Shown piece by piece: positions 1 to 64,000 of a DNA stretch of 64,000 bases (position 1 is the stretch's first letter; every line of letters begins with the position of its first letter). The notes beneath the pieces were generated by a model. The model made no database searches and was not told the origin of the DNA. It saw nothing but the letters and a program-made list of their open reading frames with translations. This DNA comes from Perkinsus olseni (lineage: Eukaryota > Perkinsozoa > Perkinsida > Perkinsidae). The DNA is taken from positions 1 to 64,000 of the forward strand of contig JABANP010000282.1 in assembly GCA_013115135.1 (NCBI GenBank), given 5' to 3'. Both the position numbers and the translations under genes were made by a program.

Positions 1-392
1 CCGCGTTGGCGCTGCTGATCCATTTGACGCGTGAAAATGAATTCCAAAATCAGTGCTGAGTTTCAGGATAAGACCGGATATTCAATGCCTCCCTCAGTGT
101 CAAGAGTAGCGCTCCCAGGAGCGTTTTTTACACGTTAAAATCGATCCTTGGTCCAAGGACCTTGGAGGGCTCTCGAAAATCAAAGGAAGTCGATTGAACA
201 CCCCTAGTTTATTGAAGACCCCGTTGGTCCGACTCTCTCGTTGAAGCGAGATGGATTCAGTCGCTTCGTCGCTTGGGAAAAAATCGGTAGTTCGACCCTG
301 AGAATTCGAGATGGCTTGACAGCGAACTTGCTGTTGCTATTATCGTGGCCAATCTTGTTTGTTAGGCGCTGATAAAAAGGCATAATGTGAAG

Positions 393-3300
393 ATGATGAA
401 CGAAATGCAGGAGGTTGTTAGACAGATAATGACGGCAAAGACGAGGAATGAAGAGGTGCCGGGATCGAACCGGGGACCTTTCGCTTACGCAAATACGGTC
501 GGGTGTAGATTTTACTCGCCTATAATACTCGCTTGGGAGAGATTACTCGAGCTTTGACGGACTTGGCCGAGAAGCAGAGCTCGTCCAAAGAGGTTGACGA
601 TGTTAAGCGACAAATAAACCAGCTAAGGCAGCTATTGAACATCAGGTGAGAGGTCCCGAGTACGATTCCTTGTCGAGGCATTTCTCTCTCAGATGCGGCC
701 AGACGACTGAACAGGTGGCTCAACTGAAGCAATCTGTGATAATAACTCTTCAGAGAGAGAGAACCGAAATGCAGCAAAGGTCCGTTCTCTCGCCTCACTC
801 GGATTAACGTATGCTGGCTCAGAATTTCGCAGTTGATGCGCAACGACCTGACTATGGTCATACACCAATGCGATCGTCGTCTGAAGGAAGGACACGCTCA
901 GGTGAGGCGATCCGTGGTTGATTTATTTATTTATCATCGTAGAAGTGTTGTGGCGTAGTTTTTGTGAGGGGGATCCTTACAGTCCCTTGGTTCGGATGAT
1001 AGTAGAGATGGTGTCGTCCGAAGTTCCGGGGTGTTGTTAGCAGATAGCTGGCACCATCAATGCTATGCTGTTCATGAAAGCATGCAGGATTGAATAACGT
1101 GAAGACTTTTCGAATTGACGAAGATTGGAAATAATCGTTGCATCGCACGAACTCTGTTCTGCAGTGAGAAGCGGGTGGACCGGGATCGTTCCCTGTTATC
1201 AGACCCTCGCCCTGAAGAAGGTCCTCAGGCAACTCTGTAATATAATCGACGGCGGAGAGACCCTTGTGACGGAGGTAGTAGCGCGGAAGACACTGCCCTG
1301 GCGGACTTACGGCGTCATCAGCTTCCTGACGACGAAGGCCCGTCGCCAGCCTTGGAGGCGAGTAAGATCTTGAATGACAACCCTCGTTTGACGACCGGCG
1401 GCGGCGGGAATGCTTCGGGGTTGACAGCGGCCGGTTTTCCGCGACAGCAGCCGCAACAGCAGGCGCAGCAGCAGACGGTAAGGCACTGTGGGGTTGTCGT
1501 GCGTTGAAGTAGGCCAGTGGTAGAGCGAGTATCTGTCTCGCGAAAGGTCGTGAGTTCTATTCCCTGATGAGTATCCTCGTCACTTTTCCACATTTTTCCA
1601 ACTATCACCGTCATATAGAAATCTATTCTCCCTCTAGGGGTTTCTGTTTTCGATTCTTCTTTACTGCGTTCAGATCAGCCCTAGCGTCCAAGGCTTCAAT
1701 CGCCCGCAGGCCTCAGCAACCACGCCTGCCACACCCACTAGCAACAACAATACCACTCCAATCGCTACTAATGCTGCATCGGTAGGCTGGGACCGCTCTC
1801 TATCAACATCAATCGCCATCATGAAGCGTGGGCCAGACTTGAAGATTTTGCTCCATTCCTGAGTGCTATCTCCCGAGAGTGTTGGTAGCGTGAGCAACGA
1901 TCGCCTGCTGAGCATACGCCTGTCTAGTAAGCTTTCCCATTGATTTTATATTGGCTAGTGATATCGTAAGAAGGGTGCTCTCGTTCTGTATGTTCCTCGT
2001 TCGTGCACTCGGGTGGAAGAGAAACGACCGCTGTCGGTGGTTCAGGGGAGCGCAGCGCAGCAGGCAGCCTTGACGAAGAGGATCGCCGAGCTAATTAAGC
2101 GTCAGAGTGGGTTCGATAAGGCTGAGTTAAGAGGCGGAGCGAAGTTTTTTCAGGTGGCAATGTATCGTCCCAGCCGGCGATTGCGCAGCTGTTGGCCCAC
2201 TTGCCGCAGCAACAACAGCAGCAGCTTCAACAACTTTTGCAACAGCAGCAGCAGAAAAGTTATGGCGCGGGGACGACGACCCAACAGGTAGGGGTCCTGT
2301 AGGGTGATCGTGCTTGATTCATCAATGTCTTAGCAATCGGTGATGCGAGCCATGAACGCCTCGGCGGCAGCACAACAACAACAACAACGACAGCAGCAGC
2401 AGCAGCAGCAGCGGTCCTTTTGGTAGTAGTAGTGTTAGTTGTTGTCGGTGTGGTATTAGATTCCTGATGCCAGCAAGACGTTCTTCATACACCGGCAAAT
2501 TTCCTAGAGTAGTGGTTGTAGTAGCGACTGCCGAAACACGGGGGTTGGGGCGAAGCATGCTCTACCTGGCTTGGCGAAATGGCAGTTGGTCTGGGAGGGC
2601 AGGTTAACGATTAAGTTATTGGGTGAACGATTGAATAATTGGGTGAACGATTAAATTATTGGGTGAACGATTAAATTATTGGGTGAACGATTGATCGTCG
2701 TTGTTTTTGCAGGTCAATCTGTTCTGTCACAGACATCCGCGGCGAGCCCCTCGGTCGGGCTTTGTCCCTTTATTTCGACCTTCGGATGGTGCAAATTCGG
2801 CGACAATTGCCAGTACTGTGTGGTGCCTAATTTCGTGGCGCGTGACGGAACTTTCGGCTGCCAGGTTCATCCACGTCACAAACAATCGGGAGCCCCTTCG
2901 TCATCTCCCTCCGGCCATGATCGCTCAGTTGCAACAACAACACTCGGCTCAGGTGAGCGTTGAGGGAATGCAAGAATTGCAAGATGAGCAAGTTTGTAAG
3001 GTATTATCGGGGCAAATCACAAGTAGTGCTGAACTGATGCAAGCCATCGCTAACACGGGAGTCGCTAAGCAGGCTCAGCAGACTCAACCCGGTGCCACGT
3101 CTTCCACCTCACAATCGACGTTCCAAGCAGATACAACTGTAGGTGAATGGCGTTGAGGAAATGCAAGTATTGGTAAGATGGGCAAGATTTCGCAAATTTG
3201 TGGTAGGCGTCGGTGTCGTCGTCCTCGTCGTCTTCCTCGTCTGCTACACAGCAAGATCTGATCGCCGCCCAAATTGCGCACCAACAGGAGGGGGTCAGCA

Positions 3301-3752
3301 TGGGCCCGAAGGCAAAGACCATACCTTGTAAATTCAACTCTGCTGGAAAGTGAGAGAATCTTAGGTCGACCCTTGCAAGAGAGGAATAAACATGAATCCT
3401 TCAAGGTGCGCGTATGGATCAAGATGCGCTTATAATCATGGTGGAGAGTTGCCGGTCGGAGCGGCGACCGGTAGCGGCGGCGGCAGACCGGCCAATCAGC
3501 CGACGGCGGCTGCAATCTTGGCGGCTATGGCGAAGGAAACTCGGGTGGGCTGACGGGGAGGGCGACAGAGGGAGTATGTGCTAGTTTCAGGTGCAGCAGA
3601 GTGCCTCGTTGTTGAGCGTCCCGCAGCAGCAGCAGGCTGGAAGGCAGACGGGAGGTGAGAAGACGGTTGGGGTCCTGTTTTCGATCGTGGAATGGAGCAA
3701 GATTGGAAAACGCAATACAACGGCAATGGAAGATTTACGGTCTCTTACGAAG
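393..3752 (+). CDS. Coiled-coil, Q-rich, CCCH zinc-finger protein (multi-exon)
   Basis: The exons follow from open frame plus GT-AG borders: 393-455, 542-645, 693-779, 823-901, about 1258-1477, 1674-1781, 2046-2106, 2154-2287, 2334-2413, 2713 to about 2819, 2875 to about 3138, 3252-3349, 3406-3544, 3591-3654, and 3702-3752. The phases match at most junctions. The first four exons give heptad-rich helix (EITRALTDLAEK, QINQLRQLL, EQVAQLKQ). The middle exons are rich in Q, N, T and P, with runs such as LPQQQQQQLQQLLQQQQQ. Exon 2713 carries CPFISTFGWCKFGDNC, a C-x8-C-x5-C finger whose fourth ligand lies past a splice site I could not fix. The junction 3349/3406 creates a perfect C-x7-C-x5-C-x3-H finger (CKFNSAGKCAYGSRCAYNH). 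CCCH fingers of this kind usually bind RNA. The start codon and true 3' end are not proved, and the 2413/2713 junction does not phase cleanly, so an exon may be missing. Confidence 0.7.
456..541 (-). other. 86-nt intron made of antisense tRNA-like sequence
   Basis: The intron lies between coiled-coil exons 393-455 and 542-645. Removing it keeps the frame (RNEE/ITRALTDL). Read on the minus strand, it ends with a tRNA-style T-arm: GGTCCCCGGTTCGATCCCGG contains an exact Pol III B-box (GGTTCRANNCC), with 4 of 5 stem pairs. The A-box and anticodon arm are degenerate and there is no acceptor stem, so this is not a working tRNA gene. Confidence 0.6.
1478..1673 (+). other. Intron carrying a sense tRNA-like module
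   Basis: The donor GTAAGG follows a Q-rich exon and the acceptor CAG precedes the next in-frame exon. Positions about 1501-1571 resemble a tRNA: an A-box-like GCCAGTGGTAGAGCG, then GCGAAAGGTC, then a B-box-like GAGTTCTATTCC. The spacing is that of a tRNA, but acceptor strands do not pair. It looks like a tRNA-derived SINE head or a decayed tRNA. Confidence 0.55.
2606..2694. repeat. 20-nt tandem repeat, about 4.5 units
   Basis: The unit AACGATTAAATTATTGGGTG is repeated at 2606, 2626, 2646 and 2666, with a partial copy from 2686. It lies in the intron before the first CCCH exon. It is a small minisatellite with no coding sense. Confidence 0.85.
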
Positions 3753-4141
3753 GTGTGGGTGATGACGAAAGCTCACGCTGATGAGGGAGAGTTATGGTAT
3801 GAAGTTCCGAAGGCGGACGGGTGATATCACGAGGAATTATCTGTCATAACTTTGACATTGATTTTTGTGGCGCGCGACAGAAGTTACTATGTGGAAGGTC
3901 TTTGAAGACCCACCAACTGCTTCGCTTCGCTATACTGGCGTTTTGTGTGACGGGAGACAGTCGCTGAATTGTGATGGGGATAATTATGGATAGTGCGAGA
4001 GCACCTTGTGTAGGTCCTGCGAGCACCAGCGTGAATCGCAGCTCGTCGGAGGGTCGTCGCCCAGTGGGGCTGTCGAGCAAAGAAGGGAGGAGTTTGGTTG
4101 GCAGTGACGTGGTGACTGCTGCCTGGTTGAAAGACCGTAAG

Positions 4142-4889
4142 AGATGAAATTGTTAGCGGAGCGAAGCTCACTGGGTCGATTGGCAGATCTCCCTGAACTG
4201 GATTTTGCGAGGAACGGTCAGCCACCGGCCCCTAGTGGTGGTGACACTGAGGTGGTGACAGCGACCGCGGCGGCTGCCCCGCCGACATCCCCGCCCTCCG
4301 CCGGAGGCTCCGAAAGAGGATGGCGGGGGAAGCTGAGCAGGAGGCAGAGCAGCATGAGTCAGGAGACCAACGGCGAGGTAGCATGGTGACACGGTGGTGA
4401 CACAAGGATGGGGTGGGATGGTTGGGTTCGATCCGATTTCATGCGATGCGACATTTCGAGATTTGAGCGATTTGTGGTATCCACCTGTTAAAAACTCGGT
4501 TTCTAATTGTCGTGGAGCATGCCATGGTAGAGAAGCCTGTCCATACTACTTACCGTTGGTTGACCTGAGCTTGCGGGCGCTCTTCGTCTGTCTTTTTTTG
4601 CTGGTCAAGGTTGATGGAAATTTACCTTGTGGTTCGTCGGGTGTTTATAATTCCGTTTCCAAAGAAGTAGTGTTTCTATGCACCAGCGCCAAATTAGCTC
4701 TTCCGCAGTGTGTCGAACAGTAGCGTCTTCCCGAGGCTCGAAAATTCCATAGCAAGGCTTGGGATACTTCGGAATTTTTTTTTGCTTTCAGTCGAGTAAC
4801 ACAGTGGATTTTGGGGAGGTAGTTGTTGAAGAGCCGGTGAATACGAAAATCGAGGAAGGTGGTATTGAATCCGCAGGCCCTCCTCCAGG
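4142..4889 (+). CDS. Unassigned exons downstream of the CCCH gene
   Basis: Two stretches look coding. Positions 4147-4380 encode a disordered A/P/S/G-rich segment (LPELDFARNGQPPAPSGG, then PPTSPPSAGG, SQETNGE). Positions 4791-4889 lie between an acceptor (tttcag) and a GTAAGT donor and encode an acidic segment (SSNTVDFGEVVVEEPVNTK). No domain is recognised. They may be 3' exons of the CCCH gene, because strand and intron style match, but I could not phase the junctions. A B-box-like word GGTTCGATCC at 4424-4433 lies between them. Confidence 0.4.
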
Positions 4890-5354
4890 TAAGTTGCAGG
4901 CGTATCTTAGGTTGAAGATGGTGTTTCATGAGTCAGGTTTAGGCTTCGCGCCCAAGACGGAATCTGGCTGAACGATTGATGAGTTTTTTCATATGCTTGC
5001 GACGCTTCGGTCTTAGTCGCTTCGCAGTGAGCAGGGATCGTCCACCATCCCGTCTCCCTTGAAAGTCTGTCCGTCTTCTCAGTAGGAGGGACTATTGGTC
5101 GCCCTCATTCGACGTCTTACAGACTTTTGATAGTACTTTTTCGTTAACACAACAACAGCTTCGGTATTTCAGCGTGTCGTCGAGTTCCTCAGTGTTAACC
5201 GTGGTGGGGGTTGCGTGGGAAAAGATATTTTTCACTTGGTGAAAAATATCGAGTCGTGAGGCGAAGTGCGGCCAGCTGTGTCATGGGAAAAAGTTCGCGA
5301 AATTTAAATTTTTTTGGTTGTTTCTGTTCCTGACACAGTTTATCCGACACTGGG

Positions 5355-5492
5355 ATGGCGAGCGTTTCAGCGAGACGCTTGCGTCGGAACAGTAGCATTG
5401 AGGAGCATCTCGAACAGTTCCCGGCCATGGTCAAAGCCACCGAGTCATCGACACAGGAATCCAGGACTTGCTATTGCGAGTACCTGAATTAG
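5355..5492 (+). CDS. Small ORF, 45 aa, unknown
   Basis: An ATG-to-TAG frame encodes a basic then acidic peptide (MASVSARRLRRNSSIEEHLE). The composition is like real protein rather than chance, and the reverse strand has no better alternative. It could be the last exon of the gene to its left. The function is unknown. Confidence 0.35.
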   Translation: MASVSARRLRRNSSIEEHLEQFPAMVKATESSTQESRTCYCEYLN

Positions 5493-5825
5493 GATTGTAA
5501 CGCTTGGTGCTGAGTCCCTGAACTCCTGTACTTGCACTGGGCCAGTATATTATGAATAATAGATCATCATGCTGATGGTGGGTGTGAGTGGGGTATGTCC
5601 CGCGGGGCCCTTGATACCGTTGTGCAGGGACGCACTGCGAATCCTGCGCTGTGCGTGGATTCCGGGCAGCCCCTCATACTTGCTTTGCTTGCGTCGTGCG
5701 AACTGTATCCATCCGCCATTTGGCATTCCGCTCACTGAGCAATGCTCAACCCGGCACGCATAGACCCGTCGGCTGATGCTGAGAATTCCTTAAAGCCCCC
5801 CGGCAAGCGGCGTACGCCGCTGCGC

Positions 5826-6060
5826 TTAGAGCTGGGCAACCGCACGGGGTACGTTTCCTAGTACCGTTTCCGTTACCTAGTACGGGTACGGGGAACTAGT
5901 ACGTATTAAATATATTAAGTAACGCATACGTGTATTGAATTATGCCGTACTTCAAGTATGGCGTACTCGTACGGTACTTGGGAACCACTGCGACGGGTAG
6001 TACGGGTACGGAGCCGTACTCTTACCCGTACCGTACTCCGTACTGTCGCTCACCTCCAGC
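5826..6060. mobile_element. TACGG-rich small repeat element, copy 1
   Basis: The stretch is built from words such as CCGTACC, GGTACGG and TAGTACGGGTACGG in both orientations. It starts beside GAGCTGGGCAACC. A related stretch at 33785-33892 ends with TTTGCCCATCTCT, the approximate inverse, so these look like two members of one small family with inverted ends. No coding potential. Confidence 0.45.
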
Positions 6061-6189
6061 TGCGCTGGTCAGAGTACAGCGCAAGTTTGAGAGTTTGACG
6101 ACCCTTCACGATTACTTCACCGTTGTCTCTTGTTCAGCATACTTTCTGCGCAGTTTCTCTTTTCGCAGCGTAATGCTGCTGTTGTTGTT

Positions 6190-6878
6190 ATCGTCGAAAA
6201 TCAGAGCATCGAGTACCCGTCGGTGGTCTCGGAAAATGCCCTCAGTGCGGATGAACTTCTCGACTCGTGCTGGTGTGACCTCTGAGAAGGTGTCCCTGCG
6301 GGCGTGGAAGAAGGCGAGGGATGGTACGATGACGGACGTTTAGAGACCGACTGATCGAGAACACAACACCCGGGTTTTGCCATCTGGAATCCAACCTTAC
6401 ATCTGCTGTCTTCTTGTTATCTTCCACTGAGCTTCGGCGGGGCTTCTTGTCGGTGCGAGACAGGATCAGCGAGACGCTTTACATGGAGGATTGGCGAACA
6501 CCTTTTGAGATTTTCATGCAAAATTTGGCAAAAAATTTGGCATGAGAAAATTTTTCCTCAATTGTGTTCCGTGGAATTTTCCGATGCGAATGCTGCACAT
6601 TTTCGGATTGGAATTATCGAACCGGTGATCGATTTGGCCTGATATTAAATAAGCTTAGTTCCTGCTCTCCGAAAGCGCTCGTGGGTTGCGTCATCGATAT
6701 CATAGAGCGTCCCTCAGCAGGTGGCAACCGTTGGCGCTCCCGGGCAAACTCCGTGATTTCTGAAATGGAGCCCCCAGAGCTGGAAGCACTCTTTGCTGAA
6801 GTACTCAAAGCAGCCCGGGGAAGGAAAGTTTCTGTGGATGAGGGTGAGGGTCTCGTCAAATCGATCATTCATCTATGA
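6190..6878 (+). CDS. Unassigned exons with an alpha-helical C-terminus
   Basis: Positions 6190-6285 encode a helical, acidic stretch (IVENQSIEYPSVVSENAL, SADELLDSCWCDL). Positions about 6640-6878 encode VIDIIERPSAGGNRWRSR, then EMEPPELEALFAEVLKAAR, ending at a TGA. The composition is protein-like and the opposite strand is less so. No family is recognised, and the link between the two stretches is not shown. Confidence 0.4.
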
Positions 6879-6894
6879 TGGGGACGGGACACGT

Positions 6895-7090
6895 CAAACT
6901 TGGATTGGTCCTTGTCAATCTTGCCCGTGTATTATAAACTTGGTTGTGATACTGTCATTCTTGCATGGGATAATTTAGCCCTTGCCAAACTTGGGCTTAA
7001 CAGTGACATTCTCGGTGTTAAAATTTTACATGTGTCAAACTTGCTTGTGACATTGCCATTCTTGCCTGTTCACTATCAAACTTGCACGGG
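6895..7090. repeat. Imperfect repeats of an ACTTGG/CATTCTTGC word
   Basis: AAACTTGG, GTGACATTG and CATTCTTGC recur about every 55-60 nt, in roughly three diverged units. AT-rich flanks up to about 7560 contain no convincing gene. Confidence 0.4.
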
Positions 7091-7633
7091 AAATGCTTCG
7101 AATAGGTGTTAGTGAGCTAACGTAGAAGAAAAATTTTCTTAGAAAATCAGCGGGATCGCGGCCGCGCTGTGAGCCCGTGCTTGCTGTAACTTTGATTGGT
7201 AGAACGCACGTTCGCGTAAAAAAATCGTTAAAAAACTAAATTCTTCGTGTTGGTACCGGTGACCCAATGGTTGGTGAACTCGACATAGTAGGCGGAGAGG
7301 TGATAAAACCTTGTGTAGTTGTAGACTCGTGACTCGTGAAGCTCGTGTAGCTCGATGTAACACAATGAGGGGAGACAGCATCCATGAAAGTTATTAGTAA
7401 ATATTAAAGATACTATGATTAATAAATAAAATAAATATTATATAAATAAGGATAATAATTATACAGTGAGGATAAGCTGATCATGAACGAGATCGCACAG
7501 TCGGAGGCATAACAGTGCGAAGTGTTTGTACGTCAAAGTTGAACTGCGTAGTTAGATGATGCCATCAGAAAGTACTATGCTACTTTGCCAAAGTGGAGAG
7601 GGGATCGTAAAGCGGTGTGTTTCGTTCCATTGA

Positions 7634-9135
7634 ATGCTCTTTGGGCGCCGCTTCTGCAGGCCTTGTCCGGTGTCAGATTCAATCCTTGTGATTTTGTGTG
7701 AACGTTTATCTGCGCTGTCACCGACGGAGATCTCGCTTCGACAAGCGTGTGGATTCCTGAACGCGATATCATCTCTGGGTGAGTTGCCCGACGAGGCCGC
7801 ATTCACGCGCGAACGGCTCGGGAAAGAGGCTTCGTATCACTGGAGCCTCTCCTGTTTTCAGCTCCCGACGTTCCAGTTTCCGCGGAGCTAGAACCAGCTG
7901 TGGCGAACTTGATTGAAATAATTGCCCAGGGTTGCCGAGGAAAGCATGCTGTAGTCGAGCTGATCGCTGCGACACTTTGAACGTCCTTGTGATAGGGCAA
8001 CTCCCCAGGCTTGTCCTTAGCGGACATAGCGTTGTCAGCGCGAGCACTCAGCAGACTGAAGTTGAAGTCGAGTCCGACTTACAGCGACCTCATACAGATG
8101 GCTGTGAGTGATGAGAGAGCGGCGTTCCAATTTTCGGGTGGCTCGAATGTTGTGCTACTTTCGCATTGCCATGGTACGTGTCGAAGAATCCATCGCTCTT
8201 CCGGTATGAGTCGTGATGGGCGATGATGTGTAGTGCGCGAATTGGGCTGAACCGTTGTATAATAGGCTGCCACTGGAGGGTGGTGAGCATATACTGGGAC
8301 AAAGCGAGCATTTTAGTATCGGACCGAGATCATTCTGCTGGCGGAGGAGTGCCGGGGCTGTAATTTTGAATGATATCGCGGTATTAAGAAAGATAGTTTG
8401 GACCATTGAGGAATAGATTAACAGTAGGGGTAAATATGCCCTTGCAAAGACTTGGAATTTCACTACCGGATCGAGACGCTATATCCGGCAGTGGATTGAC
8501 GTGCATGTAGTCGTTTATAAACCTGGACCATAGCATGCCTACCACTCTGGTAGCCTGGCAGTGTTGGGCTGCCTTGGTCTTGGGGGATTTGAGATCGCTG
8601 ACGTTCGATAGATTCACTCGTCTGATGAAGGGTGGGATCGCGCATCGGTGGTGACGCTGTTGTCGATGCTAGCGAGAGATGATTCGAAATCGCATACGAA
8701 TCGGCGGCTTGGTAAGGAGAAGGACTAGGGCTTGGCACCTCAGGTGTTCATGTCGTAAGATTATCGCCGTTGCTATTTGAATTGTGGACAGCTGGGCGGA
8801 GCGAAGCGCTCTGTAGGCTAGGACCGCCAATTAAGCGGTCGTGAGCTTCCACGCCGAATCAGCTAGGGTGTTTGGCGTAAAGTTCCGGTCGGAATTCGTT
8901 TTATTGTGACCCCTGCAGGTGTAGCGATGGAAACTGGCTCGCATGCGGATGACACTGCGATCCAAGGCAGACTTCTTCTTTCTGTGTTACAGACTGCGTC
9001 TTTGTCTCAGGGATAAAACTCAGCCAATGGTGTGCTCACAACGTTGATGCCTTCGATGGTGAGGGTCTAGTCAGCTGCGTTCATCTCGCTGCCAGAGCTG
9101 CGCCGCCGGAGCATGTTGACAGCCTGCTAAAGTGA
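7634..9135 (+). CDS. Helical-repeat protein, OPR/HPR-like
   Basis: The exons are about 7634-7778, 8021-8137, about 8500-8633 and 9011-9135. The junction 7778/8021 phases exactly (G+CG) and 8633/9011 phases (G+GG). The protein is a chain of amphipathic helix pairs: ILVILCERLSALSPTE, ACGFLNAISSLADIALSARA, LSRLKLKSSPTYSDLIQMAV, TTLVAWQCWAALVLGDLRSL, GEGLVSCVHLAARAAPPEHV. The L/A pattern is typical of octo- and heptatricopeptide repeat proteins, which act on organellar RNA in algae and alveolates. No RAP domain is visible. The family call is inference from pattern; the gene call is firmer. One middle exon is probably still missing. Confidence 0.5.
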
Positions 9136-9176
9136 GGATGGGGGGAGCGCCGGTGCACTATCTCGCTGCAGTAGGT

Positions 9177-9313
9177 GTAGTTGTAGAACACAACATGAGT
9201 AGATTGGGCTCATAGTGAACGAGACAGAGCAGATAGAAAGTGGAGTGTTGAGGGAATGGGTTGATAATGCGAAGCTAGTATAAGCGCAGCTCGATTGTGT
9301 TATGTAGACAGCG
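9177..9313 (+). mobile_element. MITE family 1, intact copy
   Basis: About 137 bp, starting GTAGTTGTAGAACACAACA and ending GTGTTATGTAGACAGCGC; the ends are imperfect inverted repeats. A near-identical copy lies at 30771-30910 and a reverse-oriented diverged copy at 35901-36035. More diverged pieces lie at 18861, 27916 and 28199. It is non-coding. No clear target duplication was found. Confidence 0.7.
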
Positions 9314-9571
9314 CACCGGTCTGCTGCGGGCTCACTCGTTCACGAAACGGAAAAGTCACCGAACCGCGCTTCGTGGAGAGCGCAGTCGTGTATCACATGG
9401 TGAACTCTCCTCAGCGAGAGTCCTCATGTGATTCGGGCCGGCTGGGAGGCAGGGTGTACACTTCGGAAATTTCAATGAAATTTCCGCCGTGGAAATCTAG
9501 GTGCGCACCCTGCTGGGAGGGAGGAAAATCAAAATTTCCTAGTTCAATCTTGAGCACATTTCCTCCGTCGC

Positions 9572-10436
9572 TGTTACCAGTCATGGCAACCCGAGTACTT
9601 AAGACTTCTCAAGAGACTGTAATTAAGAGTACATCATCAATCAAAGGGCAACGCTAGGCTAAGATATGGGGACAGATATCTTGTGTGCTGAGTGGTCAGG
9701 GACACTGGCCACCAGTCACACAACATCTCCCTTCCCCAGACCAAAAAACCCAAATAAAAACAACTATCATTCTCAAATTTCATTATTAATCATCTACAGA
9801 CTCCCAGTGTTAAAGTACATGACAAATGCGGCAAAGGCTCGACTAAGCATACTTATACACAAGAGTGATGTCTTGGGCTGTCTATAGTGCAACGGGCTCC
9901 ACTGTCAAAAATTCAGACAAAAGCATATCCACAACCAGAAGAAGCACTTGTTAACTGTCAGCATGTCAGCATGTGAGACGTTGATGTACCAGACAGAGCC
10001 CCGGCGGCCGCTGGGCTGAACCGACATCACATAGCCATTATCCAAGGCAGTAGAGCAAGTCTTCTCGTACACAGTGTCAGGCAAAAGGCGAGGCTTTTGG
10101 GAAACTCCACGTTTACCAATTGGCCTAGTAAACGAATAGGACTGGAGCTCTCAAATAGTCCAGCATAGTCGACGGACATAGATTGACGAATTCACCATGG
10201 CTTTGAGTCTTTGACAGTACACATCCCACATGGCACTCCACTTGGCATAAGAGAGACAAAGATCAGCACTGGTTCTCCACCATGTTACCAGTCATGGCAA
10301 TCCAAGTACTTAAGACTTCTCAAGAGACTGTAATTAAGAGTACACCATCAATCAAAGGGCAGCGCTAGGCTAAGATATGGGGACAGATATCCTGTGTGCT
10401 GAGTGGTCAGGGACACTGGTCACCAGTCACACAACA
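9572..10436 (-). mobile_element. Non-autonomous LTR retrotransposon (TRIM-like), complete
   Basis: Two direct repeats of 154 nt (9572-9725 and 10283-10436) differ at only about six sites. Each begins TGTT and ends AACA. The 5-bp target duplication GTCGC lies at 9567-9571 and 10437-10441. Read on the minus strand, the base after the first LTR begins TGGTGGAGAACC, as expected for a primer-binding site that pairs with a tRNA CCA end. The sequence just before the second LTR is GGGGAAGGGAGA, a polypurine tract. The 557-nt interior has no gag or pol. Its minus strand holds one protein-like stretch (VSQKPRLLPDTVYEKTC, DNGYVMSVQPSGRRGSVW), perhaps a captured host exon. It needs enzymes from another element. 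Confidence 0.85.
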
Positions 10437-10477
10437 GTCGCCTTCTTAACGGCTCCTGGAAAAGGAATGGGCGTATA

Positions 10478-10573
10478 GTCTGCTAGGCTCAACAGTTGAG
10501 CCTAGCAGACCCTGCTAGGCTGACTAAAGTGTCAGCAGACCTGCTGCTGACTAAGCTCAACTGACAGTTGAGC
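10478..10573. repeat. Cluster of one-nucleotide-centre palindromes
   Basis: Positions 10478-10510 form a perfect palindrome with 16-nt arms around a single A. Positions 10555-10573 have 9-nt arms around a single A. A third, imperfect one (GTCAGCAG / CTGCTGAC) lies between them. Confidence 0.85.
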
Positions 10574-11983
10574 CTCAACTAAAGTGTTTCCTTCCATGAG
10601 GTTTACATGCAGCCATCGTAAGTTGCTGTAGGCGTCTAAGATGAGCCAACGAATTTGAGGTGGCGTCGCAACCGAGAACCGTGGCGGATACCGACCTTTC
10701 ATGAAAGTATAATAGCAGCTGGTGGTCTCGTGGAGTTTCCAGTGGCTCAGGTTACGGGGACAGCTCAAGTCACAATGGCGTCTTTACACTGGGCGCAGAA
10801 CATGTCGGTGATGAACTCTTATACGCAGTGTCTTTCAAGGAGGTTGGTTGTGGCAAGGGAATACAGATTGGGAGTAAACCGGGAAGACAAAAGTTCTGAA
10901 TTTTCATCCGGAAATGGTCCACTTTCGCGCCCTGAGAACTCGGTCGATCCATATCCAGCTCAAACACAAAAGGTACTCCATCTTCGGCTGAATACTCAAC
11001 CTGCTGTCTGGCCCCAGTGAAAGATCGTATGATTATCGGGGATTAATGATTGGCGGTAAGCAATCACCAACGAGCCTCACAAAGCCGAACTTAGCAAGAC
11101 CCACAGTATCGCTTCAATCAAAGGTTGTCTTGAGGAGTTGGCAGACGACTCATCCGAGATGAGCAACTAAGCGTTCCCGACGCGGACCATGTGGAGCATC
11201 CGAGCAGGTTGTGAACCGGGCAGTGGCTGCATGAGGCATAGAGCTCAGGGTTTGAGTTGCAAGCTCATCTGTTCTTAGTCGGACTGAACTGGCGAAGGCG
11301 TTCGACTTTGAATTGACGCGCGCAGGGTCGCCTTCTCAGAAGCAATAGTTGGGTTGGATTTAAGGTAGAGGCTGATCAGGGCTTGGTCAGAGAATGCAAC
11401 TCAATGCTGAAGGGCGGATTCTTCGAGCACATCAGAGTAAAGACTCTACTTCCACGCCACGCGCAGTTGACATGCAGGACCTGCGCCGCGGGTTGTTTCA
11501 GGAAATCTTGAACAGCACGAAGATAAGGTGGTGGGTTTGTACTGCTACAAAGGAGTGGGGATGAGAATGCCTGACTAGGGGGAATAAGGCCAAATTGTGG
11601 GGAGCTCGCGGGCTACCCGCGGTGGGCAGCTGGTTGACTCTGAAGATCAATTATGATTTGTATTTGAGCTGGGTGGAGGTCGACCGAGGTTACAGTTTTG
11701 GTCCAGAACTTCCGAAGGCAGAACGAGCCACTAGTAGTGAATAGCCTCAGTGGTAGTTCGAGCGATATGGCCCATCGAGCTCAGAACTGGCAGAACTCCT
11801 GGCCGCTTTTTCGCGCGCTGGAATCTGGAAGGGGATAAATGCTTGCGATCTTGCCGTTCTTCGTGCGCATCAGAGCCTCTCCTATCAGTGGAATTGAGCT
11901 GGGGAAAGAAAGCGAGTGTTCAGCGGCAGCACATTATTGGACTCTAATTTCTTTTGACTGTTGGCTGGTCTTCAGTTCAACTC

Positions 11984-12629
11984 ATGGCCAGACAGATTTT
12001 CATACTCCGTCTTCTGGTCTACACTGCCTTATGTGCATTGTTATCGTATGAGGCTGCTCTTCGCTCCAGACCTGTGGGCGCGGACACACAAAGCAGAAAG
12101 TTCATAACTTTTCATGACGACGAGGAAAGGACTGAGGTGTGTCAGCATCTTTTCGGGGGACTGAATATCTCCCGTGGCTCGATGCGCCCCGACTCCCCTT
12201 TGCTCTGGCCGCTAGCAACTCCCTCTCCCAGACTGTCATTGGATATGTCGAGCAGCCGGAAGATGGGCAAGTTCGGGTTGTCGACTTCTCGCTGGTGAAT
12301 TATCCAAACAAGTGGGAATCCTCAAAGAAACTGCAGTGCATCCTCGCGTTCTCAGAAACCGCACGGGCATCACGTTCTTCGCGTTGTTTGATGAAGAAGC
12401 TTTGAGAAATTTTAATGATAACCACATGAAAGACTTCCGGCAGTTAGATCCTTCAAAGGGCGTGTCTGCAAGATCTGTCAAGATGCACTTGGAACGCCAT
12501 TTGGGTTTTCTGCCCATGGGAAAGTACACGAAGAAGTTCACTCCCAAAAGCGAGCTTTATGCTGGAGCCGGGGCGAGAAGCTGGAGCCAGGAAGCGGTAG
12601 AGCCACAGGAAGGCCGGTCAACTGGCTAA
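11984..12629 (+). CDS. Small secreted protein, paralogue 1 (3 exons, 168 aa)
   Basis: The exons are 11984-12136, 12232-12311 and 12356-12629; removing introns of 95 and 44 nt keeps one frame to TAA. The N-terminus MARQIFILRLLVYTALCALL is a clear signal peptide. The mature part includes TVIGYVEQPEDGQVRVVD and ALFDEEALRNFNDNHMKDF. The paralogue at 36187-36811 has the same two intron positions and equal exon 1 and 2 lengths, which confirms the model. No known domain is recognised. The protein probably enters the secretory route. Confidence 0.8.
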
Positions 12630-13066
12630 GTGCTTCTCGGTACTTCAGTCCCTCCTGTGCGGGTTTTACTTGAGCAGACCAGACGTTGGCCAGGCTTTCA
12701 GCCTCACAGGAGTCTTCGCAAAACTGTCCACGGCAAAGGACGGATACGGCCGGTAGGTCGAATGATGCAGCTTGCAAAATATGAGTCAAGTACGCTGCTC
12801 CAGTGAAGGCTTCCGAGCCGGTTGACAGCGTTCGAGACCGTCTGATTGAGAATACGACACCCGAGTTGTGTCTTTTGAAATCAGATTTTCGACCTGGAGT
12901 CTAAGCGTCATCGTTGACTCAGCTCAGCTTCAGCGTAGTTCCTTGTCGGAGCGAGATGGGAACAGCAGGATAGTCTTTACAGCAGTCTCCCACTAATTCA
13001 ATACAACCATGTTTAGAGATGTTGACGAGTTCTGTCAGTCGTAGCTTTGAGGGTCGAGCGTAATCC

Positions 13067-13102
13067 GCTGCAGCAGCTGCAGACTGCAGCCTGCAGTGCA
13101 GC
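13067..13102. repeat. CTGCAG palindrome array, absent from copy 2
   Basis: Overlapping palindromes with single-nucleotide centres: CTGCAGC-A-GCTGCAG, GCTGCAG-A-CTGCAGC and CTGCAG-C-CTGCAG. The matching place in copy 2 (38062-38075) reads simply GCACCAGCCACTCC, so the array is an insertion. Confidence 0.75.
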
Positions 13103-13239
13103 TACCCCAGTTTATTGAATTAGAGATGAAATGCGAAACGCTCCGTGGCTTCATTGCAGTTTTTGCATTACCGTAAGACGCAGTGTGCGCCCTCAGGGTG
13201 GAGCCAGGGCGGCGCCCTTAGTAACTCGCACTACCAATG

Positions 13240-13600
13240 GTTCTCGTAGAAAACTTTTCTATGCCCTCCGTAGTACAACAGAGCTCTGCTTCTCAAATCC
13301 TGATGTTTTCAGTGGGACCATCAAGCCCAGGCTCAACGTGAGCAGGCTGTACGACTTGCTCTCCAACGCCAAGGAGGCCGCGCCGAAGCCAGGCCACCGT
13401 TAGTGGCGGGAGAGACCTTCGGAGACGCTTGCCAGGCAACTCGCGGCTTATAGTGAATACGTCTCAGAGGTTCGTGGCAACATGATGGCTCTTGATATTT
13501 GGCCGGCCTCGTTTGGCGACTCGGTGACGAAGGATGGGCTGATCCTCGTTGATCTTTTGCATTGGTTGATGCGTGGCTCGATGAAGTACGATGACTAATG
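13240..13600 (+). pseudogene. Copy 1 of the LARQL gene, with an in-frame stop
   Basis: It aligns with the open frame at 38240-38608: FYALRSTTELCFS, KPRLNVSRLYDLLSNAKEAAP, ETLARQLAAYSEYVSE, DIWPASFGDSVTKDGLILVD, LLHWLMRGSMK. At 13399-13401 the codon is TAG where copy 2 has TGG. Either this copy is a pseudogene or the TAG is removed by splicing. No signal peptide and no recognised domain. Confidence 0.55.
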
Positions 13601-13734
13601 CTTCGTACATGTATCTGGTACCACTCGAAGAGAGGGCGATCAACGACGAGGATATTTTCTCCTGCGTTCACACTTCCCTGTACTGGGTGAAGCTGAACAC
13701 GTATTGTTGTTGCGCAGTTGTTCCCCGGCTGTTC

Positions 13735-13882
13735 TCATGACAGTTGATGTTGCTGGTATGCCAAAGCGGCCCGTTGAGTTTTCATGTACTCCCAATCCGT
13801 GGTTGCAGTGTCTCGGTCACGCCCAGCAGCTACTATCGTCGACAGTCTGTCGATATCACCCCGAACGGGAATGAGTTACTGA
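13735..13882 (+). CDS. Exon-like fragment near the duplication end
   Basis: The frame PAVLMTVDVAGMPKRPVEFS continues with CTPNPWLQCLGHAQQLLSS to a TGA. Copy 2 (about 38765-38885) has a 5-nt deletion in this stretch that breaks the frame. It may be a further exon of the LARQL gene. No family is recognised. Confidence 0.3.
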
Positions 13883-14034
13883 TACGCTTGCCGAAACTAT
13901 CTTTTGGTTCTGCACTTCTTCTCTTGGAGGTATTTCTGCAGCCCGAAATCGAGGTGGGAACTTTCCCTCTGTGCAGGGAGACTGATCAGCTATAGCGACT
14001 ATGCTGCAACTCGCGAGCCAGCGCGCGGCCTTGT

Positions 14035-14244
14035 TTGCTTGGTCTCTCGACGGGATGCCGACTGCCTAGGTCGCGCTCCGAAATTGAAAGTGAGGAGAGA
14101 CGATTACACGAAGGAACGTTCATAACAAGGCAGGACTATCAACGTCATTCGGAGGGCGTTCAGTCACGTCCCAAAAGCATGGGGGCGTTCGGAGGACTTC
14201 TCTCGGATTTCAGGAGCACTCCCAGGATCAAATTTACTGCGTGA
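14035..14244 (+). CDS. Possible exon, charged protein, unknown
   Basis: An open frame with protein-like composition (RSEIESEERRLHEGTFITRQ, then DYQRHSEGVQSRPKSMGAF) ends with TGA. There is no domain. It lies outside the duplicated segment. Confidence 0.3.
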   Translation: MLGLSTGCRLPRSRSEIESEERRLHEGTFITRQDYQRHSEGVQSRPKSMGAFGGLLSDFRSTPRIKFTA

Positions 14245-14452
14245 CGGGCGATCCTGGAAGCACTCTTCAAACTCAGGTGAGGTACTCTATTAAACTGTGG
14301 GTGAGATTTGCTGTTACTTGCCATCACGAGACTGGTCGTGCACACAAAAGCCTTTGCTAGCGTATTGAGAGCAGGGCGATAAGCCGCATGGGAACACATG
14401 CTCGCAAAGCCGCTGAGTCTAATTGAGCGGCTATGGCCAAACCGAATGTTTT

Positions 14453-14523
14453 GGGCCAGGACTCCTGGCCCTTCTTGTGACTCACAAGAAGGGCCAGGAC
14501 ATGACTCACAAGTTGTGAGTCAT
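14453..14523. repeat. Three consecutive one-nucleotide-centre palindromes
   Basis: 14453-14471 (9-nt arms), 14463-14499 (18-nt arms, perfect) and 14501-14523 (11-nt arms). Each has exactly one unpaired central base. The first two share an arm, giving the order S-S'-S. Confidence 0.9.
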
Positions 14524-14529
14524 AGGTTA

Positions 14530-15530
14530 TGACTCGATCACAAGAGGTAGCGGTGCACGGCCTTCGACAGGGTTGCTTGCCTGCGTCATTCGCAGGTGTA
14601 CTCAGTATGGTACTGGTACAGAGGTTGACCGATCCTACTTGGCCACATCCACATGGCGCGCCCAAGCGCCTCACTACCACATTGTGTGCCCCGGTAGTGT
14701 TCTTTTGTGACTCGGCCTGCATGTAAGGAAATACTCTAAATTCGCGGATGAGAGCCACTGGATGGTGAGTTCATAAGTTGCCAAAGGAGTGGTATCAGAC
14801 GGTATGCTCATGAGTATGTTTCTCAGGCCGCCGAATTACCAGTTTTCGTCACCCATCACGAACATGCTGTTGATGACATCGGGCTCAACAACTTCTCGCA
14901 CAAGCAGCTTTGCTGGCTGTTGCGAGGTTATACTGAAGTGAAACAGCTAGAGGTATCAGAAAGTACCTCTGGTAATGTGATAATACAACGAAGGAAGCAG
15001 TCAATCGACGCACTCCCAACAGCGATTGCAGGTGGGATGGGCTGGGGCTTCAGGCTCCGTTTCGCCGGTCGACTGTTAGAGGTAGCGGAAGTGGCTCCCT
15101 CTGTGAGAGAACTTTAGCTCGAAGATGGTTCAGTATGAATGTGATGTTCAATTCTATCATCAGATAAGCTACTAGCCTCGGCACTGACCCGAGGCATATG
15201 GGCGGGTCTGACTGTGGAGGTATTGGCTAGGTCGTACGGGATATTCCATCAGCGACTTGGCAAGTTCACGAAGGGGATAAAACATGTGGATGGGAAGGTA
15301 CTATCGCCAGATCTGAACGGGTTGAGAAGGAAATGTTATGGCGGCGGACTGGTATCCTCACTGATGCCGAATATATAAAATTGATTATCATGACAATGTC
15401 GCTTCCGATGCAACTTCAAGTTCATCTGCAAGCTTGCCTCCTTCTCCTCGCGACGATGATGATAGTGGTGATTGACGGTGATTGACGGTGATTGACTGTC
15501 ACCGACGGGGGGTCCCTCTCCAGCTCAAGA
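14530..15530. other. No gene recognised
   Basis: Only short frames without protein-like composition are seen. A GTGATTGAC word repeats three times near 15465-15500. Confidence 0.5.
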
Positions 15531-15534
15531 CGAT

Positions 15535-15735
15535 ATGTATGGCGAAGATGGTGATAAGAAGGCTGGCGAGAAGACTGCTACGTCGCACGATCCGAGTGAT
15601 GGCTCTTCGTCCCCGTCTTCATCGTCGCATTCGCAGTTGAAGTTGTCGGTGCCATTTTTCCCCCGAGGAGAAGCGACAACGCTCTTCTCATTCCAGCGGT
15701 TCGAAGCGCTCTACTACTACATAGTAGTCTACTAG
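15535..15735 (+). CDS. Possible Ser-rich exon, unknown
   Basis: The open frame encodes KKAGEKTATSHDPSDGSSS then SQLKLSVPFFPRGEATTLF. The composition is protein-like and low-complexity at first. There is no recognised domain. The Tc1-like relic begins about 200 nt downstream; a link is possible but not shown. Confidence 0.3.
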   Translation: MYGEDGDKKAGEKTATSHDPSDGSSSPSSSSHSQLKLSVPFFPRGEATTLFSFQRFEALYYYIVVY

Positions 15736-15920
15736 CAAATCTAAGTGTGGTTAACCTCGAGGGATGTTTTGCACCTCTTGTTGGAGCAATCTGGATCGGG
15801 TCACCTGATACGTCACGACATGGTTGGCAAGAAAACCCGCTATTTTTGAACGCCTTGGGCAAGTTGCGTGAGGTCTTGGTTAGTGAACTCGCTGGGCAAG
15901 TCAACGGCATTTGCTCTGCC

Positions 15921-16246
15921 TAGAGCTCTTGTGTACAGCAGCGATCCCCATACTGCTCGCAGGTGCGGCAAAAATCACGTGAACAAGGAAACCATACTGG
16001 CCGACAACTACGGCAGCGCAGCGTTGAGTGTAACAGGCTCTTTTCCGTGAGCTGTTACTCCTATCTGCCTTTCCCAGCAAGGTCGCCGGACTTGGCTTGT
16101 ATAGAGAACACCTTCGCGATTCTAAAAACCCGGCTGCGTACGGAAGACTGCACTGCTGGGACATGTGAGACGGAGAACGCATTCGTCACTCGAATACAGG
16201 AGAATCTCCTTCGTCTGTCGCATTGGCGACTCCGAGCCCTCCGATG
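15921..16246 (+). pseudogene. Tc1/mariner transposase relic (C-terminal part)
   Basis: In one frame SSDPHTARRCG resembles the second catalytic block (DNxxxHTAR). In another frame ARSPDLACIENTFAILKTRL is the third block (SPDLNPIENxWxxLK), including the final catalytic E. The two lie in different frames, so the gene is frameshifted or an intron lies between. The N-terminal half is not recognised. Inactive by itself. Confidence 0.7.
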
Positions 16247-18860
16247 AGGTTCGACTGCCGCCGACCCAGCGATAGCTGGAAGACGGCCAGCAGTAGGAAC
16301 AGTCGCTGTCTCTTTCGTAGTCGCCTAATCCTACGAAATCGAATACAGGAGATCTACTCGGCTATAGACTCAGACACTCTGATTGATAGTATGAGTTCCA
16401 GAGTCGTCGGTGATATCAGACAAAAGGGGGCTCTCAGAGTACTCAGAGTCACGGACTGTTGAAGTACTGCTATTCTTCCAGCACGATCATCAATGAATCA
16501 TTGGCGATGATAGTATATTCACTTCTGCACTTCTTGAGTACTGTTTCGTTGGTCGGTATATCCAAGCCACAGGTGAAATCGCCGTTGTAGCCTACAGCTG
16601 TAGGCCCTACAGCGCCTGGACCTGCATGTCTCACCTACAGCCCGTAGGTGAGATATTTGCAGGTGGGAGCAACAGCATTTTGAAAGCGTACTTGGGGATT
16701 TAATCTGATCTAAGCGTACTCACGTATCTGGTGGAATAGGGTCTAAATCCTCATCCTGAGGTTGACTGTTCTCTTCACAGCCAGAATGGCTGGAAGGAAC
16801 TCAGTAAGTGCGAGTTCGACAATACAATCCGATACGAAGAGCTTGGCAAGTCTATAACTTAGTGACCCTTACTAAGGTTCCCTTAGTGACGCGTATCAAT
16901 TTGTAGACTTTAGTAAGCTTGAAATTCACTCAAGTTTTTGAAATGGTATTTCAATTGGAGAAATGGAAATTTTCAATTGGCTTAGTCGCGCCATTAGTCA
17001 TTAAAGCTGGTCACGACATCTCTGATTCCCAGAGATAAATCTTGCGTGTATGGAGTCGAGCTGGTAGAAAGTTGTGGCGAATTGTTCTCTTTCAGGACAT
17101 CTCAAGGGCTTGCATTGCCTCGGTCATGGACCTTGTGGACGGCCTCTCGAGAAACGTCGGAGCGTATCATGTATGTTGCGATTTCCTCAGTATGGCTAGT
17201 CGGGACGATGATAATTTGAGGTAGTGGGCGCCCCTCTCCCTTGACTAGGGCTACCTGCTTGTAGACCTACTGGCTTTTGTGTGGTCCTGCTCGTGCAACT
17301 TGTTAGCTGCTACTATTTGGAACTTTAGTTTTGAATTTTAGGAGACTGTCTGAGGAAGAGCGAAACCGTTTGTCGGACATCCTGAAGGTCTGGAGAGAGG
17401 AGAACGCCTAGGACTGCTTCATGATGAGCCCGTTGTGTTAATTTGTGTTTCCTTCATACTCCTGCCTCGAGTACCATCCGTTAATTAAATCCGTTGATCA
17501 TGTTAGATCCAGACTCCAGTAGTATTCGTTTATTGGGGAGTAGTAGTACTGGTAGGATACCCCACCGTATCACCTTGACGATCTCAAGCATTGGAATCGC
17601 GAGCGAGGAATGCAGTCCAATAAGCAACGCACGCGGACAATTTACTTGAAAAAAGTGTGAATCACACAGTGTGATAGATTAATTGGTATAGGTAAGGGTT
17701 CGTAACATCGGAGACGACTCGTCTCAGACGAGTGTTTCTAAATATTTGGCAAGGGTGGGTTCTGGCTCTTGAATCGAGTCTTATTAGGAGTCTTTATAGT
17801 GAACGGGGGGGAGACGGGCGACATCGCTAGCAGCGATTCGCCATGGACAGTGTGCGTTGGTATCGGGAGGGGGACACCCTGTCAATGCACAGACGCCGTT
17901 GTCCCTCGACTTTAGCTGTCCCAACGCCCACTACTGTCGAGCAACCGAGCAAAGTGACGTTTGAAGTGAATAAAACATCCGCAGTATCTCCCGAGAATAG
18001 TATTCCATGACCGAGAAGGGCAACCAGAGCACGGAAACATTCCTTGCTTGAGCGCATGATGTAACCTCTTCAATGTGCTGACTGTTCGTGAGAACACCCG
18101 AAAAAATTGTCGAGAAATCCCCGGGGGGGGGAAGCAGGCAGCCATGATCGAGGGGTTTTGTGGACATACATCTCTCCTCAATTCGGACGGCGCACCAACA
18201 AGAAGTGGCGTGTGACTTGTAATGTCACCTCAATACGCCTGTCACAGTGACGTGCTCTATTTCATAGTATAACTCGATGCTGACTAGTTCAATTGAGTTT
18301 CAGTGAAGCCCGTAATTTACGGGTGAAACAGTTTCACGGGCCGTAATACGTGAAGTGGCGTCTTCGCGAAGCTAATGTGAATTTCGCGATGTGAAGTGTG
18401 AAATGTGTTTTTCGTATCGCGGGTGAGTCTCTCTGTGCCGGTGGGACTGTCCTCAGGACAGTGTCATGTCATTCACCCTTGCAGGAGCCTGGGCGGGAGA
18501 GTCCCCGCGATGTGCTCACCACCCATCACCACGCTAGTATTCATCACAGTAGCATGTGATCGCTACTTGCCAAGATGTCCCGCTCCCTTCTCTGTCTCTG
18601 CCATTCCATTCTGTGCACCGTTACTGTTGCCTCTAGGACCACTTACTACGCATCTGTAGAGCCTACAGTGGAGGTATCGGCTGAAACTAGAGGTGGGAAT
18701 ATCGGTAAACAACTCCAATTCCCGCGGTGGATCTGTTCTCGGGTTGATATTCCAGGTCATGACGACGCCGATTGGTCTGCTTGCTCGAGTTGGCCTTGTG
18801 GTGGCTTAGACGTGTAAGCTGGCCTCGGTGAATCGCTAGCACCATCTTGCTGTCGGGGAT

Positions 18861-18957
18861 GTAGCAGTAGAACGCAACGTGAGTAGGTTGGGCCCATTGC
18901 GAACGAGATAGGGCAGATAGAGAGTCGAGTAGTTGAGAGAATTGTGAGGATCCGCAG
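18861..18957 (+). mobile_element. MITE family 1, diverged partial copy
   Basis: It matches the intact copy through GTAGAACGCAACGTGAGTAG, TTGGGCCCATTGCGAACGAG and AGATAGAGAGT, then loses similarity. Confidence 0.55.
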
Positions 18958-19325
18958 AGATCATTTTTAATGACATTTTCATTCAATTTTTACGCACAGT
19001 TTAATTGTGCAGTGTGAACTTATAGCCCTCAATAACCACTACTAGTGGTCGCAGCGGCTGCACGAATGTTCGTTGCCCAACCAGATCGAGCAAGCATACA
19101 GATAAAAATCTTCCTTCCTCACCACAGAATCTATCCAATAGCTCGTAATGTGGTAGATGAGAGGTCGGACTTTTTTCGTTCTCGTCAGAGGTACAGCGGC
19201 AACGCCTGGATGGAACGTCTCTCTATACACTCAACCTGGCCAACCTATGTCGCATCTTCATACCCGCGTAACCCTAGGGTCAAGCAGGAACGTAAGCCTG
19301 TATTACTTTTTGAGCTGGATTCTAA

Positions 19326-19483
19326 GTCTCCGTGTGATCACGCGTAATGGCGTACTTCGCATGCGTTGTTACGCGGAGTCTACTTCTTAAACTTCACTTG
19401 TGTATTTCGCGCAATTACACTGGCGTGAAACAGTTTTACTAAAACTGTTTTACGCGTGATGCAGGTGCATCTCCACTGTCAGG
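19326..19483. mobile_element. AACGCG-type element, copy a
   Basis: It shares long blocks with 48958-49122: CGCGTAATGGCG, TTCGCATGCGTTG, TACGCGGAGT, ATTACACTGGCGT, and an end GTGCA(T/A)..CCACTGT. It contains the 19423-19455 palindrome. Non-coding. Confidence 0.65.
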
Positions 19484-20475
19484 AAACGATTCCCTGATGA
19501 TCATTCTAACTCACAATTTGTGAGTTCCCTAGCAGCTGGCCCACCCTTCCTCTCTTGCAGTTGACGATACGGTTCGCCCAGCTTTCGCTGCCTCCTACCG
19601 CAGCAAGAAAGTGTGTGGACTACTTGTGTCTTGACAGTTTCGAGTGCGGTGAATCGGAACAGATCTGCGGTGCGTAGGTGCTGATGAACGTTGAGCGACG
19701 ATGAGCGTTCTATACTTCCTGCTCTTTGCAGTGAAGTTGCGTTGAATGGGTCTTGCCTTTCATCGCTCTTTCCCAGGGCGGCTGATTTCTCTGGCCACTA
19801 CTGAAATTTTTTAGTATGCTTTTTTTGCATTCACAGTGTTCCACTTGGTCGTAGATGAGAAGGAAAACGTTCCCGATTTGTCACGGCCAACGAGGCGCTC
19901 ATTCTCCGTCCACGTCGTCGACTGCTTGAGAGCTCTCTCAAATCCTGTGCAGGGGACGACTTACCATTCTCCGGACTGACAGCTGTCTTCGGACGTTCCC
20001 TGCAGCTGGGCTGGCATACCTCCTCGGGTGGCGTGGGGCAGTGGCAAGTGGTGGTGGGGACTACCCCTCCCTGTGGTGATGGTGTGAGGTAAGCTGCTGC
20101 TGCTGCTTGGGCGTTGGAGGCTCTCGTTCAAGATCGTCTCGTTTCGCTGCGTTGTGGAGTGATTTCATACAGTGTCATCATGGTTGTCCTTGACCAACCT
20201 AGGATTCAAAAAACCGCAGCCAAAACGTTCTGTTCTCAGCATATCATTGGCGCACATAAAAGATTCATCAGCAGAGGGAGGTCATCTCTGCGCTCCTATA
20301 CATTAAACTAGTCGTTTTCTCAGATTGCATAAGCAGTGCACCTTTGATATGTAAAAACTTCGTAGTGGTAAAGCAACCTCAGATTTTGCGATTTGCATTG
20401 CGAATTAGTTCACACTGTAGCTGACGATGCAGCAGCCTGCTCGATCAGTCCCACGCCGACCATGTGAGTCCGCAG

Positions 20476-21587
20476 GTCGAGCGATGAAGCCTGCGACATG
20501 GGTATACTGAACGGTCGAATGGGCTGCTCCGACGAGTGCAGGGTGCTCTCTGGATGGCGCTGTGATGCTGGCGGCTGTGCTAGTGTCTGTGGTGACGGCA
20601 TCCGTGTGGAGGGAGAGGCCTGCGATCTAGGTGGGGACTCAACAGTTTCACAGCCCTACTATGTTCGCTATAGCCTGTGTTCGGGGTTCGTACGGGGTTG
20701 AGAGAAGAGCTTTTCGGAGCTGTTGCTGAGCAGTTGGCAGCAACAGTGGTTCGTCTGTTATCGGAACACGGCTTTATCCTACTGTGGAACTCGTGCTGTT
20801 CGCTATAGCTTCGCACACCGCGCAGTATCCCAGAGGGAGCATTTTCTCATCATTCTTCTACAGTATAAATTCGCGAGGCGTCCACGCTATTGAGTGGGTA
20901 ATGGAGATCTCCTTCCAGGTGTGCTCAACGGACTCCCTTCAACGGGCTGCAGCAACAACTGTTCGGTCTCTCGAGGGTACGAGTGCTCACCGGACAACCT
21001 CTGTCAGCCACTCTGCGGCAATGGCCTGCTTGACGTCGACGAGGAATGCGATGATGGTGGTCAGTTGGACGGCGACGGCTGCGACCATGACTGTGTTGTG
21101 GAACCCTGGCACGCTTGCTTCAAGCCTGAGAACTCGAGGGGGCCGTCCTTTTGTGAGTATCAACCGGTCAGAGTGCACTGTCAAAATGGCTGCTCTGAGG
21201 ATTGGACCATCTCCATATTTTCGTGGCGCGCGGTCATGACGGCCGTGAGAGCTACCACGAATACCACAACTTTCGTAGTTCATCTTGCTGACACGGTCGA
21301 AGATGCTATCGTCACGTGGAGTCCCGGCGTAGTGGCGACGTGCCTAGTGCTGAACACGACTGGAGAGAGGTTTTGTCCGGGTGATTCACCCTTGGTAATT
21401 TCATCCAGCGTATCTTTGCGGGTCGACAAAGACGCGCATGATGAGTTCCAATCTGGGTGGGGCTTCGAAGTCGCCAAGCGAGAGTGCGGGGACGGCAGGA
21501 GGCACTTTGAGGAGGCTTGCGATGATGGGAACAGCCTGAGTGGCGATGGTTGTGATGCAGCTTGCCAAGTGGAGGAGAGCCACGTCT
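20476..21587 (+). CDS. Receptor gene, first recognised exons: DUF4215 repeats
   Basis: Exon 20476-20630 and exon 20919 to about 21587 join in phase (G+GT) across a GT-AG intron. Four DUF4215-type cysteine-rich units are seen, for example GCSDECRVLSGWRC, VCGDGIRVEGEACD, LCGNGLLDVDEECDDG and ECGDGRRHFEEACDDGNS. Between the units lies a beta-rich stretch (TTFVVHLADTVEDAIVTW, SGWGFEVAKREC) that resembles a CUB-like fold. Such proteins are normally secreted or surface-exposed and disulfide-bonded. The true N-terminus and signal peptide are upstream or unseen. The second exon ends at a T|GTGAGT donor. Confidence 0.75.
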
Positions 21588-22404
21588 GTGAGTACGCAGC
21601 CGCAAGATTTGAAGATTCCTTCAGCAGGCTTCGGTGGGGACTACTATAATGGGGACGTTTGCGTCTATCAGCGGGACGACGCGGTGACCAGCGGATGCAG
21701 GAAAATCAAGTGGGCCATTCGCGTGCGGTGGAATCGTGCGAAGCCTTCCCTTGGCCGCCAGGCTGCCGTCCCTCTCACCGAGTCTCGAGCCGTGTACGGG
21801 ACTGCTCACTGTGAGCGACCACACTATGACCAGCAGGAAGAGGTACCTCAGTAAAGTAGAGTTACCGTGATGGCAGCGTGCATGGTCAGGATGGTATTGG
21901 ACTTCCAGCTCCCTGATAACGGCACAGTAGCCGTGGTGGACTTGCACCATATCCGCCCGGCTGTTATGGTATGATGATACATCATAATGACTGTCTTTTC
22001 TCGTGAATACCACAAATTCCGATATTCCCCGCTCAGAATTAGTCCCCGATCTGAGAGGCTGACTCGATCACGCCGCTCAGGTATTCGACCGAACCACTCA
22101 CCCTGAGTACATCGCTCTCAACGTGTCGACGACTCCGCTGCCCGTTCACCGCCGAGGGATGGTGGAAAGTCGGAGGGTAGGCAGCTCTGCGCTTTTCTCA
22201 AGCTTGAATTTGGACGTTCTTCACTCGGAGTCTTGGAGACCCCAAGATTAAGAGGAGGGGATAACGCTAGCGGCCGCTTGAGTCGTGTTCCCTTGAAGAA
22301 ATCGTAGACAGAAATTGTGCAGCGGTTGAGATACCTCCATGAAACCTTAGTCGTGACGTCATTCAGCACAGCTCTCCCGTCCGAGAGGACTACGAGGGCT
22401 CCTT

Positions 22405-23037
22405 CCAGGTCTGGAACTATCCTGAAGGACAGCTGCTCTCGAATACCACCGTCGTCCGAGATGGTTTGAAGTCCTTCCCCGTTAACTTGAGCAGCATGGC
22501 CAGCGGTACGGCCTTTGCGTTAGACGAAGGAGTCAATCAGCTTCGTGTCTGGGCCACTGGAAGGATAAAGATTGCATCCACTTTAAGGTGGGATACCGTG
22601 CTCGAGAGAAGGCAGCCCGGTCCCCCTGCTCTGTTAAGAAGAAATTACGAGTTGTGGAAGGTGTGGTACGTCGAACTCTGGCCAGTGTGAAGCACGGAGT
22701 ATCCAAGCTCGAAGCACGCATGATACGTGCTTCTCACCACTATTAGACCACTACTAGATGCGTGACGCAGATGATAGTGAAAACCCTCCCCTCAGGCTTT
22801 TCTTGTATACTGCGATCTGCGGTGATGGTCACCGTACGGAGCCCTTCGAGGTGTGCGATGATGCCAACACCGACTCTAGTGACGGTTGTGATTATCCGAC
22901 ATGCACGTGGGGCGCTCTCTGTTCTATTCGCGTCAATCTCGGTCGTGTTAGGCCGTCTTCCGCCATCTCCTCGGGAACCAGGTACGGCTACGTTTGCAGT
23001 GGTGGTACCTTCACCACGCGAGACTACTGCAGTGTGA
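22405..23037 (+). CDS. Receptor gene, middle exons
   Basis: Positions about 22409-22587 encode a beta-rich segment (QVWNYPEGQLLSNTTVVRDG, GTAFALDEGVNQLRVWATG) ending at a GTGGGA donor. Positions about 22809-23033 encode one DUF4215 unit (ICGDGHRTEPFEVCDDANTD, SSDGCDYPTCTW) and a tail ending GTFTTRDYC before GTGTGAGG. Alternation of beta-rich and cysteine-rich units continues the pattern seen upstream. Confidence 0.6.
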
Positions 23038-23625
23038 GGTAGCATCCAAGGTCGAAGCCTGCTTTGGACAGAATGATATGATATCAGTTTCATCTTTATT
23101 GACTGCTCCGTCGGCTGCTATGATTTTGGTATGGAGAGTCATTCCGGAGTTGATGCTGTCGCCCGGCTGAGGAGCGGCAAGCTTACAGTAAGTACAATTC
23201 GGTGAGACTCATCAGAGTTTACAACGGATATAAGGCCTCTTTAAATGGATAATGCGAAGTCATGAGCTGCCAAACCTTGGTCTTACTCGAAGAAGGTGTC
23301 CCGGCGTCGAACGTGAAAGTGCAAGCGAAATGAAAGTTTCCACTCCGCCTCAGTTCCCAAGAGTATTCAATAACTGTGACGGCGTCCCGCTGGGTATCCA
23401 GTGGATTTAGGGGTCTATTGTTGCAGATTCAAGTTGACGCTGAGGCGATGGTGCGTGTGCTCCACTCGGTGACGACGGCAGAGCAGCAAAACTGTACAGT
23501 GTCTGCGGATGTCGCTGGCCTCCACCCGAGTAAGTGCCGAGAGGGTCTTTTCTAAGTGCCCTATCGTGAAGACTCCGCCTCACCGCAGCTCATGTAGCGC
23601 GACGCCCGAGTCGACCTGAAGATTC

Positions 23626-23927
23626 TTGAAACGGGCGTATCTTTTGGCAATGCGAGAAAGGAACTTAGAGAATGTCCTTTTCAACGCAGTTACTTTGCCA
23701 TGTCGCCCAAACCTCACCTTATCCAGTTCGCCACCCATCTACCTGCCTGTGGGAGATCACGTTCTTGCTCTCGAGATGATGCCAGAGGGGCTGTACAGGT
23801 CGGTCACCTTTATGGTTGTTTATGCCCGGAGATCTGTATCAGGGTTGAAGTTAGCATCGCGCGCTGTGGTGACGGAGTTGTAGAGGGATATGGTGAAGAG
23901 TGCGACGTAGGAAGATCTTATTCTACG
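23626..23927 (+). CDS. Receptor gene, beta-rich exon and DUF4215 exon
   Basis: Positions about 23700-23830 encode LSSSPPIYLPVGDHVLALEM then MPEGLYRSVTFMVVYA. Exon about 23842-23927 encodes ARCGDGVVEGYGEECDVG and ends at ACG|GTGAGC. A frameshifted copy of this second exon lies at 34790-34890. Confidence 0.55.
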
Positions 23928-24800
23928 GTGAGCCGGGCTTCGATACTCGCGGAGAAGGTCAGCAATATGATCTTCCCGCTTTTGTGGCACCCTCCCGAAG
24001 TCCTATCAACCCGGGTTTTCTTTTCTTTAGGCGTGCCTCAGTGCGCAGTGTCTGGCCGCGCCAGGCTACATCTGCATAGGAGACGGATGCTCTCGAGGGC
24101 CCACACGAGCGTTGAGCGTCGGCTGTCGTGGATACCATTGTGCTCGGCACACTCGTGCTCAAAATGTCGATGGCGGGATAGTCGCGATATCTAGCGGGTG
24201 CGCGAGGGAGTTTCGCTTGTCATACCAAATTTTCCCCGCTTCAGGGCTGAGTTTGCAAACGTGACGAGCGTTCTTCGCGTTGCGACGGAAGACATCACTC
24301 ACGTGCTGATCGTCGAGCAATGCAACTCGGAGGAAGTATCGTTGACCAGAGAAGGATGGGAAGCTCAGCTATGCTTCCCGCAAGAGCAGGTCCGCCTCTG
24401 GACTGCTCACGTCCAAGTATAATTTTGTCGAGCACAAGTGCTCTCATCTCGAGCCAGTTGGCCGTGCCTGGTTTCACGAGGGTCGTGAACTCTCGCGCCC
24501 ATCTTGGTGTCACACTATTAGTTTGGGAGATACTCTCAACGTGGGTGGCTTCGGGCCGAAGCCTTCGGCTGTTCCCACTTCGGGAGTTTGAATGGTGCAC
24601 ATCGTTATTTTCAGGCACTTGTGCAGTGGAATGCCACTGGTATGTTCTACTGGACTCCCTTCACCCCCGCAGCCCTACTCCACCTTCTCATCGTAAGCTG
24701 ATTCTGCTGCAGAGCGCCTTTCCTTCGTCTGATCGGGCATTGACTCTGCCATTGAGGTTTTCAAAAATCTGCGATAACTTGAAGAAAATTCGAAGAAAAG

Positions 24801-25470
24801 GTGTCCCATTTGATACGAAAATTACGGTATCTAGTAGGACGAGCGTGTTCACCTTGGCTCAAGATTATCTTCTCCTTCAAGTCAACGAAGACGAGCAACT
24901 CCGAGCTGCTTATACTGTATACAGACGGAGGCAGGCGATTCACAGGGTCCAGGAGATCCTATTCACGGACGATGCTGGCGCCCAGGAGCTGGCATGAATC
25001 CAAGACACACCTATACCTTATCACCACGGCGCTCAGATAGGGGAGACCAGAAACCAGAAGAAAGATACCGAGCCTCTGCGCTGGGGCTACGCTCTACTGT
25101 TAGGAATCGGCCTGCCTGGCATCACTCATTGCCGTGCGAATCGCACGACATAAGGCTTGTGGGGCGAGATACAGGTGCCTCCTCGAGAGCAGGGTTGTTC
25201 ATTTCCTCACTCCAAGTTGGCCTAGTGGGCGGACGGCACGACAGTGGGTTTGTTGTGAGGGACGTGATAAGCTTCATCAAGTACTCAAGGGGCACTATGG
25301 CACAGCTACTCGAGAAGAATTCCGAACTTATGAGGACTACTGTGGAGACCTGCGGGTCGGAACTTTTGATCTCCGATTTGAAACCACTTCTTATGTTCAC
25401 TGATGACAGACACACAGTGGAGCGCTATATCGCAACTACTATTAAACCTTCGACGTCGCTGCGTCCATAG
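24801..25470 (+). CDS. Receptor gene, further beta-rich exons
   Basis: Frames with protein-like composition: FSFKSTKTSNSELLILYTDG near 24860-24925, and VVRDVISFIKYSRGTMAQLL, ELMRTTVETCGSELLISDLK in 25250-25385. No catalytic motif is seen. Exon borders are not fixed. Included because strand and style match the flanking DUF4215 exons. Confidence 0.4.
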
Positions 25471-26137
25471 GTAAACACTGCACAACGCTACAACTGCTTC
25501 TAACTCAGAAACAGCCGTAGTCGAGTTCCCTGTATTTGACAATCTCATTCGTGAGAGAATGACTGTCCCTGCAGACGCGAGACCCTTCGTCAATTTCATC
25601 AAGCCTAGCATTACCCTTTCTGGGTCCTTAAATCGTGAGATGCCGATCACATTGATGTCACTGATGTGATTCACATCCATCATGCTACTATATATCGCGA
25701 CGACCTACTGGCCAACTATCGACGGCTGATGAGGGCGCTGAGAATATCGATCACGCGAAGCTCAAGAGGCAACACGTCGGGCGTTACTCACCGCCAATTT
25801 GCGAAAGAATAGCGCAGGAGACTCGAGAACTCTCAGGAGCAGGCTGGCTAGGCGATTGCGTGTTTTCATAGTGACCGCTGATGCTCCAGAGCCAGAGCTT
25901 CAATTTACAAGATAAGCTACATCCCAACTGACTAACTTTTTTTTGTGGAATCGCGATAGTCGACGAAGTGGAGCATATGTTCTAACTGGTCGTGTCACCA
26001 GTACGTGATAAATTTTTGCGCATTTTTGAGGGTCTCTGTTCAACAGAGTCTGTTTTTATATGCCTTGTGGAAAGCTGGGTGCTGCAGACAGCCTGTCAAC
26101 ACGGACGTGTGCCTGCCGATATCCTCTTGTTGCTCAG

Positions 26138-26300
26138 GCACCCCAGGTATGCGGGGACGGCATTCATGTGCTCGGCGAGGAGTGTGACGGTGCGTCAGTC
26201 GGATGCTCGCCAACCCGATGCACCGTAGAGCCTTCTCATGCATGTATCGGGTCATCATATCACGCCCGTCGGAGTAGATGCAAGCCCATCAACATGGACG
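26138..26300 (+). CDS. Receptor gene, DUF4215 exon
   Basis: The acceptor TGCTCAG precedes APQVCGDGIHVLGEECDG, then GCSPTRCTVEPSHACIGSSY, and the exon ends at GACG|GTGAGT. The spacing of cysteines matches one DUF4215 unit with a shortened middle (no second CDDGN). Confidence 0.7.
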
Positions 26301-26554
26301 GTGAGTGGCATTTTGTCTCCTAGGGGGAGCGCGCTGCCATAGATTTTCTATTCTAACTTTCCTCGTTTCGATCTTTTGGCCTCCCCGATGGTAACTTTCT
26401 TTGCACGTCGTGCTGTACATGGTATGTTCGACATGTTCATCAGTACAAAGGGCGCTGCCGCCTGCCACTCCGGTGCTACATTCCCGGATCCCAAATTTCT
26501 CTTCAAGACGCCAACCGCTGCGGGCTCTCTCTTCCCCATGTTCCTTCTCTACCC

Positions 26555-27011
26555 TTGTCAGGTTCTATCTACTGCAGGCACCGTTCCTGCAGTTCGTTGT
26601 CGATCGAGCAGGGGCCCTTGAATGGCTCCCTGTTGGTTGGTCGTTCTGGCTCGGTATCTGCGTTCGAGAAGGCTCACATCCACGTCAAGCTCGCTAGAGG
26701 AGCGAGAGCTGTTCTTGGGTGGTTGCAGCCGACTACCGGAATAGGCTGGCAGTGTGGCGTTGGACGGTTGGATCTTTTCGGAGATGCGGTGGTGGGCCCC
26801 GGGACGGCCCACGTCGTTTCGGAACCGCCACACCTGTTTTTGTTTGACAAGTGCTCTCTTTCTCTCTAGTCAGGGTGTCGGCCGGAGAGCTCTCGGTACC
26901 TTGGTGAAATCGAGACAGACGAAGGCATTGAGAGAGATCCTCTCGCTTGGAGGGTGTTAGACTCTGGGAAGAAGCAAGATTTGATCATCAAATGGAGCAC
27001 AGTTGGCTGGT
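26555..27011 (+). CDS. Receptor gene, beta-rich exons
   Basis: Positions about 26610-26850 encode LNGSLLVGRSGSVSAFEKAH, GWLQPTTGIGWQCGVGRLDL and HVVSEPPHLFLFDKCS. Positions about 26877-27012 encode CRPESSRYLGEIETDEGI and WRVLDSGKKQDLIIKWSTVG before GTGAGAAGG. These resemble the interspersed segments upstream. Fold assignment (CUB-like) is only a guess. Confidence 0.5.
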
Positions 27012-27649
27012 GAGAAGGCACTTACCGGTATCATGTTGAGTGATTACCAGCCGCCCCATTTGAGGAAGCAGATTCTACCGATCGCTACTTCCTGTGCTCA
27101 ATAAACTTGCCCAAACTCATCCCTCTTGAAACAAGATACATCGGTGCTAATCTGACTAAGCCGCTTCTTGGCGTTGCACTTGAAACTCGCAATGTGCGAG
27201 TTTCGACTCCAACGCCGAACAACGGGGGGCCGGCCGCACACAATGATTACTAGAATCGATACCGTATAAAAATTGCGGTTTTGATGAGCAGAGAACATGA
27301 CAGGTTATAAATCAAAAATGCTCGTAGAAACTAGTAAGCAGCTTTGGCCAATATATTGACATTCGATCAGCCGTTCCCCGCAAGAACAGATATAAAGCAC
27401 TGGGGTTGGTGAACTGCGTCTATGGGTGCCGCTGGAGATTAGCTTTGAAGTATTCGCTCATAACTAGTGTGCGGTTAAATGGCATTATTCATACCATAAA
27501 AATCGTAACGAGCTCACGCCGAATGAGCAGAGCATGTGTTCAAGATAATCTTAACCACTCACTCACAAAGTTGCAGTCGGGGGCGCCTTCAGTAGGGAAG
27601 AATGGCTCTCTTCGTAGGCCCTACCACCCGGGCCTCGCCACTAACGTAT

Positions 27650-27747
27650 CGTGGTCTATGATGATCATCGGATTGAGATGTGGGGACGGAGTGCACTTGG
27701 GCTGGCTGGAGCAATGTGATGATGGCAACGAGGATGATGATGACGGG
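27650..27747 (+). CDS. Receptor gene, DUF4215 exon
   Basis: LRCGDGVHLGWLEQCDDGNE followed by an Asp run, ending at a GTGAGG donor. The next exon would supply the GC...C half. About 1.2 kb to the next recognised exon holds a minisatellite and MITE pieces. Confidence 0.6.
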
Positions 27748-28198
27748 TGAGGGAAAGTTCCACGCGCCCCTCTTCATGACTCATTATCGATAGTATTTTC
27801 TGGCATTGGACATTTTGGCGTTCTTGCTATTGTAATTTTAATTTTCACCATTTCTACCCTCATAGTGGGAGAAAGCGGGCACGTCTTGGTCCCAACAGTA
27901 TTGGAGAATTAATGGACCCGAATAGATGGAACTCGTAGTGAGCGAGATAGAGCAGAGGATTGGAGTTAGTGGCTTGGTGATTGATAGTGTCTAAAAGTTA
28001 TAAAAGTTCTAAAAACTATTATCAAAAATACCCAAAGACATTTATTCTTCCTCTTTCATTGATTGTATTTTTCGCATTAAACACTATGGCATTTTTGGTA
28101 TTTTTGGTGAACTTTTTTTGACAAATCTATGTTTGTGATGAGAATGTGCGGGTGCGTCTTAGCCCCGACACTATTAGACGATTACTGAGCGTAACATA

Positions 28199-28315
28199 CG
28201 CAGATGGGGCTCATAGTGAGCGAGATAGAGCAGGTGAAGCGAGAAGTGTAGAGGATTGGAGACTCCAATTTGGAGTTAATGAACACACAGTTCAATTGGG
28301 TTGTGTAGACAGCAC
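28199..28315 (+). mobile_element. MITE family 1, diverged copy
   Basis: Matches GGGCTCATAGTGAGCGAGAT and GTTGTGTAGACAGCAC, the central and right parts of the intact copy. A shorter piece with GTAGTGAGCGAGATAGAGCA lies at 27916-27990. Confidence 0.55.
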
Positions 28316-28646
28316 GATTCGTGTAAAAAGCGTTTGCCCCTCGAACGTTGGTCACGGAAGCTGGCTCGCCTCCCCCCTCAGGTGCGATCGTGCATGCAAC
28401 TTGGCTCCTCACAGAGCATTCACCGACCCTCACAAGACGCTTCCTGTTGAGGGCCTGACTATCACCTGTAGTGGTTGGCATTGCTGGAGATTCGCGGTGT
28501 TGAGCGAGGGACCCCATAGGGTGGTGATGAATCACCAACACTTGGAGATGACCAGCGAGGAGGCTGATATAGGGTAAGATCACCATCGTCATACAGTCAG
28601 TATGGGAAATGCGGCATGCAAATGTGAGGTCACCATGCCTCCTGCT

Positions 28647-28802
28647 GAATGAGGATTTTATGTCACTTTCAAGAATGAGGTTTTCTTGTCACTTTCAAGA
28701 ATGAGGTTTTCTTGTCACTTTCAAGAATGAGGTTTTCTTGTCACTTTCAAGAATGAGGTTTTCTTGTCACTTTCAAGAATGAGGTTTTCTTGTCACTTTC
28801 AA
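28647..28802. repeat. 26-nt minisatellite, 6 units
   Basis: Units start at 28647, 28673, 28699, 28725, 28751 and 28777. The last five are identical; the first is diverged. The consensus begins GAATGAGGTTTTCTTGTCAC. It lies inside a putative intron of the receptor gene. Confidence 0.95.
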
Positions 28803-28974
28803 GAAAGAGGTCACTAAAACGTGTGCAAGAATGTACCGATACCGTACCGATTGAATGCTGGAGCGGGATGAAGATTGAAGATTTGTAGCACTTTCGGGTG
28901 GTGTGGCGTTCGCAGAAGAGTTCTAGCTTTTCTTCGAGAAAAGGGTTTTCTAAGAATTTTCCTTCCACCTAACA

Positions 28975-29247
28975 GTGATGCACCTTGCATTCCGTGCGGA
29001 TGAATACCCTCCTGACGAGTCCAGTCCCTTCATCTACTCTGCTCACCTCAGGCTGGACGTCGCCAACAGGGCCATCCTTCGACCCGCATCGTCAGGTCGG
29101 CCGTTGTGCGCGTCGAACGAAGTTAGTCTGGAATGGACGAGGAACTCTTCCGAGCTTTCCAGCGAGCTTTGCGGCCGAGGTTGGTCCAGGGTCTCCGATG
29201 AAAGGGTTTGTGCAACCGTTCAGATGCCGCTGACGACTCTGATCTAG
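28975..29247 (+). CDS. Receptor gene, exon
   Basis: An open frame with coding-like composition: DEYPPDESSPFIYSAHLRLD, ASNEVSLEWTRNSSELSSEL, GWSRVSDERVCATVQM. N-glycosylation sites (NSS) suit an extracellular region. No domain recognised. Confidence 0.45.
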   Translation: MMHLAFRADEYPPDESSPFIYSAHLRLDVANRAILRPASSGRPLCASNEVSLEWTRNSSELSSELCGRGWSRVSDERVCATVQMPLTTLI

Positions 29248-29592
29248 TCTTGAACCCAGGATCTCATATTCTAAGATGGCGAACAAGGTCAGCTGGTTTC
29301 TCAGGAGAGCTCGGTGAGTTACCCAACGTCATGGTGTTTTTTTCGGAAAAAAATCTTTTCTCGAGACTGTTATTATGCATTCCTCGACTATGATTTGGAC
29401 TAAGTTGCAACATTTTTTACGAAGTTGGCTGGCAGCTCCTTTTCCGAAATATCATCAGCACTGAGAGGGGGATCGTTTCCGGCGAGCCTCTTGTCTCGGC
29501 CTGACGAAATCTGTCCTCGTGTTCAGTTTATAAACTGAACGACGATTACACCGAATAATTTCATCGGCGCGCTCATCAGGACTTGCCATAAG

Positions 29593-29730
29593 TCCCCTGG
29601 TCTGCGGCGATGGCCTGAGGGTTGGTCCGGAGGAGTGCGACGACGGCAACGCCCGATCGAAGGATGGCTGTAGCTCTACCTGCGAGGTCGAAGCTGGATG
29701 GATATGTCGAGGTCGAGCTCGGGATAAACG
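29593..29730 (+). CDS. Receptor gene, DUF4215 exon without an ATG
   Basis: The frame VCGDGLRVGPEECDDGNARS continues DGCSSTCEVEAGWICRGR and stops at a donor (AAACG|GTAGGG). This is a textbook DUF4215 unit with all six cysteines. It has no methionine, so it must be an internal exon. Confidence 0.75.
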
Positions 29731-30370
29731 GTAGGGAAAGATACGATGGCTATAGGAGTATCTTTGACCTCACTCAGAGACTACTGTAGTCGACTTATGA
29801 TACCTAATGTGGCCATCCTCTGCACAGGAGCTGCGTGCGATCGCCTCGCTGTTGATGATCCTTGGACGGAGCCAGCCAGCCGGAGGTACGCTTCTTAACT
29901 CTTCGTGCTCTACGGTGTTGTCGTTTCTCCTTCCGTAGCTTGATCTGAATCTTACGATGGAACTCAATCTGTTTCGCGTCAGCCTCGGGCCTCCGCGGAG
30001 TTGAAAACAAAAATCGAATGGCGAGGATTTCATCAGAAGGCACTTGACAATTGGCGTCAAAAGAGGTTGTTTCATGTTTGGAGCCGCGGTGAAAGTGAGT
30101 AACCGTTTCCATACCATCTTTCCCTCAATTCGCGATAATAAAATGAAAATGTGTTCCATCCTGCTGCGCTCGACTCCGCGAGAACCTCCAGTTCGGCTCC
30201 TCCCCTGCATCGTCATTTGTTCCAGCACTCCGGAGCCGTTCGGACAGTATTGATTAATTTTCGTGTCAGCGCCAGCTATCGCTCCTTCAATCACTGCACT
30301 ATCTCATCCCTTTTTCCCATCCCCCTCGGGTTGTCTTGTTATTGCATCGCTCCGCTTCAGCAGTGCTAGC

Positions 30371-30760
30371 GTGACCATAACGAAGCGGCCAATTGATCAC
30401 CCTGAGATGGATTCTGGGCGGCTCGTCATCAGAGCAGGACCTGACGAAGGGGTCTGGATCGAACCGGGCACGAAGCTGCTAGAACCGAAGCACGAGGTTG
30501 CACTCCCTTCTGCCATTGCTACGTATAATCCTGGTCGTTCTCAGGTCCACGTGAATATTTCTAACATCGAGACCTTGAACGTTTTGCCCTACGCAAGCAG
30601 CTGTCGCTGCCCGGGGATCGGCCGTCGCATTGGAATTGGGGAAGTCTGCTCCTATGAGTCGTGCCCCGACCAACAGCTTTCGAGAGGGCAGCTGGTTTGC
30701 GGCCACGGGGCTTCTTTGGACGGGGTCATGCCGGGCTGCGTTGAGAAAACAGTAAGGATC
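30371..30760 (+). CDS. Receptor gene, exon with a truncated cysteine unit
   Basis: The open frame encodes MDSGRLVIRAGPDEGVWIEP, PSAIATYNPGRSQVHVNISN and YASSCRCPGIGRRIGIGEVC, then LVCGHGASLDGVMPGCVE, a shortened DUF4215-like unit. MITE family 1 is inserted immediately downstream at 30771. Confidence 0.6.
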
Positions 30761-30770
30761 GCACAATTTC

Positions 30771-30910
30771 GTAGTTGTAGAACACAACATAGGTAGATTG
30801 GGCTCATAGTGAACGAGACAGAGCAGATAGAAAGTGGAGTGTTGAGGGAATGGGTTGATAATGCGGAGCTAGTATAAGCGCAGCTCGATTGTGTTATGTA
30901 GACAACGCAG
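30771..30910 (+). mobile_element. MITE family 1, intact copy inside the receptor gene
   Basis: About 140 bp and nearly identical to 9177-9313, from GTAGTTGTAGAACACAACA to GTGTTATGTAGACAACGC. The close match implies recent movement of the family. It lies 10 nt after the last clear codon of the preceding exon frame, so it may now be part of an intron. Confidence 0.75.
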
Positions 30911-31191
30911 AATCTCGTCGCTCAATATTGCATCCACATTTCGAATCAACTCAACTTATATTCATTACACGCTATTTTGAATGAAGGACTATTCGTTTGA
31001 TGAGAACTCGGTCTCCGGGTCGTCGAGAAAACGTCGAGTTTCGCAACTGATGAATGCTTCTAACGTGATGATCATATTCTCGAGTTCACCGCGACTCTAG
31101 CTCGCCGAAGTCCCTCAAAAGTGTCTTACCGACGACATCGTTACTCGGGAGGAGGTGGAAGCTAGATCAGCGAGCCACCGACGGCTGCGTT

Positions 31192-31972
31192 ATGGCTATT
31201 GATTCCGCGCATCTTCCACTTATCCGGGGTGGAATAGGACCTCTATCAACTACCTTATCTAGGCAGTGTCTGAGTATTTTAGGGTACTCGAAAGGGTTGC
31301 TAGTCGTTCTTACTTTCCAGGAACTCCTCACTGCGAAGCCCGTCCCCGCTGTGCTTTTGACACTGGAATGGATCGCAGCCTCGGACAGTGCACTCAGAGT
31401 CGTAGCCGAGGCTCTCGACGGACGGCTCCAACAGCTGCTTCGCGCATCTTGGTTGCGTACGATGGTGATGCAGCCCAGCTTATTCGAGCTAGTGTACACG
31501 GTGAGTCGGGAACCGCGTTTTCTGGAGTGGCTCACAACCTGCGATTCGGATTTCTCGCCGCAACGGCGGGCATGACTGAATGTGAGGACTACCGTCATGA
31601 GGTTTCGGTTGCTTCATTATTCATCGGCTGGGTACGCGATCTTCTAGTCTAGGCGATCACGGAACGGCGGTGATCTTCACACAGGGTACGTTCCGCTCCA
31701 CAAAGGCCTTGCTGTTCTCGGTGGCGATTGTGAACGCCAACCTCTCCCTCACGGCGCTCGACGACATGAGCTTCCTCACCGGTGAATTGGCCCGAGGCCT
31801 CGGCATTGAGGTACTCGGCCGCAGTCTCGACGCCTCTCCTGGTCTTCTGTGGCAGGCGGATCAATTGGTATTGGAGACGCTGGTAGAGAAGACAGATACA
31901 CGATGGTGGTCGATGCCGGCAGCTGACAATCGACGAGGAGCCGGGCTCTATGCTGACGATGGCGACGAGTAG
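31192..31972 (+). CDS. Receptor gene, membrane-proximal exons (frame uncertain)
   Basis: Two overlapping frames in 31192-31650 both look coding (LLVVLTFQELLTAKPVPAVL versus ILVAYDGDAAQLIRASVHGE); I cannot choose. Positions about 31680-31900 encode FRSTKALLFSVAIVNANLSL then TGELARGLGIEVLGRSLDAS. No known domain. Confidence 0.35.
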
Positions 31973-32213
31973 GTCGTGGAGTGGTACTAACGCTACTCAG
32001 ATGATAGCCCGTCATTCTCTCTTTACGTGAGAACGTGATACTGCTGAAGCGAAGCAGCTTCTCACTTACTGCATCGGATGGTTTAAGTCGAAATGATAGA
32101 GAATTCATCTTTGTCCTAGACTCCCCGCGCGACACTCTCATGAGCGCAGCAGAACATCCGAACGCAGCCAAATGGTCGGGAATCTACACTCGGTCCGGGA
32201 CGCTGCTTCCTCA

Positions 32214-32488
32214 GGAAATCTGCCCTGGCGAGGGTCGAATTCGCTGTGGCCTTGAGCGGCTTTTTAGTGGTACTGGCCTGTAGTGTGGCTGCTATCCGCC
32301 TGCGGCTATCGGAGGACCCGGCTGAGTCGGACGAAGATGATGAGGAGGCGGAAGAGGATATCGCTGTTGTTGTTATTGAGGGACCCAATGAGGAGAATAA
32401 AACTGTTGATGGCTCGGATGATGTGCGTCGGAGCTGTTGTGGCTTCTCCGTATTGCTCATAGTCAACGCGAGGCGGGAAGGAGTGTAA
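32214..32488 (+). CDS. Receptor gene, last exon: TM helix and acidic tail
   Basis: The frame LARVEFAVALSGFLVVLACS continues VAAIRLRL, a single 20-residue hydrophobic helix with a basic stop-transfer end. It is followed by a strongly acidic tail (SEDPAESDEDDEEAEED) and ends at TAA. This is the layout of a type I membrane protein whose DUF4215 ectodomain lies upstream. That it belongs to the same gene rests on strand, order and spacing. Confidence 0.6.
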
Positions 32489-32789
32489 AGCTCATCTACC
32501 TAGTTCTACTTTGAGGGCTGGGGTACTAGCTTTGCACGCATGCACAAGGCGATCGACGCATAATGAGTGACAGCTGAACGAAAGCGAGATTGTCGAATCC
32601 ACTTCAAAGGATTGTCCACCGTTCATCCTCTCGAAGCTATAGTGAAGTTCGGTGAGATCTCCCCGATGGTCGGCCAAGGAGTGGCCTAGGGTGGTGTCCC
32701 GATACTAGAGAATTATCGATCATTCTGGACTGTACATCCGAGCTTGCCTTACACTCTCAGAAGGCCGAGGAACTAAATGGTGGTCTGCA

Positions 32790-33036
32790 GGTCCCAATGA
32801 TCGTGATACAATCTAGTCCGACCTCGGAGCCCGCCCGGCCACCTCAGGAGTCGTCCGATGCTAAGCGCTCGGGTGCCGCTGTTCTCTTCCTCTGAGGGGC
32901 CTCCAGTTGTGCTTTCCTCAGTGTCATCCAAGCTGGGGAGGTGGAGCAGGAGCAGTATGATCTTCCGGTTCTCGAGGAAGAAAGGAAATCGCCCCGCGCT
33001 TCAACTGGATCGGCGGCCCGACGATGACGCCGAACA
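32790..33036 (+). CDS. Unassigned exons after the receptor tail
   Basis: IVIQSSPTSEPARPPQESSD and, after a short GT-AG gap, SVIQAGEVEQEQYDLPVLEE. These disordered, acidic stretches could be an alternative cytosolic tail of the receptor or a separate gene. Confidence 0.3.
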
Positions 33037-33416
33037 GTAATTGGCATGATGGCGCATGAGTGCCAACGGTGTTTCAATACAGCATTGTTAAGCTTCTCTT
33101 GGCGCATATTTGTGTTATCTTGGGCGAGCGATGTCATCGTTCAACTTGTACAACGTTATAAGCCACTAACGCTACCCTACGAGTGCAACGTTAGTGCCAG
33201 GAGCACTGCAGCTGCTCACTTTCCCAGCTCCGTTAACAGGCTGAGTTATAGGGTCTCTACGGTGAGGCTGAGCCGGGGTCCAGAGTATGGGCCTTCGCAT
33301 CTGTCTTCTACTGCGAGAGCACCTGTGTGATATTACAGCGTGATATTACAGCAACCCGGAGATATCTTGACGTCCTCGGCCACTACTACTGCCCTGTCAG
33401 TGCCACAGCAAGGTGA

Positions 33417-33641
33417 GTGTGTCTGCTCTATCGGTGCTGTGACTTCGTTGAGTATTGGAGAGCACCCGAGACGAGCGATATTCCCATTCTGAGGACCGTG
33501 GCCATGCTTCTTTCTTGTATGCAAGCCTCTTCCGTAAGTTCGGAAGAGGCTTTCAGCCTAGCCGGGTCGTTGAGCAGGGTGAGACGCTCCCGTTTAGCTG
33601 GGGACAGCCTACGCGCGCTGATGCTTTTGCGCAACCGTTGA
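33417..33641 (+). pseudogene. hAT transposase C-terminal dimerisation domain
   Basis: DIPILRTVAMLLSCMQASSV, SSEEAFSLAGSLSRVRRSRL and ALMLLRN match the hAT family C-terminal pattern (P..L...A...L.....S...SE..FS..G.....R..L). The N-terminal zinc finger and catalytic core are not recognisable upstream. Exons upstream around 33330-33405 may belong. A remnant. Confidence 0.65.
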
Positions 33642-33784
33642 CATCCCTACCGCAATCAGCATCCACTTCCGTACATTAATTAATGTGTCTTCTTAACTTC
33701 CGTGGCGCTGACGTGATTTGCTAGAGTTTCTGCGACCAGTAAGTGTCGAGTTCATCAACTCCGCAGATTACAAGTCACAGGCTG

Positions 33785-33892
33785 TTTCCGTAAACCGTAC
33801 CCTTCTTCCGTAACCGTACCGTGCTACGGTTTGGTTCCCGTAGTCCGTACCGTTCCGTAGTAGAAACCGTAAATTTGCCCATCTCTAGGGGT
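33785..33892. mobile_element. TACGG-rich small repeat element, copy 2
   Basis: Dense CCGTAACC, GGTACC-like and CCGTACCGT words, ending TTTGCCCATCTCT. Related to 5826-6060. The stretch from here to 35195 holds no convincing gene except the pseudo-exon at 34790. Confidence 0.4.
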
Positions 33893-34789
33893 GATCAAAA
33901 GTTTCACTACCTTAGACGAGGTTGTGATCGAATACGAAGCAGGAGATTCTTCGGAAGGCAGAGAAAGTACAGCGATTAACTATTTATCAACCCTACGCGA
34001 CAAATTCGTGCTCTCTCTGAGCAGGTGTTGGTTCCCTGTTGTCCGGAAGTGATATTCGTCCAGCGATGATGAAGACACTTCTCTCATGGAAAGCTCAGAT
34101 GACTCTGACTCTGCCTTTCAGAGTATTTCATCTGTAAAGAAACAACTCATGTTTAGAGGAGGAATTGCCCAGCGCAGGTGAGCTGGATGATGGCGAGTCA
34201 ACCGACAGGTCCAATGAGTATCGTCCGCTGCGATTCGCGGCACCATCCCCCCTGGATAACTCGTTTACTGAAGAAGAGGGTGAGGCAGGTAAGAATTCGT
34301 GTGTCTCGGCAAACAAATAAACATTGGTTTTCATTGGTCGCTGGGCGTGGTTAGATCCTGATTGGTCGGGACATCATGGCAATCATCTTGTGTCCCGTGA
34401 TGATAGCGGCGGCAGCGACAGCGAATAATATTCGCCGAATATTACCTCTTGAGATGGCGCTAATGACGCCCGTTCAATAATGTCTGCTACGATCGCTATC
34501 GCATTGTAAATCCACTTTCAATAAGAGCCTCTCAATTTACTGTTTCATTCCAATTTTCTTGTGTCGGCAATTACTGGGCCCAGTGTCATTCCTCGTTTTT
34601 CCTGAATAACGTGCAACTCTAGGCACGTGAGTCACGTGACGTCACACAAGTAGCATAGCATAGCCGATCAGCACAGGATAGTCCTTATTGCTCAGATTTG
34701 CATCAGGAGCATAGAATAGCTCGACTTGCATAGATTACTATCAATTGCAGCAATTGAATTGCTTAGATTAGTTATGTCATGGGAGATGA

Positions 34790-34890
34790 TGCTGGTCAGG
34801 GTTGAAGTCATCGTTGCGCGCTGTGATGACGGAGTTGTGGAAGGATTTGGCGTGATGTTGGAAGATCTCATTCCTCGGTGCTCTGGAACA
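34790..34890 (+). pseudogene. Decayed copy of a DUF4215 exon
   Basis: Strong nucleotide match to 23842-23927, including the acceptor and the start GGTTGAAGT..GCGCGCTGTG. It reads ARCDDGVVEGFG and then loses frame after an internal deletion that removes the GEECD codons. One glycine codon is changed to aspartate (CGD to CDD). Confidence 0.7.
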
Positions 34891-35900
34891 TCCGAGCTGG
34901 CCGCATACTTCCGGATATCTCGTCTTTGACGGATACCGTATACTAGAAGAACTCCTGACAGCAGTCCGGGTTCGGAATGTTGTCGGAAATTGTCAGACGC
35001 AAGGTTTGCATGATACCCCGTCTTTTGCTCGGGGAGACTCGGGCAACGAAGGCTTTTTGCATACTCACGTTTTTCTGATACGCAAGAATTTCAGTGACCT
35101 TCTGGGTCGGGGAAATCACTGCGAAAGGATTAGTTTTTAGCACGTTTCGCCGATTCCCAGAGAATCTCATGCTCGCTACGAAAACCTGTAGAACTCACTT
35201 GAGAGTATAATAGCATCTGGTAGTCTCGTAACGTTGAGTAGTGAGCGGCTCAAGATACGGGGACAGCTTAATCCATAATTGCGTGAAATTTTCATGTAGT
35301 GAAAATCGCGTGTTTATCGAAGATCAATGATTGGTGGAAAAAAAGCTGAGTTTGGTAGTGATAAATCCGATTGATTCAATCACCAGTGAGCCTTAGAAAC
35401 CTGAACTCAGCAAGACTAGCAGTCTGGTTTCAATCAAAGTTTATCTTGAGGAGTTGGCAGACGGCGCATCTGCGATGAGCTGCTCAGGGTAGAGGCCTTC
35501 GCCCACTGCCCCCTGGGTTCGTACGGCCACGAAGGAACGAGGATGAGAATCCCTGACTGGGTGAAATCAGGCCAAATGAGGGAAGCTCGCGGACAGCTGG
35601 TTGACACCTCAGCCGAAGATCGAATATGTTTTGTCTTCGAGCTGGGCATAGCTCGGCTGGGTACTCAGGGTTACAGCTCTGAAGGCGAAGATATTCCGAA
35701 GGTCTGCAGCAGATTCTGTGCACTGGAAAAAAACTCGTAGACCCAGCCCAAAATAGCAGACCAATAGCTTTGCACTCATTCGCGCGCGAAGGTCTGGAAG
35801 GGGATGAACGCTCGCGATCTTGCAATTCCTCGAGCGCACCAGAGCCTTTCCTATCAGTGAAATCAGTGTTCCTAACTTAGAAATCCTAAGCCAGGATTTG

Positions 35901-36035
35901 CACTGTCTACGTAACACCATCGAACTCTGCTCATACTAGCATTATCACTCCATTCTCTCAACTACACGACTTTCTATCTGCTCTATCTCGTTCACTATGT
36001 GGACAATCTACTTATGTTGTGGTCTACAACTACAC
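35901..36035 (-). mobile_element. MITE family 1, reverse copy
   Basis: Reverse complement of the intact copy, recognisable through CTGTCTACGTAACACCATCG, CTGCTCTATCTCGTTCACTA and ATGTTGTGGTCTACAACTAC. It lies just upstream of the secreted-protein gene and is absent from the same place in copy 1. Confidence 0.65.
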
Positions 36036-36186
36036 CTAGAGCAACGAGATACGATCTCGGAGATAGTGCAGATTCCTGGGCGCGAAATCCTATTGCACCG
36101 TTCGTGAGAGCCTCTGACTCTAAAGTTTTCTGGTGTGCGAAGGCTAATTCTTGTTGACTGTTCACTGGTCTTCAGTTCAACTTCAG

Positions 36187-36811
36187 ATGGCCCGGCAGAT
36201 TTTCATACCGCGTCTCCTGCTCCACACTGCCTTATGTGTATCGTTATCGTATGAAGCTGCTCTCCAGCTAGAACCTGCGGGAGCCGGCGCACCAACCAGA
36301 AAGTTTATAACCCTCTATGGCGGCGAAGAAAAGCTGGAGGTGTGTCAGCATCTTGTCAAGGGTTGAATATCTCAACGGCTCGATGAGCCTCGACCCGCTA
36401 TGTTTTACCCTCTTGCAACTCCCTTTCTCAGACTGCCATTGGATACGTCCAGCAGCCGGAAGATGGACAAATCCGGGTTGTCGACGTCTCATGGGTGCAT
36501 TATCCTACAAAGTGGTAATTGTCGAAGAAGCTGCTGCACATCCTCGCGTTCTCAGAGATCACGAAGGCATCGCGTTCTTTGCGTTGTTTGATGAAGAAGC
36601 TTTGAGAGATTTCAATAATGAGCACATGAAAGAGTTCCAGCAGTTAGATCCCTCAAAGGGCGTGTCTGCAGCATCTCTCAAGAGGCACCTAAAAAGTAGT
36701 TTGGCGTTTCTACCTGGACCAGAGTACACGTCGAACTTAACTCCAAACAGCAAGCTCTTCACTGGATCCTGGGCGACAAGCTGGAGCGAGGAAGCAGTAG
36801 AAGCACAGTAA
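36187..36811 (+). CDS. Small secreted protein, paralogue 2 (3 exons, 162 aa)
   Basis: The exons are 36187-36339, 36432-36511 and 36556-36811; introns of 92 and 44 nt are removed in phase. The signal peptide is MARQIFIPRLLLHTALCVSL. The mature part has AIGYVQQPEDGQIRVVDVSW and ALFDEEALRDFNNEHMKEFQ. Both intron positions and the lengths of exons 1 and 2 equal those of paralogue 1. The C-terminus is six residues shorter. Both copies are intact, so both may be in use. The function is unknown. Confidence 0.8.
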
Positions 36812-37045
36812 AGCGGGTCAACTGGCTAAGTGCTCGTTGGCACTTCAGTCCCTCCTGTCCGCGTTCTACTTGAGCAGGCCAAAGGTTGACCAGGCCTTCA
36901 GGCTGACAGCAGTCTACGCAAATCTGTCCACGACAAGCAACAGACTCATCCGGTAGGTCGAATGGTGCAACTCGCAAACTACGAGTCAAGCTAGCACCAG
37001 TGAAGGCGTCTGAGCCAGCTGACAGCGTTAGAGGCCAACTAATTC

Positions 37046-37200
37046 GATTCAGCATGTGCCCGCAGCGCACGAGCTCCGAAATTTCGCAGTGAAATTTCAT
37101 GAACCACTTCCATATTTCACACTGTGAAATTCGCGCGCTGTGATTCACAGCCTGTGAGATTCATAGCGCGCCCACCCCGATTTTTGCACATGCTGATTCG
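37046..37200. repeat. Inverted-repeat insertion specific to copy 2
   Basis: The ends CGATTCAGCATGTGC and GCACATGCTGATTCG are inverse with two mismatches. The interior holds ATTTCACA-C-TGTGAAAT and other small palindromes. Copy 1 (12830-12845) lacks it. Confidence 0.6.
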
Positions 37201-37251
37201 ATCAGTCTGATTGAGACTGCGACACCCGAGTTATATCCTCTGAAATCTGGT

Positions 37252-37714
37252 GGTTGATGCAATGGAGATGCACCCGTAAAACGCGTAAAACAGTTTAACG
37301 CGAAGTGTTTCACGCTTAAAACGCGATGTGTTGTGTAGTGATACCACTTCGCGGTATAACGCGCGCGTTTAACGCCATAACGCGTAAAACGGCAACGCCA
37401 TAACGCGTTATAACGCGTACTACGCGTTATCGCGGTAGAAAAACGCGTATAACACAACGCGTTGCCGCGGTTCGCATTTATTCTTCCACTGCAAATCTGT
37501 CATTAACTTAAACACAGCTGGGCCCGGTTGTGTTTCATGTTTAGTGCTCAACATTACGCTTGGCGTTATCATTACGCGTTATACATGTCGCGTTATGAGC
37601 CCGTTTCGCGTTTTACGCGTTATACTCTAAATTTATGCTCATAACGCGTTGTGTTTTTCGTAACGCGTGAAACACCCGCGTTTCACACAACACGGGTGCA
37701 TCTTCAATGTCTTG
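37252..37714. mobile_element. AACGCG-rich element with GATGCACCCG ends, copy b
   Basis: Left end TGGAGATGCACCCGTAAAAC and right end ACACGGGTGCATCTTCAATG are inverse. The interior is dense in AACGCG, CATAACGCG and CGTTATAACGCG. Absent at the same place in copy 1. Non-coding, so a MITE-like passenger. Confidence 0.65.
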
Positions 37715-38134
37715 ACCTCGTCGGTGACTTTGCGTAGCTTCCTGTCGAAGCACGATACTATCGTGACGATAGGAAAGCGGGATTATCTCTGTCAGAGGAA
37801 CATGCCTTACCATTGATAGATAACACAATACACCAAAGTTGAGGGGTAAGTTATACCGGAAAACTCATTAATGATAACTCAACAATATAGAAACGCTCAA
37901 GCTTAGCTCAGACAGAACCGCACAACGGGAGGCAAACAGATCGGAATGCAAAACAATCATCGCTTTAGTACCGTTCTCTCACAATCTCCCTCTGATTCAA
38001 TTAGTTTATGATTAGTGATGCTCGCAAGTACTGTTAATCGTGGATCTGAAGGTCGAGCGCTATTCGCACCAGCCACTCCCGTTTATTGAATTAGAGATGA
38101 AACGCGAAACGCGCCGGGGCTCCTTTGCAGTTTT

Positions 38135-38608
38135 TTGATGATCTGTGTGAATACACAGTTCTGTGTGAACTGTGATTCACAGTCTGTGAACCACAGTATC
38201 TGCCCTCACGGTGGAGCCAGAGGGCGCCCCGTAGTAAACCTGCCCTTTCAATGGTTCTCGTGGAATCTTTTGTACGCCCTGCGTAGTACAAGAGAGTTCT
38301 ACTTCTGGAATCTTGGTGTTCTTAGTGATATGAAGCCCAGGCTCAACGTGACCAGGCTGTACGACTTGCTGTCCAACGCCCAGGAGGCCGCGCCGAGGCC
38401 AGCCCGCTGGTGGTGGCGGGAGGGAACTTTAGAGACCCTTGCCAGGCAACTCATGGCTTATAGCAACTACGTCTCAGAGGCTCGTGACGACATGACCGCT
38501 CTTGATATTTGGCCGGCCTCGTCGAGCGACTCAGTGACAGAGGATGGGCTGGTCCTCGTTGATCTCTTACATTGGTTGATGAGTGGTACGATGAAAATTT
38601 CATCATGA
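38135..38608 (+). CDS. LARQL gene, copy 2 (open frame)
   Basis: A continuous frame from about 38230 encodes FYFWNLGVLSDMKPRLNVTR, LYDLLSNAQEAAPRPARWWW, ETLARQLMAYSNYVSEARDD and ALDIWPASSSDSVTEDGLVL to a TGA. Copy 1 has a stop inside this. The first about 30 codons (38135-38225) are made of CTGTG palindromes and are probably intron. No domain is recognised; the protein is predicted helical and soluble. Confidence 0.5.
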   Translation: MMICVNTQFCVNCDSQSVNHSICPHGGARGRPVVNLPFQWFSWNLLYALRSTREFYFWNLGVLSDMKPRLNVTRLYDLLSNAQEAAPRPARWWWREGTLETLARQLMAYSNYVSEARDDMTALDIWPASSSDSVTEDGLVLVDLLHWLMSGTMKISS

Positions 38609-39439
38609 AATACGGTTACTAATGCTCCATACATGTATATGATACTACTAAGCTTTTGTCAACGTAAGCTTCATCTCATACCTTTTCTCACCTTTTGTAC
38701 TGCGTTCACACTTCTCTGTTCTGGAGGAAGTTCAACGCGTATTGTTGTTGCCCAGTTGTTCCCCGGCTGTTGTCATGAGTATTGATGTTGCTGTCAAAGC
38801 GGTCCGTTGTGTTTTCATGTATTGCCATATCTGCGGTTGCAACTTGCGGCGCACGGTGGCGACGAAATTCAAAGTGCCCCAATAAAAAAACTGATAATTG
38901 ACATCTATGCGGAGGACTCGCACACAAATTTTTACGGCCATATTTGCATCATGCAAATATGCTCTTTGGTGGTCTCCATATGTCTTAAGGTGGGTAGCTA
39001 TTGGAAAGACGCTCTTTCTATCGGTGTGCTGCAACGAACCGGAAGATTAATAGTTGAAGTACTCACCTAGTAAAAACTGGGATTTCCCCCCGAATTTTAA
39101 GCCGTGTATTCCAAAATTATTCGGCACATTTTGCGAGCGACCCTCCGGGATCTCGGCACCCATTACGAGTTGTGGTCTGAAACTTTGGGGTTATACTCAG
39201 ATGGTCCCAGGTGGTCCACCTGAGGTGGAGCTAACGGCGAGAAAAACATGATATTCCGAATTTATTTGGAGGACTGTAGGGTCTCTACGGTGCGACTGAG
39301 CCAGAGTCCAGAGCATGGTCCTTCGTATCTGTCTTCTACTGCGATGGCCCGTGAGATGTGAGAACGCGATGTAGAGTTCATCGAGCCTTAAGAGTACTTG
39401 AGGATCAGTGTTATTGCACCAGCTGTCTTTTGATAGCCC

Positions 39440-40343
39440 ATGACCGTCCATAACCACAGCAATGCCGCCAGTGCCAAGGAGTGGGCGGACGCGTTTCGTA
39501 GGGAGACCGAGGAGCTGAGGATAGCGCAGCAAAGGATAGTTACAATCGAAGTGAATTTTGCAGTCAGTCTGGCATCACTCGGCGCTTTTTCAGGCTGAGA
39601 TGCAGGGGCCTGTGACGAGCGCCAGCCGCCGCTCTCTAGCGCGTGCTCGACTGACGCTAGACAAAGCCAGAAAGAAGCTCGAGGTTCGGAAATCGGAAGC
39701 GAAGGGATTCCGAACCAGAGTGAGAAGGGAGCTCTTATGAGAGTTATCCAGCCGAGAGTATGGTCAGGTTCGCTTGAAGGCACCACTGCCGTTGGAAGCT
39801 TCTTCCCCTCAAGTCCGTACCGTGCCGCACATTCAGGCCTCTCAGCGCGAAATGGAGGACGATCCTAGCGATGATTCGACGATGGATGAGCTTCAAGCTC
39901 TGCGCTATGAACTTTTCCGTGAACTTGAACAATACGCTATGCGAGATAGAACAAGGCAGTGCTCGCAGTGCGGTCGTGGAGGTGAATCAAGAATTGGTCC
40001 CCGAGAGGAGACACCGGCTTGGAGACGATACCTAGATGAGGACTCGAACTGCGAGGGTGCTAGAAGGAGCAGCAGAGACGAGGGAGACACTGAGGTCTCG
40101 GGCTGTGAGTCTTCAGAGCAGGACGATGCGAACAGGACATGGGACGTTGACGGCAGTGACGGCCGTCGAGTGTCAGCGACGAGGCCGGACGAGCGTGGTA
40201 GACCTCAGAGCGCAGTATTTCCTCAGAGTGTAGGAAGGGTGAGAGGCATACCGAGAGCATCATCAGCCGGAGTGCGAATCAGACCCGGTGGAGAAGCTCA
40301 AGTCACAGAAAGACAAGAGGCGGTAAGATTATCGTATGCATGA
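39440..40343 (+). CDS. Coiled-coil then disordered protein (3 exons)
   Basis: The exons are 39440-39538, 39594-39719 and 39768-40343, all in phase 0, with introns of 55 and 48 nt. Exon 1 encodes SAKEWADAFRRETEELRIAQ, exon 2 LARARLTLDKARKKLEVRKS, and exon 3 DELQALRYELFRELEQYAMR followed by an acidic, Ser/Arg-rich tail. The start ATG at 39440 is plausible. A CSQC pair (QCSQCG) could bind metal but a full zinc finger is not visible. The tail may hide further introns. Confidence 0.55.
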
Positions 40344-41040
40344 CTGATAGCTGCAACAATGTCATTTCTTTGAGTTGCCCCGCTCAGTTAGAGCGAAGTA
40401 CTGAGTAGGAATCTCGAACGGAATTAGAGCTATCAGCTAATGTGGGCGTGTGTGAGTTCAAGTCCAACGCCGAGAGCCGGCTTAGGCAGACTACCACCGA
40501 TGTATCTTGTTTCAAGTGGCATACTAGCTGGGTATCAGCTAGTAATGATGCCTCAGGAATCTGAGCTTAAATTATGTAGCATGATTCATGCTCATCAACG
40601 AATAAATTCAAGATGCTGCCAACCCAGGCGACACTGTCTCTGTTGATTTGCTCGTATGCTGTAGTCCAATCATCACTTCCGCTGCGTCCTCGCCGGCCGA
40701 AGACATGATACAGATTTGCCGACCATGACAACTTGTAGCGGGGAAGAAGATCTCTCGCCATTGATGATGGATGATGTCTTGCTTTAGCCACCGGGTCTGA
40801 GTTCGAAGTTCACATTCAGACTCAGAATACTGTAAAATGCATCATGCACTCTGCATGATGACCAGTAACTTGGAATTTGCACTCAAGGCTGGTACGCCTC
40901 TTATTTGGGCAGTGCTGACGACCCCTTGGGCTACACTTCGTTGCCAAGTTGCAAGCCCCGATCCCTTTTCGACAGAGAAGGCGAGGATTGAAGTCCGCCA
41001 TTTCTTGCCAAGACTTCTCCGATGTATCCAAGATTTCTCT

Positions 41041-41214
41041 GGTGTCTTGTGTTCTAGTCGTACTTTGGCACGCGAACGCGATGAGCGGTAGCCCAATTGG
41101 ATACCCTGGAAACCGAGCAACTGTATGCTCCTGGGGCCAATCCTCTGTGGTATGTGCCGCTAGATACAGTTCGTTGCCTTCGCGCGCCAAACCTCGCCTC
41201 GAACACAAGACGCC
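41041..41214. mobile_element. MITE-like element with about 43-nt inverted ends
   Basis: Left end GGTGTCTTGTGTTCTAGTCG and the inverse of the right end (GGCGTCTTGTGTTCGAGGCG) match through about 43 nt at about 75 percent. No target duplication is evident. Confidence 0.5.
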
Positions 41215-41655
41215 ACAGGGTTGGGCTATCATCTGGACTCAGCGGCCCAATGAAGCAGATATACAGCAATATCCATATACAACCGCCGACAGAGCACTAT
41301 CCCGGTATACATCAATGAATCGGATGCTGAACCTACCCCTCAGAGAGAATAAAGAGGTGAAAATCGGTCTGTTAGGGTACACTCGGAAGAGTTACTAGTC
41401 TGAGAGTCACAGAGCGCTTGGAACCAACGATCAAACCGCGCACAAGAGTCCTGCAATGGGCTGACACTTGCGGCTAGCTGAGGCCGACAGAGTCGCGTGC
41501 CAATCACGATAGAGGGAACGAGCAACGTGAGGTAACGACTCCGGTTCGAACTGTACCTCCAAGCACACGTGTTTTCCAACTCTACATTAATATTGGCAAC
41601 TTCTACAAGCAACAAGTGAGGCTACACAATTACTAGCACAGCAGGGAACATGCTC

Positions 41656-42321
41656 TCAGCCACTTTCGATTATCAGGGTGTGACGAAGCATACGCAACTT
41701 TTTCCCGCCGATGTACATGATTATGGAATCGACCCCCTCGCGGTCGCCGTCAGGGATGAATTTGATGGATTCGAAGTAATGTTTCTTGGCTTCGAGAAGT
41801 GTCTTCAGCTTCTTGTTAAAGAATCTCACCATGTCTGAGCGCAGCTTGCTGCTGAAACACTGCCGACTGCTTACTGTAAGACAATTTCTGCGGGTAGGCT
41901 GAATTCTGATTGGAATCGACTTACAATCACGGAGAGAGCCTGGATAGGAGAAATACTGTTCATCTGGCATGATGTCTAGTGAAAATGCAAAGGAGACATC
42001 TGGCTCGGCCATGATTTCCGTATCATCTTCGTGCCAAAACTTCAGGTCAAGGTTGTCGAACGAGGGGTTGAAGATGACCTCGGCCTTCAACCTCATGCCA
42101 TTGATTGTGCTGTTATGGGGCGTTGCATATGTATTGCCACGAATTCTTCTTCTAGTTTCGGCAACGATCTCTTGCTTCGCCTCACGCTGGTCCATCTCTG
42201 CCAGCTGGCGCCGTTGATCCAGGCTGAAGAGGCGGTAATGAGGTTTATGAATTGCTCTGAGGCTGCACGATGCAGTGTGCAGGATGCTACTGCAGATAGC
42301 AGCGACGAATGCAGGATGCAT
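41656..42321 (-). CDS. Secreted protein, unknown (2 exons)
   Basis: The start chosen is the ATG at 42321, which begins a signal peptide (MHPAFVAAICSSILHTASCS). Exon 1 is 42321-41925 and exon 2 is 41873-41656; the 51-nt intron has GTAAGT...TTACAG ends and its length is a multiple of three. Mature segments include RRQLAEMDQREAKQEIVAET, NPSFDNLDLKFWHEDDTEIM and MVRFFNKKLKTLLEAKKHYF. There is no recognised domain. An RxLxE word (RQLAE) lies about 40 residues from the start; it resembles the apicomplexan export motif only superficially. Confidence 0.7.
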   Translation of the reverse strand: MHPAFVAAICSSILHTASCSLRAIHKPHYRLFSLDQRRQLAEMDQREAKQEIVAETRRRIRGNTYATPHNSTINGMRLKAEVIFNPSFDNLDLKFWHEDDTEIMAEPDVSFAFSLDIMPDEQYFSYPGSLRDCKSIPIRIQPTRRNCLTVSSRQCFSSKLRSDMVRFFNKKLKTLLEAKKHYFESIKFIPDGDREGVDSIIMYIGGKKLRMLRHTLIIESG

Positions 42322-43496
42322 GGTCAGACAAAGGAACGTATAAGGTGCCACCTTGTGGAGGGAGGGCTCGTCCGAAATACTCATTCGGGCGTCTCCATCG
42401 GGGATCGCGGGCGACGCTCCGCGGGCGCAATGCATCTCGCTCGCCCCATAAGAAGTTGATATGATTCACATGCGTTTTATCGAGCCGCTTCATATCATAT
42501 GGACCGGCTCAGCTCGGCACGACGAACTCATGAACAAGTCGAGTTTCTGAGGGCCATCCCGGAATCCTGAGAGTGACACTGGAGCTCACCCGAAACTACT
42601 GGTCTCAGAGTGGTTGGTCAGAGAATGGTGGGACTGGAGACTACAAGAGAACCCTCATCGGTTGCCGTACACACCAGGCGCGGTGGAAATACTATGATGA
42701 TAGAACGCAATAGACTGTACATGGCAGAAATAGGACATGAGGTCATCGTCGTGGATGAGGGTGCTGATTCGAGCGGACATGACTGGTGAAGTTGAAGCTT
42801 GACTTCAGCCTTGAATGCTCTCGCTGTAATTCAGTCACGCGACTCTCGTCACTCTCGGCTGTGGCAGAGACTGAGGCAGAAACTCGATTCTTGCTACATA
42901 CAGCCATCACTACATTCCAGCCAAAAGTCATCGAGCAATAGGTGAAGGGTAGTTCAGAACTACCAGTTCTCACAGGTACTTGAGTTAGGCGAATACACTT
43001 CAACAGGAGAACGGAAAGCGAATAAGGCAGCTCCGTGATTCATCTCAAATTGATATCCTCAATATCCTCGTGATATATCACGTGAGTATCATTTTCATCA
43101 TTGGAGCTTCACATGCAACATGGAAACGGTAGTTTACAAGATTTCAGCATTTCACATTTTCATGTCGACGTGTTGGCAACACCCCGAAAAGCTGTATTGC
43201 GCCATACGGGAGATGCTTCACCGAATGAATACTCATATTCGATAATATCATGAGTGTATCAAATTCAGGAGAGCCGGCGGTGCGAGTCGATCTCATGTCC
43301 GTTCTACGAACAATCTCCTCTTTCCCCAGAAGAGTACAGCCCGTGGAGGGCGGGCCCGATGCCATACACAGAATAAACGAAAGACCAGATGAAGCGTCCT
43401 ACCTCGCCGCCCAGAGAGGGCCGCATCCAACTGACCTCTCAAGTCGCTAACGCGGTTAACCAGCGAGCTCTCGAGGCTGTACCTGAGCGAAAAGGG

Positions 43497-46400
43497 TTAG
43501 CACGACCCTGAGGAACCAATGACCCACTGCGCATGCCGGAGTTTCCTCAGCTCTTCCTCTTTCCTTGCCAACCCTTCCCGCAGCTCGTTCACCAACTCTT
43601 CGCTTCGGTCTCTCCCCGATGCCGCGCGCACGAGTTGGTGACCTCGTGTGACCTCGGCCTTCAACCGCCGGGCATCGGCGTCCCTTCGCTTCATCTCAGT
43701 CGTGTTAGCGATTACGTCCCTTCTCAGCCCGTCTATTTGGGACTCCAAGGCCGAGAGCTGCTCCCGACTCGCATTTGCAGCTATCTCATTAGCGGTCGCC
43801 TTTTCGGATGAATCTTTGAAGTCGGCTGCCAGGCGAGCGCTGAAGGCAGCAGCGATTGAAAACAAGATCGTATTTACGAAGTGCGTTTTGACCGCGGCGC
43901 CCGTACTTCTCCATTCTCGCCTTGTCGAGATCATCTCGGAGGTGTCGTCTCTCGTCACCCATTTCCGTAAGGAGTTGCTCGTACTTATCGATTTTCGACG
44001 TCAACAACGTTCTCTCGTGGGACCATTCGGATGCTGCTGCGCTCAGGGATGTCGTAAGACCTTAACACTCGGATTGCTACAACATGTTTGCCACTGCGGT
44101 GAACACCCCGATCAGACTATTACTTACTAAGAGAAGTGACTCGGGTGAGATCGGAGAAGAGATATCAGCGACCATACCGATGGCCCTGCCCGGATAAGGC
44201 ACTAGGCGGTAGCTGAATTAAATTCAGCTGCCGCCTAGTTTCTTATCGGAAAAATTCCGTGGATTTTCAATGACTCGAATCTATTGATTTTAAAGAGCCG
44301 ATACTCAGCGGGACTCGGGTTTTCGATCAGCAGGTGTCCACCACTATTCGCATAGCAAGGCATTGTCGGACAGACTTTACCTCAGCAAGGCCCAATGAAC
44401 TCACCGCTCAGCTCTCCTGTCTTTCTGGATAGCTCTTCCTCCAGCTGTCGTATTTTTTCTCGGGCTTCGTCAAGTTGAGCAGGCAAATGACCCGCTCTAT
44501 TCATAACGCTCATGCGCTCCAACGCTGCTAGATGTGCCTGAGTCGAATTAAGGAACTCCAAGATTTCAAGATTTTGCAAGAACTGACCTCTTGCTTGGCC
44601 TGGTCCCTCTCCTTCTCGATTCCCCTACAAGCCTCTTCTGATTTACTCAAAGAACTCGAGAGGTGGTTAACTTCAGATTTTAGCCGGTCGATTTCCGCCC
44701 TGTAGGTGCCGCAGTCCCCCCGAAGAGAATCTATCTCATCCCGCGCTCTAAGAAAAAAAGGTGGATACCGCTTCGCTCCGCTCGTCATCACCTGACAGCC
44801 TCATCCCGCATCTGCTGTGTCTCTACGTGGTATCTTGCAGTTTCCTGCATATCGTTAATGGAAACATGTAGTTCATGACTTCTGAGCACCTGGTCCCGGG
44901 TTCGAACCCCAGCAGCGGCACCTCATTTACCAAGGCCCTCTTCAATACAGCGGCCTCCATCTCCATGCGGTTCAAGTCTTCTTTGAGGCGTAGGTTCTCA
45001 GCCTCGATCAAGGCAGCCTTAGCTCGCGCCCGATCTCCGTTCGACCGAGTTGATCTCGGAGAGTCGTCTCGCTGAGCGAAAGAGCTGGTTACAAGCCAGA
45101 AGGTGGTCTCTCCAGTGGCTTATCAGGGCCCGAGGGATTCTGAGTTGAATCAGCGTGGCTGAGTCAACTCAAAAACCGTCGTGAAGGACTAGCCGAAGGG
45201 GCCGCTGTGCACCGAACCGTCAGCTTCTCTCTTATCCCGGTCAACAGTTCAATTCTCACGAGTGCAACGAGCGCTCGATGTGGAGGGACGGACAAGGAAG
45301 ACCTACTGGCGATGCACAAGACTGATCCGCATATCCTCTAGAGGCCGCTGATCTGAGCCGGGAGAGCTCCTCCTGTAACGACTCGATTTGGGCGTCCAGT
45401 CTTCGATTAATGGATTTGCCCTCAGCCAACTGCTGCTCGAAGTCCTTCCGCTCAACAAGCTACAGAGGAAGATCGCTAACGGAGCTGCTTCAAGGGGGCA
45501 GCTGTGATTGTGTGGGGCACACAACTCACATGCCTCCTGGCGCTAGTAGCAACTGTTCACAAAGGCTTGAGTTATAGTACTTATCAGAGTCACAGTGATT
45601 GACTCACAACTGTCGTGTACTGATGATAAGATAGTGGGAACTCCGTGATAGTCTAAGTCTCTTCCATGCCTAGCGGAGTGAGGTGTGGCGTGTCCATTTC
45701 GAGAGCTTCTAACTTTGTGATTTTTTCCTCTGCTGCCTCTGTGATGGAGAGCTCCAGTCCTGTCCCGTCATCCCGTTTGTTCGTGCTTTACGTTATTCAA
45801 GCCGGTGGGTACGAAATCCAGATGCCTCTAGTCGTAGCTGTTTCGTACAGTACCGATCAGGTTATGGCTCTTATCGATACTAATCCCTGCAAACGATAGA
45901 TCGCAAATACAAAGCGATAGATTACATCGTGCCAACTGGGTCTAGCGTTCGGTCAAGGGGGAGTGAGGGAGGCGAGGGGGATGAAGGCCAGCAGCCTTCC
46001 GGTAAACTCGCACTCCCGGGAGCGCCGAAAAGATGCCCCATCAAAAGGAATGGAGCACTACAGGGTGTTCCAATTCGATTTGCAAATCACTAAAACCAGT
46101 ATATCTCAGCAAATACTACGTGTTTGAGTCTGAGACTTGAGTATGGCATGCATACCGAATTGGAACACCCTGTATGATAGGCTCGGAAGATCTTGACACT
46201 GTGATTTCTCCGAGTCCTGTGGACGTGAGCGATGAAGTAAACGGCAAATAAGACTCCCCCAAGAGACCTCTTACATCCCCAGTCAGCCTACCAGCCTATC
46301 TAAGCTAACCAAGGCGCTCTGCAGCTCGGCTTCATTCTTGTTGAGCTTGGCTCGAGTAGCCTTCAGTTCTCCAATCAAGAAGGATATTTTTTTCTCCTGC

Positions 46401-47000
46401 TTCTCCATTATTTGCCGCAGTTGCATCGATTCTCCGACGGCCCCTCGGACCTCCTTGGCGTGCCGAGCTGTCTGTGAGAGCAACTCCGACGAGAGAGCGG
46501 CGGCAGAGGACGTGGTCGCCGACGACAATGATCTGAAAATTGGCATACTTGTTACGCTACGCTCCGCTGAAACAACAGCGAGGTTTTAGCACGCGGTGAA
46601 ATGGAAGGCACCTCCTCTCATCGTTGTGAGGCCAAGGACAGCAATATCATCTAATAATACAAGAACGGAATATCGCGCGTTTTCGCCAAATTATTGTCAC
46701 CATGTGGCCACCGAGTCTTCAGGAGGACCTTTGCAGCATGGGCGGCATAGCAAACGCTGCAAGTTCGTGTCTCATTTCGCGGCACTACACTGTACCAGCC
46801 ACGCTGAACGAGGACTCGGGCCCACCCTTCCACAGTCACGAATCATGCGTGAGACGTAGATTTTCTACGTTTTGCAGAAAACCATTTTTATATGGTAGAA
46901 AAAGCTCACCTTCTCATTGAGGACGGGCCTGCCAAGCTGCTCACGTCGAAACTACTGTTCATCGCGGGGCTTCTAGGCCTCCTGGATGCCAGTGGCGAGG
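43497..47000 (-). CDS. Long coiled-coil protein (multi-exon)
   Basis: Exons on the minus strand include about 47000-46910, 46532-46292, about 45459-45300, about 45080-44931, 44844-44792, 44747-44588, 44537-44405, about 44000-43907 and 43839-43497. Junctions 44931/44844, 44792/44747 and 43907/43839 phase exactly. Almost every exon is heptad coil: SFLIGELKATRAKLNKNEAE, RRLDAQIESLQEELSRLRSA, LRLKEDLNRMEMEAAVLKRA, EIDRLKSEVNHLSSSLSKSE, REKIRQLEEELSRKTGELSG and ASREQLSALESQIDGLRRDV. The likely role is a cytoskeletal, centrosomal or tethering scaffold. It ends at a TGA near 43497. The first exon (MNSSFDVSSLAGPSSMRR) is also present in duplicated copy B. Confidence 0.7.
44201..44239. repeat. One-base-centre palindrome, 19-nt arms
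   Basis: ACTAGGCGGTAGCTGAATT, a single A, then its inverse with one mismatch. It lies in an intron of the coiled-coil gene. Confidence 0.9.
44845..44930 (+). other. 86-nt intron with tRNA-like sequence antisense to the gene
   Basis: The donor (minus) is GTAAATGAGG and the acceptor ATATGCAG; both flanking exons are phase 0 coiled coil. On the plus strand the intron carries CTGGTCCCGGGTTCGAACCC and CAGCAGCGGCACC, a T-arm with an exact B-box and 4 of 5 stem pairs plus a tRNA-style 3' end. The D-arm is not recognisable. The length equals the intron at 456-541, which has the same antisense arrangement. Confidence 0.6.
46061..46172. mobile_element. 112-bp mariner-type MITE
   Basis: Perfect 17-nt inverted ends CAGGGTGTTCCAATTCG, flanked on both sides by TA (46059-46060 and 46173-46174), the usual Tc1/mariner target. 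No coding sequence. It may be mobilised by a transposase like the one at 48558-48927, but that element's ends were not identified. Confidence 0.85.
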
Positions 47001-48302
47001 AGGAGGTCGGAGAGGCAGATCCCCACGTTGGCGAGTGGCTATAGGGCGATCTGGACCGGGCGATGGGGAGGAGGGGCTGCGGTCCTGTCATGCTTCAACT
47101 GCAGTACAATCATCCGAACCTTTTCCATTGTTCAGTGTATTGGCATTACCCTGGCGAAAGCAAGGGAGAGATAAGGCGGAACAATACGAATGGGACATAC
47201 AACTGATTATAAGACATACGATCTGAAACACTCTCCTGGTGATCATCACCCAGTAACGGTAACAGCCACTCGTCTCTCTCCGTCCCAGCCTAACTGGGTT
47301 AAAGTCATGTCGACCCGAACATCTTAGCAGGAAATCACAAAACTGTGTGGTTGCCACGAGAGAAATTGAGCCGAACAAGAGGCAGCGATTAGCAAAGTCG
47401 GAGAACTAGCGAGGGCACAATCACCGCGTAGAGCTTACGAGAAACTTGCGCGCGTCAGAGATTACAAGAAAATCGCGGTAGTTCAACGTGAATAAAGTTC
47501 AACGCTAGCCAGGAGCCAGCGATGGGCCCAGACATAAACGTTATGGCAGTAATTTTCCTAGCCCTCCGCTTACTGGATGTGAATGTAGGATACGAGAGAC
47601 TGCTGACTCGACCCGGACCGGATAATATCCGGCGGATATGGAGCCGAGCAGCTCTCGTCTCCTACTGAACCCTAGTGGCTCGCAACTACTAGACGGCAGC
47701 AAACACAAGCTACTGCCTGGTTGCTGCCATGGTGCGACAAAACGCACCATCGGGGCTAACAATAGGTTTCTGCTCTGATGCTCTAGGCGGCATTTCATCA
47801 AACACTCGGCAATCTACTGAGCGCTTCGCTTAAGGCTATTTACTCCACGAAAATAGTATTCATCCTGTTAAGAGAACTCCATTGCTAATCACTCGGCTTC
47901 ACGCCTTGGACGCATCTCACCGACGTTTTAAACTGGGGAGTTCACAGTGTGAACTTTGGAGGGTGAGCCCTACAGCGTGGAATGAACGGTATGCATCGTT
48001 TGCCTAGGAAGGATCCCTGGCAGGTTGTTTCAGGAGACAGCCATGTGCTTGCGTGTGCAATATCGAACGTCACCTGTAGGTCGATCGATGCTCAGTCGGT
48101 GTTCGGCTCCCTGATGTCGCGTGCGATGTAGATTTTCCGAGTATTCTCGCCCTTCCGGAGGGGTTCCACAGGCAGAAGTCCCTCCTCCCGGCTGTTCTAT
48201 TCGCGACAACCCTCTAGAGGACGGTTGTCCGAGATGTATTTTCACACGTATGCACAACCAAAGCGGCCAAACCGACCCTCATGATCCTAGTTGCGCTTCA
48301 TA
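46780..48302. repeat. Tandem segmental duplication, copy A
   Basis: Collinear with 49115-50710: ACTGTACCAGCCAC, TTCTCATTGAGGACGGGCCT, TGCTGACTCGACCCGGACC, ATGTGCTTGCGTGTGCAATA and ACCCTCATGATCCTAGTT occur in the same order in both. A Tc1/mariner relic separates the copies. Confidence 0.85.
47983..48148 (-). pseudogene. Copy A of a possible aspartic-protease-like exon
   Basis: Minus-strand frame: KGENTRKIYIARDIREPNTD, stop, then LQVTFDIAHASTWLSPETTC. The internal stop shows decay. See copy B. Confidence 0.4.
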
Positions 48303-48557
48303 AGAGCGTGCATTTTTCTTAGGCAAATTCAAAATTTTTTCGTTTCTCGTCAACTAAGGGGAGTTTAGAGCTGAAATTTCAACAGGATACAGATATTATC
48401 ATGATACATCACATGTTAAGTCGGAAAGGTCATATTCGAAACGGTTACTGATATATCAGGGCGAGCGAAAAAATCACCCCCGCGAACCGTGCAGATTCCT
48501 TAGGCAACACAACAGAACCACTGAGTTTTCTCTTAGAAATGGTTCAAACTTCATGGT

Positions 48558-48927
48558 TCATGGCGAAATATGACCACCCTTGCATGCCAGAACACGTGTG
48601 AGTCGGTCATCAACAGATCTCGTGAGTGCAAGGACCTCATCCGAGGAAATAGCCTTTGCAGCTTCCTGGATACCCCTCCACAGAGACTCGAGGTCGTTAA
48701 ACTGCCTCCCTCCAGAGTACAACTTCCTAAAATGGGTCTACAACACATGAGCAAATTCAAACAAGGTCTTACTTCTTCAAGATGCTCCAATACCGTTCAA
48801 TCGGATTTATATCCGGCGAATTAGGAGGCCAATTCATGAGCTTTCTGCCGGTAAATCCTTTCTTCTCGAGGTACTCCCTGGTAAACTTGCTGGCATGGGA
48901 GGGAGCATTGTCTTGCATGAATATCAG
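48558..48927 (-). pseudogene. Tc1/mariner transposase, DD37E type, with an intron
   Basis: Exon 48927-48773 reads LIFMQDNAPSHASKFTREYL and NWPPNSPDINPIERYWSILK, the second and third catalytic blocks with D and E 37 residues apart. A 46-nt GT-AG intron (48772-48727) is removed in phase, and exon 48726-48558 supplies AAKAISSDEVLALTRSVDDR and ACKGGHIS to TGA, the usual C-terminus. The sequence upstream is cut by the AACGCG-type element at 48958. The N-terminal DNA-binding domain is missing, so the copy is dead. The presence of a spliceosomal intron in a transposase is unusual. Confidence 0.8.
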
Positions 48928-48957
48928 GTGCGCCGTACTACTCGTAATTACACGTAA

Positions 48958-49122
48958 AAGCTCCGCGTGATCGCGCGTAATGGCGAAATTCGCATGCGTT
49001 GCTACGCGGAGTGTATTTCCTACACTTCACTTCGCGTATTTCGCGTGATTACACTGGCGTAGAAGTGTTGTTCGCGTAATGCAGCCTGCATTACCTGCAT
49101 TGTGCAGGTGCAAGTCCACTGT
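48958..49122. mobile_element. AACGCG-type element inside the transposon, copy c
   Basis: Shares blocks with 19326-19483 (CGCGTAATGGCG, TTCGCATGCGTTGC, TACGCGGAGTGTA, GATTACACTGGCGT). It sits directly behind the truncated transposase frame. Confidence 0.6.
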
Positions 49123-49365
49123 ACCAGCCACACTGAATGAAGGATTCCTACTCTTCCTGAGTCACTAATCTTTATTTATGACTAGGGAAATCTCACCTTC
49201 TCATTGAGGACAGGCCTGCCAAACTGCTCATGTCGGTGCTACTGTTCAGCGCGAAGATTTAGGCCTCCTGGAACTCAGCGGAGAGGGGGAGGGGGTCACT
49301 GACCCCGGGTCAGTTGTGCTGGTATCATATTGAAATCGCAAAACTAAGAAGATAATCAACTGTGA

Positions 49366-49509
49366 GGTTACTACGAGACAGAATGGGTTGAAAGAGAGGT
49401 AGCAATGCTACGTCGCGACGTAGGACCAGCGAGGGCAAAATTACGCGAAGAGCTTATGAGCACACAAGAGGAACTTGTGCGCGCCAGAGATTACGAGAAA
49501 GTGCGGTAG
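49366..49509 (+). CDS. Coiled-coil exon in copy B, plus strand
   Basis: The frame GYYETEWVEREVAMLRRDVG continues ARAKLREELMSTQEELVRAR to a TAG, 47 codons. In copy A (47345-47500) the aligned frame keeps EKLARVRDYKK but carries an upstream stop and a 12-nt deletion. The sequence looks like real helix, but it lies on the strand opposite to the coiled-coil gene. Confidence 0.35.
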   Translation, partial: GYYETEWVEREVAMLRRDVGPARAKLREELMSTQEELVRARDYEKVR

Positions 49510-50349
49510 TTCGATAAAGTTCAACGCTAGAGCTAGCCAGGGGCTAGCAATAGGTAAAGCCATGTAGTTGTTATGGGTCATAACTTATGGCTGTGATTAT
49601 CCCAGCCCTCCGCTCCCTGGAGGCGGAGGTGGGATACGAGAGACTGCTGACTCGACCCGGACCAGATACGAAGCCGAGCAACTCTCAAGTCCTACTGAAC
49701 CGCGAAGGATCCCAAAAGAAACACAGGCTACTGCCTGGTTGCTGGCTCTGCCACTGATGAAGGTCAAACAGGCCAGCACAGAACCACTCACCGTTCACAC
49801 TCCGAGCCTCTGCATCATTGGGATTCGGGACCTAGCTCTCCAGGAGAGCCCCTCCTGTACACAACCTTGGACCAGTCTGCACCACGACTGCAACGACGAG
49901 AATTGATGAAGTCTCATTTAAGAAACGCCACAAGGTCATGCGTATTCGCGAAAGCTGTACACAGCCGACGGCTCGCAAGTTGCAAGCTGCCAGCCGGCTG
50001 TCGGCTGTGAGCCGAGCGGATTCCTCCCGAATCATAAACATAGCTTCAGAAGTCATGCGAACCACTCCCGAGAAAAGCCCCATCCGCAAGGTGAAAAAGA
50101 GGTGACAAGACGCGCCATCGGGCAAGCAATAGGCTCCCGCTCTGATTCTCCCCCCGGCGTCTCATAAAACGTTCAGATTGCTGCAATCTACTGAGCGATC
50201 TGCTTCACGGAAATAGTATTGTCCTGTAAAGAGAAGGTCATTGCGAATCACTAGGCTTCACGACTTGAACGGATCTTAGCGAAGTGTAAGGCTGTTTACA
50301 GTGTGAGCCTCGGAGGCTCTAATTTAGAGCTTTAGCTCTACATAAGAGA

Positions 50350-50517
50350 ACGTTATGCATCGTGCGTCAAAGAAGGATTCCAGGCAATCTGCTTCTGGAG
50401 ACATCCATGTGCTTGCGTGTGCGATATCGAACGTCACCGTTAGGTCGTTCGCTGCCCAGTCGGTGATGTACTCCCTGATGTCGCGTGCGATGTAGATTTT
50501 CCGGGTATTCTCGCCCT
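50350..50517 (-). CDS. Possible aspartic-protease-like exon, copy B
   Basis: The frame KIYIARDIREYITDWAANDL continues TVTFDIAHASTWMSPEADC and SFFDARCI. The layout recalls the first active-site loop of pepsin-like proteases (V.FDTGSS..WV....C), but the catalytic DTG reads DIA, so it would be inactive even if the family call is right. A frame conserved between the copies supports past coding. Low confidence. Confidence 0.3.
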
Positions 50518-50866
50518 TCGGAAGGGCCCTTTGGAGGGCATCCCTCCCAGAGGGGTTCCACAGGGAGAAGTCCCTCCTCCCGGCTGTTCGATTCGGGACA
50601 CCCCTCTAAGTTAGAGGACGGTTGCCCGAGATCTATTTTCACACGTATGCACAACCAAAGCGGGCCGCTTTAAGCGGCCAAACCGACCCTCATGATCCTA
50701 GTTACATTTCATAGAGTCGACTCGGACAGAGCCCACACTCAACCCACCGGATGAATCGTAGCTCGCAGAGCGCGAAGCACGCAACGTCGCACTCGGTAAC
50801 TGTGCAATAGGTGAACTGAATGTTCAGCTTTTAGTAGGCATCAGTGACGTCAGGGACATATCAGTA

Positions 50867-51213
50867 ATATGTGTGACGGGACGTCACACATATGTCCTCG
50901 CGTACCGTGACGTAACTTCACTGGAGTCTCTCATCGTTATTTCATCGATTATCCAACTCATTCTAACTCACACTGTGTAGAACTTCTACACAGTGTGAGT
51001 TAGAATGAGTTGCGAGTTGTCACTTCTACAGTAGAAGTGACATCGTCTCTCCAGAGTCGCCGTAAGCGGGAACTGATCAAGATCATGATTTAGCTGGCAG
51101 TGGAATCACAATCCAGTGCAGTGTCCCCCCTAACCTCAGGTCACCTGAGTCAGGTGACTCACCTGACTCAGGTGAGGACCTCACCTCAGGTGACCTGAGG
51201 TGAGGTCCTCACC
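50867..51213. repeat. Cluster of five large one-base-centre palindromes
   Basis: 50867-50893 (13-nt arms, one mismatch), 50954-51012 (29-nt arms, perfect), 51018-51042 (12, perfect), 51141-51175 (17, perfect) and 51171-51213 (21, perfect). The last two overlap. No gene is seen from 50710 to 51800. Confidence 0.95.
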
Positions 51214-51818
51214 AGCAGAAGGGCTCAACTCTCGGACAACTCCCAGCCAAGTTCCTTTCCGGACGAGCGTGTTATTCGTGTTTTCGTGTTATTGCTCTGT
51301 ATTACAGAGTCTGTAATTGCTTTTCTGACTCCGCTCTCTAGTGCGAAATTAGTAATGCACGCATGCACAAAGAGGGGTCGGCGCATAATGCGCAACACAG
51401 CGGCAAATATCTAGCCACGTACGGTGTCACCTCCAGTAACCCCCTTTACAGTCTCATTCTTGGTTGCGCAACACACCGGGTTCATGGCACTGAATGCAGG
51501 TTGCATTATAGCCTTCACATCATAACTCTTTGACCTGGGGACACGCCCTGCCTAGTGGGACAAGGTGACGGTCGTCCTGGGAAATTCCTAGTTGGAATTA
51601 TGCTCATGCGTGCAAGAGCTTAGCTCTAGTCCTATCGTAGCGAAAGTGACCATCTAAACCCGTTCTACGATGAGCCTCGTGATAGTGATCGCAGACTCGG
51701 TTTTCATAGCATAGGAAACCCTTGGCCTACTCTAAACATTTGGCAATGGTCTTCTTAGGTCGATCAGTAAGATTCGGGCCTGTATCTCGTTTCAGTTCTC
51801 CAGTCGGCTTCTTTGCTG

Positions 51819-53489
51819 ATGCTCCCTACAATTGCGACTTTCACCGTCATGACTCTGCTGGCTGCCCATGCCGCCCCACCACAAGCGGGAAACATGCGCA
51901 TGCACGTTACGACCAAGGACTACTGCAATCCAGACTTGAAGGACGGTCACGGCAATCCTGCTCCGTGCGGCGTTTCGAAGTCCATGGAGACCTTCGGCCT
52001 GACCCTCCCCGGCATGGATGACGGTGTCCTCACAACCAGAGAGGATATCATCATCACTAACGATGGTCAAGTGTCGGTCAAGGCTTTGCCCAATTACCCC
52101 TACCAGTTCATCATGACGGTGGAGTCATCCGAGTCGACACGTGTCGAACAACTTTACGACCACCAATCGTCTGTTCTCGCCGAAGCTCCTCTCCCAAGCT
52201 ACGTGAGCCTTCTCCACAATGCCGGCATCGACACAGCTGATCTTGAGGCTCAGGGGTGGACCCATGAAGGTGTCGAGGATCTGGATGGTGCTGGTATGAG
52301 CAGGTGGTCTAAGAAGGGTCCAGAAGGAGTCGACACCAAAGATGGCACCAACTACACGGCCCTCTACCAGACTGGTCTTATGCCTGACACTTGGGTTCTC
52401 TTCATCGATGAGGGAACCCAACAGCCCGTCAAGCTGCTCGCCATCGACACGTATGTTGGGAGTAAGGTCTTCCAAGAATCCATCTTTGAACAGTTCGAGT
52501 CCCTTCATGAGGACCTCAGCATCGAATCGGCTACCGAGGCTATGTATCAGACCTACCGGATCGATTCTCATCGCCGCCTCGACGAAGCTACTGGAAGAGG
52601 GGTCCCGTTGGTCATGGCAGATTATATCACCGGTGACTTCCTCCCCGAGAGGTCTCGTGCTTTCTTTGAGGAGCACGAGGCAGCGGACTGGATGAGCGAA
52701 CACCGATCTCTCCGTCAAGGCGTCATGTCCCGAGGAATCGAGTACTTCTCAATTGAGGAAAACTCCGCGGCCGACATCTACTTCCACGCTCTGAGTCATC
52801 GTCAACACGTCCAGGTTTTCAGTTTCGATTTCCCCAAGGGATGCAGTGACGGGAAGTCCGCCGACAGTTCCAGGAAGTACTGCTTGTTCGCCTCCGTCGA
52901 TGTATCTGTAGGCGGGTCCATCGCCGTGAAGGGTGGTATGACGTACAAGGATATCAAAAACCCTGCCTTCAGCGCCCACTTGAGTCTGTCGGCGACCCTC
53001 CAGAAGGACGGTGATGAACTCGTACTCGATCTCGAGTTCGAGGCCGGTGGATGTGCTTTAGTTTTCCAATACGGAGAAGGAGCGAGCCTTACGATCACTG
53101 TCTGCATCCACGGTAAAGCCGGTGGTGAATCTCTTCTTCAACCCGATAAGCGAACCTTCTACGGCGAGACAGGTATCGATGTGAAGTTCTACGTCAACCT
53201 TCCCGTGGTCGGCAGCATCATTAACTGGACTATCAGCGCGAAGGTCGGGTGTACGGCGAAACCCAAGAATGTTATTTCGGCTTACGGCAGCATCGGAACT
53301 CAGGCTTCCGCTAAGCTTGCCGAAGCCAGTGTATCTATTGATCTCAGGGGAAACACTGTTGACCACATCGCCAACAAGTGGGAGTTTAACTCCAACGCCT
53401 ACTTCCATGCTTCAGTCGGAGCTTGGAAACTAAAGAAGTCTTGGGACAAGCAATGGCAGTTGTGGCATGCAGGCCCTACCAAGTTCTGA
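51819..53489 (+). CDS. Large secreted protein, single exon, 556 aa, unknown
   Basis: A single uninterrupted frame to TGA. The ATG at 51819 starts a good signal peptide (MLPTIATFTVMTLLAAHA) with cleavage before APPQ. The N-terminal half is acidic and mixed (GLTLPGMDDGVLTTREDIII, GWTHEGVEDLDGAGMSRWSK). The C-terminal half is beta-rich with paired cysteines (GCSDGKSADSSRKYC, GCALVFQYGEGASLTITVC, TISAKVGC). No transmembrane helix and no recognised domain. Codon use is cleaner and more GC-ending than in neighbours, which suggests strong expression. Lack of introns in this intron-rich window is notable. A RRLDE word occurs mid-protein, not near the signal peptide. Confidence 0.9.
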   Translation: MLPTIATFTVMTLLAAHAAPPQAGNMRMHVTTKDYCNPDLKDGHGNPAPCGVSKSMETFGLTLPGMDDGVLTTREDIIITNDGQVSVKALPNYPYQFIMTVESSESTRVEQLYDHQSSVLAEAPLPSYVSLLHNAGIDTADLEAQGWTHEGVEDLDGAGMSRWSKKGPEGVDTKDGTNYTALYQTGLMPDTWVLFIDEGTQQPVKLLAIDTYVGSKVFQESIFEQFESLHEDLSIESATEAMYQTYRIDSHRRLDEATGRGVPLVMADYITGDFLPERSRAFFEEHEAADWMSEHRSLRQGVMSRGIEYFSIEENSAADIYFHALSHRQHVQVFSFDFPKGCSDGKSADSSRKYCLFASVDVSVGGSIAVKGGMTYKDIKNPAFSAHLSLSATLQKDGDELVLDLEFEAGGCALVFQYGEGASLTITVCIHGKAGGESLLQPDKRTFYGETGIDVKFYVNLPVVGSIINWTISAKVGCTAKPKNVISAYGSIGTQASAKLAEASVSIDLRGNTVDHIANKWEFNSNAYFHASVGAWKLKKSWDKQWQLWHAGPTKF

Positions 53490-53631
53490 AGAGTCTACTC
53501 GTCAACCAGCCTTTTGAGAGACTGAAGTTGTAAAAAAACTTCAGTTTTGGAGTTCCACCATTTATTTAGTCCTTCAGCGAGGGACGCTCGCTTCTTGAGT
53601 CGAACATCTCGAAAGCGTCACTACTGTGTAG

Positions 53632-54141
53632 TTGACGCAAATCGTTTGGCGCCCCCCAAAAGGTCGGGAGCCTCATGTCTTGACCTTTGTTCCATGTGAA
53701 AAGTTCTCACCCTTTGAGGATGCTGCAAAAAAGCAGCTCGGGGACTCGGAGGAGCCGATTGCGTCATGTCTTCGTCTAAGGACAATCGGAGAAGAAGTCT
53801 TCAACAGTTCTGATCATGTCGATGGTTTGGGTCCGCTGACGCTCCCAGAAGTTGCGTTATGGATCAGGGTACGGTCTTGGGGACAGACTTTCCGTTCGGG
53901 CGCCATCGTCGATCAACAATCTCTGGCCGACTGGACAATTATTATTGAGGGTGAGAACCCCCACCGAGAGCTCCTTAGCTTCGACCTGGGTCCGGAGAGT
54001 CTCCGGCTGAGACTCAGGATGTCCAAAGTCCGAGAGTTGGGCACCGTTGCGCTTTGCACGATGAATGGTATGACTTCACGTGCTCCACAGAAGGAATTCT
54101 GCGCTATGTATCACATCTCAGGGCGACTACGAACGAAGTGA
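53632..54141 (+). CDS. Unknown protein, open frame of about 170 aa
   Basis: The frame begins right after TGTGTAG, so it may be an exon rather than start at the TTG. It encodes TQIVWRPPKGREPHVLTFVP, KKQLGDSEEPIASCLRLRTI, PEVALWIRVRSWGQTFRSGA and LSFDLGPESLRLRLRMSKVR to TGA. The composition is clearly coding. There is no recognised domain. It lies 143 bp after the secreted protein in the same orientation. Confidence 0.6.
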   Translation: MTQIVWRPPKGREPHVLTFVPCEKFSPFEDAAKKQLGDSEEPIASCLRLRTIGEEVFNSSDHVDGLGPLTLPEVALWIRVRSWGQTFRSGAIVDQQSLADWTIIIEGENPHRELLSFDLGPESLRLRLRMSKVRELGTVALCTMNGMTSRAPQKEFCAMYHISGRLRTK

Positions 54142-54479
54142 ACCTTGCTTCCTCGGGCACTGGTACTCACATCGTCGAGTGACCAACACTCCTGTTTTAG
54201 CTGATGAAGTGTATTGCGGAGGACAGCTCCCGGTCATTACCCCGGAGGCTTGTCACAGTAGGGATCAGCTCAACCTGAATCCGAGCTGACCTACTGACAG
54301 TAGGCTACTGTCACCCATCAGCTATAAACAAAGTCCGTCTGAAACTCAAGCCAAATCCCACCCAAATGGTTGCCACCATCTTGCTGACTCACAGACCAAC
54401 CAAGCAGGCCCCGTGGCCCTCTTACGAGACCTTCCCAGAAAGGGAACAACGTCTGATTGAGCCGTCAGTAACCCTCAGT

Positions 54480-54530
54480 GGCCCACCTCTAGGTCCCCGG
54501 TTCGAACCCCGTCAGCGGCATTCTATTAAC
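54480..54530 (+). other. tRNA-like B-box module
   Basis: CTAGGTCCCCGGTTCGAACC followed by CCGTCAGCGGCATTC. Same tail (CAGCGGCA) as the module at 44893-44920. No acceptor stem pairing. The region 54150-55010 otherwise holds only a possible exon at 54739-54933 and a second tRNA-like word at 54965-54985 (minus). Confidence 0.45.
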
Positions 54531-55015
54531 TACTCAGTAAGCAAGTCGGCCAAATGTCTTACAGTTACACGGTAGCGATAGTATTTCATTAACACTAGGA
54601 GGAGTACCAATTACACAGCTGAATGATTGAAGTTGGGGTAAAATTAATAGCGCCTTCTCGCTGGGCGTAGCGAGAATGTCTCCATCATTTCGCTAATCCT
54701 CAAAATTACTACAGAAACAGGCCAGCACGAACAATTTCGTGGCGCGCGAAAAACGAGCGAAGCATACATACCGTCTACTTGCTCACGTCGACGAGTATTT
54801 CACTACTGTCAACATCGGCAAGCTCGGCGCTTCCGACCACCTGGGACGAGCGTTCAAGCTCTTCCTTGCCGCGCTGATTGCTCTCGGGAGACACGGGAGC
54901 TTCCGAGCTCTGCAGGCGAACACGACCCACTAAGGAGGCATGGTCGGAAGTACGGTTACTGAAATGAAGGGAGCAGGGATAGAACCCAGGACCTCGCGAG
55001 GGAAAGCCGAGAGCA

Positions 55016-55294
55016 TTACGTATTGTGACTATTGATCTGCCTCCTTAGTCCTCGTTCCTCCTTCTTGTCTCTACTGAGCATGGCCTTAGCACAGGCGCTC
55101 CTCAAAGGCACATCTGCTCGCCACAGCTGGGCGGGCGCTACGGTGACCATCATGACCTGAAAAAGACTCTCGACACTCCCCCAGGGAAAGTCCAATCTCA
55201 TCATTTCCGAATCATTAACAATCGTTTCACGCTGAGGGAGATCTCCAGGATTCATAGGAGGCATCCCTGGCCATGTTTCACAGTCAATAATCAT
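55016..55294 (-). CDS. Unknown exon or short protein
   Basis: The ATG-led frame MIIDCETWPGMPPMNPGDLP continues RLDFPWGSVESLFQVMMVTV and WRADVPLRSACAKAMLSRDK, ending within or beyond a tRNA-like intron candidate. Coding composition is good. It could be the 3' part of the gene at 55543-58811 or a separate gene. Confidence 0.4.
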   Translation of the reverse strand: MIIDCETWPGMPPMNPGDLPQRETIVNDSEMMRLDFPWGSVESLFQVMMVTVAPAQLWRADVPLRSACAKAMLSRDKKEERGLRRQINSHNT

Positions 55295-55542
55295 GGACTA
55301 TGAACGTGGCTATGCCCCTCCCGAAACGCCGGAACAAAAACCGATATTTTCATGCTCCAGCGCGTGCCCGAGCTAGTCTTCTCAACGACCACTATACCAA
55401 ATTTTTGAAAGCTCATAACCATCGAGAAGGGCTTCAAGAGACCCAGCCCTGAGTGTCACCTCCTGCGAGCTTGAGCTGCTGCTGGCGCTGGTAGAACTTA
55501 GACTACTCTCAGCGGGGGGACGATTGCCAGCAGCCGCTACGC

Positions 55543-58500
55543 CTAAATGCACACTCGGGAATACCACATCTTCCCCAAAACATCATCACTCTCACCTTCC
55601 TCCGTCGGATTCGTGACTCCACTCTTAACCCAGAGGTAGTCCAAACGCTTGGGACAGGAGGGAACATCCTGAGCCAACTCTAGCAGATCTGTCGCGCGCC
55701 ACGAAATTATTACCTGGTCACTTGTGACGCCATATTTGGCCAGACTCTCGTCACTTAGATCTCCCCAGTCGCCTTCATAACTCGGGGCTCTCGGCAGGCT
55801 CTCTTTATCCGCATGCATTTGCCACACATCCTGGAACCCCGCCTTGCCCAGAAAATCGCGGACGCGGGCGTAAACAGTCGCGCTCGACTGGGCAGTCGGG
55901 CTCGTGTCCTCATCGGAAGATCTTGAGGTGGTACACACCGTCCGAGACGGCGATGATGACGGCGACTTCGGCAGGACCTGACGCAGGCTGATAGTAAAAC
56001 ACTATCCCTAATTCACGACTGCTAGTGCGCTCTCGCATACAATACGGAAAAGGAGGCTTCAAGTTAACTCTAGCCAGCTTTGAATAGATCTGTTGTTTTC
56101 CGAGCGTTCTTGACGAATCGGCCAACCCTTCTCAATTCAACCTCCGAATCATTCCGATCACTGTGTGCTCGCAACTGATCGAGAGCGCAAGAAAGTCAAG
56201 GAATTATTATTCCCTCCCGTCAGATCGTCCACCTTCTCGGTATTGAGGTGTCAACAAGGAGTTTCGGAAGCGCAAGTTCGGCACGCTTCCGAGGTCTCTG
56301 ATACCACTCCATCACCAAGAGAGCGGTCAAAATAACAGCAAAGTGGCTCGAACAGGAATCTGTCGTCGCTGTCCGCCATAATTTAGCTAATTATCTTCTA
56401 TTCTATTACTTTAGCGCTCGCCCCGGAGTCCCTGCCGGTGCCATCGATGTTCCAGTCGCCAGTCATAGCCGCCGCTGCCACACGAAGGCCTCTCGAGGAA
56501 CACTCTCTCTCGAGATAGGCAACAACGTCGACAACAACTTTCTGAGGGAAAATGTCCGAAATAGGGAGAAATTCACCCATAATCGTCGCTCCATCTATCA
56601 CTACCAGCTGAGCCAATTTGACATCGGGATCGTGACCAGCATCAAGATGCGTGGTTACTACGATGATTACCTGTGCATGGACAGTATCAAGCATAACACA
56701 GAACTCATTCGAGTGTGAATTTTCCGGCTTTTCCTCCAATCAGTAATCACTACGAATGCAATCTTCAGATTTTCAATTCAGACTTTTCAGATCGATTTCT
56801 CAAATGGTGGGGAGCAAGATGTGGGAGAGTTGAGACTCTCAATATAGGCGCGAAACATAGGGGGGCAGAGGGAGCAAATGCCCCCTCTACTGCCAAGCTC
56901 GGGGAGGCGCTGCTCCCTCTTTGGCCTGAGCTGTGTACAGGCGTACGAACGTCCGCGTGTAGGTGGGAATGCCCGTTTTGACGAAATTCCGCACTTTACA
57001 CACACAGCCAAGGCCAATTTGCGATAAACGGACTCGAGTATTCATTCATTACGGCGTTTACGAACAACTTCTGTATCGTCAAGTTCCAGACAAGGGCTCG
57101 GAACCTTGGCTACCCTTGACATGTCCCTGTTCATTGGGGTCCCCAATGAACAGGGACATGTCCAGGCTGTCCAATTTGGGGAAGTTGCACCCCCCAGTGA
57201 GATCGCACTTGGCGCCTCTCAACTTGAGAGAATTACGGTATGACGATGTGCAAATTTATTTGATCGCTTGACCCGAGGGACCGCTTTCTCGCTCCGCTTC
57301 CGTGTAGTACATCTTCTCCGCGGTCAAGAACAACTCCGAGAGCCCCCTTGGATGCTAGGGCATCCTCACCAGTCGCAACAGTGAATCGAGAAAACCTGGA
57401 CAAAATGACTTCACAAAGAATAGAACCAGCAACCTCCCGCTCTGAAAGCCAACACTAATACCACTAGACTAATCACACACATAGATATTACTTCTCCATG
57501 AGTATCGGCCATCTTGACATTATTACTAATCCTGAGTCCAAGAATTTCGTCGGCGCTGAGCACTCGCAGAGGTACGTTCCAAACGCTTTGGTGGCGTACT
57601 TCAGCTGCGTCCCTGCAAGACAACAACGCTACCACCAGGCGCCCAGCCCGCGGTCACGATGAAATAATAACAAATTCAAGGGGTGGTTCACGAAATTCAA
57701 AACATCGTTCCTGCGCTTTAAAAACGATCCTATGCAGAAGGACCATTCCGTTAGGAGATCGAAACCAAGGACAGGACCACCCTCTTACGATTCTGAACGT
57801 ATCTTATGAGCTGCCCTCTAGCAAAGAAGCGTCCGCAGAAGAGGGTATTGACCATGCTGGCTACAGCAGACTGTCGACCTGCCCATGCCTCTTGCAGCGT
57901 TACAACCTGTGAGCACAGCATGAGGAGGTCAATGATGCATCTTTAAATTGCATATGAATAGCGTCCATAAAGAACGATCATTCCGGGTGACGGAGAAGAC
58001 AAGATAAGCAAATATGAGGCCACCATGCCACAGTACAACAATGCGGGCATTATGCAAAAGAAGAGGCCACTCCGCCGTCCTCGCTCGACGTGGCATAGCG
58101 GCCGCATTCTTACACGCGGCATTTCTCTACTACAGGCTGCATACCACACCACGGATATCCTGGCTGAATCGCAGATGCACCCCCATTGTGTGAAACGCTA
58201 GCCCAATACGCACTACGCGTTACACGACGCGAAATGACTCCATTTTACGCCTGAAAATTATTCGGCCAAAACGCCCTGACTACATCCAGATCGTATGTCT
58301 GGGCTTGCTGCTCGATATGTCGACAAACCCGCTGAGCTCTCTCAGGGATACGGGGATCCAAACACCCTGGGAATCTAGCCCGAACCTGAGACGAACCAAA
58401 CGCCGCAATAGACGCGAAAGGGTGACACCATTCAAAAGGCTTGGTTCACGGAAAAGTGGCACTATCGGAAATTCTTGATACGCGGGAAAGCAATATTTTA

Positions 58501-58811
58501 GCTGTTTCAAAAATCTGAGATGTACTATTAATTTACAAAAAGAATCGGTAATAATTACTTTGTGAACTTCTTATCAGACTTGGTTCTATTTTGTGCTTGT
58601 TTCTGTATTTTCGAAAAAAAATTCCTCTTTTTCCGAAAAATTTACGATTCGATCTGCATGTTTCCCGAAAAATTAAAAAAAAATTATCCCCATTTACTAC
58701 CGGTATTAACCACGTGTTGAACGTCATGATATTGATGACATCTCCCTCAGCCGTATCTTTGGTCGAAGCTGGCAAATTGCAGACTTCTGGAGAATCTTTT
58801 GAATTTTGCAT
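55543..58811 (-). CDS. EEP-superfamily hydrolase, neutral-sphingomyelinase-like
   Basis: The exons (minus) are 58811-58701, 58385 to about 58281, 57612-57492, 57395 to about 57300, 56670-56410 and about 55930-55543. They spell the EEP signature blocks in order: INIMTFNTWLIP; PRIPERAQRVCRHIEQQAQT; FLDSGLVIMSRWPILMEK; EDALASKGALGVVLDRG; VVTTHLDAGHDPDVKLAQL; MTGDWNIDG; RLDYLWVKSG. The KGxL block and THLxAG are typical of sphingomyelin phosphodiesterases and related phospholipases. GDWN supplies metal and catalytic residues. The block with CLQE (metal-binding Glu) is not located, so one exon near 57650-58250 is missing. Junctions 58701/58385 and 57492/57395 phase exactly. Substrate is inferred only. 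Confidence 0.75.
57118..57162. repeat. Perfect palindrome, 22-nt arms, one-base centre
   Basis: The arms run GACATGTCCCTGTTCATTGG plus two more bases, around a single T. It lies between exons of the EEP gene. Confidence 0.95.
57396..57491 (-). other. 96-nt intron that is a tRNA-Glu-like sequence
   Basis: The donor GTAATA and acceptor TTGTCCAG are exact and the flanking EEP exons join in phase (AA+G). In sense orientation the intron reads TTAGTCTAGTGGTATTAG (tRNA A-box), TTGGCTTTCAGAG (a Glu-type anticodon loop with TTC) and GGTTGCTGGTTCTATTC (B-box). Spacing is that of a tRNA; stems are largely broken. This is the best-preserved tRNA-like intron of the window. Confidence 0.65.
58166..58260. 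mobile_element. AACGCG-type element, fragment d
   Basis: Begins CAGATGCACCC and continues with GTGAAACGC, CGCACTACGCGTTACACGAC. It resembles the left end of 37252-37714. Confidence 0.4.
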
Positions 58812-59165
58812 TTGAAAAACAAGCTAAGAGCGGTCGATGAATCCCCGATAATCGAGCTAGCGAATCTTGCCTGTGCGTGTGCCGAGCTAGCAGCGACTTC
58901 GGATACACTCAACTCAATCGAAGGAGACGCGGATCAGTTCTTGACAGCGGAGCGAAGAATTGAAAATGATTTTCTAGCGGAGCGAAGCGACGCGTGTTGT
59001 CCATTTTCGTCCACCAATCAAACGAGGTCACGAGGGTCGTTCAATGGGCCAATTCCCATAATCAAAATCTATACTGGAAACGCATTTTCGTGCGAAAATC
59101 AAATCCAGAAATACTTCATCGAACGGGGAGATGGTGTTATGATCGTTGAAGTTCCTGTCGCCTAG
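58806..59165 (+). CDS. Possible exon between divergent genes
   Basis: The open frame encodes LRAVDESPIIELANLACACA and LAATSDTLNSIEGDADQFLT, helical and acidic. It overlaps the 5' end of the minus-strand EEP gene by a few bases. The second half contains two GCGGAGCGAAG words (58947, 58978), which elsewhere occur in introns. Confidence 0.3.
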   Translation: MHLKNKLRAVDESPIIELANLACACAELAATSDTLNSIEGDADQFLTAERRIENDFLAERSDACCPFSSTNQTRSRGSFNGPIPIIKIYTGNAFSCENQIQKYFIERGDGVMIVEVPVA

Positions 59166-59248
59166 AAATTTGAGCGTATCTTTTCTCACTGTGTATGACC
59201 ATAATGAAGCTTAAGATTCTCAGTTGTACACTGTCAATAGTCTCTTGA

Positions 59249-62200
59249 ATGGTAGTTGGCGGCAGTAAGAAGAGCTCGTCGGCGGCCGCCAAGGGCAAAC
59301 CGAAAGGAGCTGGCCCGGTCAAACCGAAGTTCAAAACCGCCAAGATGAACGCGAAGCGAGGTAAAGGAAGATGGAGTAATAATAATGAGGGGGTCATGGT
59401 TGGATTCGAGGGAATATCTTCTGTCACGTACTATGATCAACCTAGGATACTCATTCAAATAGGATAATGATTTCGATATATTTTGACTCAATTCTTAGCC
59501 GATCGTAGAGACAATAACGAGGGGAGGTGCGATTGGTATCGAAAGGCATATCTTCCGTCACGAACTATGATCAACCTAGGATACCCATACAATGCTTCAA
59601 TTTTCAATCGCCAAGATAAACGCTGAGGGGTGGTGAAGAAATATGGAGTAAATATTATGGAGGCGGGGGTTGCGGTTAGATTGAAGGGCATATCTTTCGT
59701 CACGAACTATGATCAACCTAGGATACTCGCACAAGATTGTGATAGCGTGTACCCATTTCAATTCTGTGTCTGTAACCGTCTGTAATAGCCCTTAGGGCGA
59801 TAAGAGGGTTGGTTCATTAGTTATGAGGAGCGATCGAGACCCGCTATCGTAATCGAAAGCAGCCCTTGTTCCTGATGAGAAATCAAGCATGAGTTTCCGA
59901 ACTGATGATGAATGGCGGGCGCCATGAGACTGTTTGGAAATACGACCGCAGGAGACTGTCGGCCGTCCTTTACGACGCATTTGGACTTTTTCACTTTCTC
60001 GGTACACTCGCCAATACAGCAACATACATGCCCGCTCAGAGTTCAATATTATCGGCATAGCTTTATTTGCAACGGTTCGAACGAACGCAGCTCGGGTAAA
60101 GATAGATTGTTCGCTTTTAGTAAAGATAATCACTGTCAATAACAGTGCGTCCGGAAGTGTCACGTTTCCGTGTAGTTGGTAGTCTGTTCTCTTACGGGTA
60201 CCGCCGTTGAAGCATCATTCAGTTGAAGGGCACCTCTTTCCTTCATTGCCTTTGATCAGCCTAAGATACTCGTACGAAATTACATAATTGTGCGAAATTT
60301 CGCGACAGAAAACCCCCTTTCTCGTCGATTCATTTTCTCGATGATTCACGCTGGCGAATCTGTTGTTGATGATGATGCCATAGGTTGCAAGGGAGATTAT
60401 GCGGTAAAAACGGCCGACGATTGTTGCTTCGTCCCAAAAAGAATTGTACGATTTTTTTTTCGTTTTTGGTCCAGTAAAATCAACCTGATTCGTATTTGGT
60501 TGACTTTGAGCCTGAAGAACTCGAAAATATTTGTTTCGAAAATTTTCAGTAACACGGGAGATGACATGTCGGAATGAGATGACATGTGAAGGGATCGAAC
60601 CGGGGTCATTGGGATGTTATTCAGACAACCCTGCCATGCGAGCAGCCAAGCGTCGGCAACAGAAGCAGCAGTTGGCGAACCTCCCGCCTGAGGAAGCCAA
60701 GGAGAGGCGACGTGAAGAGAAGGCGGCTAGCCATCAACCAAGTAGTATATTTTGGAAGCCCGGGGCGATGCAGTTGAGGGTCGATCGGCTTACTTGTGGT
60801 AGGCGAGATGCTGAGATATTCCTTCTTGTTATACATTACTAGGCCTTCGTAACGAAAAAAGCGGAGCTCGGCACGAAGTCTCGGGTTCGAACCCCAGCCC
60901 GGGTCTTTTTCCGTATTTTTTCGGGTTCATCTACAACGGTCCACGACGGTTTTGCTTGGTAGACCGGGGATGGGAGCGATTTCGTATTTTTTATAGAATA
61001 CACAAACCGCGAGCTTTCGAATGGTATGTGTCTCGCGAGTTGAATCGACATAGTCGTGGAGAAATAATTTGAACGAACGAACGAACGAACGCACAAAAAA
61101 GCGCAGAAGTGACAGTATATGCTCCGCTCGCTCCGCAATTATGCTGTTATATTATAATATTATTATTATATTATTATGCTGAGAGATTTTTTTAGAGGTA
61201 GATGTCGTTCATGTTTGATAAAAACTAGGTTGAGTTTTTTTTCATTTTTGTAATTTCCATTGTTATGGTACGTTTTTTTTCTCATTTTTACGCCGATTTG
61301 TTACACTGTAACGAGTATCCAGAGAGTATCTTGGTGCATGGGATAGGTCAAGTTGAAAAGATACTTTGGAAGAACGGGTCGATTATTTATCTCGATTTTC
61401 GGCGAATCATAGGTCGACCTGTCATGTGCTATGGTGAATCTCGGAGTATCTTTTATTATTTTGATATATCGTTTACCGGGCGGTGGAACAGCGTAAAATT
61501 TCGCGCAGGAAAATTTGATTTTTCGTTCATCTCAAACGTTAATCGACGGACGTTCGTTATTTGCAACCAACCAGGGCTGACCTTTGGAATCTTCGCTGTG
61601 CGCGCTGGAGAGAATCTTTACTCAGAGCCGAAGCATGAAGATATCAAGTTGGAAGTCCACACTGAGACGGTCGAACCAGCGGATATCAAGTCACTTGCCG
61701 GTATATAATTTTCGGGAATTTCGTGGCGCGTGACGTTTTCGGTCAGGGTCCAAATGGTTCAATATAGCAGTTCAAAAACGCCCTACTAAGGGTAAAGAAA
61801 CCAACGGCAGCTTAGAGGAGCTTCACAAGGAAGCTGAGGAACTTTACAACTCGACGGTCGCAAGATTTGAATCGCTGATGCGGAAAGATTCCGAGCAAGC
61901 TTGGTTGAGGAAGACGGTCAAAGTTGGCACTCTCTCGGACAGAGTGACGGCCCTGGTGACGATGTCCCAGTTTTGCCCGGTGCTTGCGCTTCCGCAATTG
62001 AAAGCACTGTTGGCGATGTGCAGTAAAAAGGCGGCGAGGGAAGTTCAGGTGGGAGTTGACGCCGTCAAGGAGCTCTTGTTGACCGAGTTCTTGCCGAAAG
62101 ATCGGAAACTGAAAAGTTGGTAATAATGGGCTGGGCTGAAGAATGGTATTTTTCTGCTGGTTGAGAGGGGTTTCTTTTCGGAGGAGTTGTGAGAGCGCGG

Positions 62201-63959
62201 GGAAAAGGTTCGCAACCGGGTTGGGTTTTTGAGTCGTGCAGAACGGGCGAAGCATGGCATCGATCCGGAATTGCAATCTGTGATAAGCGATGTATTTCTA
62301 TCGAGGTGGAATTAATTTTCTTATGATGATTTTAGTCTTCAAGATTAAAGCTCGCCCGGAAATTCCCGTTTTGCTCTGATCCACAATCTTGCAATCTTGC
62401 TGTTTCTCAACGCAGGTCACAGCAAAGAAGCGAGCTACTAAATCTCCCGTCCAAACCGCATGATCGTCGTCTCGTCCTGGTTCGGGCGTATTTCGAATCT
62501 GAGCTGCAGTTGGTGGTGGCGGCCTTCGTGCAAGTGCTCCATCGCGAGATTGTCGTGGCGGGAAGCGCTGATGGATCGCAGCAGCATCTGAGAAAGAAGT
62601 GCTTGGGGGTGGCCCATGATGTAATAGGGGAGCGTATCTTTGGTGTTTGTGATTGACTAGGGTGGAGGTTGGGGTATTTAGTAGGGCATGTGTGAGGAGG
62701 GGGAAATGTGGTATGTAGGGGAAATATTTTTTGATTGTGTGAGTTACTGTTGGTATCTTTTATTTTGCGACGTACTGTGATGTAGGCAAGATTCTTGAGA
62801 TTGTGCGAATCAGTCTCGGTTTTTTTGCGATGTGCCATGATGCTGGTAAGTTGACAGTAGTATGGTCACCGGGAACTGACGGTGGTTTAGCCCTCGCGGT
62901 ATCTTTCTATTCGTGTTCGACCGTCTTCAACCTTGGATTCTTCGTTCATTTCGAGTATGGTACGCTTCTCTTGATACCCCTATTCGGTCTGCCTATTTGG
63001 ATTGGTCTTCTCGTTGAAATAAGGTTCGAACTAAATCTTGCCAATCTTGCTTCCTCTTGCAGCTTCTCCACGCTCGTCGTGAGCAAGAATCGGCGTTACG
63101 GGCGATGCTGGTATCGGGTCTGACGACTAAGGATTCTACCGAAGCGGAGAGGTGAGTATCCGAGGTCGATCAGAGCGATTCACGGAGAACAAAGATACTC
63201 GTAACGCGGGATCGCTGATACCGGAAAATTCGTCGCTTTGGTAGTGTTTGGGATACCGGACTCTTCCGGCTGCGTTAGAGCAGCGTATCTTTAATTATGT
63301 TCGATACTAGGGTGAACCTAAGATACCCAATTTCCGGGAACTCCTGAGATTTACTAGACGGCGGGTTGTCGTCTGATTGATTTCTCATCAACTTCAGATT
63401 GTTACACAAGTTACTCAAAGAGCAGCCAAGGTTGAAGACGGATGTTGCCGAAGAGGTCATTCAGCAACTTATCGAGAAAGGTAGCAGATTAGTATCTTAG
63501 GTCGACTCATGGATTTCCCGGGATGGTTGGGTAGCTTAAAGATACTTATTCAGCGCGTGAAAATCGTGATGAGTAATTTCCTGAGCTTCTTGGCCGTTGA
63601 GGTCATCGAATATGTTGTTCATAATTATGAAGTATCTTTTCGGTGGTGTAACCTTGATGGACGGCGCCTGTGTTTGTTCGTGAGGGGGATGGATTATCGG
63701 CGGAGCGAAGCGAGTTTTGTTTGTCATTTTCAGGCCCTGTCCAGGACGACCGTCGAGCTATGAGTAACCTCTACCGCGGATGTGCATTCTTGTGCTCGAT
63801 GAGGCTGACTCACACTGAAGATGGTATCTTTGGGAATCTTAGGTTGACCATGGGATTTGACGGTGATGGTCAGGTGATGTTGCTGTACTTATTGCTGAGA
63901 CCTTCGCCAAGCTGCTGGAGAAGATGTTGTCGAATGAGATGCAGGGGCCAAGCAAGGCG
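59249..63959 (+). CDS. MAK21: Ribosome biogenesis factor Noc1/Mak21 (CEBPZ family), 5' part
   Basis: The exons are 59249-59360, 60625 to about 60800, one ending at 61700, 61747-62119, 62416-62620, 63063-63151, 63398-63480, 63734-63823 and 63874-63959; every junction from 61700 on phases exactly. The N-terminus is Lys-rich (MVVGGSKKSSSAAAKGKPKG) and then AMRAAKRRQQKQQLANLPPE. The core matches Noc1/CEBPZ: VGTLSDRVTALVTMSQFCPV, EVQVGVDAVKELLLTEFLP, DRRLVLVRAYFESELQLVVA, LGVAHDLLHARREQESALRA, LLHKLLKEQPRLKTDVAEEV and VAVLIAETFAKLLEKML. The family acts in the nucleolus with Noc2 in early 60S assembly. The gene continues beyond the window. The exon before 61700 has an uncertain 5' border. Introns carry the repeated motifs described in the findings. 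Confidence 0.9.
59411..59741 (+). repeat. Three copies of a 40-nt ATATCTT...GGATAC unit
   Basis: Near-identical units at about 59413, 59547 and 59690 share TCACGAACTATGATCAACCT and AGGATACTC. A diverged fourth lies at 60232. All are in intron 1 of the MAK21 gene. The ends ATATCTT and AGGATAC are roughly inverse. Confidence 0.75.
60575..60620 (-). other. tRNA-like module in MAK21 intron 1
   Basis: On the minus strand: GTTGTCTGAATAACATC (an anticodon-arm-like hairpin with GAA), then GACCCCGGTTCGATCCCTTC with an exact B-box. It runs up to the intron's 3' end. No acceptor stem. Confidence 0.45.
60862..60907 (+). other. tRNA-like B-box module, MAK21 intron 2
   Basis: GAAGTCTCGGGTTCGAACCC then CAGCCCGGGTC: an exact B-box inside a T-arm with 4 of 5 pairs or wobble. 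The next 350 nt are AT-rich non-coding sequence. Confidence 0.45.
61701..61746 (+). other. 46-nt MAK21 intron with the TTTCGTGGCGCG motif
   Basis: GTATATAA at the donor, AATTTCGTGGCGCGTGACG in the middle and TTTTCGGTCAG at the acceptor. Removal joins G+GG and keeps a frame that matches the protein family on both sides, so this is a secure intron. Confidence 0.8.
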
Positions 63960-63974
63960 GTAATAAAGTAAAAT

Positions 63975-64000
63975 GCACTCGCTGGGAATTGAACCGGGGA
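63975..64000 (-). other. tRNA-like module at the window end, MAK21 intron
   Basis: The minus strand reads TCCCCGGTTCAATTCCCAGC, an exact B-box, 15 nt inside the intron that starts at 63960. It is antisense to the gene, as in the introns at 456-541 and 44845-44930. Cut by the window edge. Confidence 0.5.

Follow-up and report, generated by a model that had tools for sequence, protein, structure and literature searches.

The origin of new introns is a long-standing open question. tRNA-derived SINEs, which occur as dispersed copies, carry tRNA-like sequence with a B-box. In a large survey of introners, Gozashti et al. 2022 (PMC9860276) concluded that most of them move by DNA transposition, and the introner elements of Amoebophrya are described as repeated non-canonical introns that bear inverted repeats 8-20 nt long and direct repeats 3-5 nt long (PMC7789003). 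We analysed a 64-kb stretch of contig JABANP010000282.1 of the shellfish parasite Perkinsus olseni (64,000 nt; the window), together with related copies elsewhere in the assembly. We consider it likely, if by no means certain, that the Perkinsus genome contains an introner-like element which originated from the 3' end of tRNA-like, RNA-polymerase-III-type sequences. Short stretches that look like the last part of a tRNA gene, apparently excised as tiny introns, may be a new route of intron gain.

The repeated unit

Genome-wide, AGGTCNNNGGTTCGANYCC is present in 881 copies as against 2 for the reversed pattern, and three further unit patterns in 47 against 0, 4071 against 284 and 41 against 0, with real tRNAs included in all of these counts. 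Few of the copies in a 66-copy sample are tRNA genes; most are a tRNA-like 3' part of 31-50 nt and contain no more of a tRNA. The unit is made up of anticodon or variable loop, T-arm, acceptor 3' strand and T-run, in the order AGGTC (variable loop), T-arm with the B-box (present in all sampled sites by selection of the sample), 11 nt more, discriminator base and T-run. AGGTC is often preceded by AATCGRA, the 3' side of the anticodon loop, which matches at no fewer than 5 of 7 positions in 20/63 sites (1.8 expected), and the first TTT lies 11 or 12 nt past the core in 27/63 sites, compared with 0/63 after shuffling. The signal shared between copies stops at the T-run, and no SINE-type body and tail follow it. 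An A-box at tRNA spacing, with a score of at least 11/12, was found at 8/86 sites, three of which are real tRNAs, where about 2 would be expected. In the 24 most similar pairs printed from unrelated loci, the common block starts at or near AGGTC, except in the pairs L066/L054 and L071/L075, where it starts instead at the GT of the intron. Agreement between unrelated loci extends to the variable sites, of which as many as 19 out of 20 are shared.

Across 63 sites, pairing between T-stem positions 49-51 and 63-65 does not exceed that in permuted sequences, and the sources of the unit were therefore not intact tRNAs. The D-arm word CAGTGGTAGAGC, the one 12-mer searched, occurs 164 times against 26 for the reversed pattern, with about 62 of 100 places listed falling in four tandem clusters; this 5' piece is therefore not dispersed in a manner comparable to the 3' unit. 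A genome search with one pattern for a source element joining a D-arm to CGAAAGGTC returned 0 copies. A second short intron-associated motif, GCGGAGCGAAGCG, is present 735 times against 0 for the reversed pattern, often with a T-run after it.

Units and predicted introns of the window

The B-box pattern has 8 matches on the two strands of the window, at 6 sites (461, 44898/9, 54499, 60591, 60883/4 and 63985, two of them palindromic), against 0.99 expected and a maximum of 4 in 100 shuffles. A first-pass annotation of the window had reported such an excess over about one match by chance; the excess is real, and the positions it gave are correct to within a few bases in our pattern recount. ARAGORN found no tRNA in the window. 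The Rfam tRNA covariance model had no match there at E<=1 and none at E<=10 in the full-length-looking candidate introns 1478-1673 and 57396-57491, nor did it match four A-box-like copies outside the window (L044, L061, L078 and L079); in the positive control, a real tRNA in L058 scored 62 bits. The tRNA likeness of the window is thus at the level of motifs only. The same annotation had described several introns as tRNA-like and proposed that tRNA genes or tRNA-derived elements were inserting: the likeness holds for motifs but not for ARAGORN or the Rfam model, and elements resembling part of a tRNA do appear as predicted introns, but insertion of tRNA genes as such is not supported. The ARAGORN and Rfam searches of the window and the T-stem permutation speak against insertion of full tRNA genes.

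A first T-arm regular expression, which demanded four paired T-stem positions, had no match in the window; the later search used a PWM built from 26 copies, including the window's own site at 44.9 kb and its second copy. The following features were recognised:

456..508, plus strand: predicted intron of 53 nt with an antisense 3'-tRNA-like unit, from the gene model; 456-541 also keeps the frame
646..692, plus strand: predicted intron of 47 nt, sense unit; PWM match, gene model, frame restored
1478..1673, plus strand: candidate intron, sense, with A-box-like and B-box-like modules; PWM match at 1545, open frame
44890..44930, minus strand: intron of 41 nt, almost wholly an antisense T-arm unit; residues encoded by 44845-44889 conserved
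54490..54523, plus strand: T-arm unit, AGGTCCCCGGTTCGAACCCCGTCAGCGGCA; B-box at 54499, PWM match
54959..55019, minus strand: predicted intron of 61 nt, sense unit, ending AGGTCCTGGGTTCTATCCCTGCTCCCTTCATTTCAG; PWM match, gene model
57396..57491, minus strand: candidate intron of 96 nt, sense, with A-box-like and B-box-like modules; open frame, PWM match
60577..60610, minus strand: T-arm unit; B-box at 60591, PWM match
60838..61138, plus strand: SINE-like dispersed repeat; B-box close to one end, (GAAC)n stretch
63960..64000, plus strand: first 41 nt of a predicted 47-nt intron with an antisense unit; candidate end at contig position 64006

At 44.9 kb the gene finder chose an intron of 86 nt and a separate intron caller one of 41 nt, and homology decides for the latter. 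Positions 44845-44889 encode the peptide VLRSHELHVSINDMQ, which two P. olseni proteins share unchanged and one P. chesapeaki protein shares with two changes, and because of this conservation the intron is 44890-44930 and not 44845-44930, the extent given by the first-pass annotation, which had the 3' end wrong and took in 45 nt of conserved coding sequence. The same 41-nt intron was called in the second copy, L027. For the first intron, 456-508 is more likely than the 456-541 proposed earlier, of which the start and the frame hold good. The shorter form is the gene finder's choice; its B-box lies at 461-471 on the minus strand, and the GTGCC at its 5' splice site is complementary to GGCAC, with which the unit ends on its 3' side. 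The preference is tentative, because the gene finder erred at 44.9 kb and a search for homologues of the first window gene gave 17 candidates, none significant. The two antisense introns, both previously given as 86 nt, are thus 41 nt and, more likely, 53 nt long.

Two of the sense introns, 646..692 and 54959..55019, had been overlooked; the former, GTGAG-AGGTCCCGAGTACGATTCCTTGTCGAGGCA-TTTCTCTCTCAG, is nearly all T-arm and T-run. The frame of 1478-1673 is open, but the gene finder put the end elsewhere (1517, in a truncated stretch). It is open in 57396-57491 as well, where a T-run precedes the 3' splice site, but the gene finder calls no gene at that place. For the intron noted earlier from 63960, an end at 64006 is possible, which makes it 47 nt long and keeps the frame open. 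Around 60577..60610, a search for a small intron compatible with the frame found none. The B-box at 60883 is part of the repeat at 60838, which has 40 scored matches, the window copy included, at identities of at least 91% over about 130 nt; this repeat of about 300 bp is a SINE-like family separate from the intron units.

Borders, genomic context and possible intron gain

Comparison with proteins supports the borders predicted for about a dozen unit introns, including those in genes for kinesin, CK2-alpha, adenylosuccinate synthetase, eIF4E and NHP2. Pfam had a match for 10 of the 20 spliced peptides submitted and none for the other 10. In their best PDB alignments, CK2-alpha (51/51 residues), adenylosuccinate synthetase and NHP2 continue across the junction gap-free, while eIF4E and a relative of phosphonopyruvate decarboxylase with two unit introns show no gap at the junction itself. 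Such homology points to exact removal from GT to AG, a criterion for introners, and splicing probably proceeds as the proteins imply. Sequence-related introns also occur at many non-homologous positions, a further criterion.

Context was counted with a gene finder that includes an intron-length cost (without this cost, 53% of controls and 51/62 sites are intronic) and whose borders are contradicted by homology at L094 and at 44.9 kb in the window; the borders of CK2-alpha were wrong in the gene-finder run and right in the separate intron caller. Predicted introns of <=80 nt hold 25/62 unit sites, 14 in sense and 11 in antisense, against 12.0% of 2581 control positions drawn from these loci; in a 50-kb sample used as a second control, the share was 11.5% of 4455 positions. 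Predicted exons contain 12/62 sites (19%) against 40% of controls, and predicted intergenic DNA 19/62 (31%) against 34-36%. Intergenic copies of the unit exist and are hardly depleted relative to controls. The first-pass annotation had held that a uniform distribution over introns and intergenic DNA would speak against its proposal, and these counts favour introns. A splice-signal score of at least 3 on either strand, obtained without a coding model, was found at 51% of 63 sites and 12% of 3000 random positions. Many predicted GT-AG introns of 41-69 nt consist almost entirely of the unit, which occurs in them in both orientations. In a set of 30 introns, taken from the intron-caller output plus one from the window, lengths were 47-69 nt, and 47-57 nt in 26/30, which is not an unbiased sample because the introns were picked by hand.

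At the position of the kinesin intron, 11/11 other kinesin matches read through with neither stop nor interruption; at that of the SNF2 intron, one of two other SNF2 matches reads through without a stop, and the second, which has a stop, was left out of the read-through count. The test for a second copy in the assembly took 21 of 27 flank pairs. Eleven of these 21 introns have one; in 11/11 a gap of similar size lies between the flanks, and all 9 copies that were retrieved contain the element. No presence/absence pair indicative of a polymorphic insertion was seen within the assembly for the 21 introns. For one further copy of L056, only one flank matched. The earlier proposal of new introns is partly supported, in that unit sequence makes up predicted introns in many genes; that these introns are new is our inference. 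Left and right borders of 30 introns showed no in-register excess of the kind expected from target-site duplication. By eye, no terminal inverted repeats were noticed in the units among the most similar pairs.

Alternative explanations and a proposed mechanism

Fragments of tRNA-derived SINEs could have inserted into pre-existing introns and been tolerated there, with no intron created. The presence in this genome of a SINE-like repeat with a B-box, the near-balanced orientation of the units and the intergenic appearance of 19/62 sites would all agree with such a history, but we think it unlikely, given that hardly any of the intron lies outside the unit (introns of 41 nt in the window and of 47-57 nt in most of the hand-picked set) and that the same place is uninterrupted in all of the other kinesin matches. 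Rather more improbable is that the motif is a selected intronic or TFIIIC (B-box) site, arisen or kept by function, and not a mobile unit. Its blocks are fixed while T-stem and acceptor positions vary freely, and between second copies the B-box differs at 2/99 sites against 10/206 in the rest of the unit; this difference is small, however, the flanks are similar (85/2112), and the differences are too few for a claim of selection on the B-box. The variable positions common to unrelated loci, and the occurrence of both orientations, also argue for a mobile unit.

Reverse splicing of an ancestral T-arm intron would explain why in two pairs the common block begins at the GT, and is consistent with the lack of target-site duplications. 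Reverse splicing of a sense intron gives no antisense copies, however, and 11 of the 25 short-intron copies are antisense to the gene; the other common blocks begin at AGGTC and not at a splice site, and we regard this origin as very unlikely. A non-autonomous DNA transposon that resembles a T-arm by chance seems to us the most improbable of these alternatives: the authors of PMC9860276 hold that most introners propagate by DNA transposition, and the units have no clear orientation bias, but target-site duplication was not detected, terminal inverted repeats were not noticed by eye, and the T-run, which sits exactly where a Pol III terminator would be, fits a tRNA 3' end, as does the anticodon-loop signal.

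The introner-like element that we favour would move as the 31-50 nt 3' end of a tRNA-like sequence. Its insertion is probably RNA-mediated, and frequent 5' truncation along such a route would leave a fixed 3' end and a variable 5' end. Landing in an exon, the unit would create a minimal spliceosomal intron. In sense insertions the GT would be supplied by the anticodon loop or variable region (GTAATCGAAAGGTC, GTAGGTC), and the terminator T-run would act as the polypyrimidine tract, followed by a nearby CAG. In antisense insertions the GT would lie near the complement of the unit's 3' end, and the complement of AGGTC would provide the pyrimidine tract, plus CAG. With the terminator T-run read as a polypyrimidine tract, a 5'-truncated cDNA of 30-50 nt, copied from a tRNA-like RNA, could thus work as a minimal intron in either orientation. 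More tentatively, the 3' ends of RNA-polymerase-III-type transcripts may be a general raw material for new Perkinsus introns, with the GCGGAGCGAAGCG motif as another such family.

If this is correct, a family derived from tRNA 3' ends adds an RNA-polymerase-III, and probably retrotranspositional, route to introns, and the occurrence in conserved genes of complete introns 41-69 nt long, with the unit in either orientation, implies that little sequence is needed to make an intron. Public proteins are available from three named Perkinsus species, and the prediction of gain should therefore be directly testable.

The titles and abstract openings that we searched contained no description of tRNA-derived introners or of introners in Perkinsus, and the main text of PMC9860276 does not contain Perkins-, tRNA or SINE. 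To judge from the methods of that survey, approaches that seek highly similar introns could miss a unit so short and diverged. With tRNA-derived SINEs the Perkinsus units have in common the B-box, tRNA-like sequence and dispersal, but unlike SINEs most copies have no A-box, body or tail and consist of the 3' tRNA-like part alone. As described in PMC7789003, the elements of Amoebophrya are likewise invasive repeated introns in an alveolate parasite; in contrast to them, the Perkinsus introns have GT-AG borders and a T-arm. The introners of PMC9860276 resemble the Perkinsus units in that related sequences are spliced as introns at many unrelated gene positions and some copies bring one splice site; that paper also reports families that lack target-site duplications or inverted repeats. 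Unlike those introners, the Perkinsus unit is a tRNA-like 3' end, 31-50 nt long and found in both orientations.

T-arm motifs and introns of the window

The B-box consensus GGTTCRANNCC has eight matches at six places in the window (bases 1-64000 of a 68,397-base contig, in an assembly of 61.5 Mb and 968 contigs), against 0.99 expected, and the positions listed in the first-pass annotation lie within a few bases of those recomputed here. An extended T-arm weight matrix, trained on 26 genome copies including the window's own 44.9-kb site, gave six window matches scoring more than 13 bits, and 20 shuffles gave none. A looser matrix gave 12 matches at 10 places, two being matched on both strands, against a shuffle mean of 0.8 (n = 10). 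The tRNA likeness that had been ascribed to the introns holds at the level of sequence motifs and does not extend to structure, as neither ARAGORN nor the Rfam model found a tRNA in the window. Across the whole genome, with each pattern reversed as control, GGTTCRANNCCNNGNNGCGGCA has 47 copies against 0, AGGTCNNNGGTTCGANYCC 881 against 2, GGTTCGANYCC 4071 against 284 and GTAAYCGAAAGGTCNNNGGTTCGANYCC 41 against 0.

Introns and candidate introns of the window
456-508: first intron, probably 53 nt
646-692: intron, 47 nt, open frame restored
1478-1673: candidate intron, A-box-like and B-box-like modules, open frame
44890-44930, minus strand: intron of the coiled-coil gene, 41 nt
54959-55019: intron, 61 nt, open frame restored
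57396-57491: candidate intron, 96 nt, A-box-like and B-box-like modules, open frame
63960-64006: intron, 47 nt, open frame restored

The 44.9-kb intron, earlier given as 86 nt, consists of the T-arm unit in antisense (GTAAATGAGGTGCCGCTGCTGGGGTTCGAACCCGGGACCAG) and has a length of 41 nt by protein homology. A query with the 41-nt intron gives a gap-free alignment at this place with proteins of P. olseni and P. chesapeaki, and the aligned stretch includes VLRSHELHVSINDMQ, which an 86-nt intron would delete; the gene is 95-96% identical to two P. olseni proteins. In the first intron the frame is kept at the 86 nt originally proposed and equally at 53 nt, the gene finder's choice, and a homologue search for this gene was empty. 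The proposed introns at 57396-57491 and 1478-1673 retain their open frames and tRNA-like modules, with borders that the gene finder did not call, while the one proposed from 63960 restores the frame when ended at 64006.

Genomic context and protein support

Sixty-six copies in 60 regions were taken from the first 69 listed AGGTCNNNGGTTCGANYCC places (contigs C1 to C21) in list order, genomic context not being a criterion; a place close to a contig end and two tRNA genes already known (C8, C17) were left out. Three sampled copies proved to be tRNA genes (loci L058, L067 and L081), and two (L086 and one in L099) repeat sites present in L009 and L010. Context was assigned at 62 sites, with the tRNA genes and L086 dropped, by a simple gene finder trained on the same genome, a crude one whose borders were wrong at CK2-alpha and the window's 44.9-kb intron. 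T-arm sites are enriched in short introns, depleted in exons and about as frequent as expected in intergenic DNA: introns predicted at 80 nt or less hold 25 of them, longer introns 6, exons 12 and intergenic stretches 19. The corresponding shares are 12%, 14%, 40% and 34% for same-locus control positions (n = 2581), and 11.5%, 12.5%, 40.5% and 35.5% for a 50-kb sample from five regions (n = 4455). The even spread between introns and intergenic DNA that had been named as counting against intron insertion is thus absent for short introns, with hardly any matching deficit in intergenic DNA. Orientation in the short predicted introns is sense in 14 and antisense in 11.

Splice signals scoring at least 3 on either strand, with no coding model, were seen at 51% of 63 sites, compared with 12% of 3000 positions drawn at random. 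A separate scoring at threshold 6 gave 52% of 63 sites against 18% of 267 controls (p about 6e-8); in the GCGGCA set, a collection from genome-wide pattern searches, the share was 40% of 30 sites (p about 0.002). Of 20 peptides translated after candidate introns had been spliced out, 10 matched Pfam and 10 did not.

Pfam matches of spliced peptides, by locus
L045: kinesin
L071: HATPase_c
L075: SNF2
L094: protein kinase
L060: adenylosuccinate synthetase (antisense unit)
L064: alpha/beta hydrolase (match under the curated cut-off)
L055: TPP enzyme (antisense intron)
L059: eIF4E
L134: L7Ae
L104: amino-acid transporter

Against PDB chains, CK2-alpha aligned over 51 of 51 residues with no gap across the splice junction, adenylosuccinate synthetase and NHP2 were also gap-free there, and eIF4E had a single one-residue gap away from it. 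The phosphonopyruvate-decarboxylase-like gene of L055 (C5:76828-78722) holds a pair of oppositely oriented T-arm introns separated by about 130 nt; the alignment with a phosphonopyruvate decarboxylase chain runs through both of them, with gaps elsewhere, and the peptide across the second intron alone had no Pfam match.

Nature, origin and age of the unit

At 61 sites of the AGGTC set, also from pattern searches, there is almost no signal upstream of about -20; it starts at -19 to -9 with T33, A37, A38 and TCGRA, and AGGTC, the T-arm, a variable stretch, CA and a T-run follow. AATCGRA is present at five or more of its seven positions in 20 of 63 sites (1.8 expected), and in 27 of 63, against none after shuffling, the core is followed by its first TTT at a distance of exactly 11 or 12 nt. 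Between unrelated loci as many as 19 of 20 variable positions are identical; in the 24 pairs shown agreement starts at or near AGGTC, except in L066/L054 and L071/L075, where it starts at the intron's first base. This block structure and shared start, the rarity of the A-box among unit copies and the confinement of the D-arm word mostly to tandem clusters (about 62 of 100 places listed) identify the dispersed unit, as judged from sequence, as a tRNA-like 3' part. Clusters of the D-arm word are regularly spaced, at about 152 nt (contigs C108, C296), 360 nt (C142) and 330 nt (C112).

By these features the unit is not a standard SINE, the A-box being rare and the 3' part alone dispersed. Nor is it a tRNA gene, one of the inserting elements first proposed: besides the lack of a tRNA-model match in the window, unit copies show no T-stem covariation, and the sources would therefore be tRNA-like rather than intact tRNAs, perhaps resembling an old SINE lineage that keeps only the B-box. 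In the most likely mechanism, reverse transcription copies the 3' part of a tRNA-like Pol III transcript into new sites, often with its 5' end truncated. In sense orientation the terminator T-run would act as polypyrimidine tract and the GT would come from the anticodon loop (GTAA) or variable region (GTAGGTC); in antisense the complement of AGGTC would supply the tract. RNA mediation, while not proven, is suggested by fixed 3' and variable 5' ends.

The intron is essentially the unit, and other matches read through its position without a stop in 11 of 11 cases for kinesin and 1 of 2 for SNF2 (its remaining match contains a stop and was left out of the count), which favours an origin of the intron by insertion. 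A search for target-site duplications in 30 hand-picked introns, 47-69 nt long, found none. Searching the genome with the joined exon flanks of 21 introns from 20 loci gave second copies for 11, all with a flank gap resembling the query locus, and a further L056 copy with one flank matched only; of the 11, nine were fetched, and all nine carry the unit. The tested insertions thus appear to predate their second copies. Differences between copies, at 2 of 99 B-box positions, 10 of 206 in the remaining unit and 85 of 2112 in flanks, point to no visible constraint. Second copies about 90-99% identical, some collinear along two contigs (C8/C134, C7/C340, C204/C206 and others), suggest that the assembly contains both members of two divergent haplotypes or of duplicated blocks.

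Neighbouring elements and comparison with known systems

Another motif, GCGGAGCGAAGCG, which in many cases precedes a T-run and CAG, is exact in the window at 44770 (minus), 63701 (plus), 4157, 8797 and 58978, and has one mismatch at 2135, 58948 and others. Its 11-mer core with at most one mismatch has 10 window matches against 1.58 expected, two of them inside predicted introns (44748-44791, 63670-63733), and the motif has 735 genome copies against 0 reversed. Splice signals accompany 9 of 18 distinct contexts in sense (14% at random) and 2 of 18 in antisense (13%), and this is possibly a second miniature intron family. The SINE-like repeat at 60838-61138 carries a B-box and a (GAAC)n stretch and has a CGCTCCGC end. 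Of 87 candidates 40 were scored, and all 40, the window copy included, were at least 91% identical over about 130 nt. A DUF6740 (PF20525) gene, a single open frame of 572 residues, occupies 51771-53486 in intron-dense surroundings. Among its 19 listed matches all 16 with an organism name are from Perkinsus, the best being P. olseni (84%), P. chesapeaki (71%) and P. marinus (70%). Together with the P. olseni matches of the coiled-coil gene, they place the window in Perkinsus, in a genome of P. olseni or of a close relative.

Judged by titles and abstract openings, the papers listed give no account of introners derived from tRNA, nor of any introners in Perkinsus, and among them only the Amoebophrya paper (PMC7789003) contains both words, Perkinsus and introner; the main text of the introner survey by Gozashti et al. 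(PMC9860276) makes no mention of Perkins-, tRNA or SINE. The Amoebophrya introners are described as non-canonical introns that bear inverted and direct repeats (PMC7789003), whereas the Perkinsus unit introns have GT-AG borders and a T-arm. With related introns at many positions and GT-AG borders supported by homology, the T-arm unit appears to behave like an introner, which we regard as a real and unusual finding.
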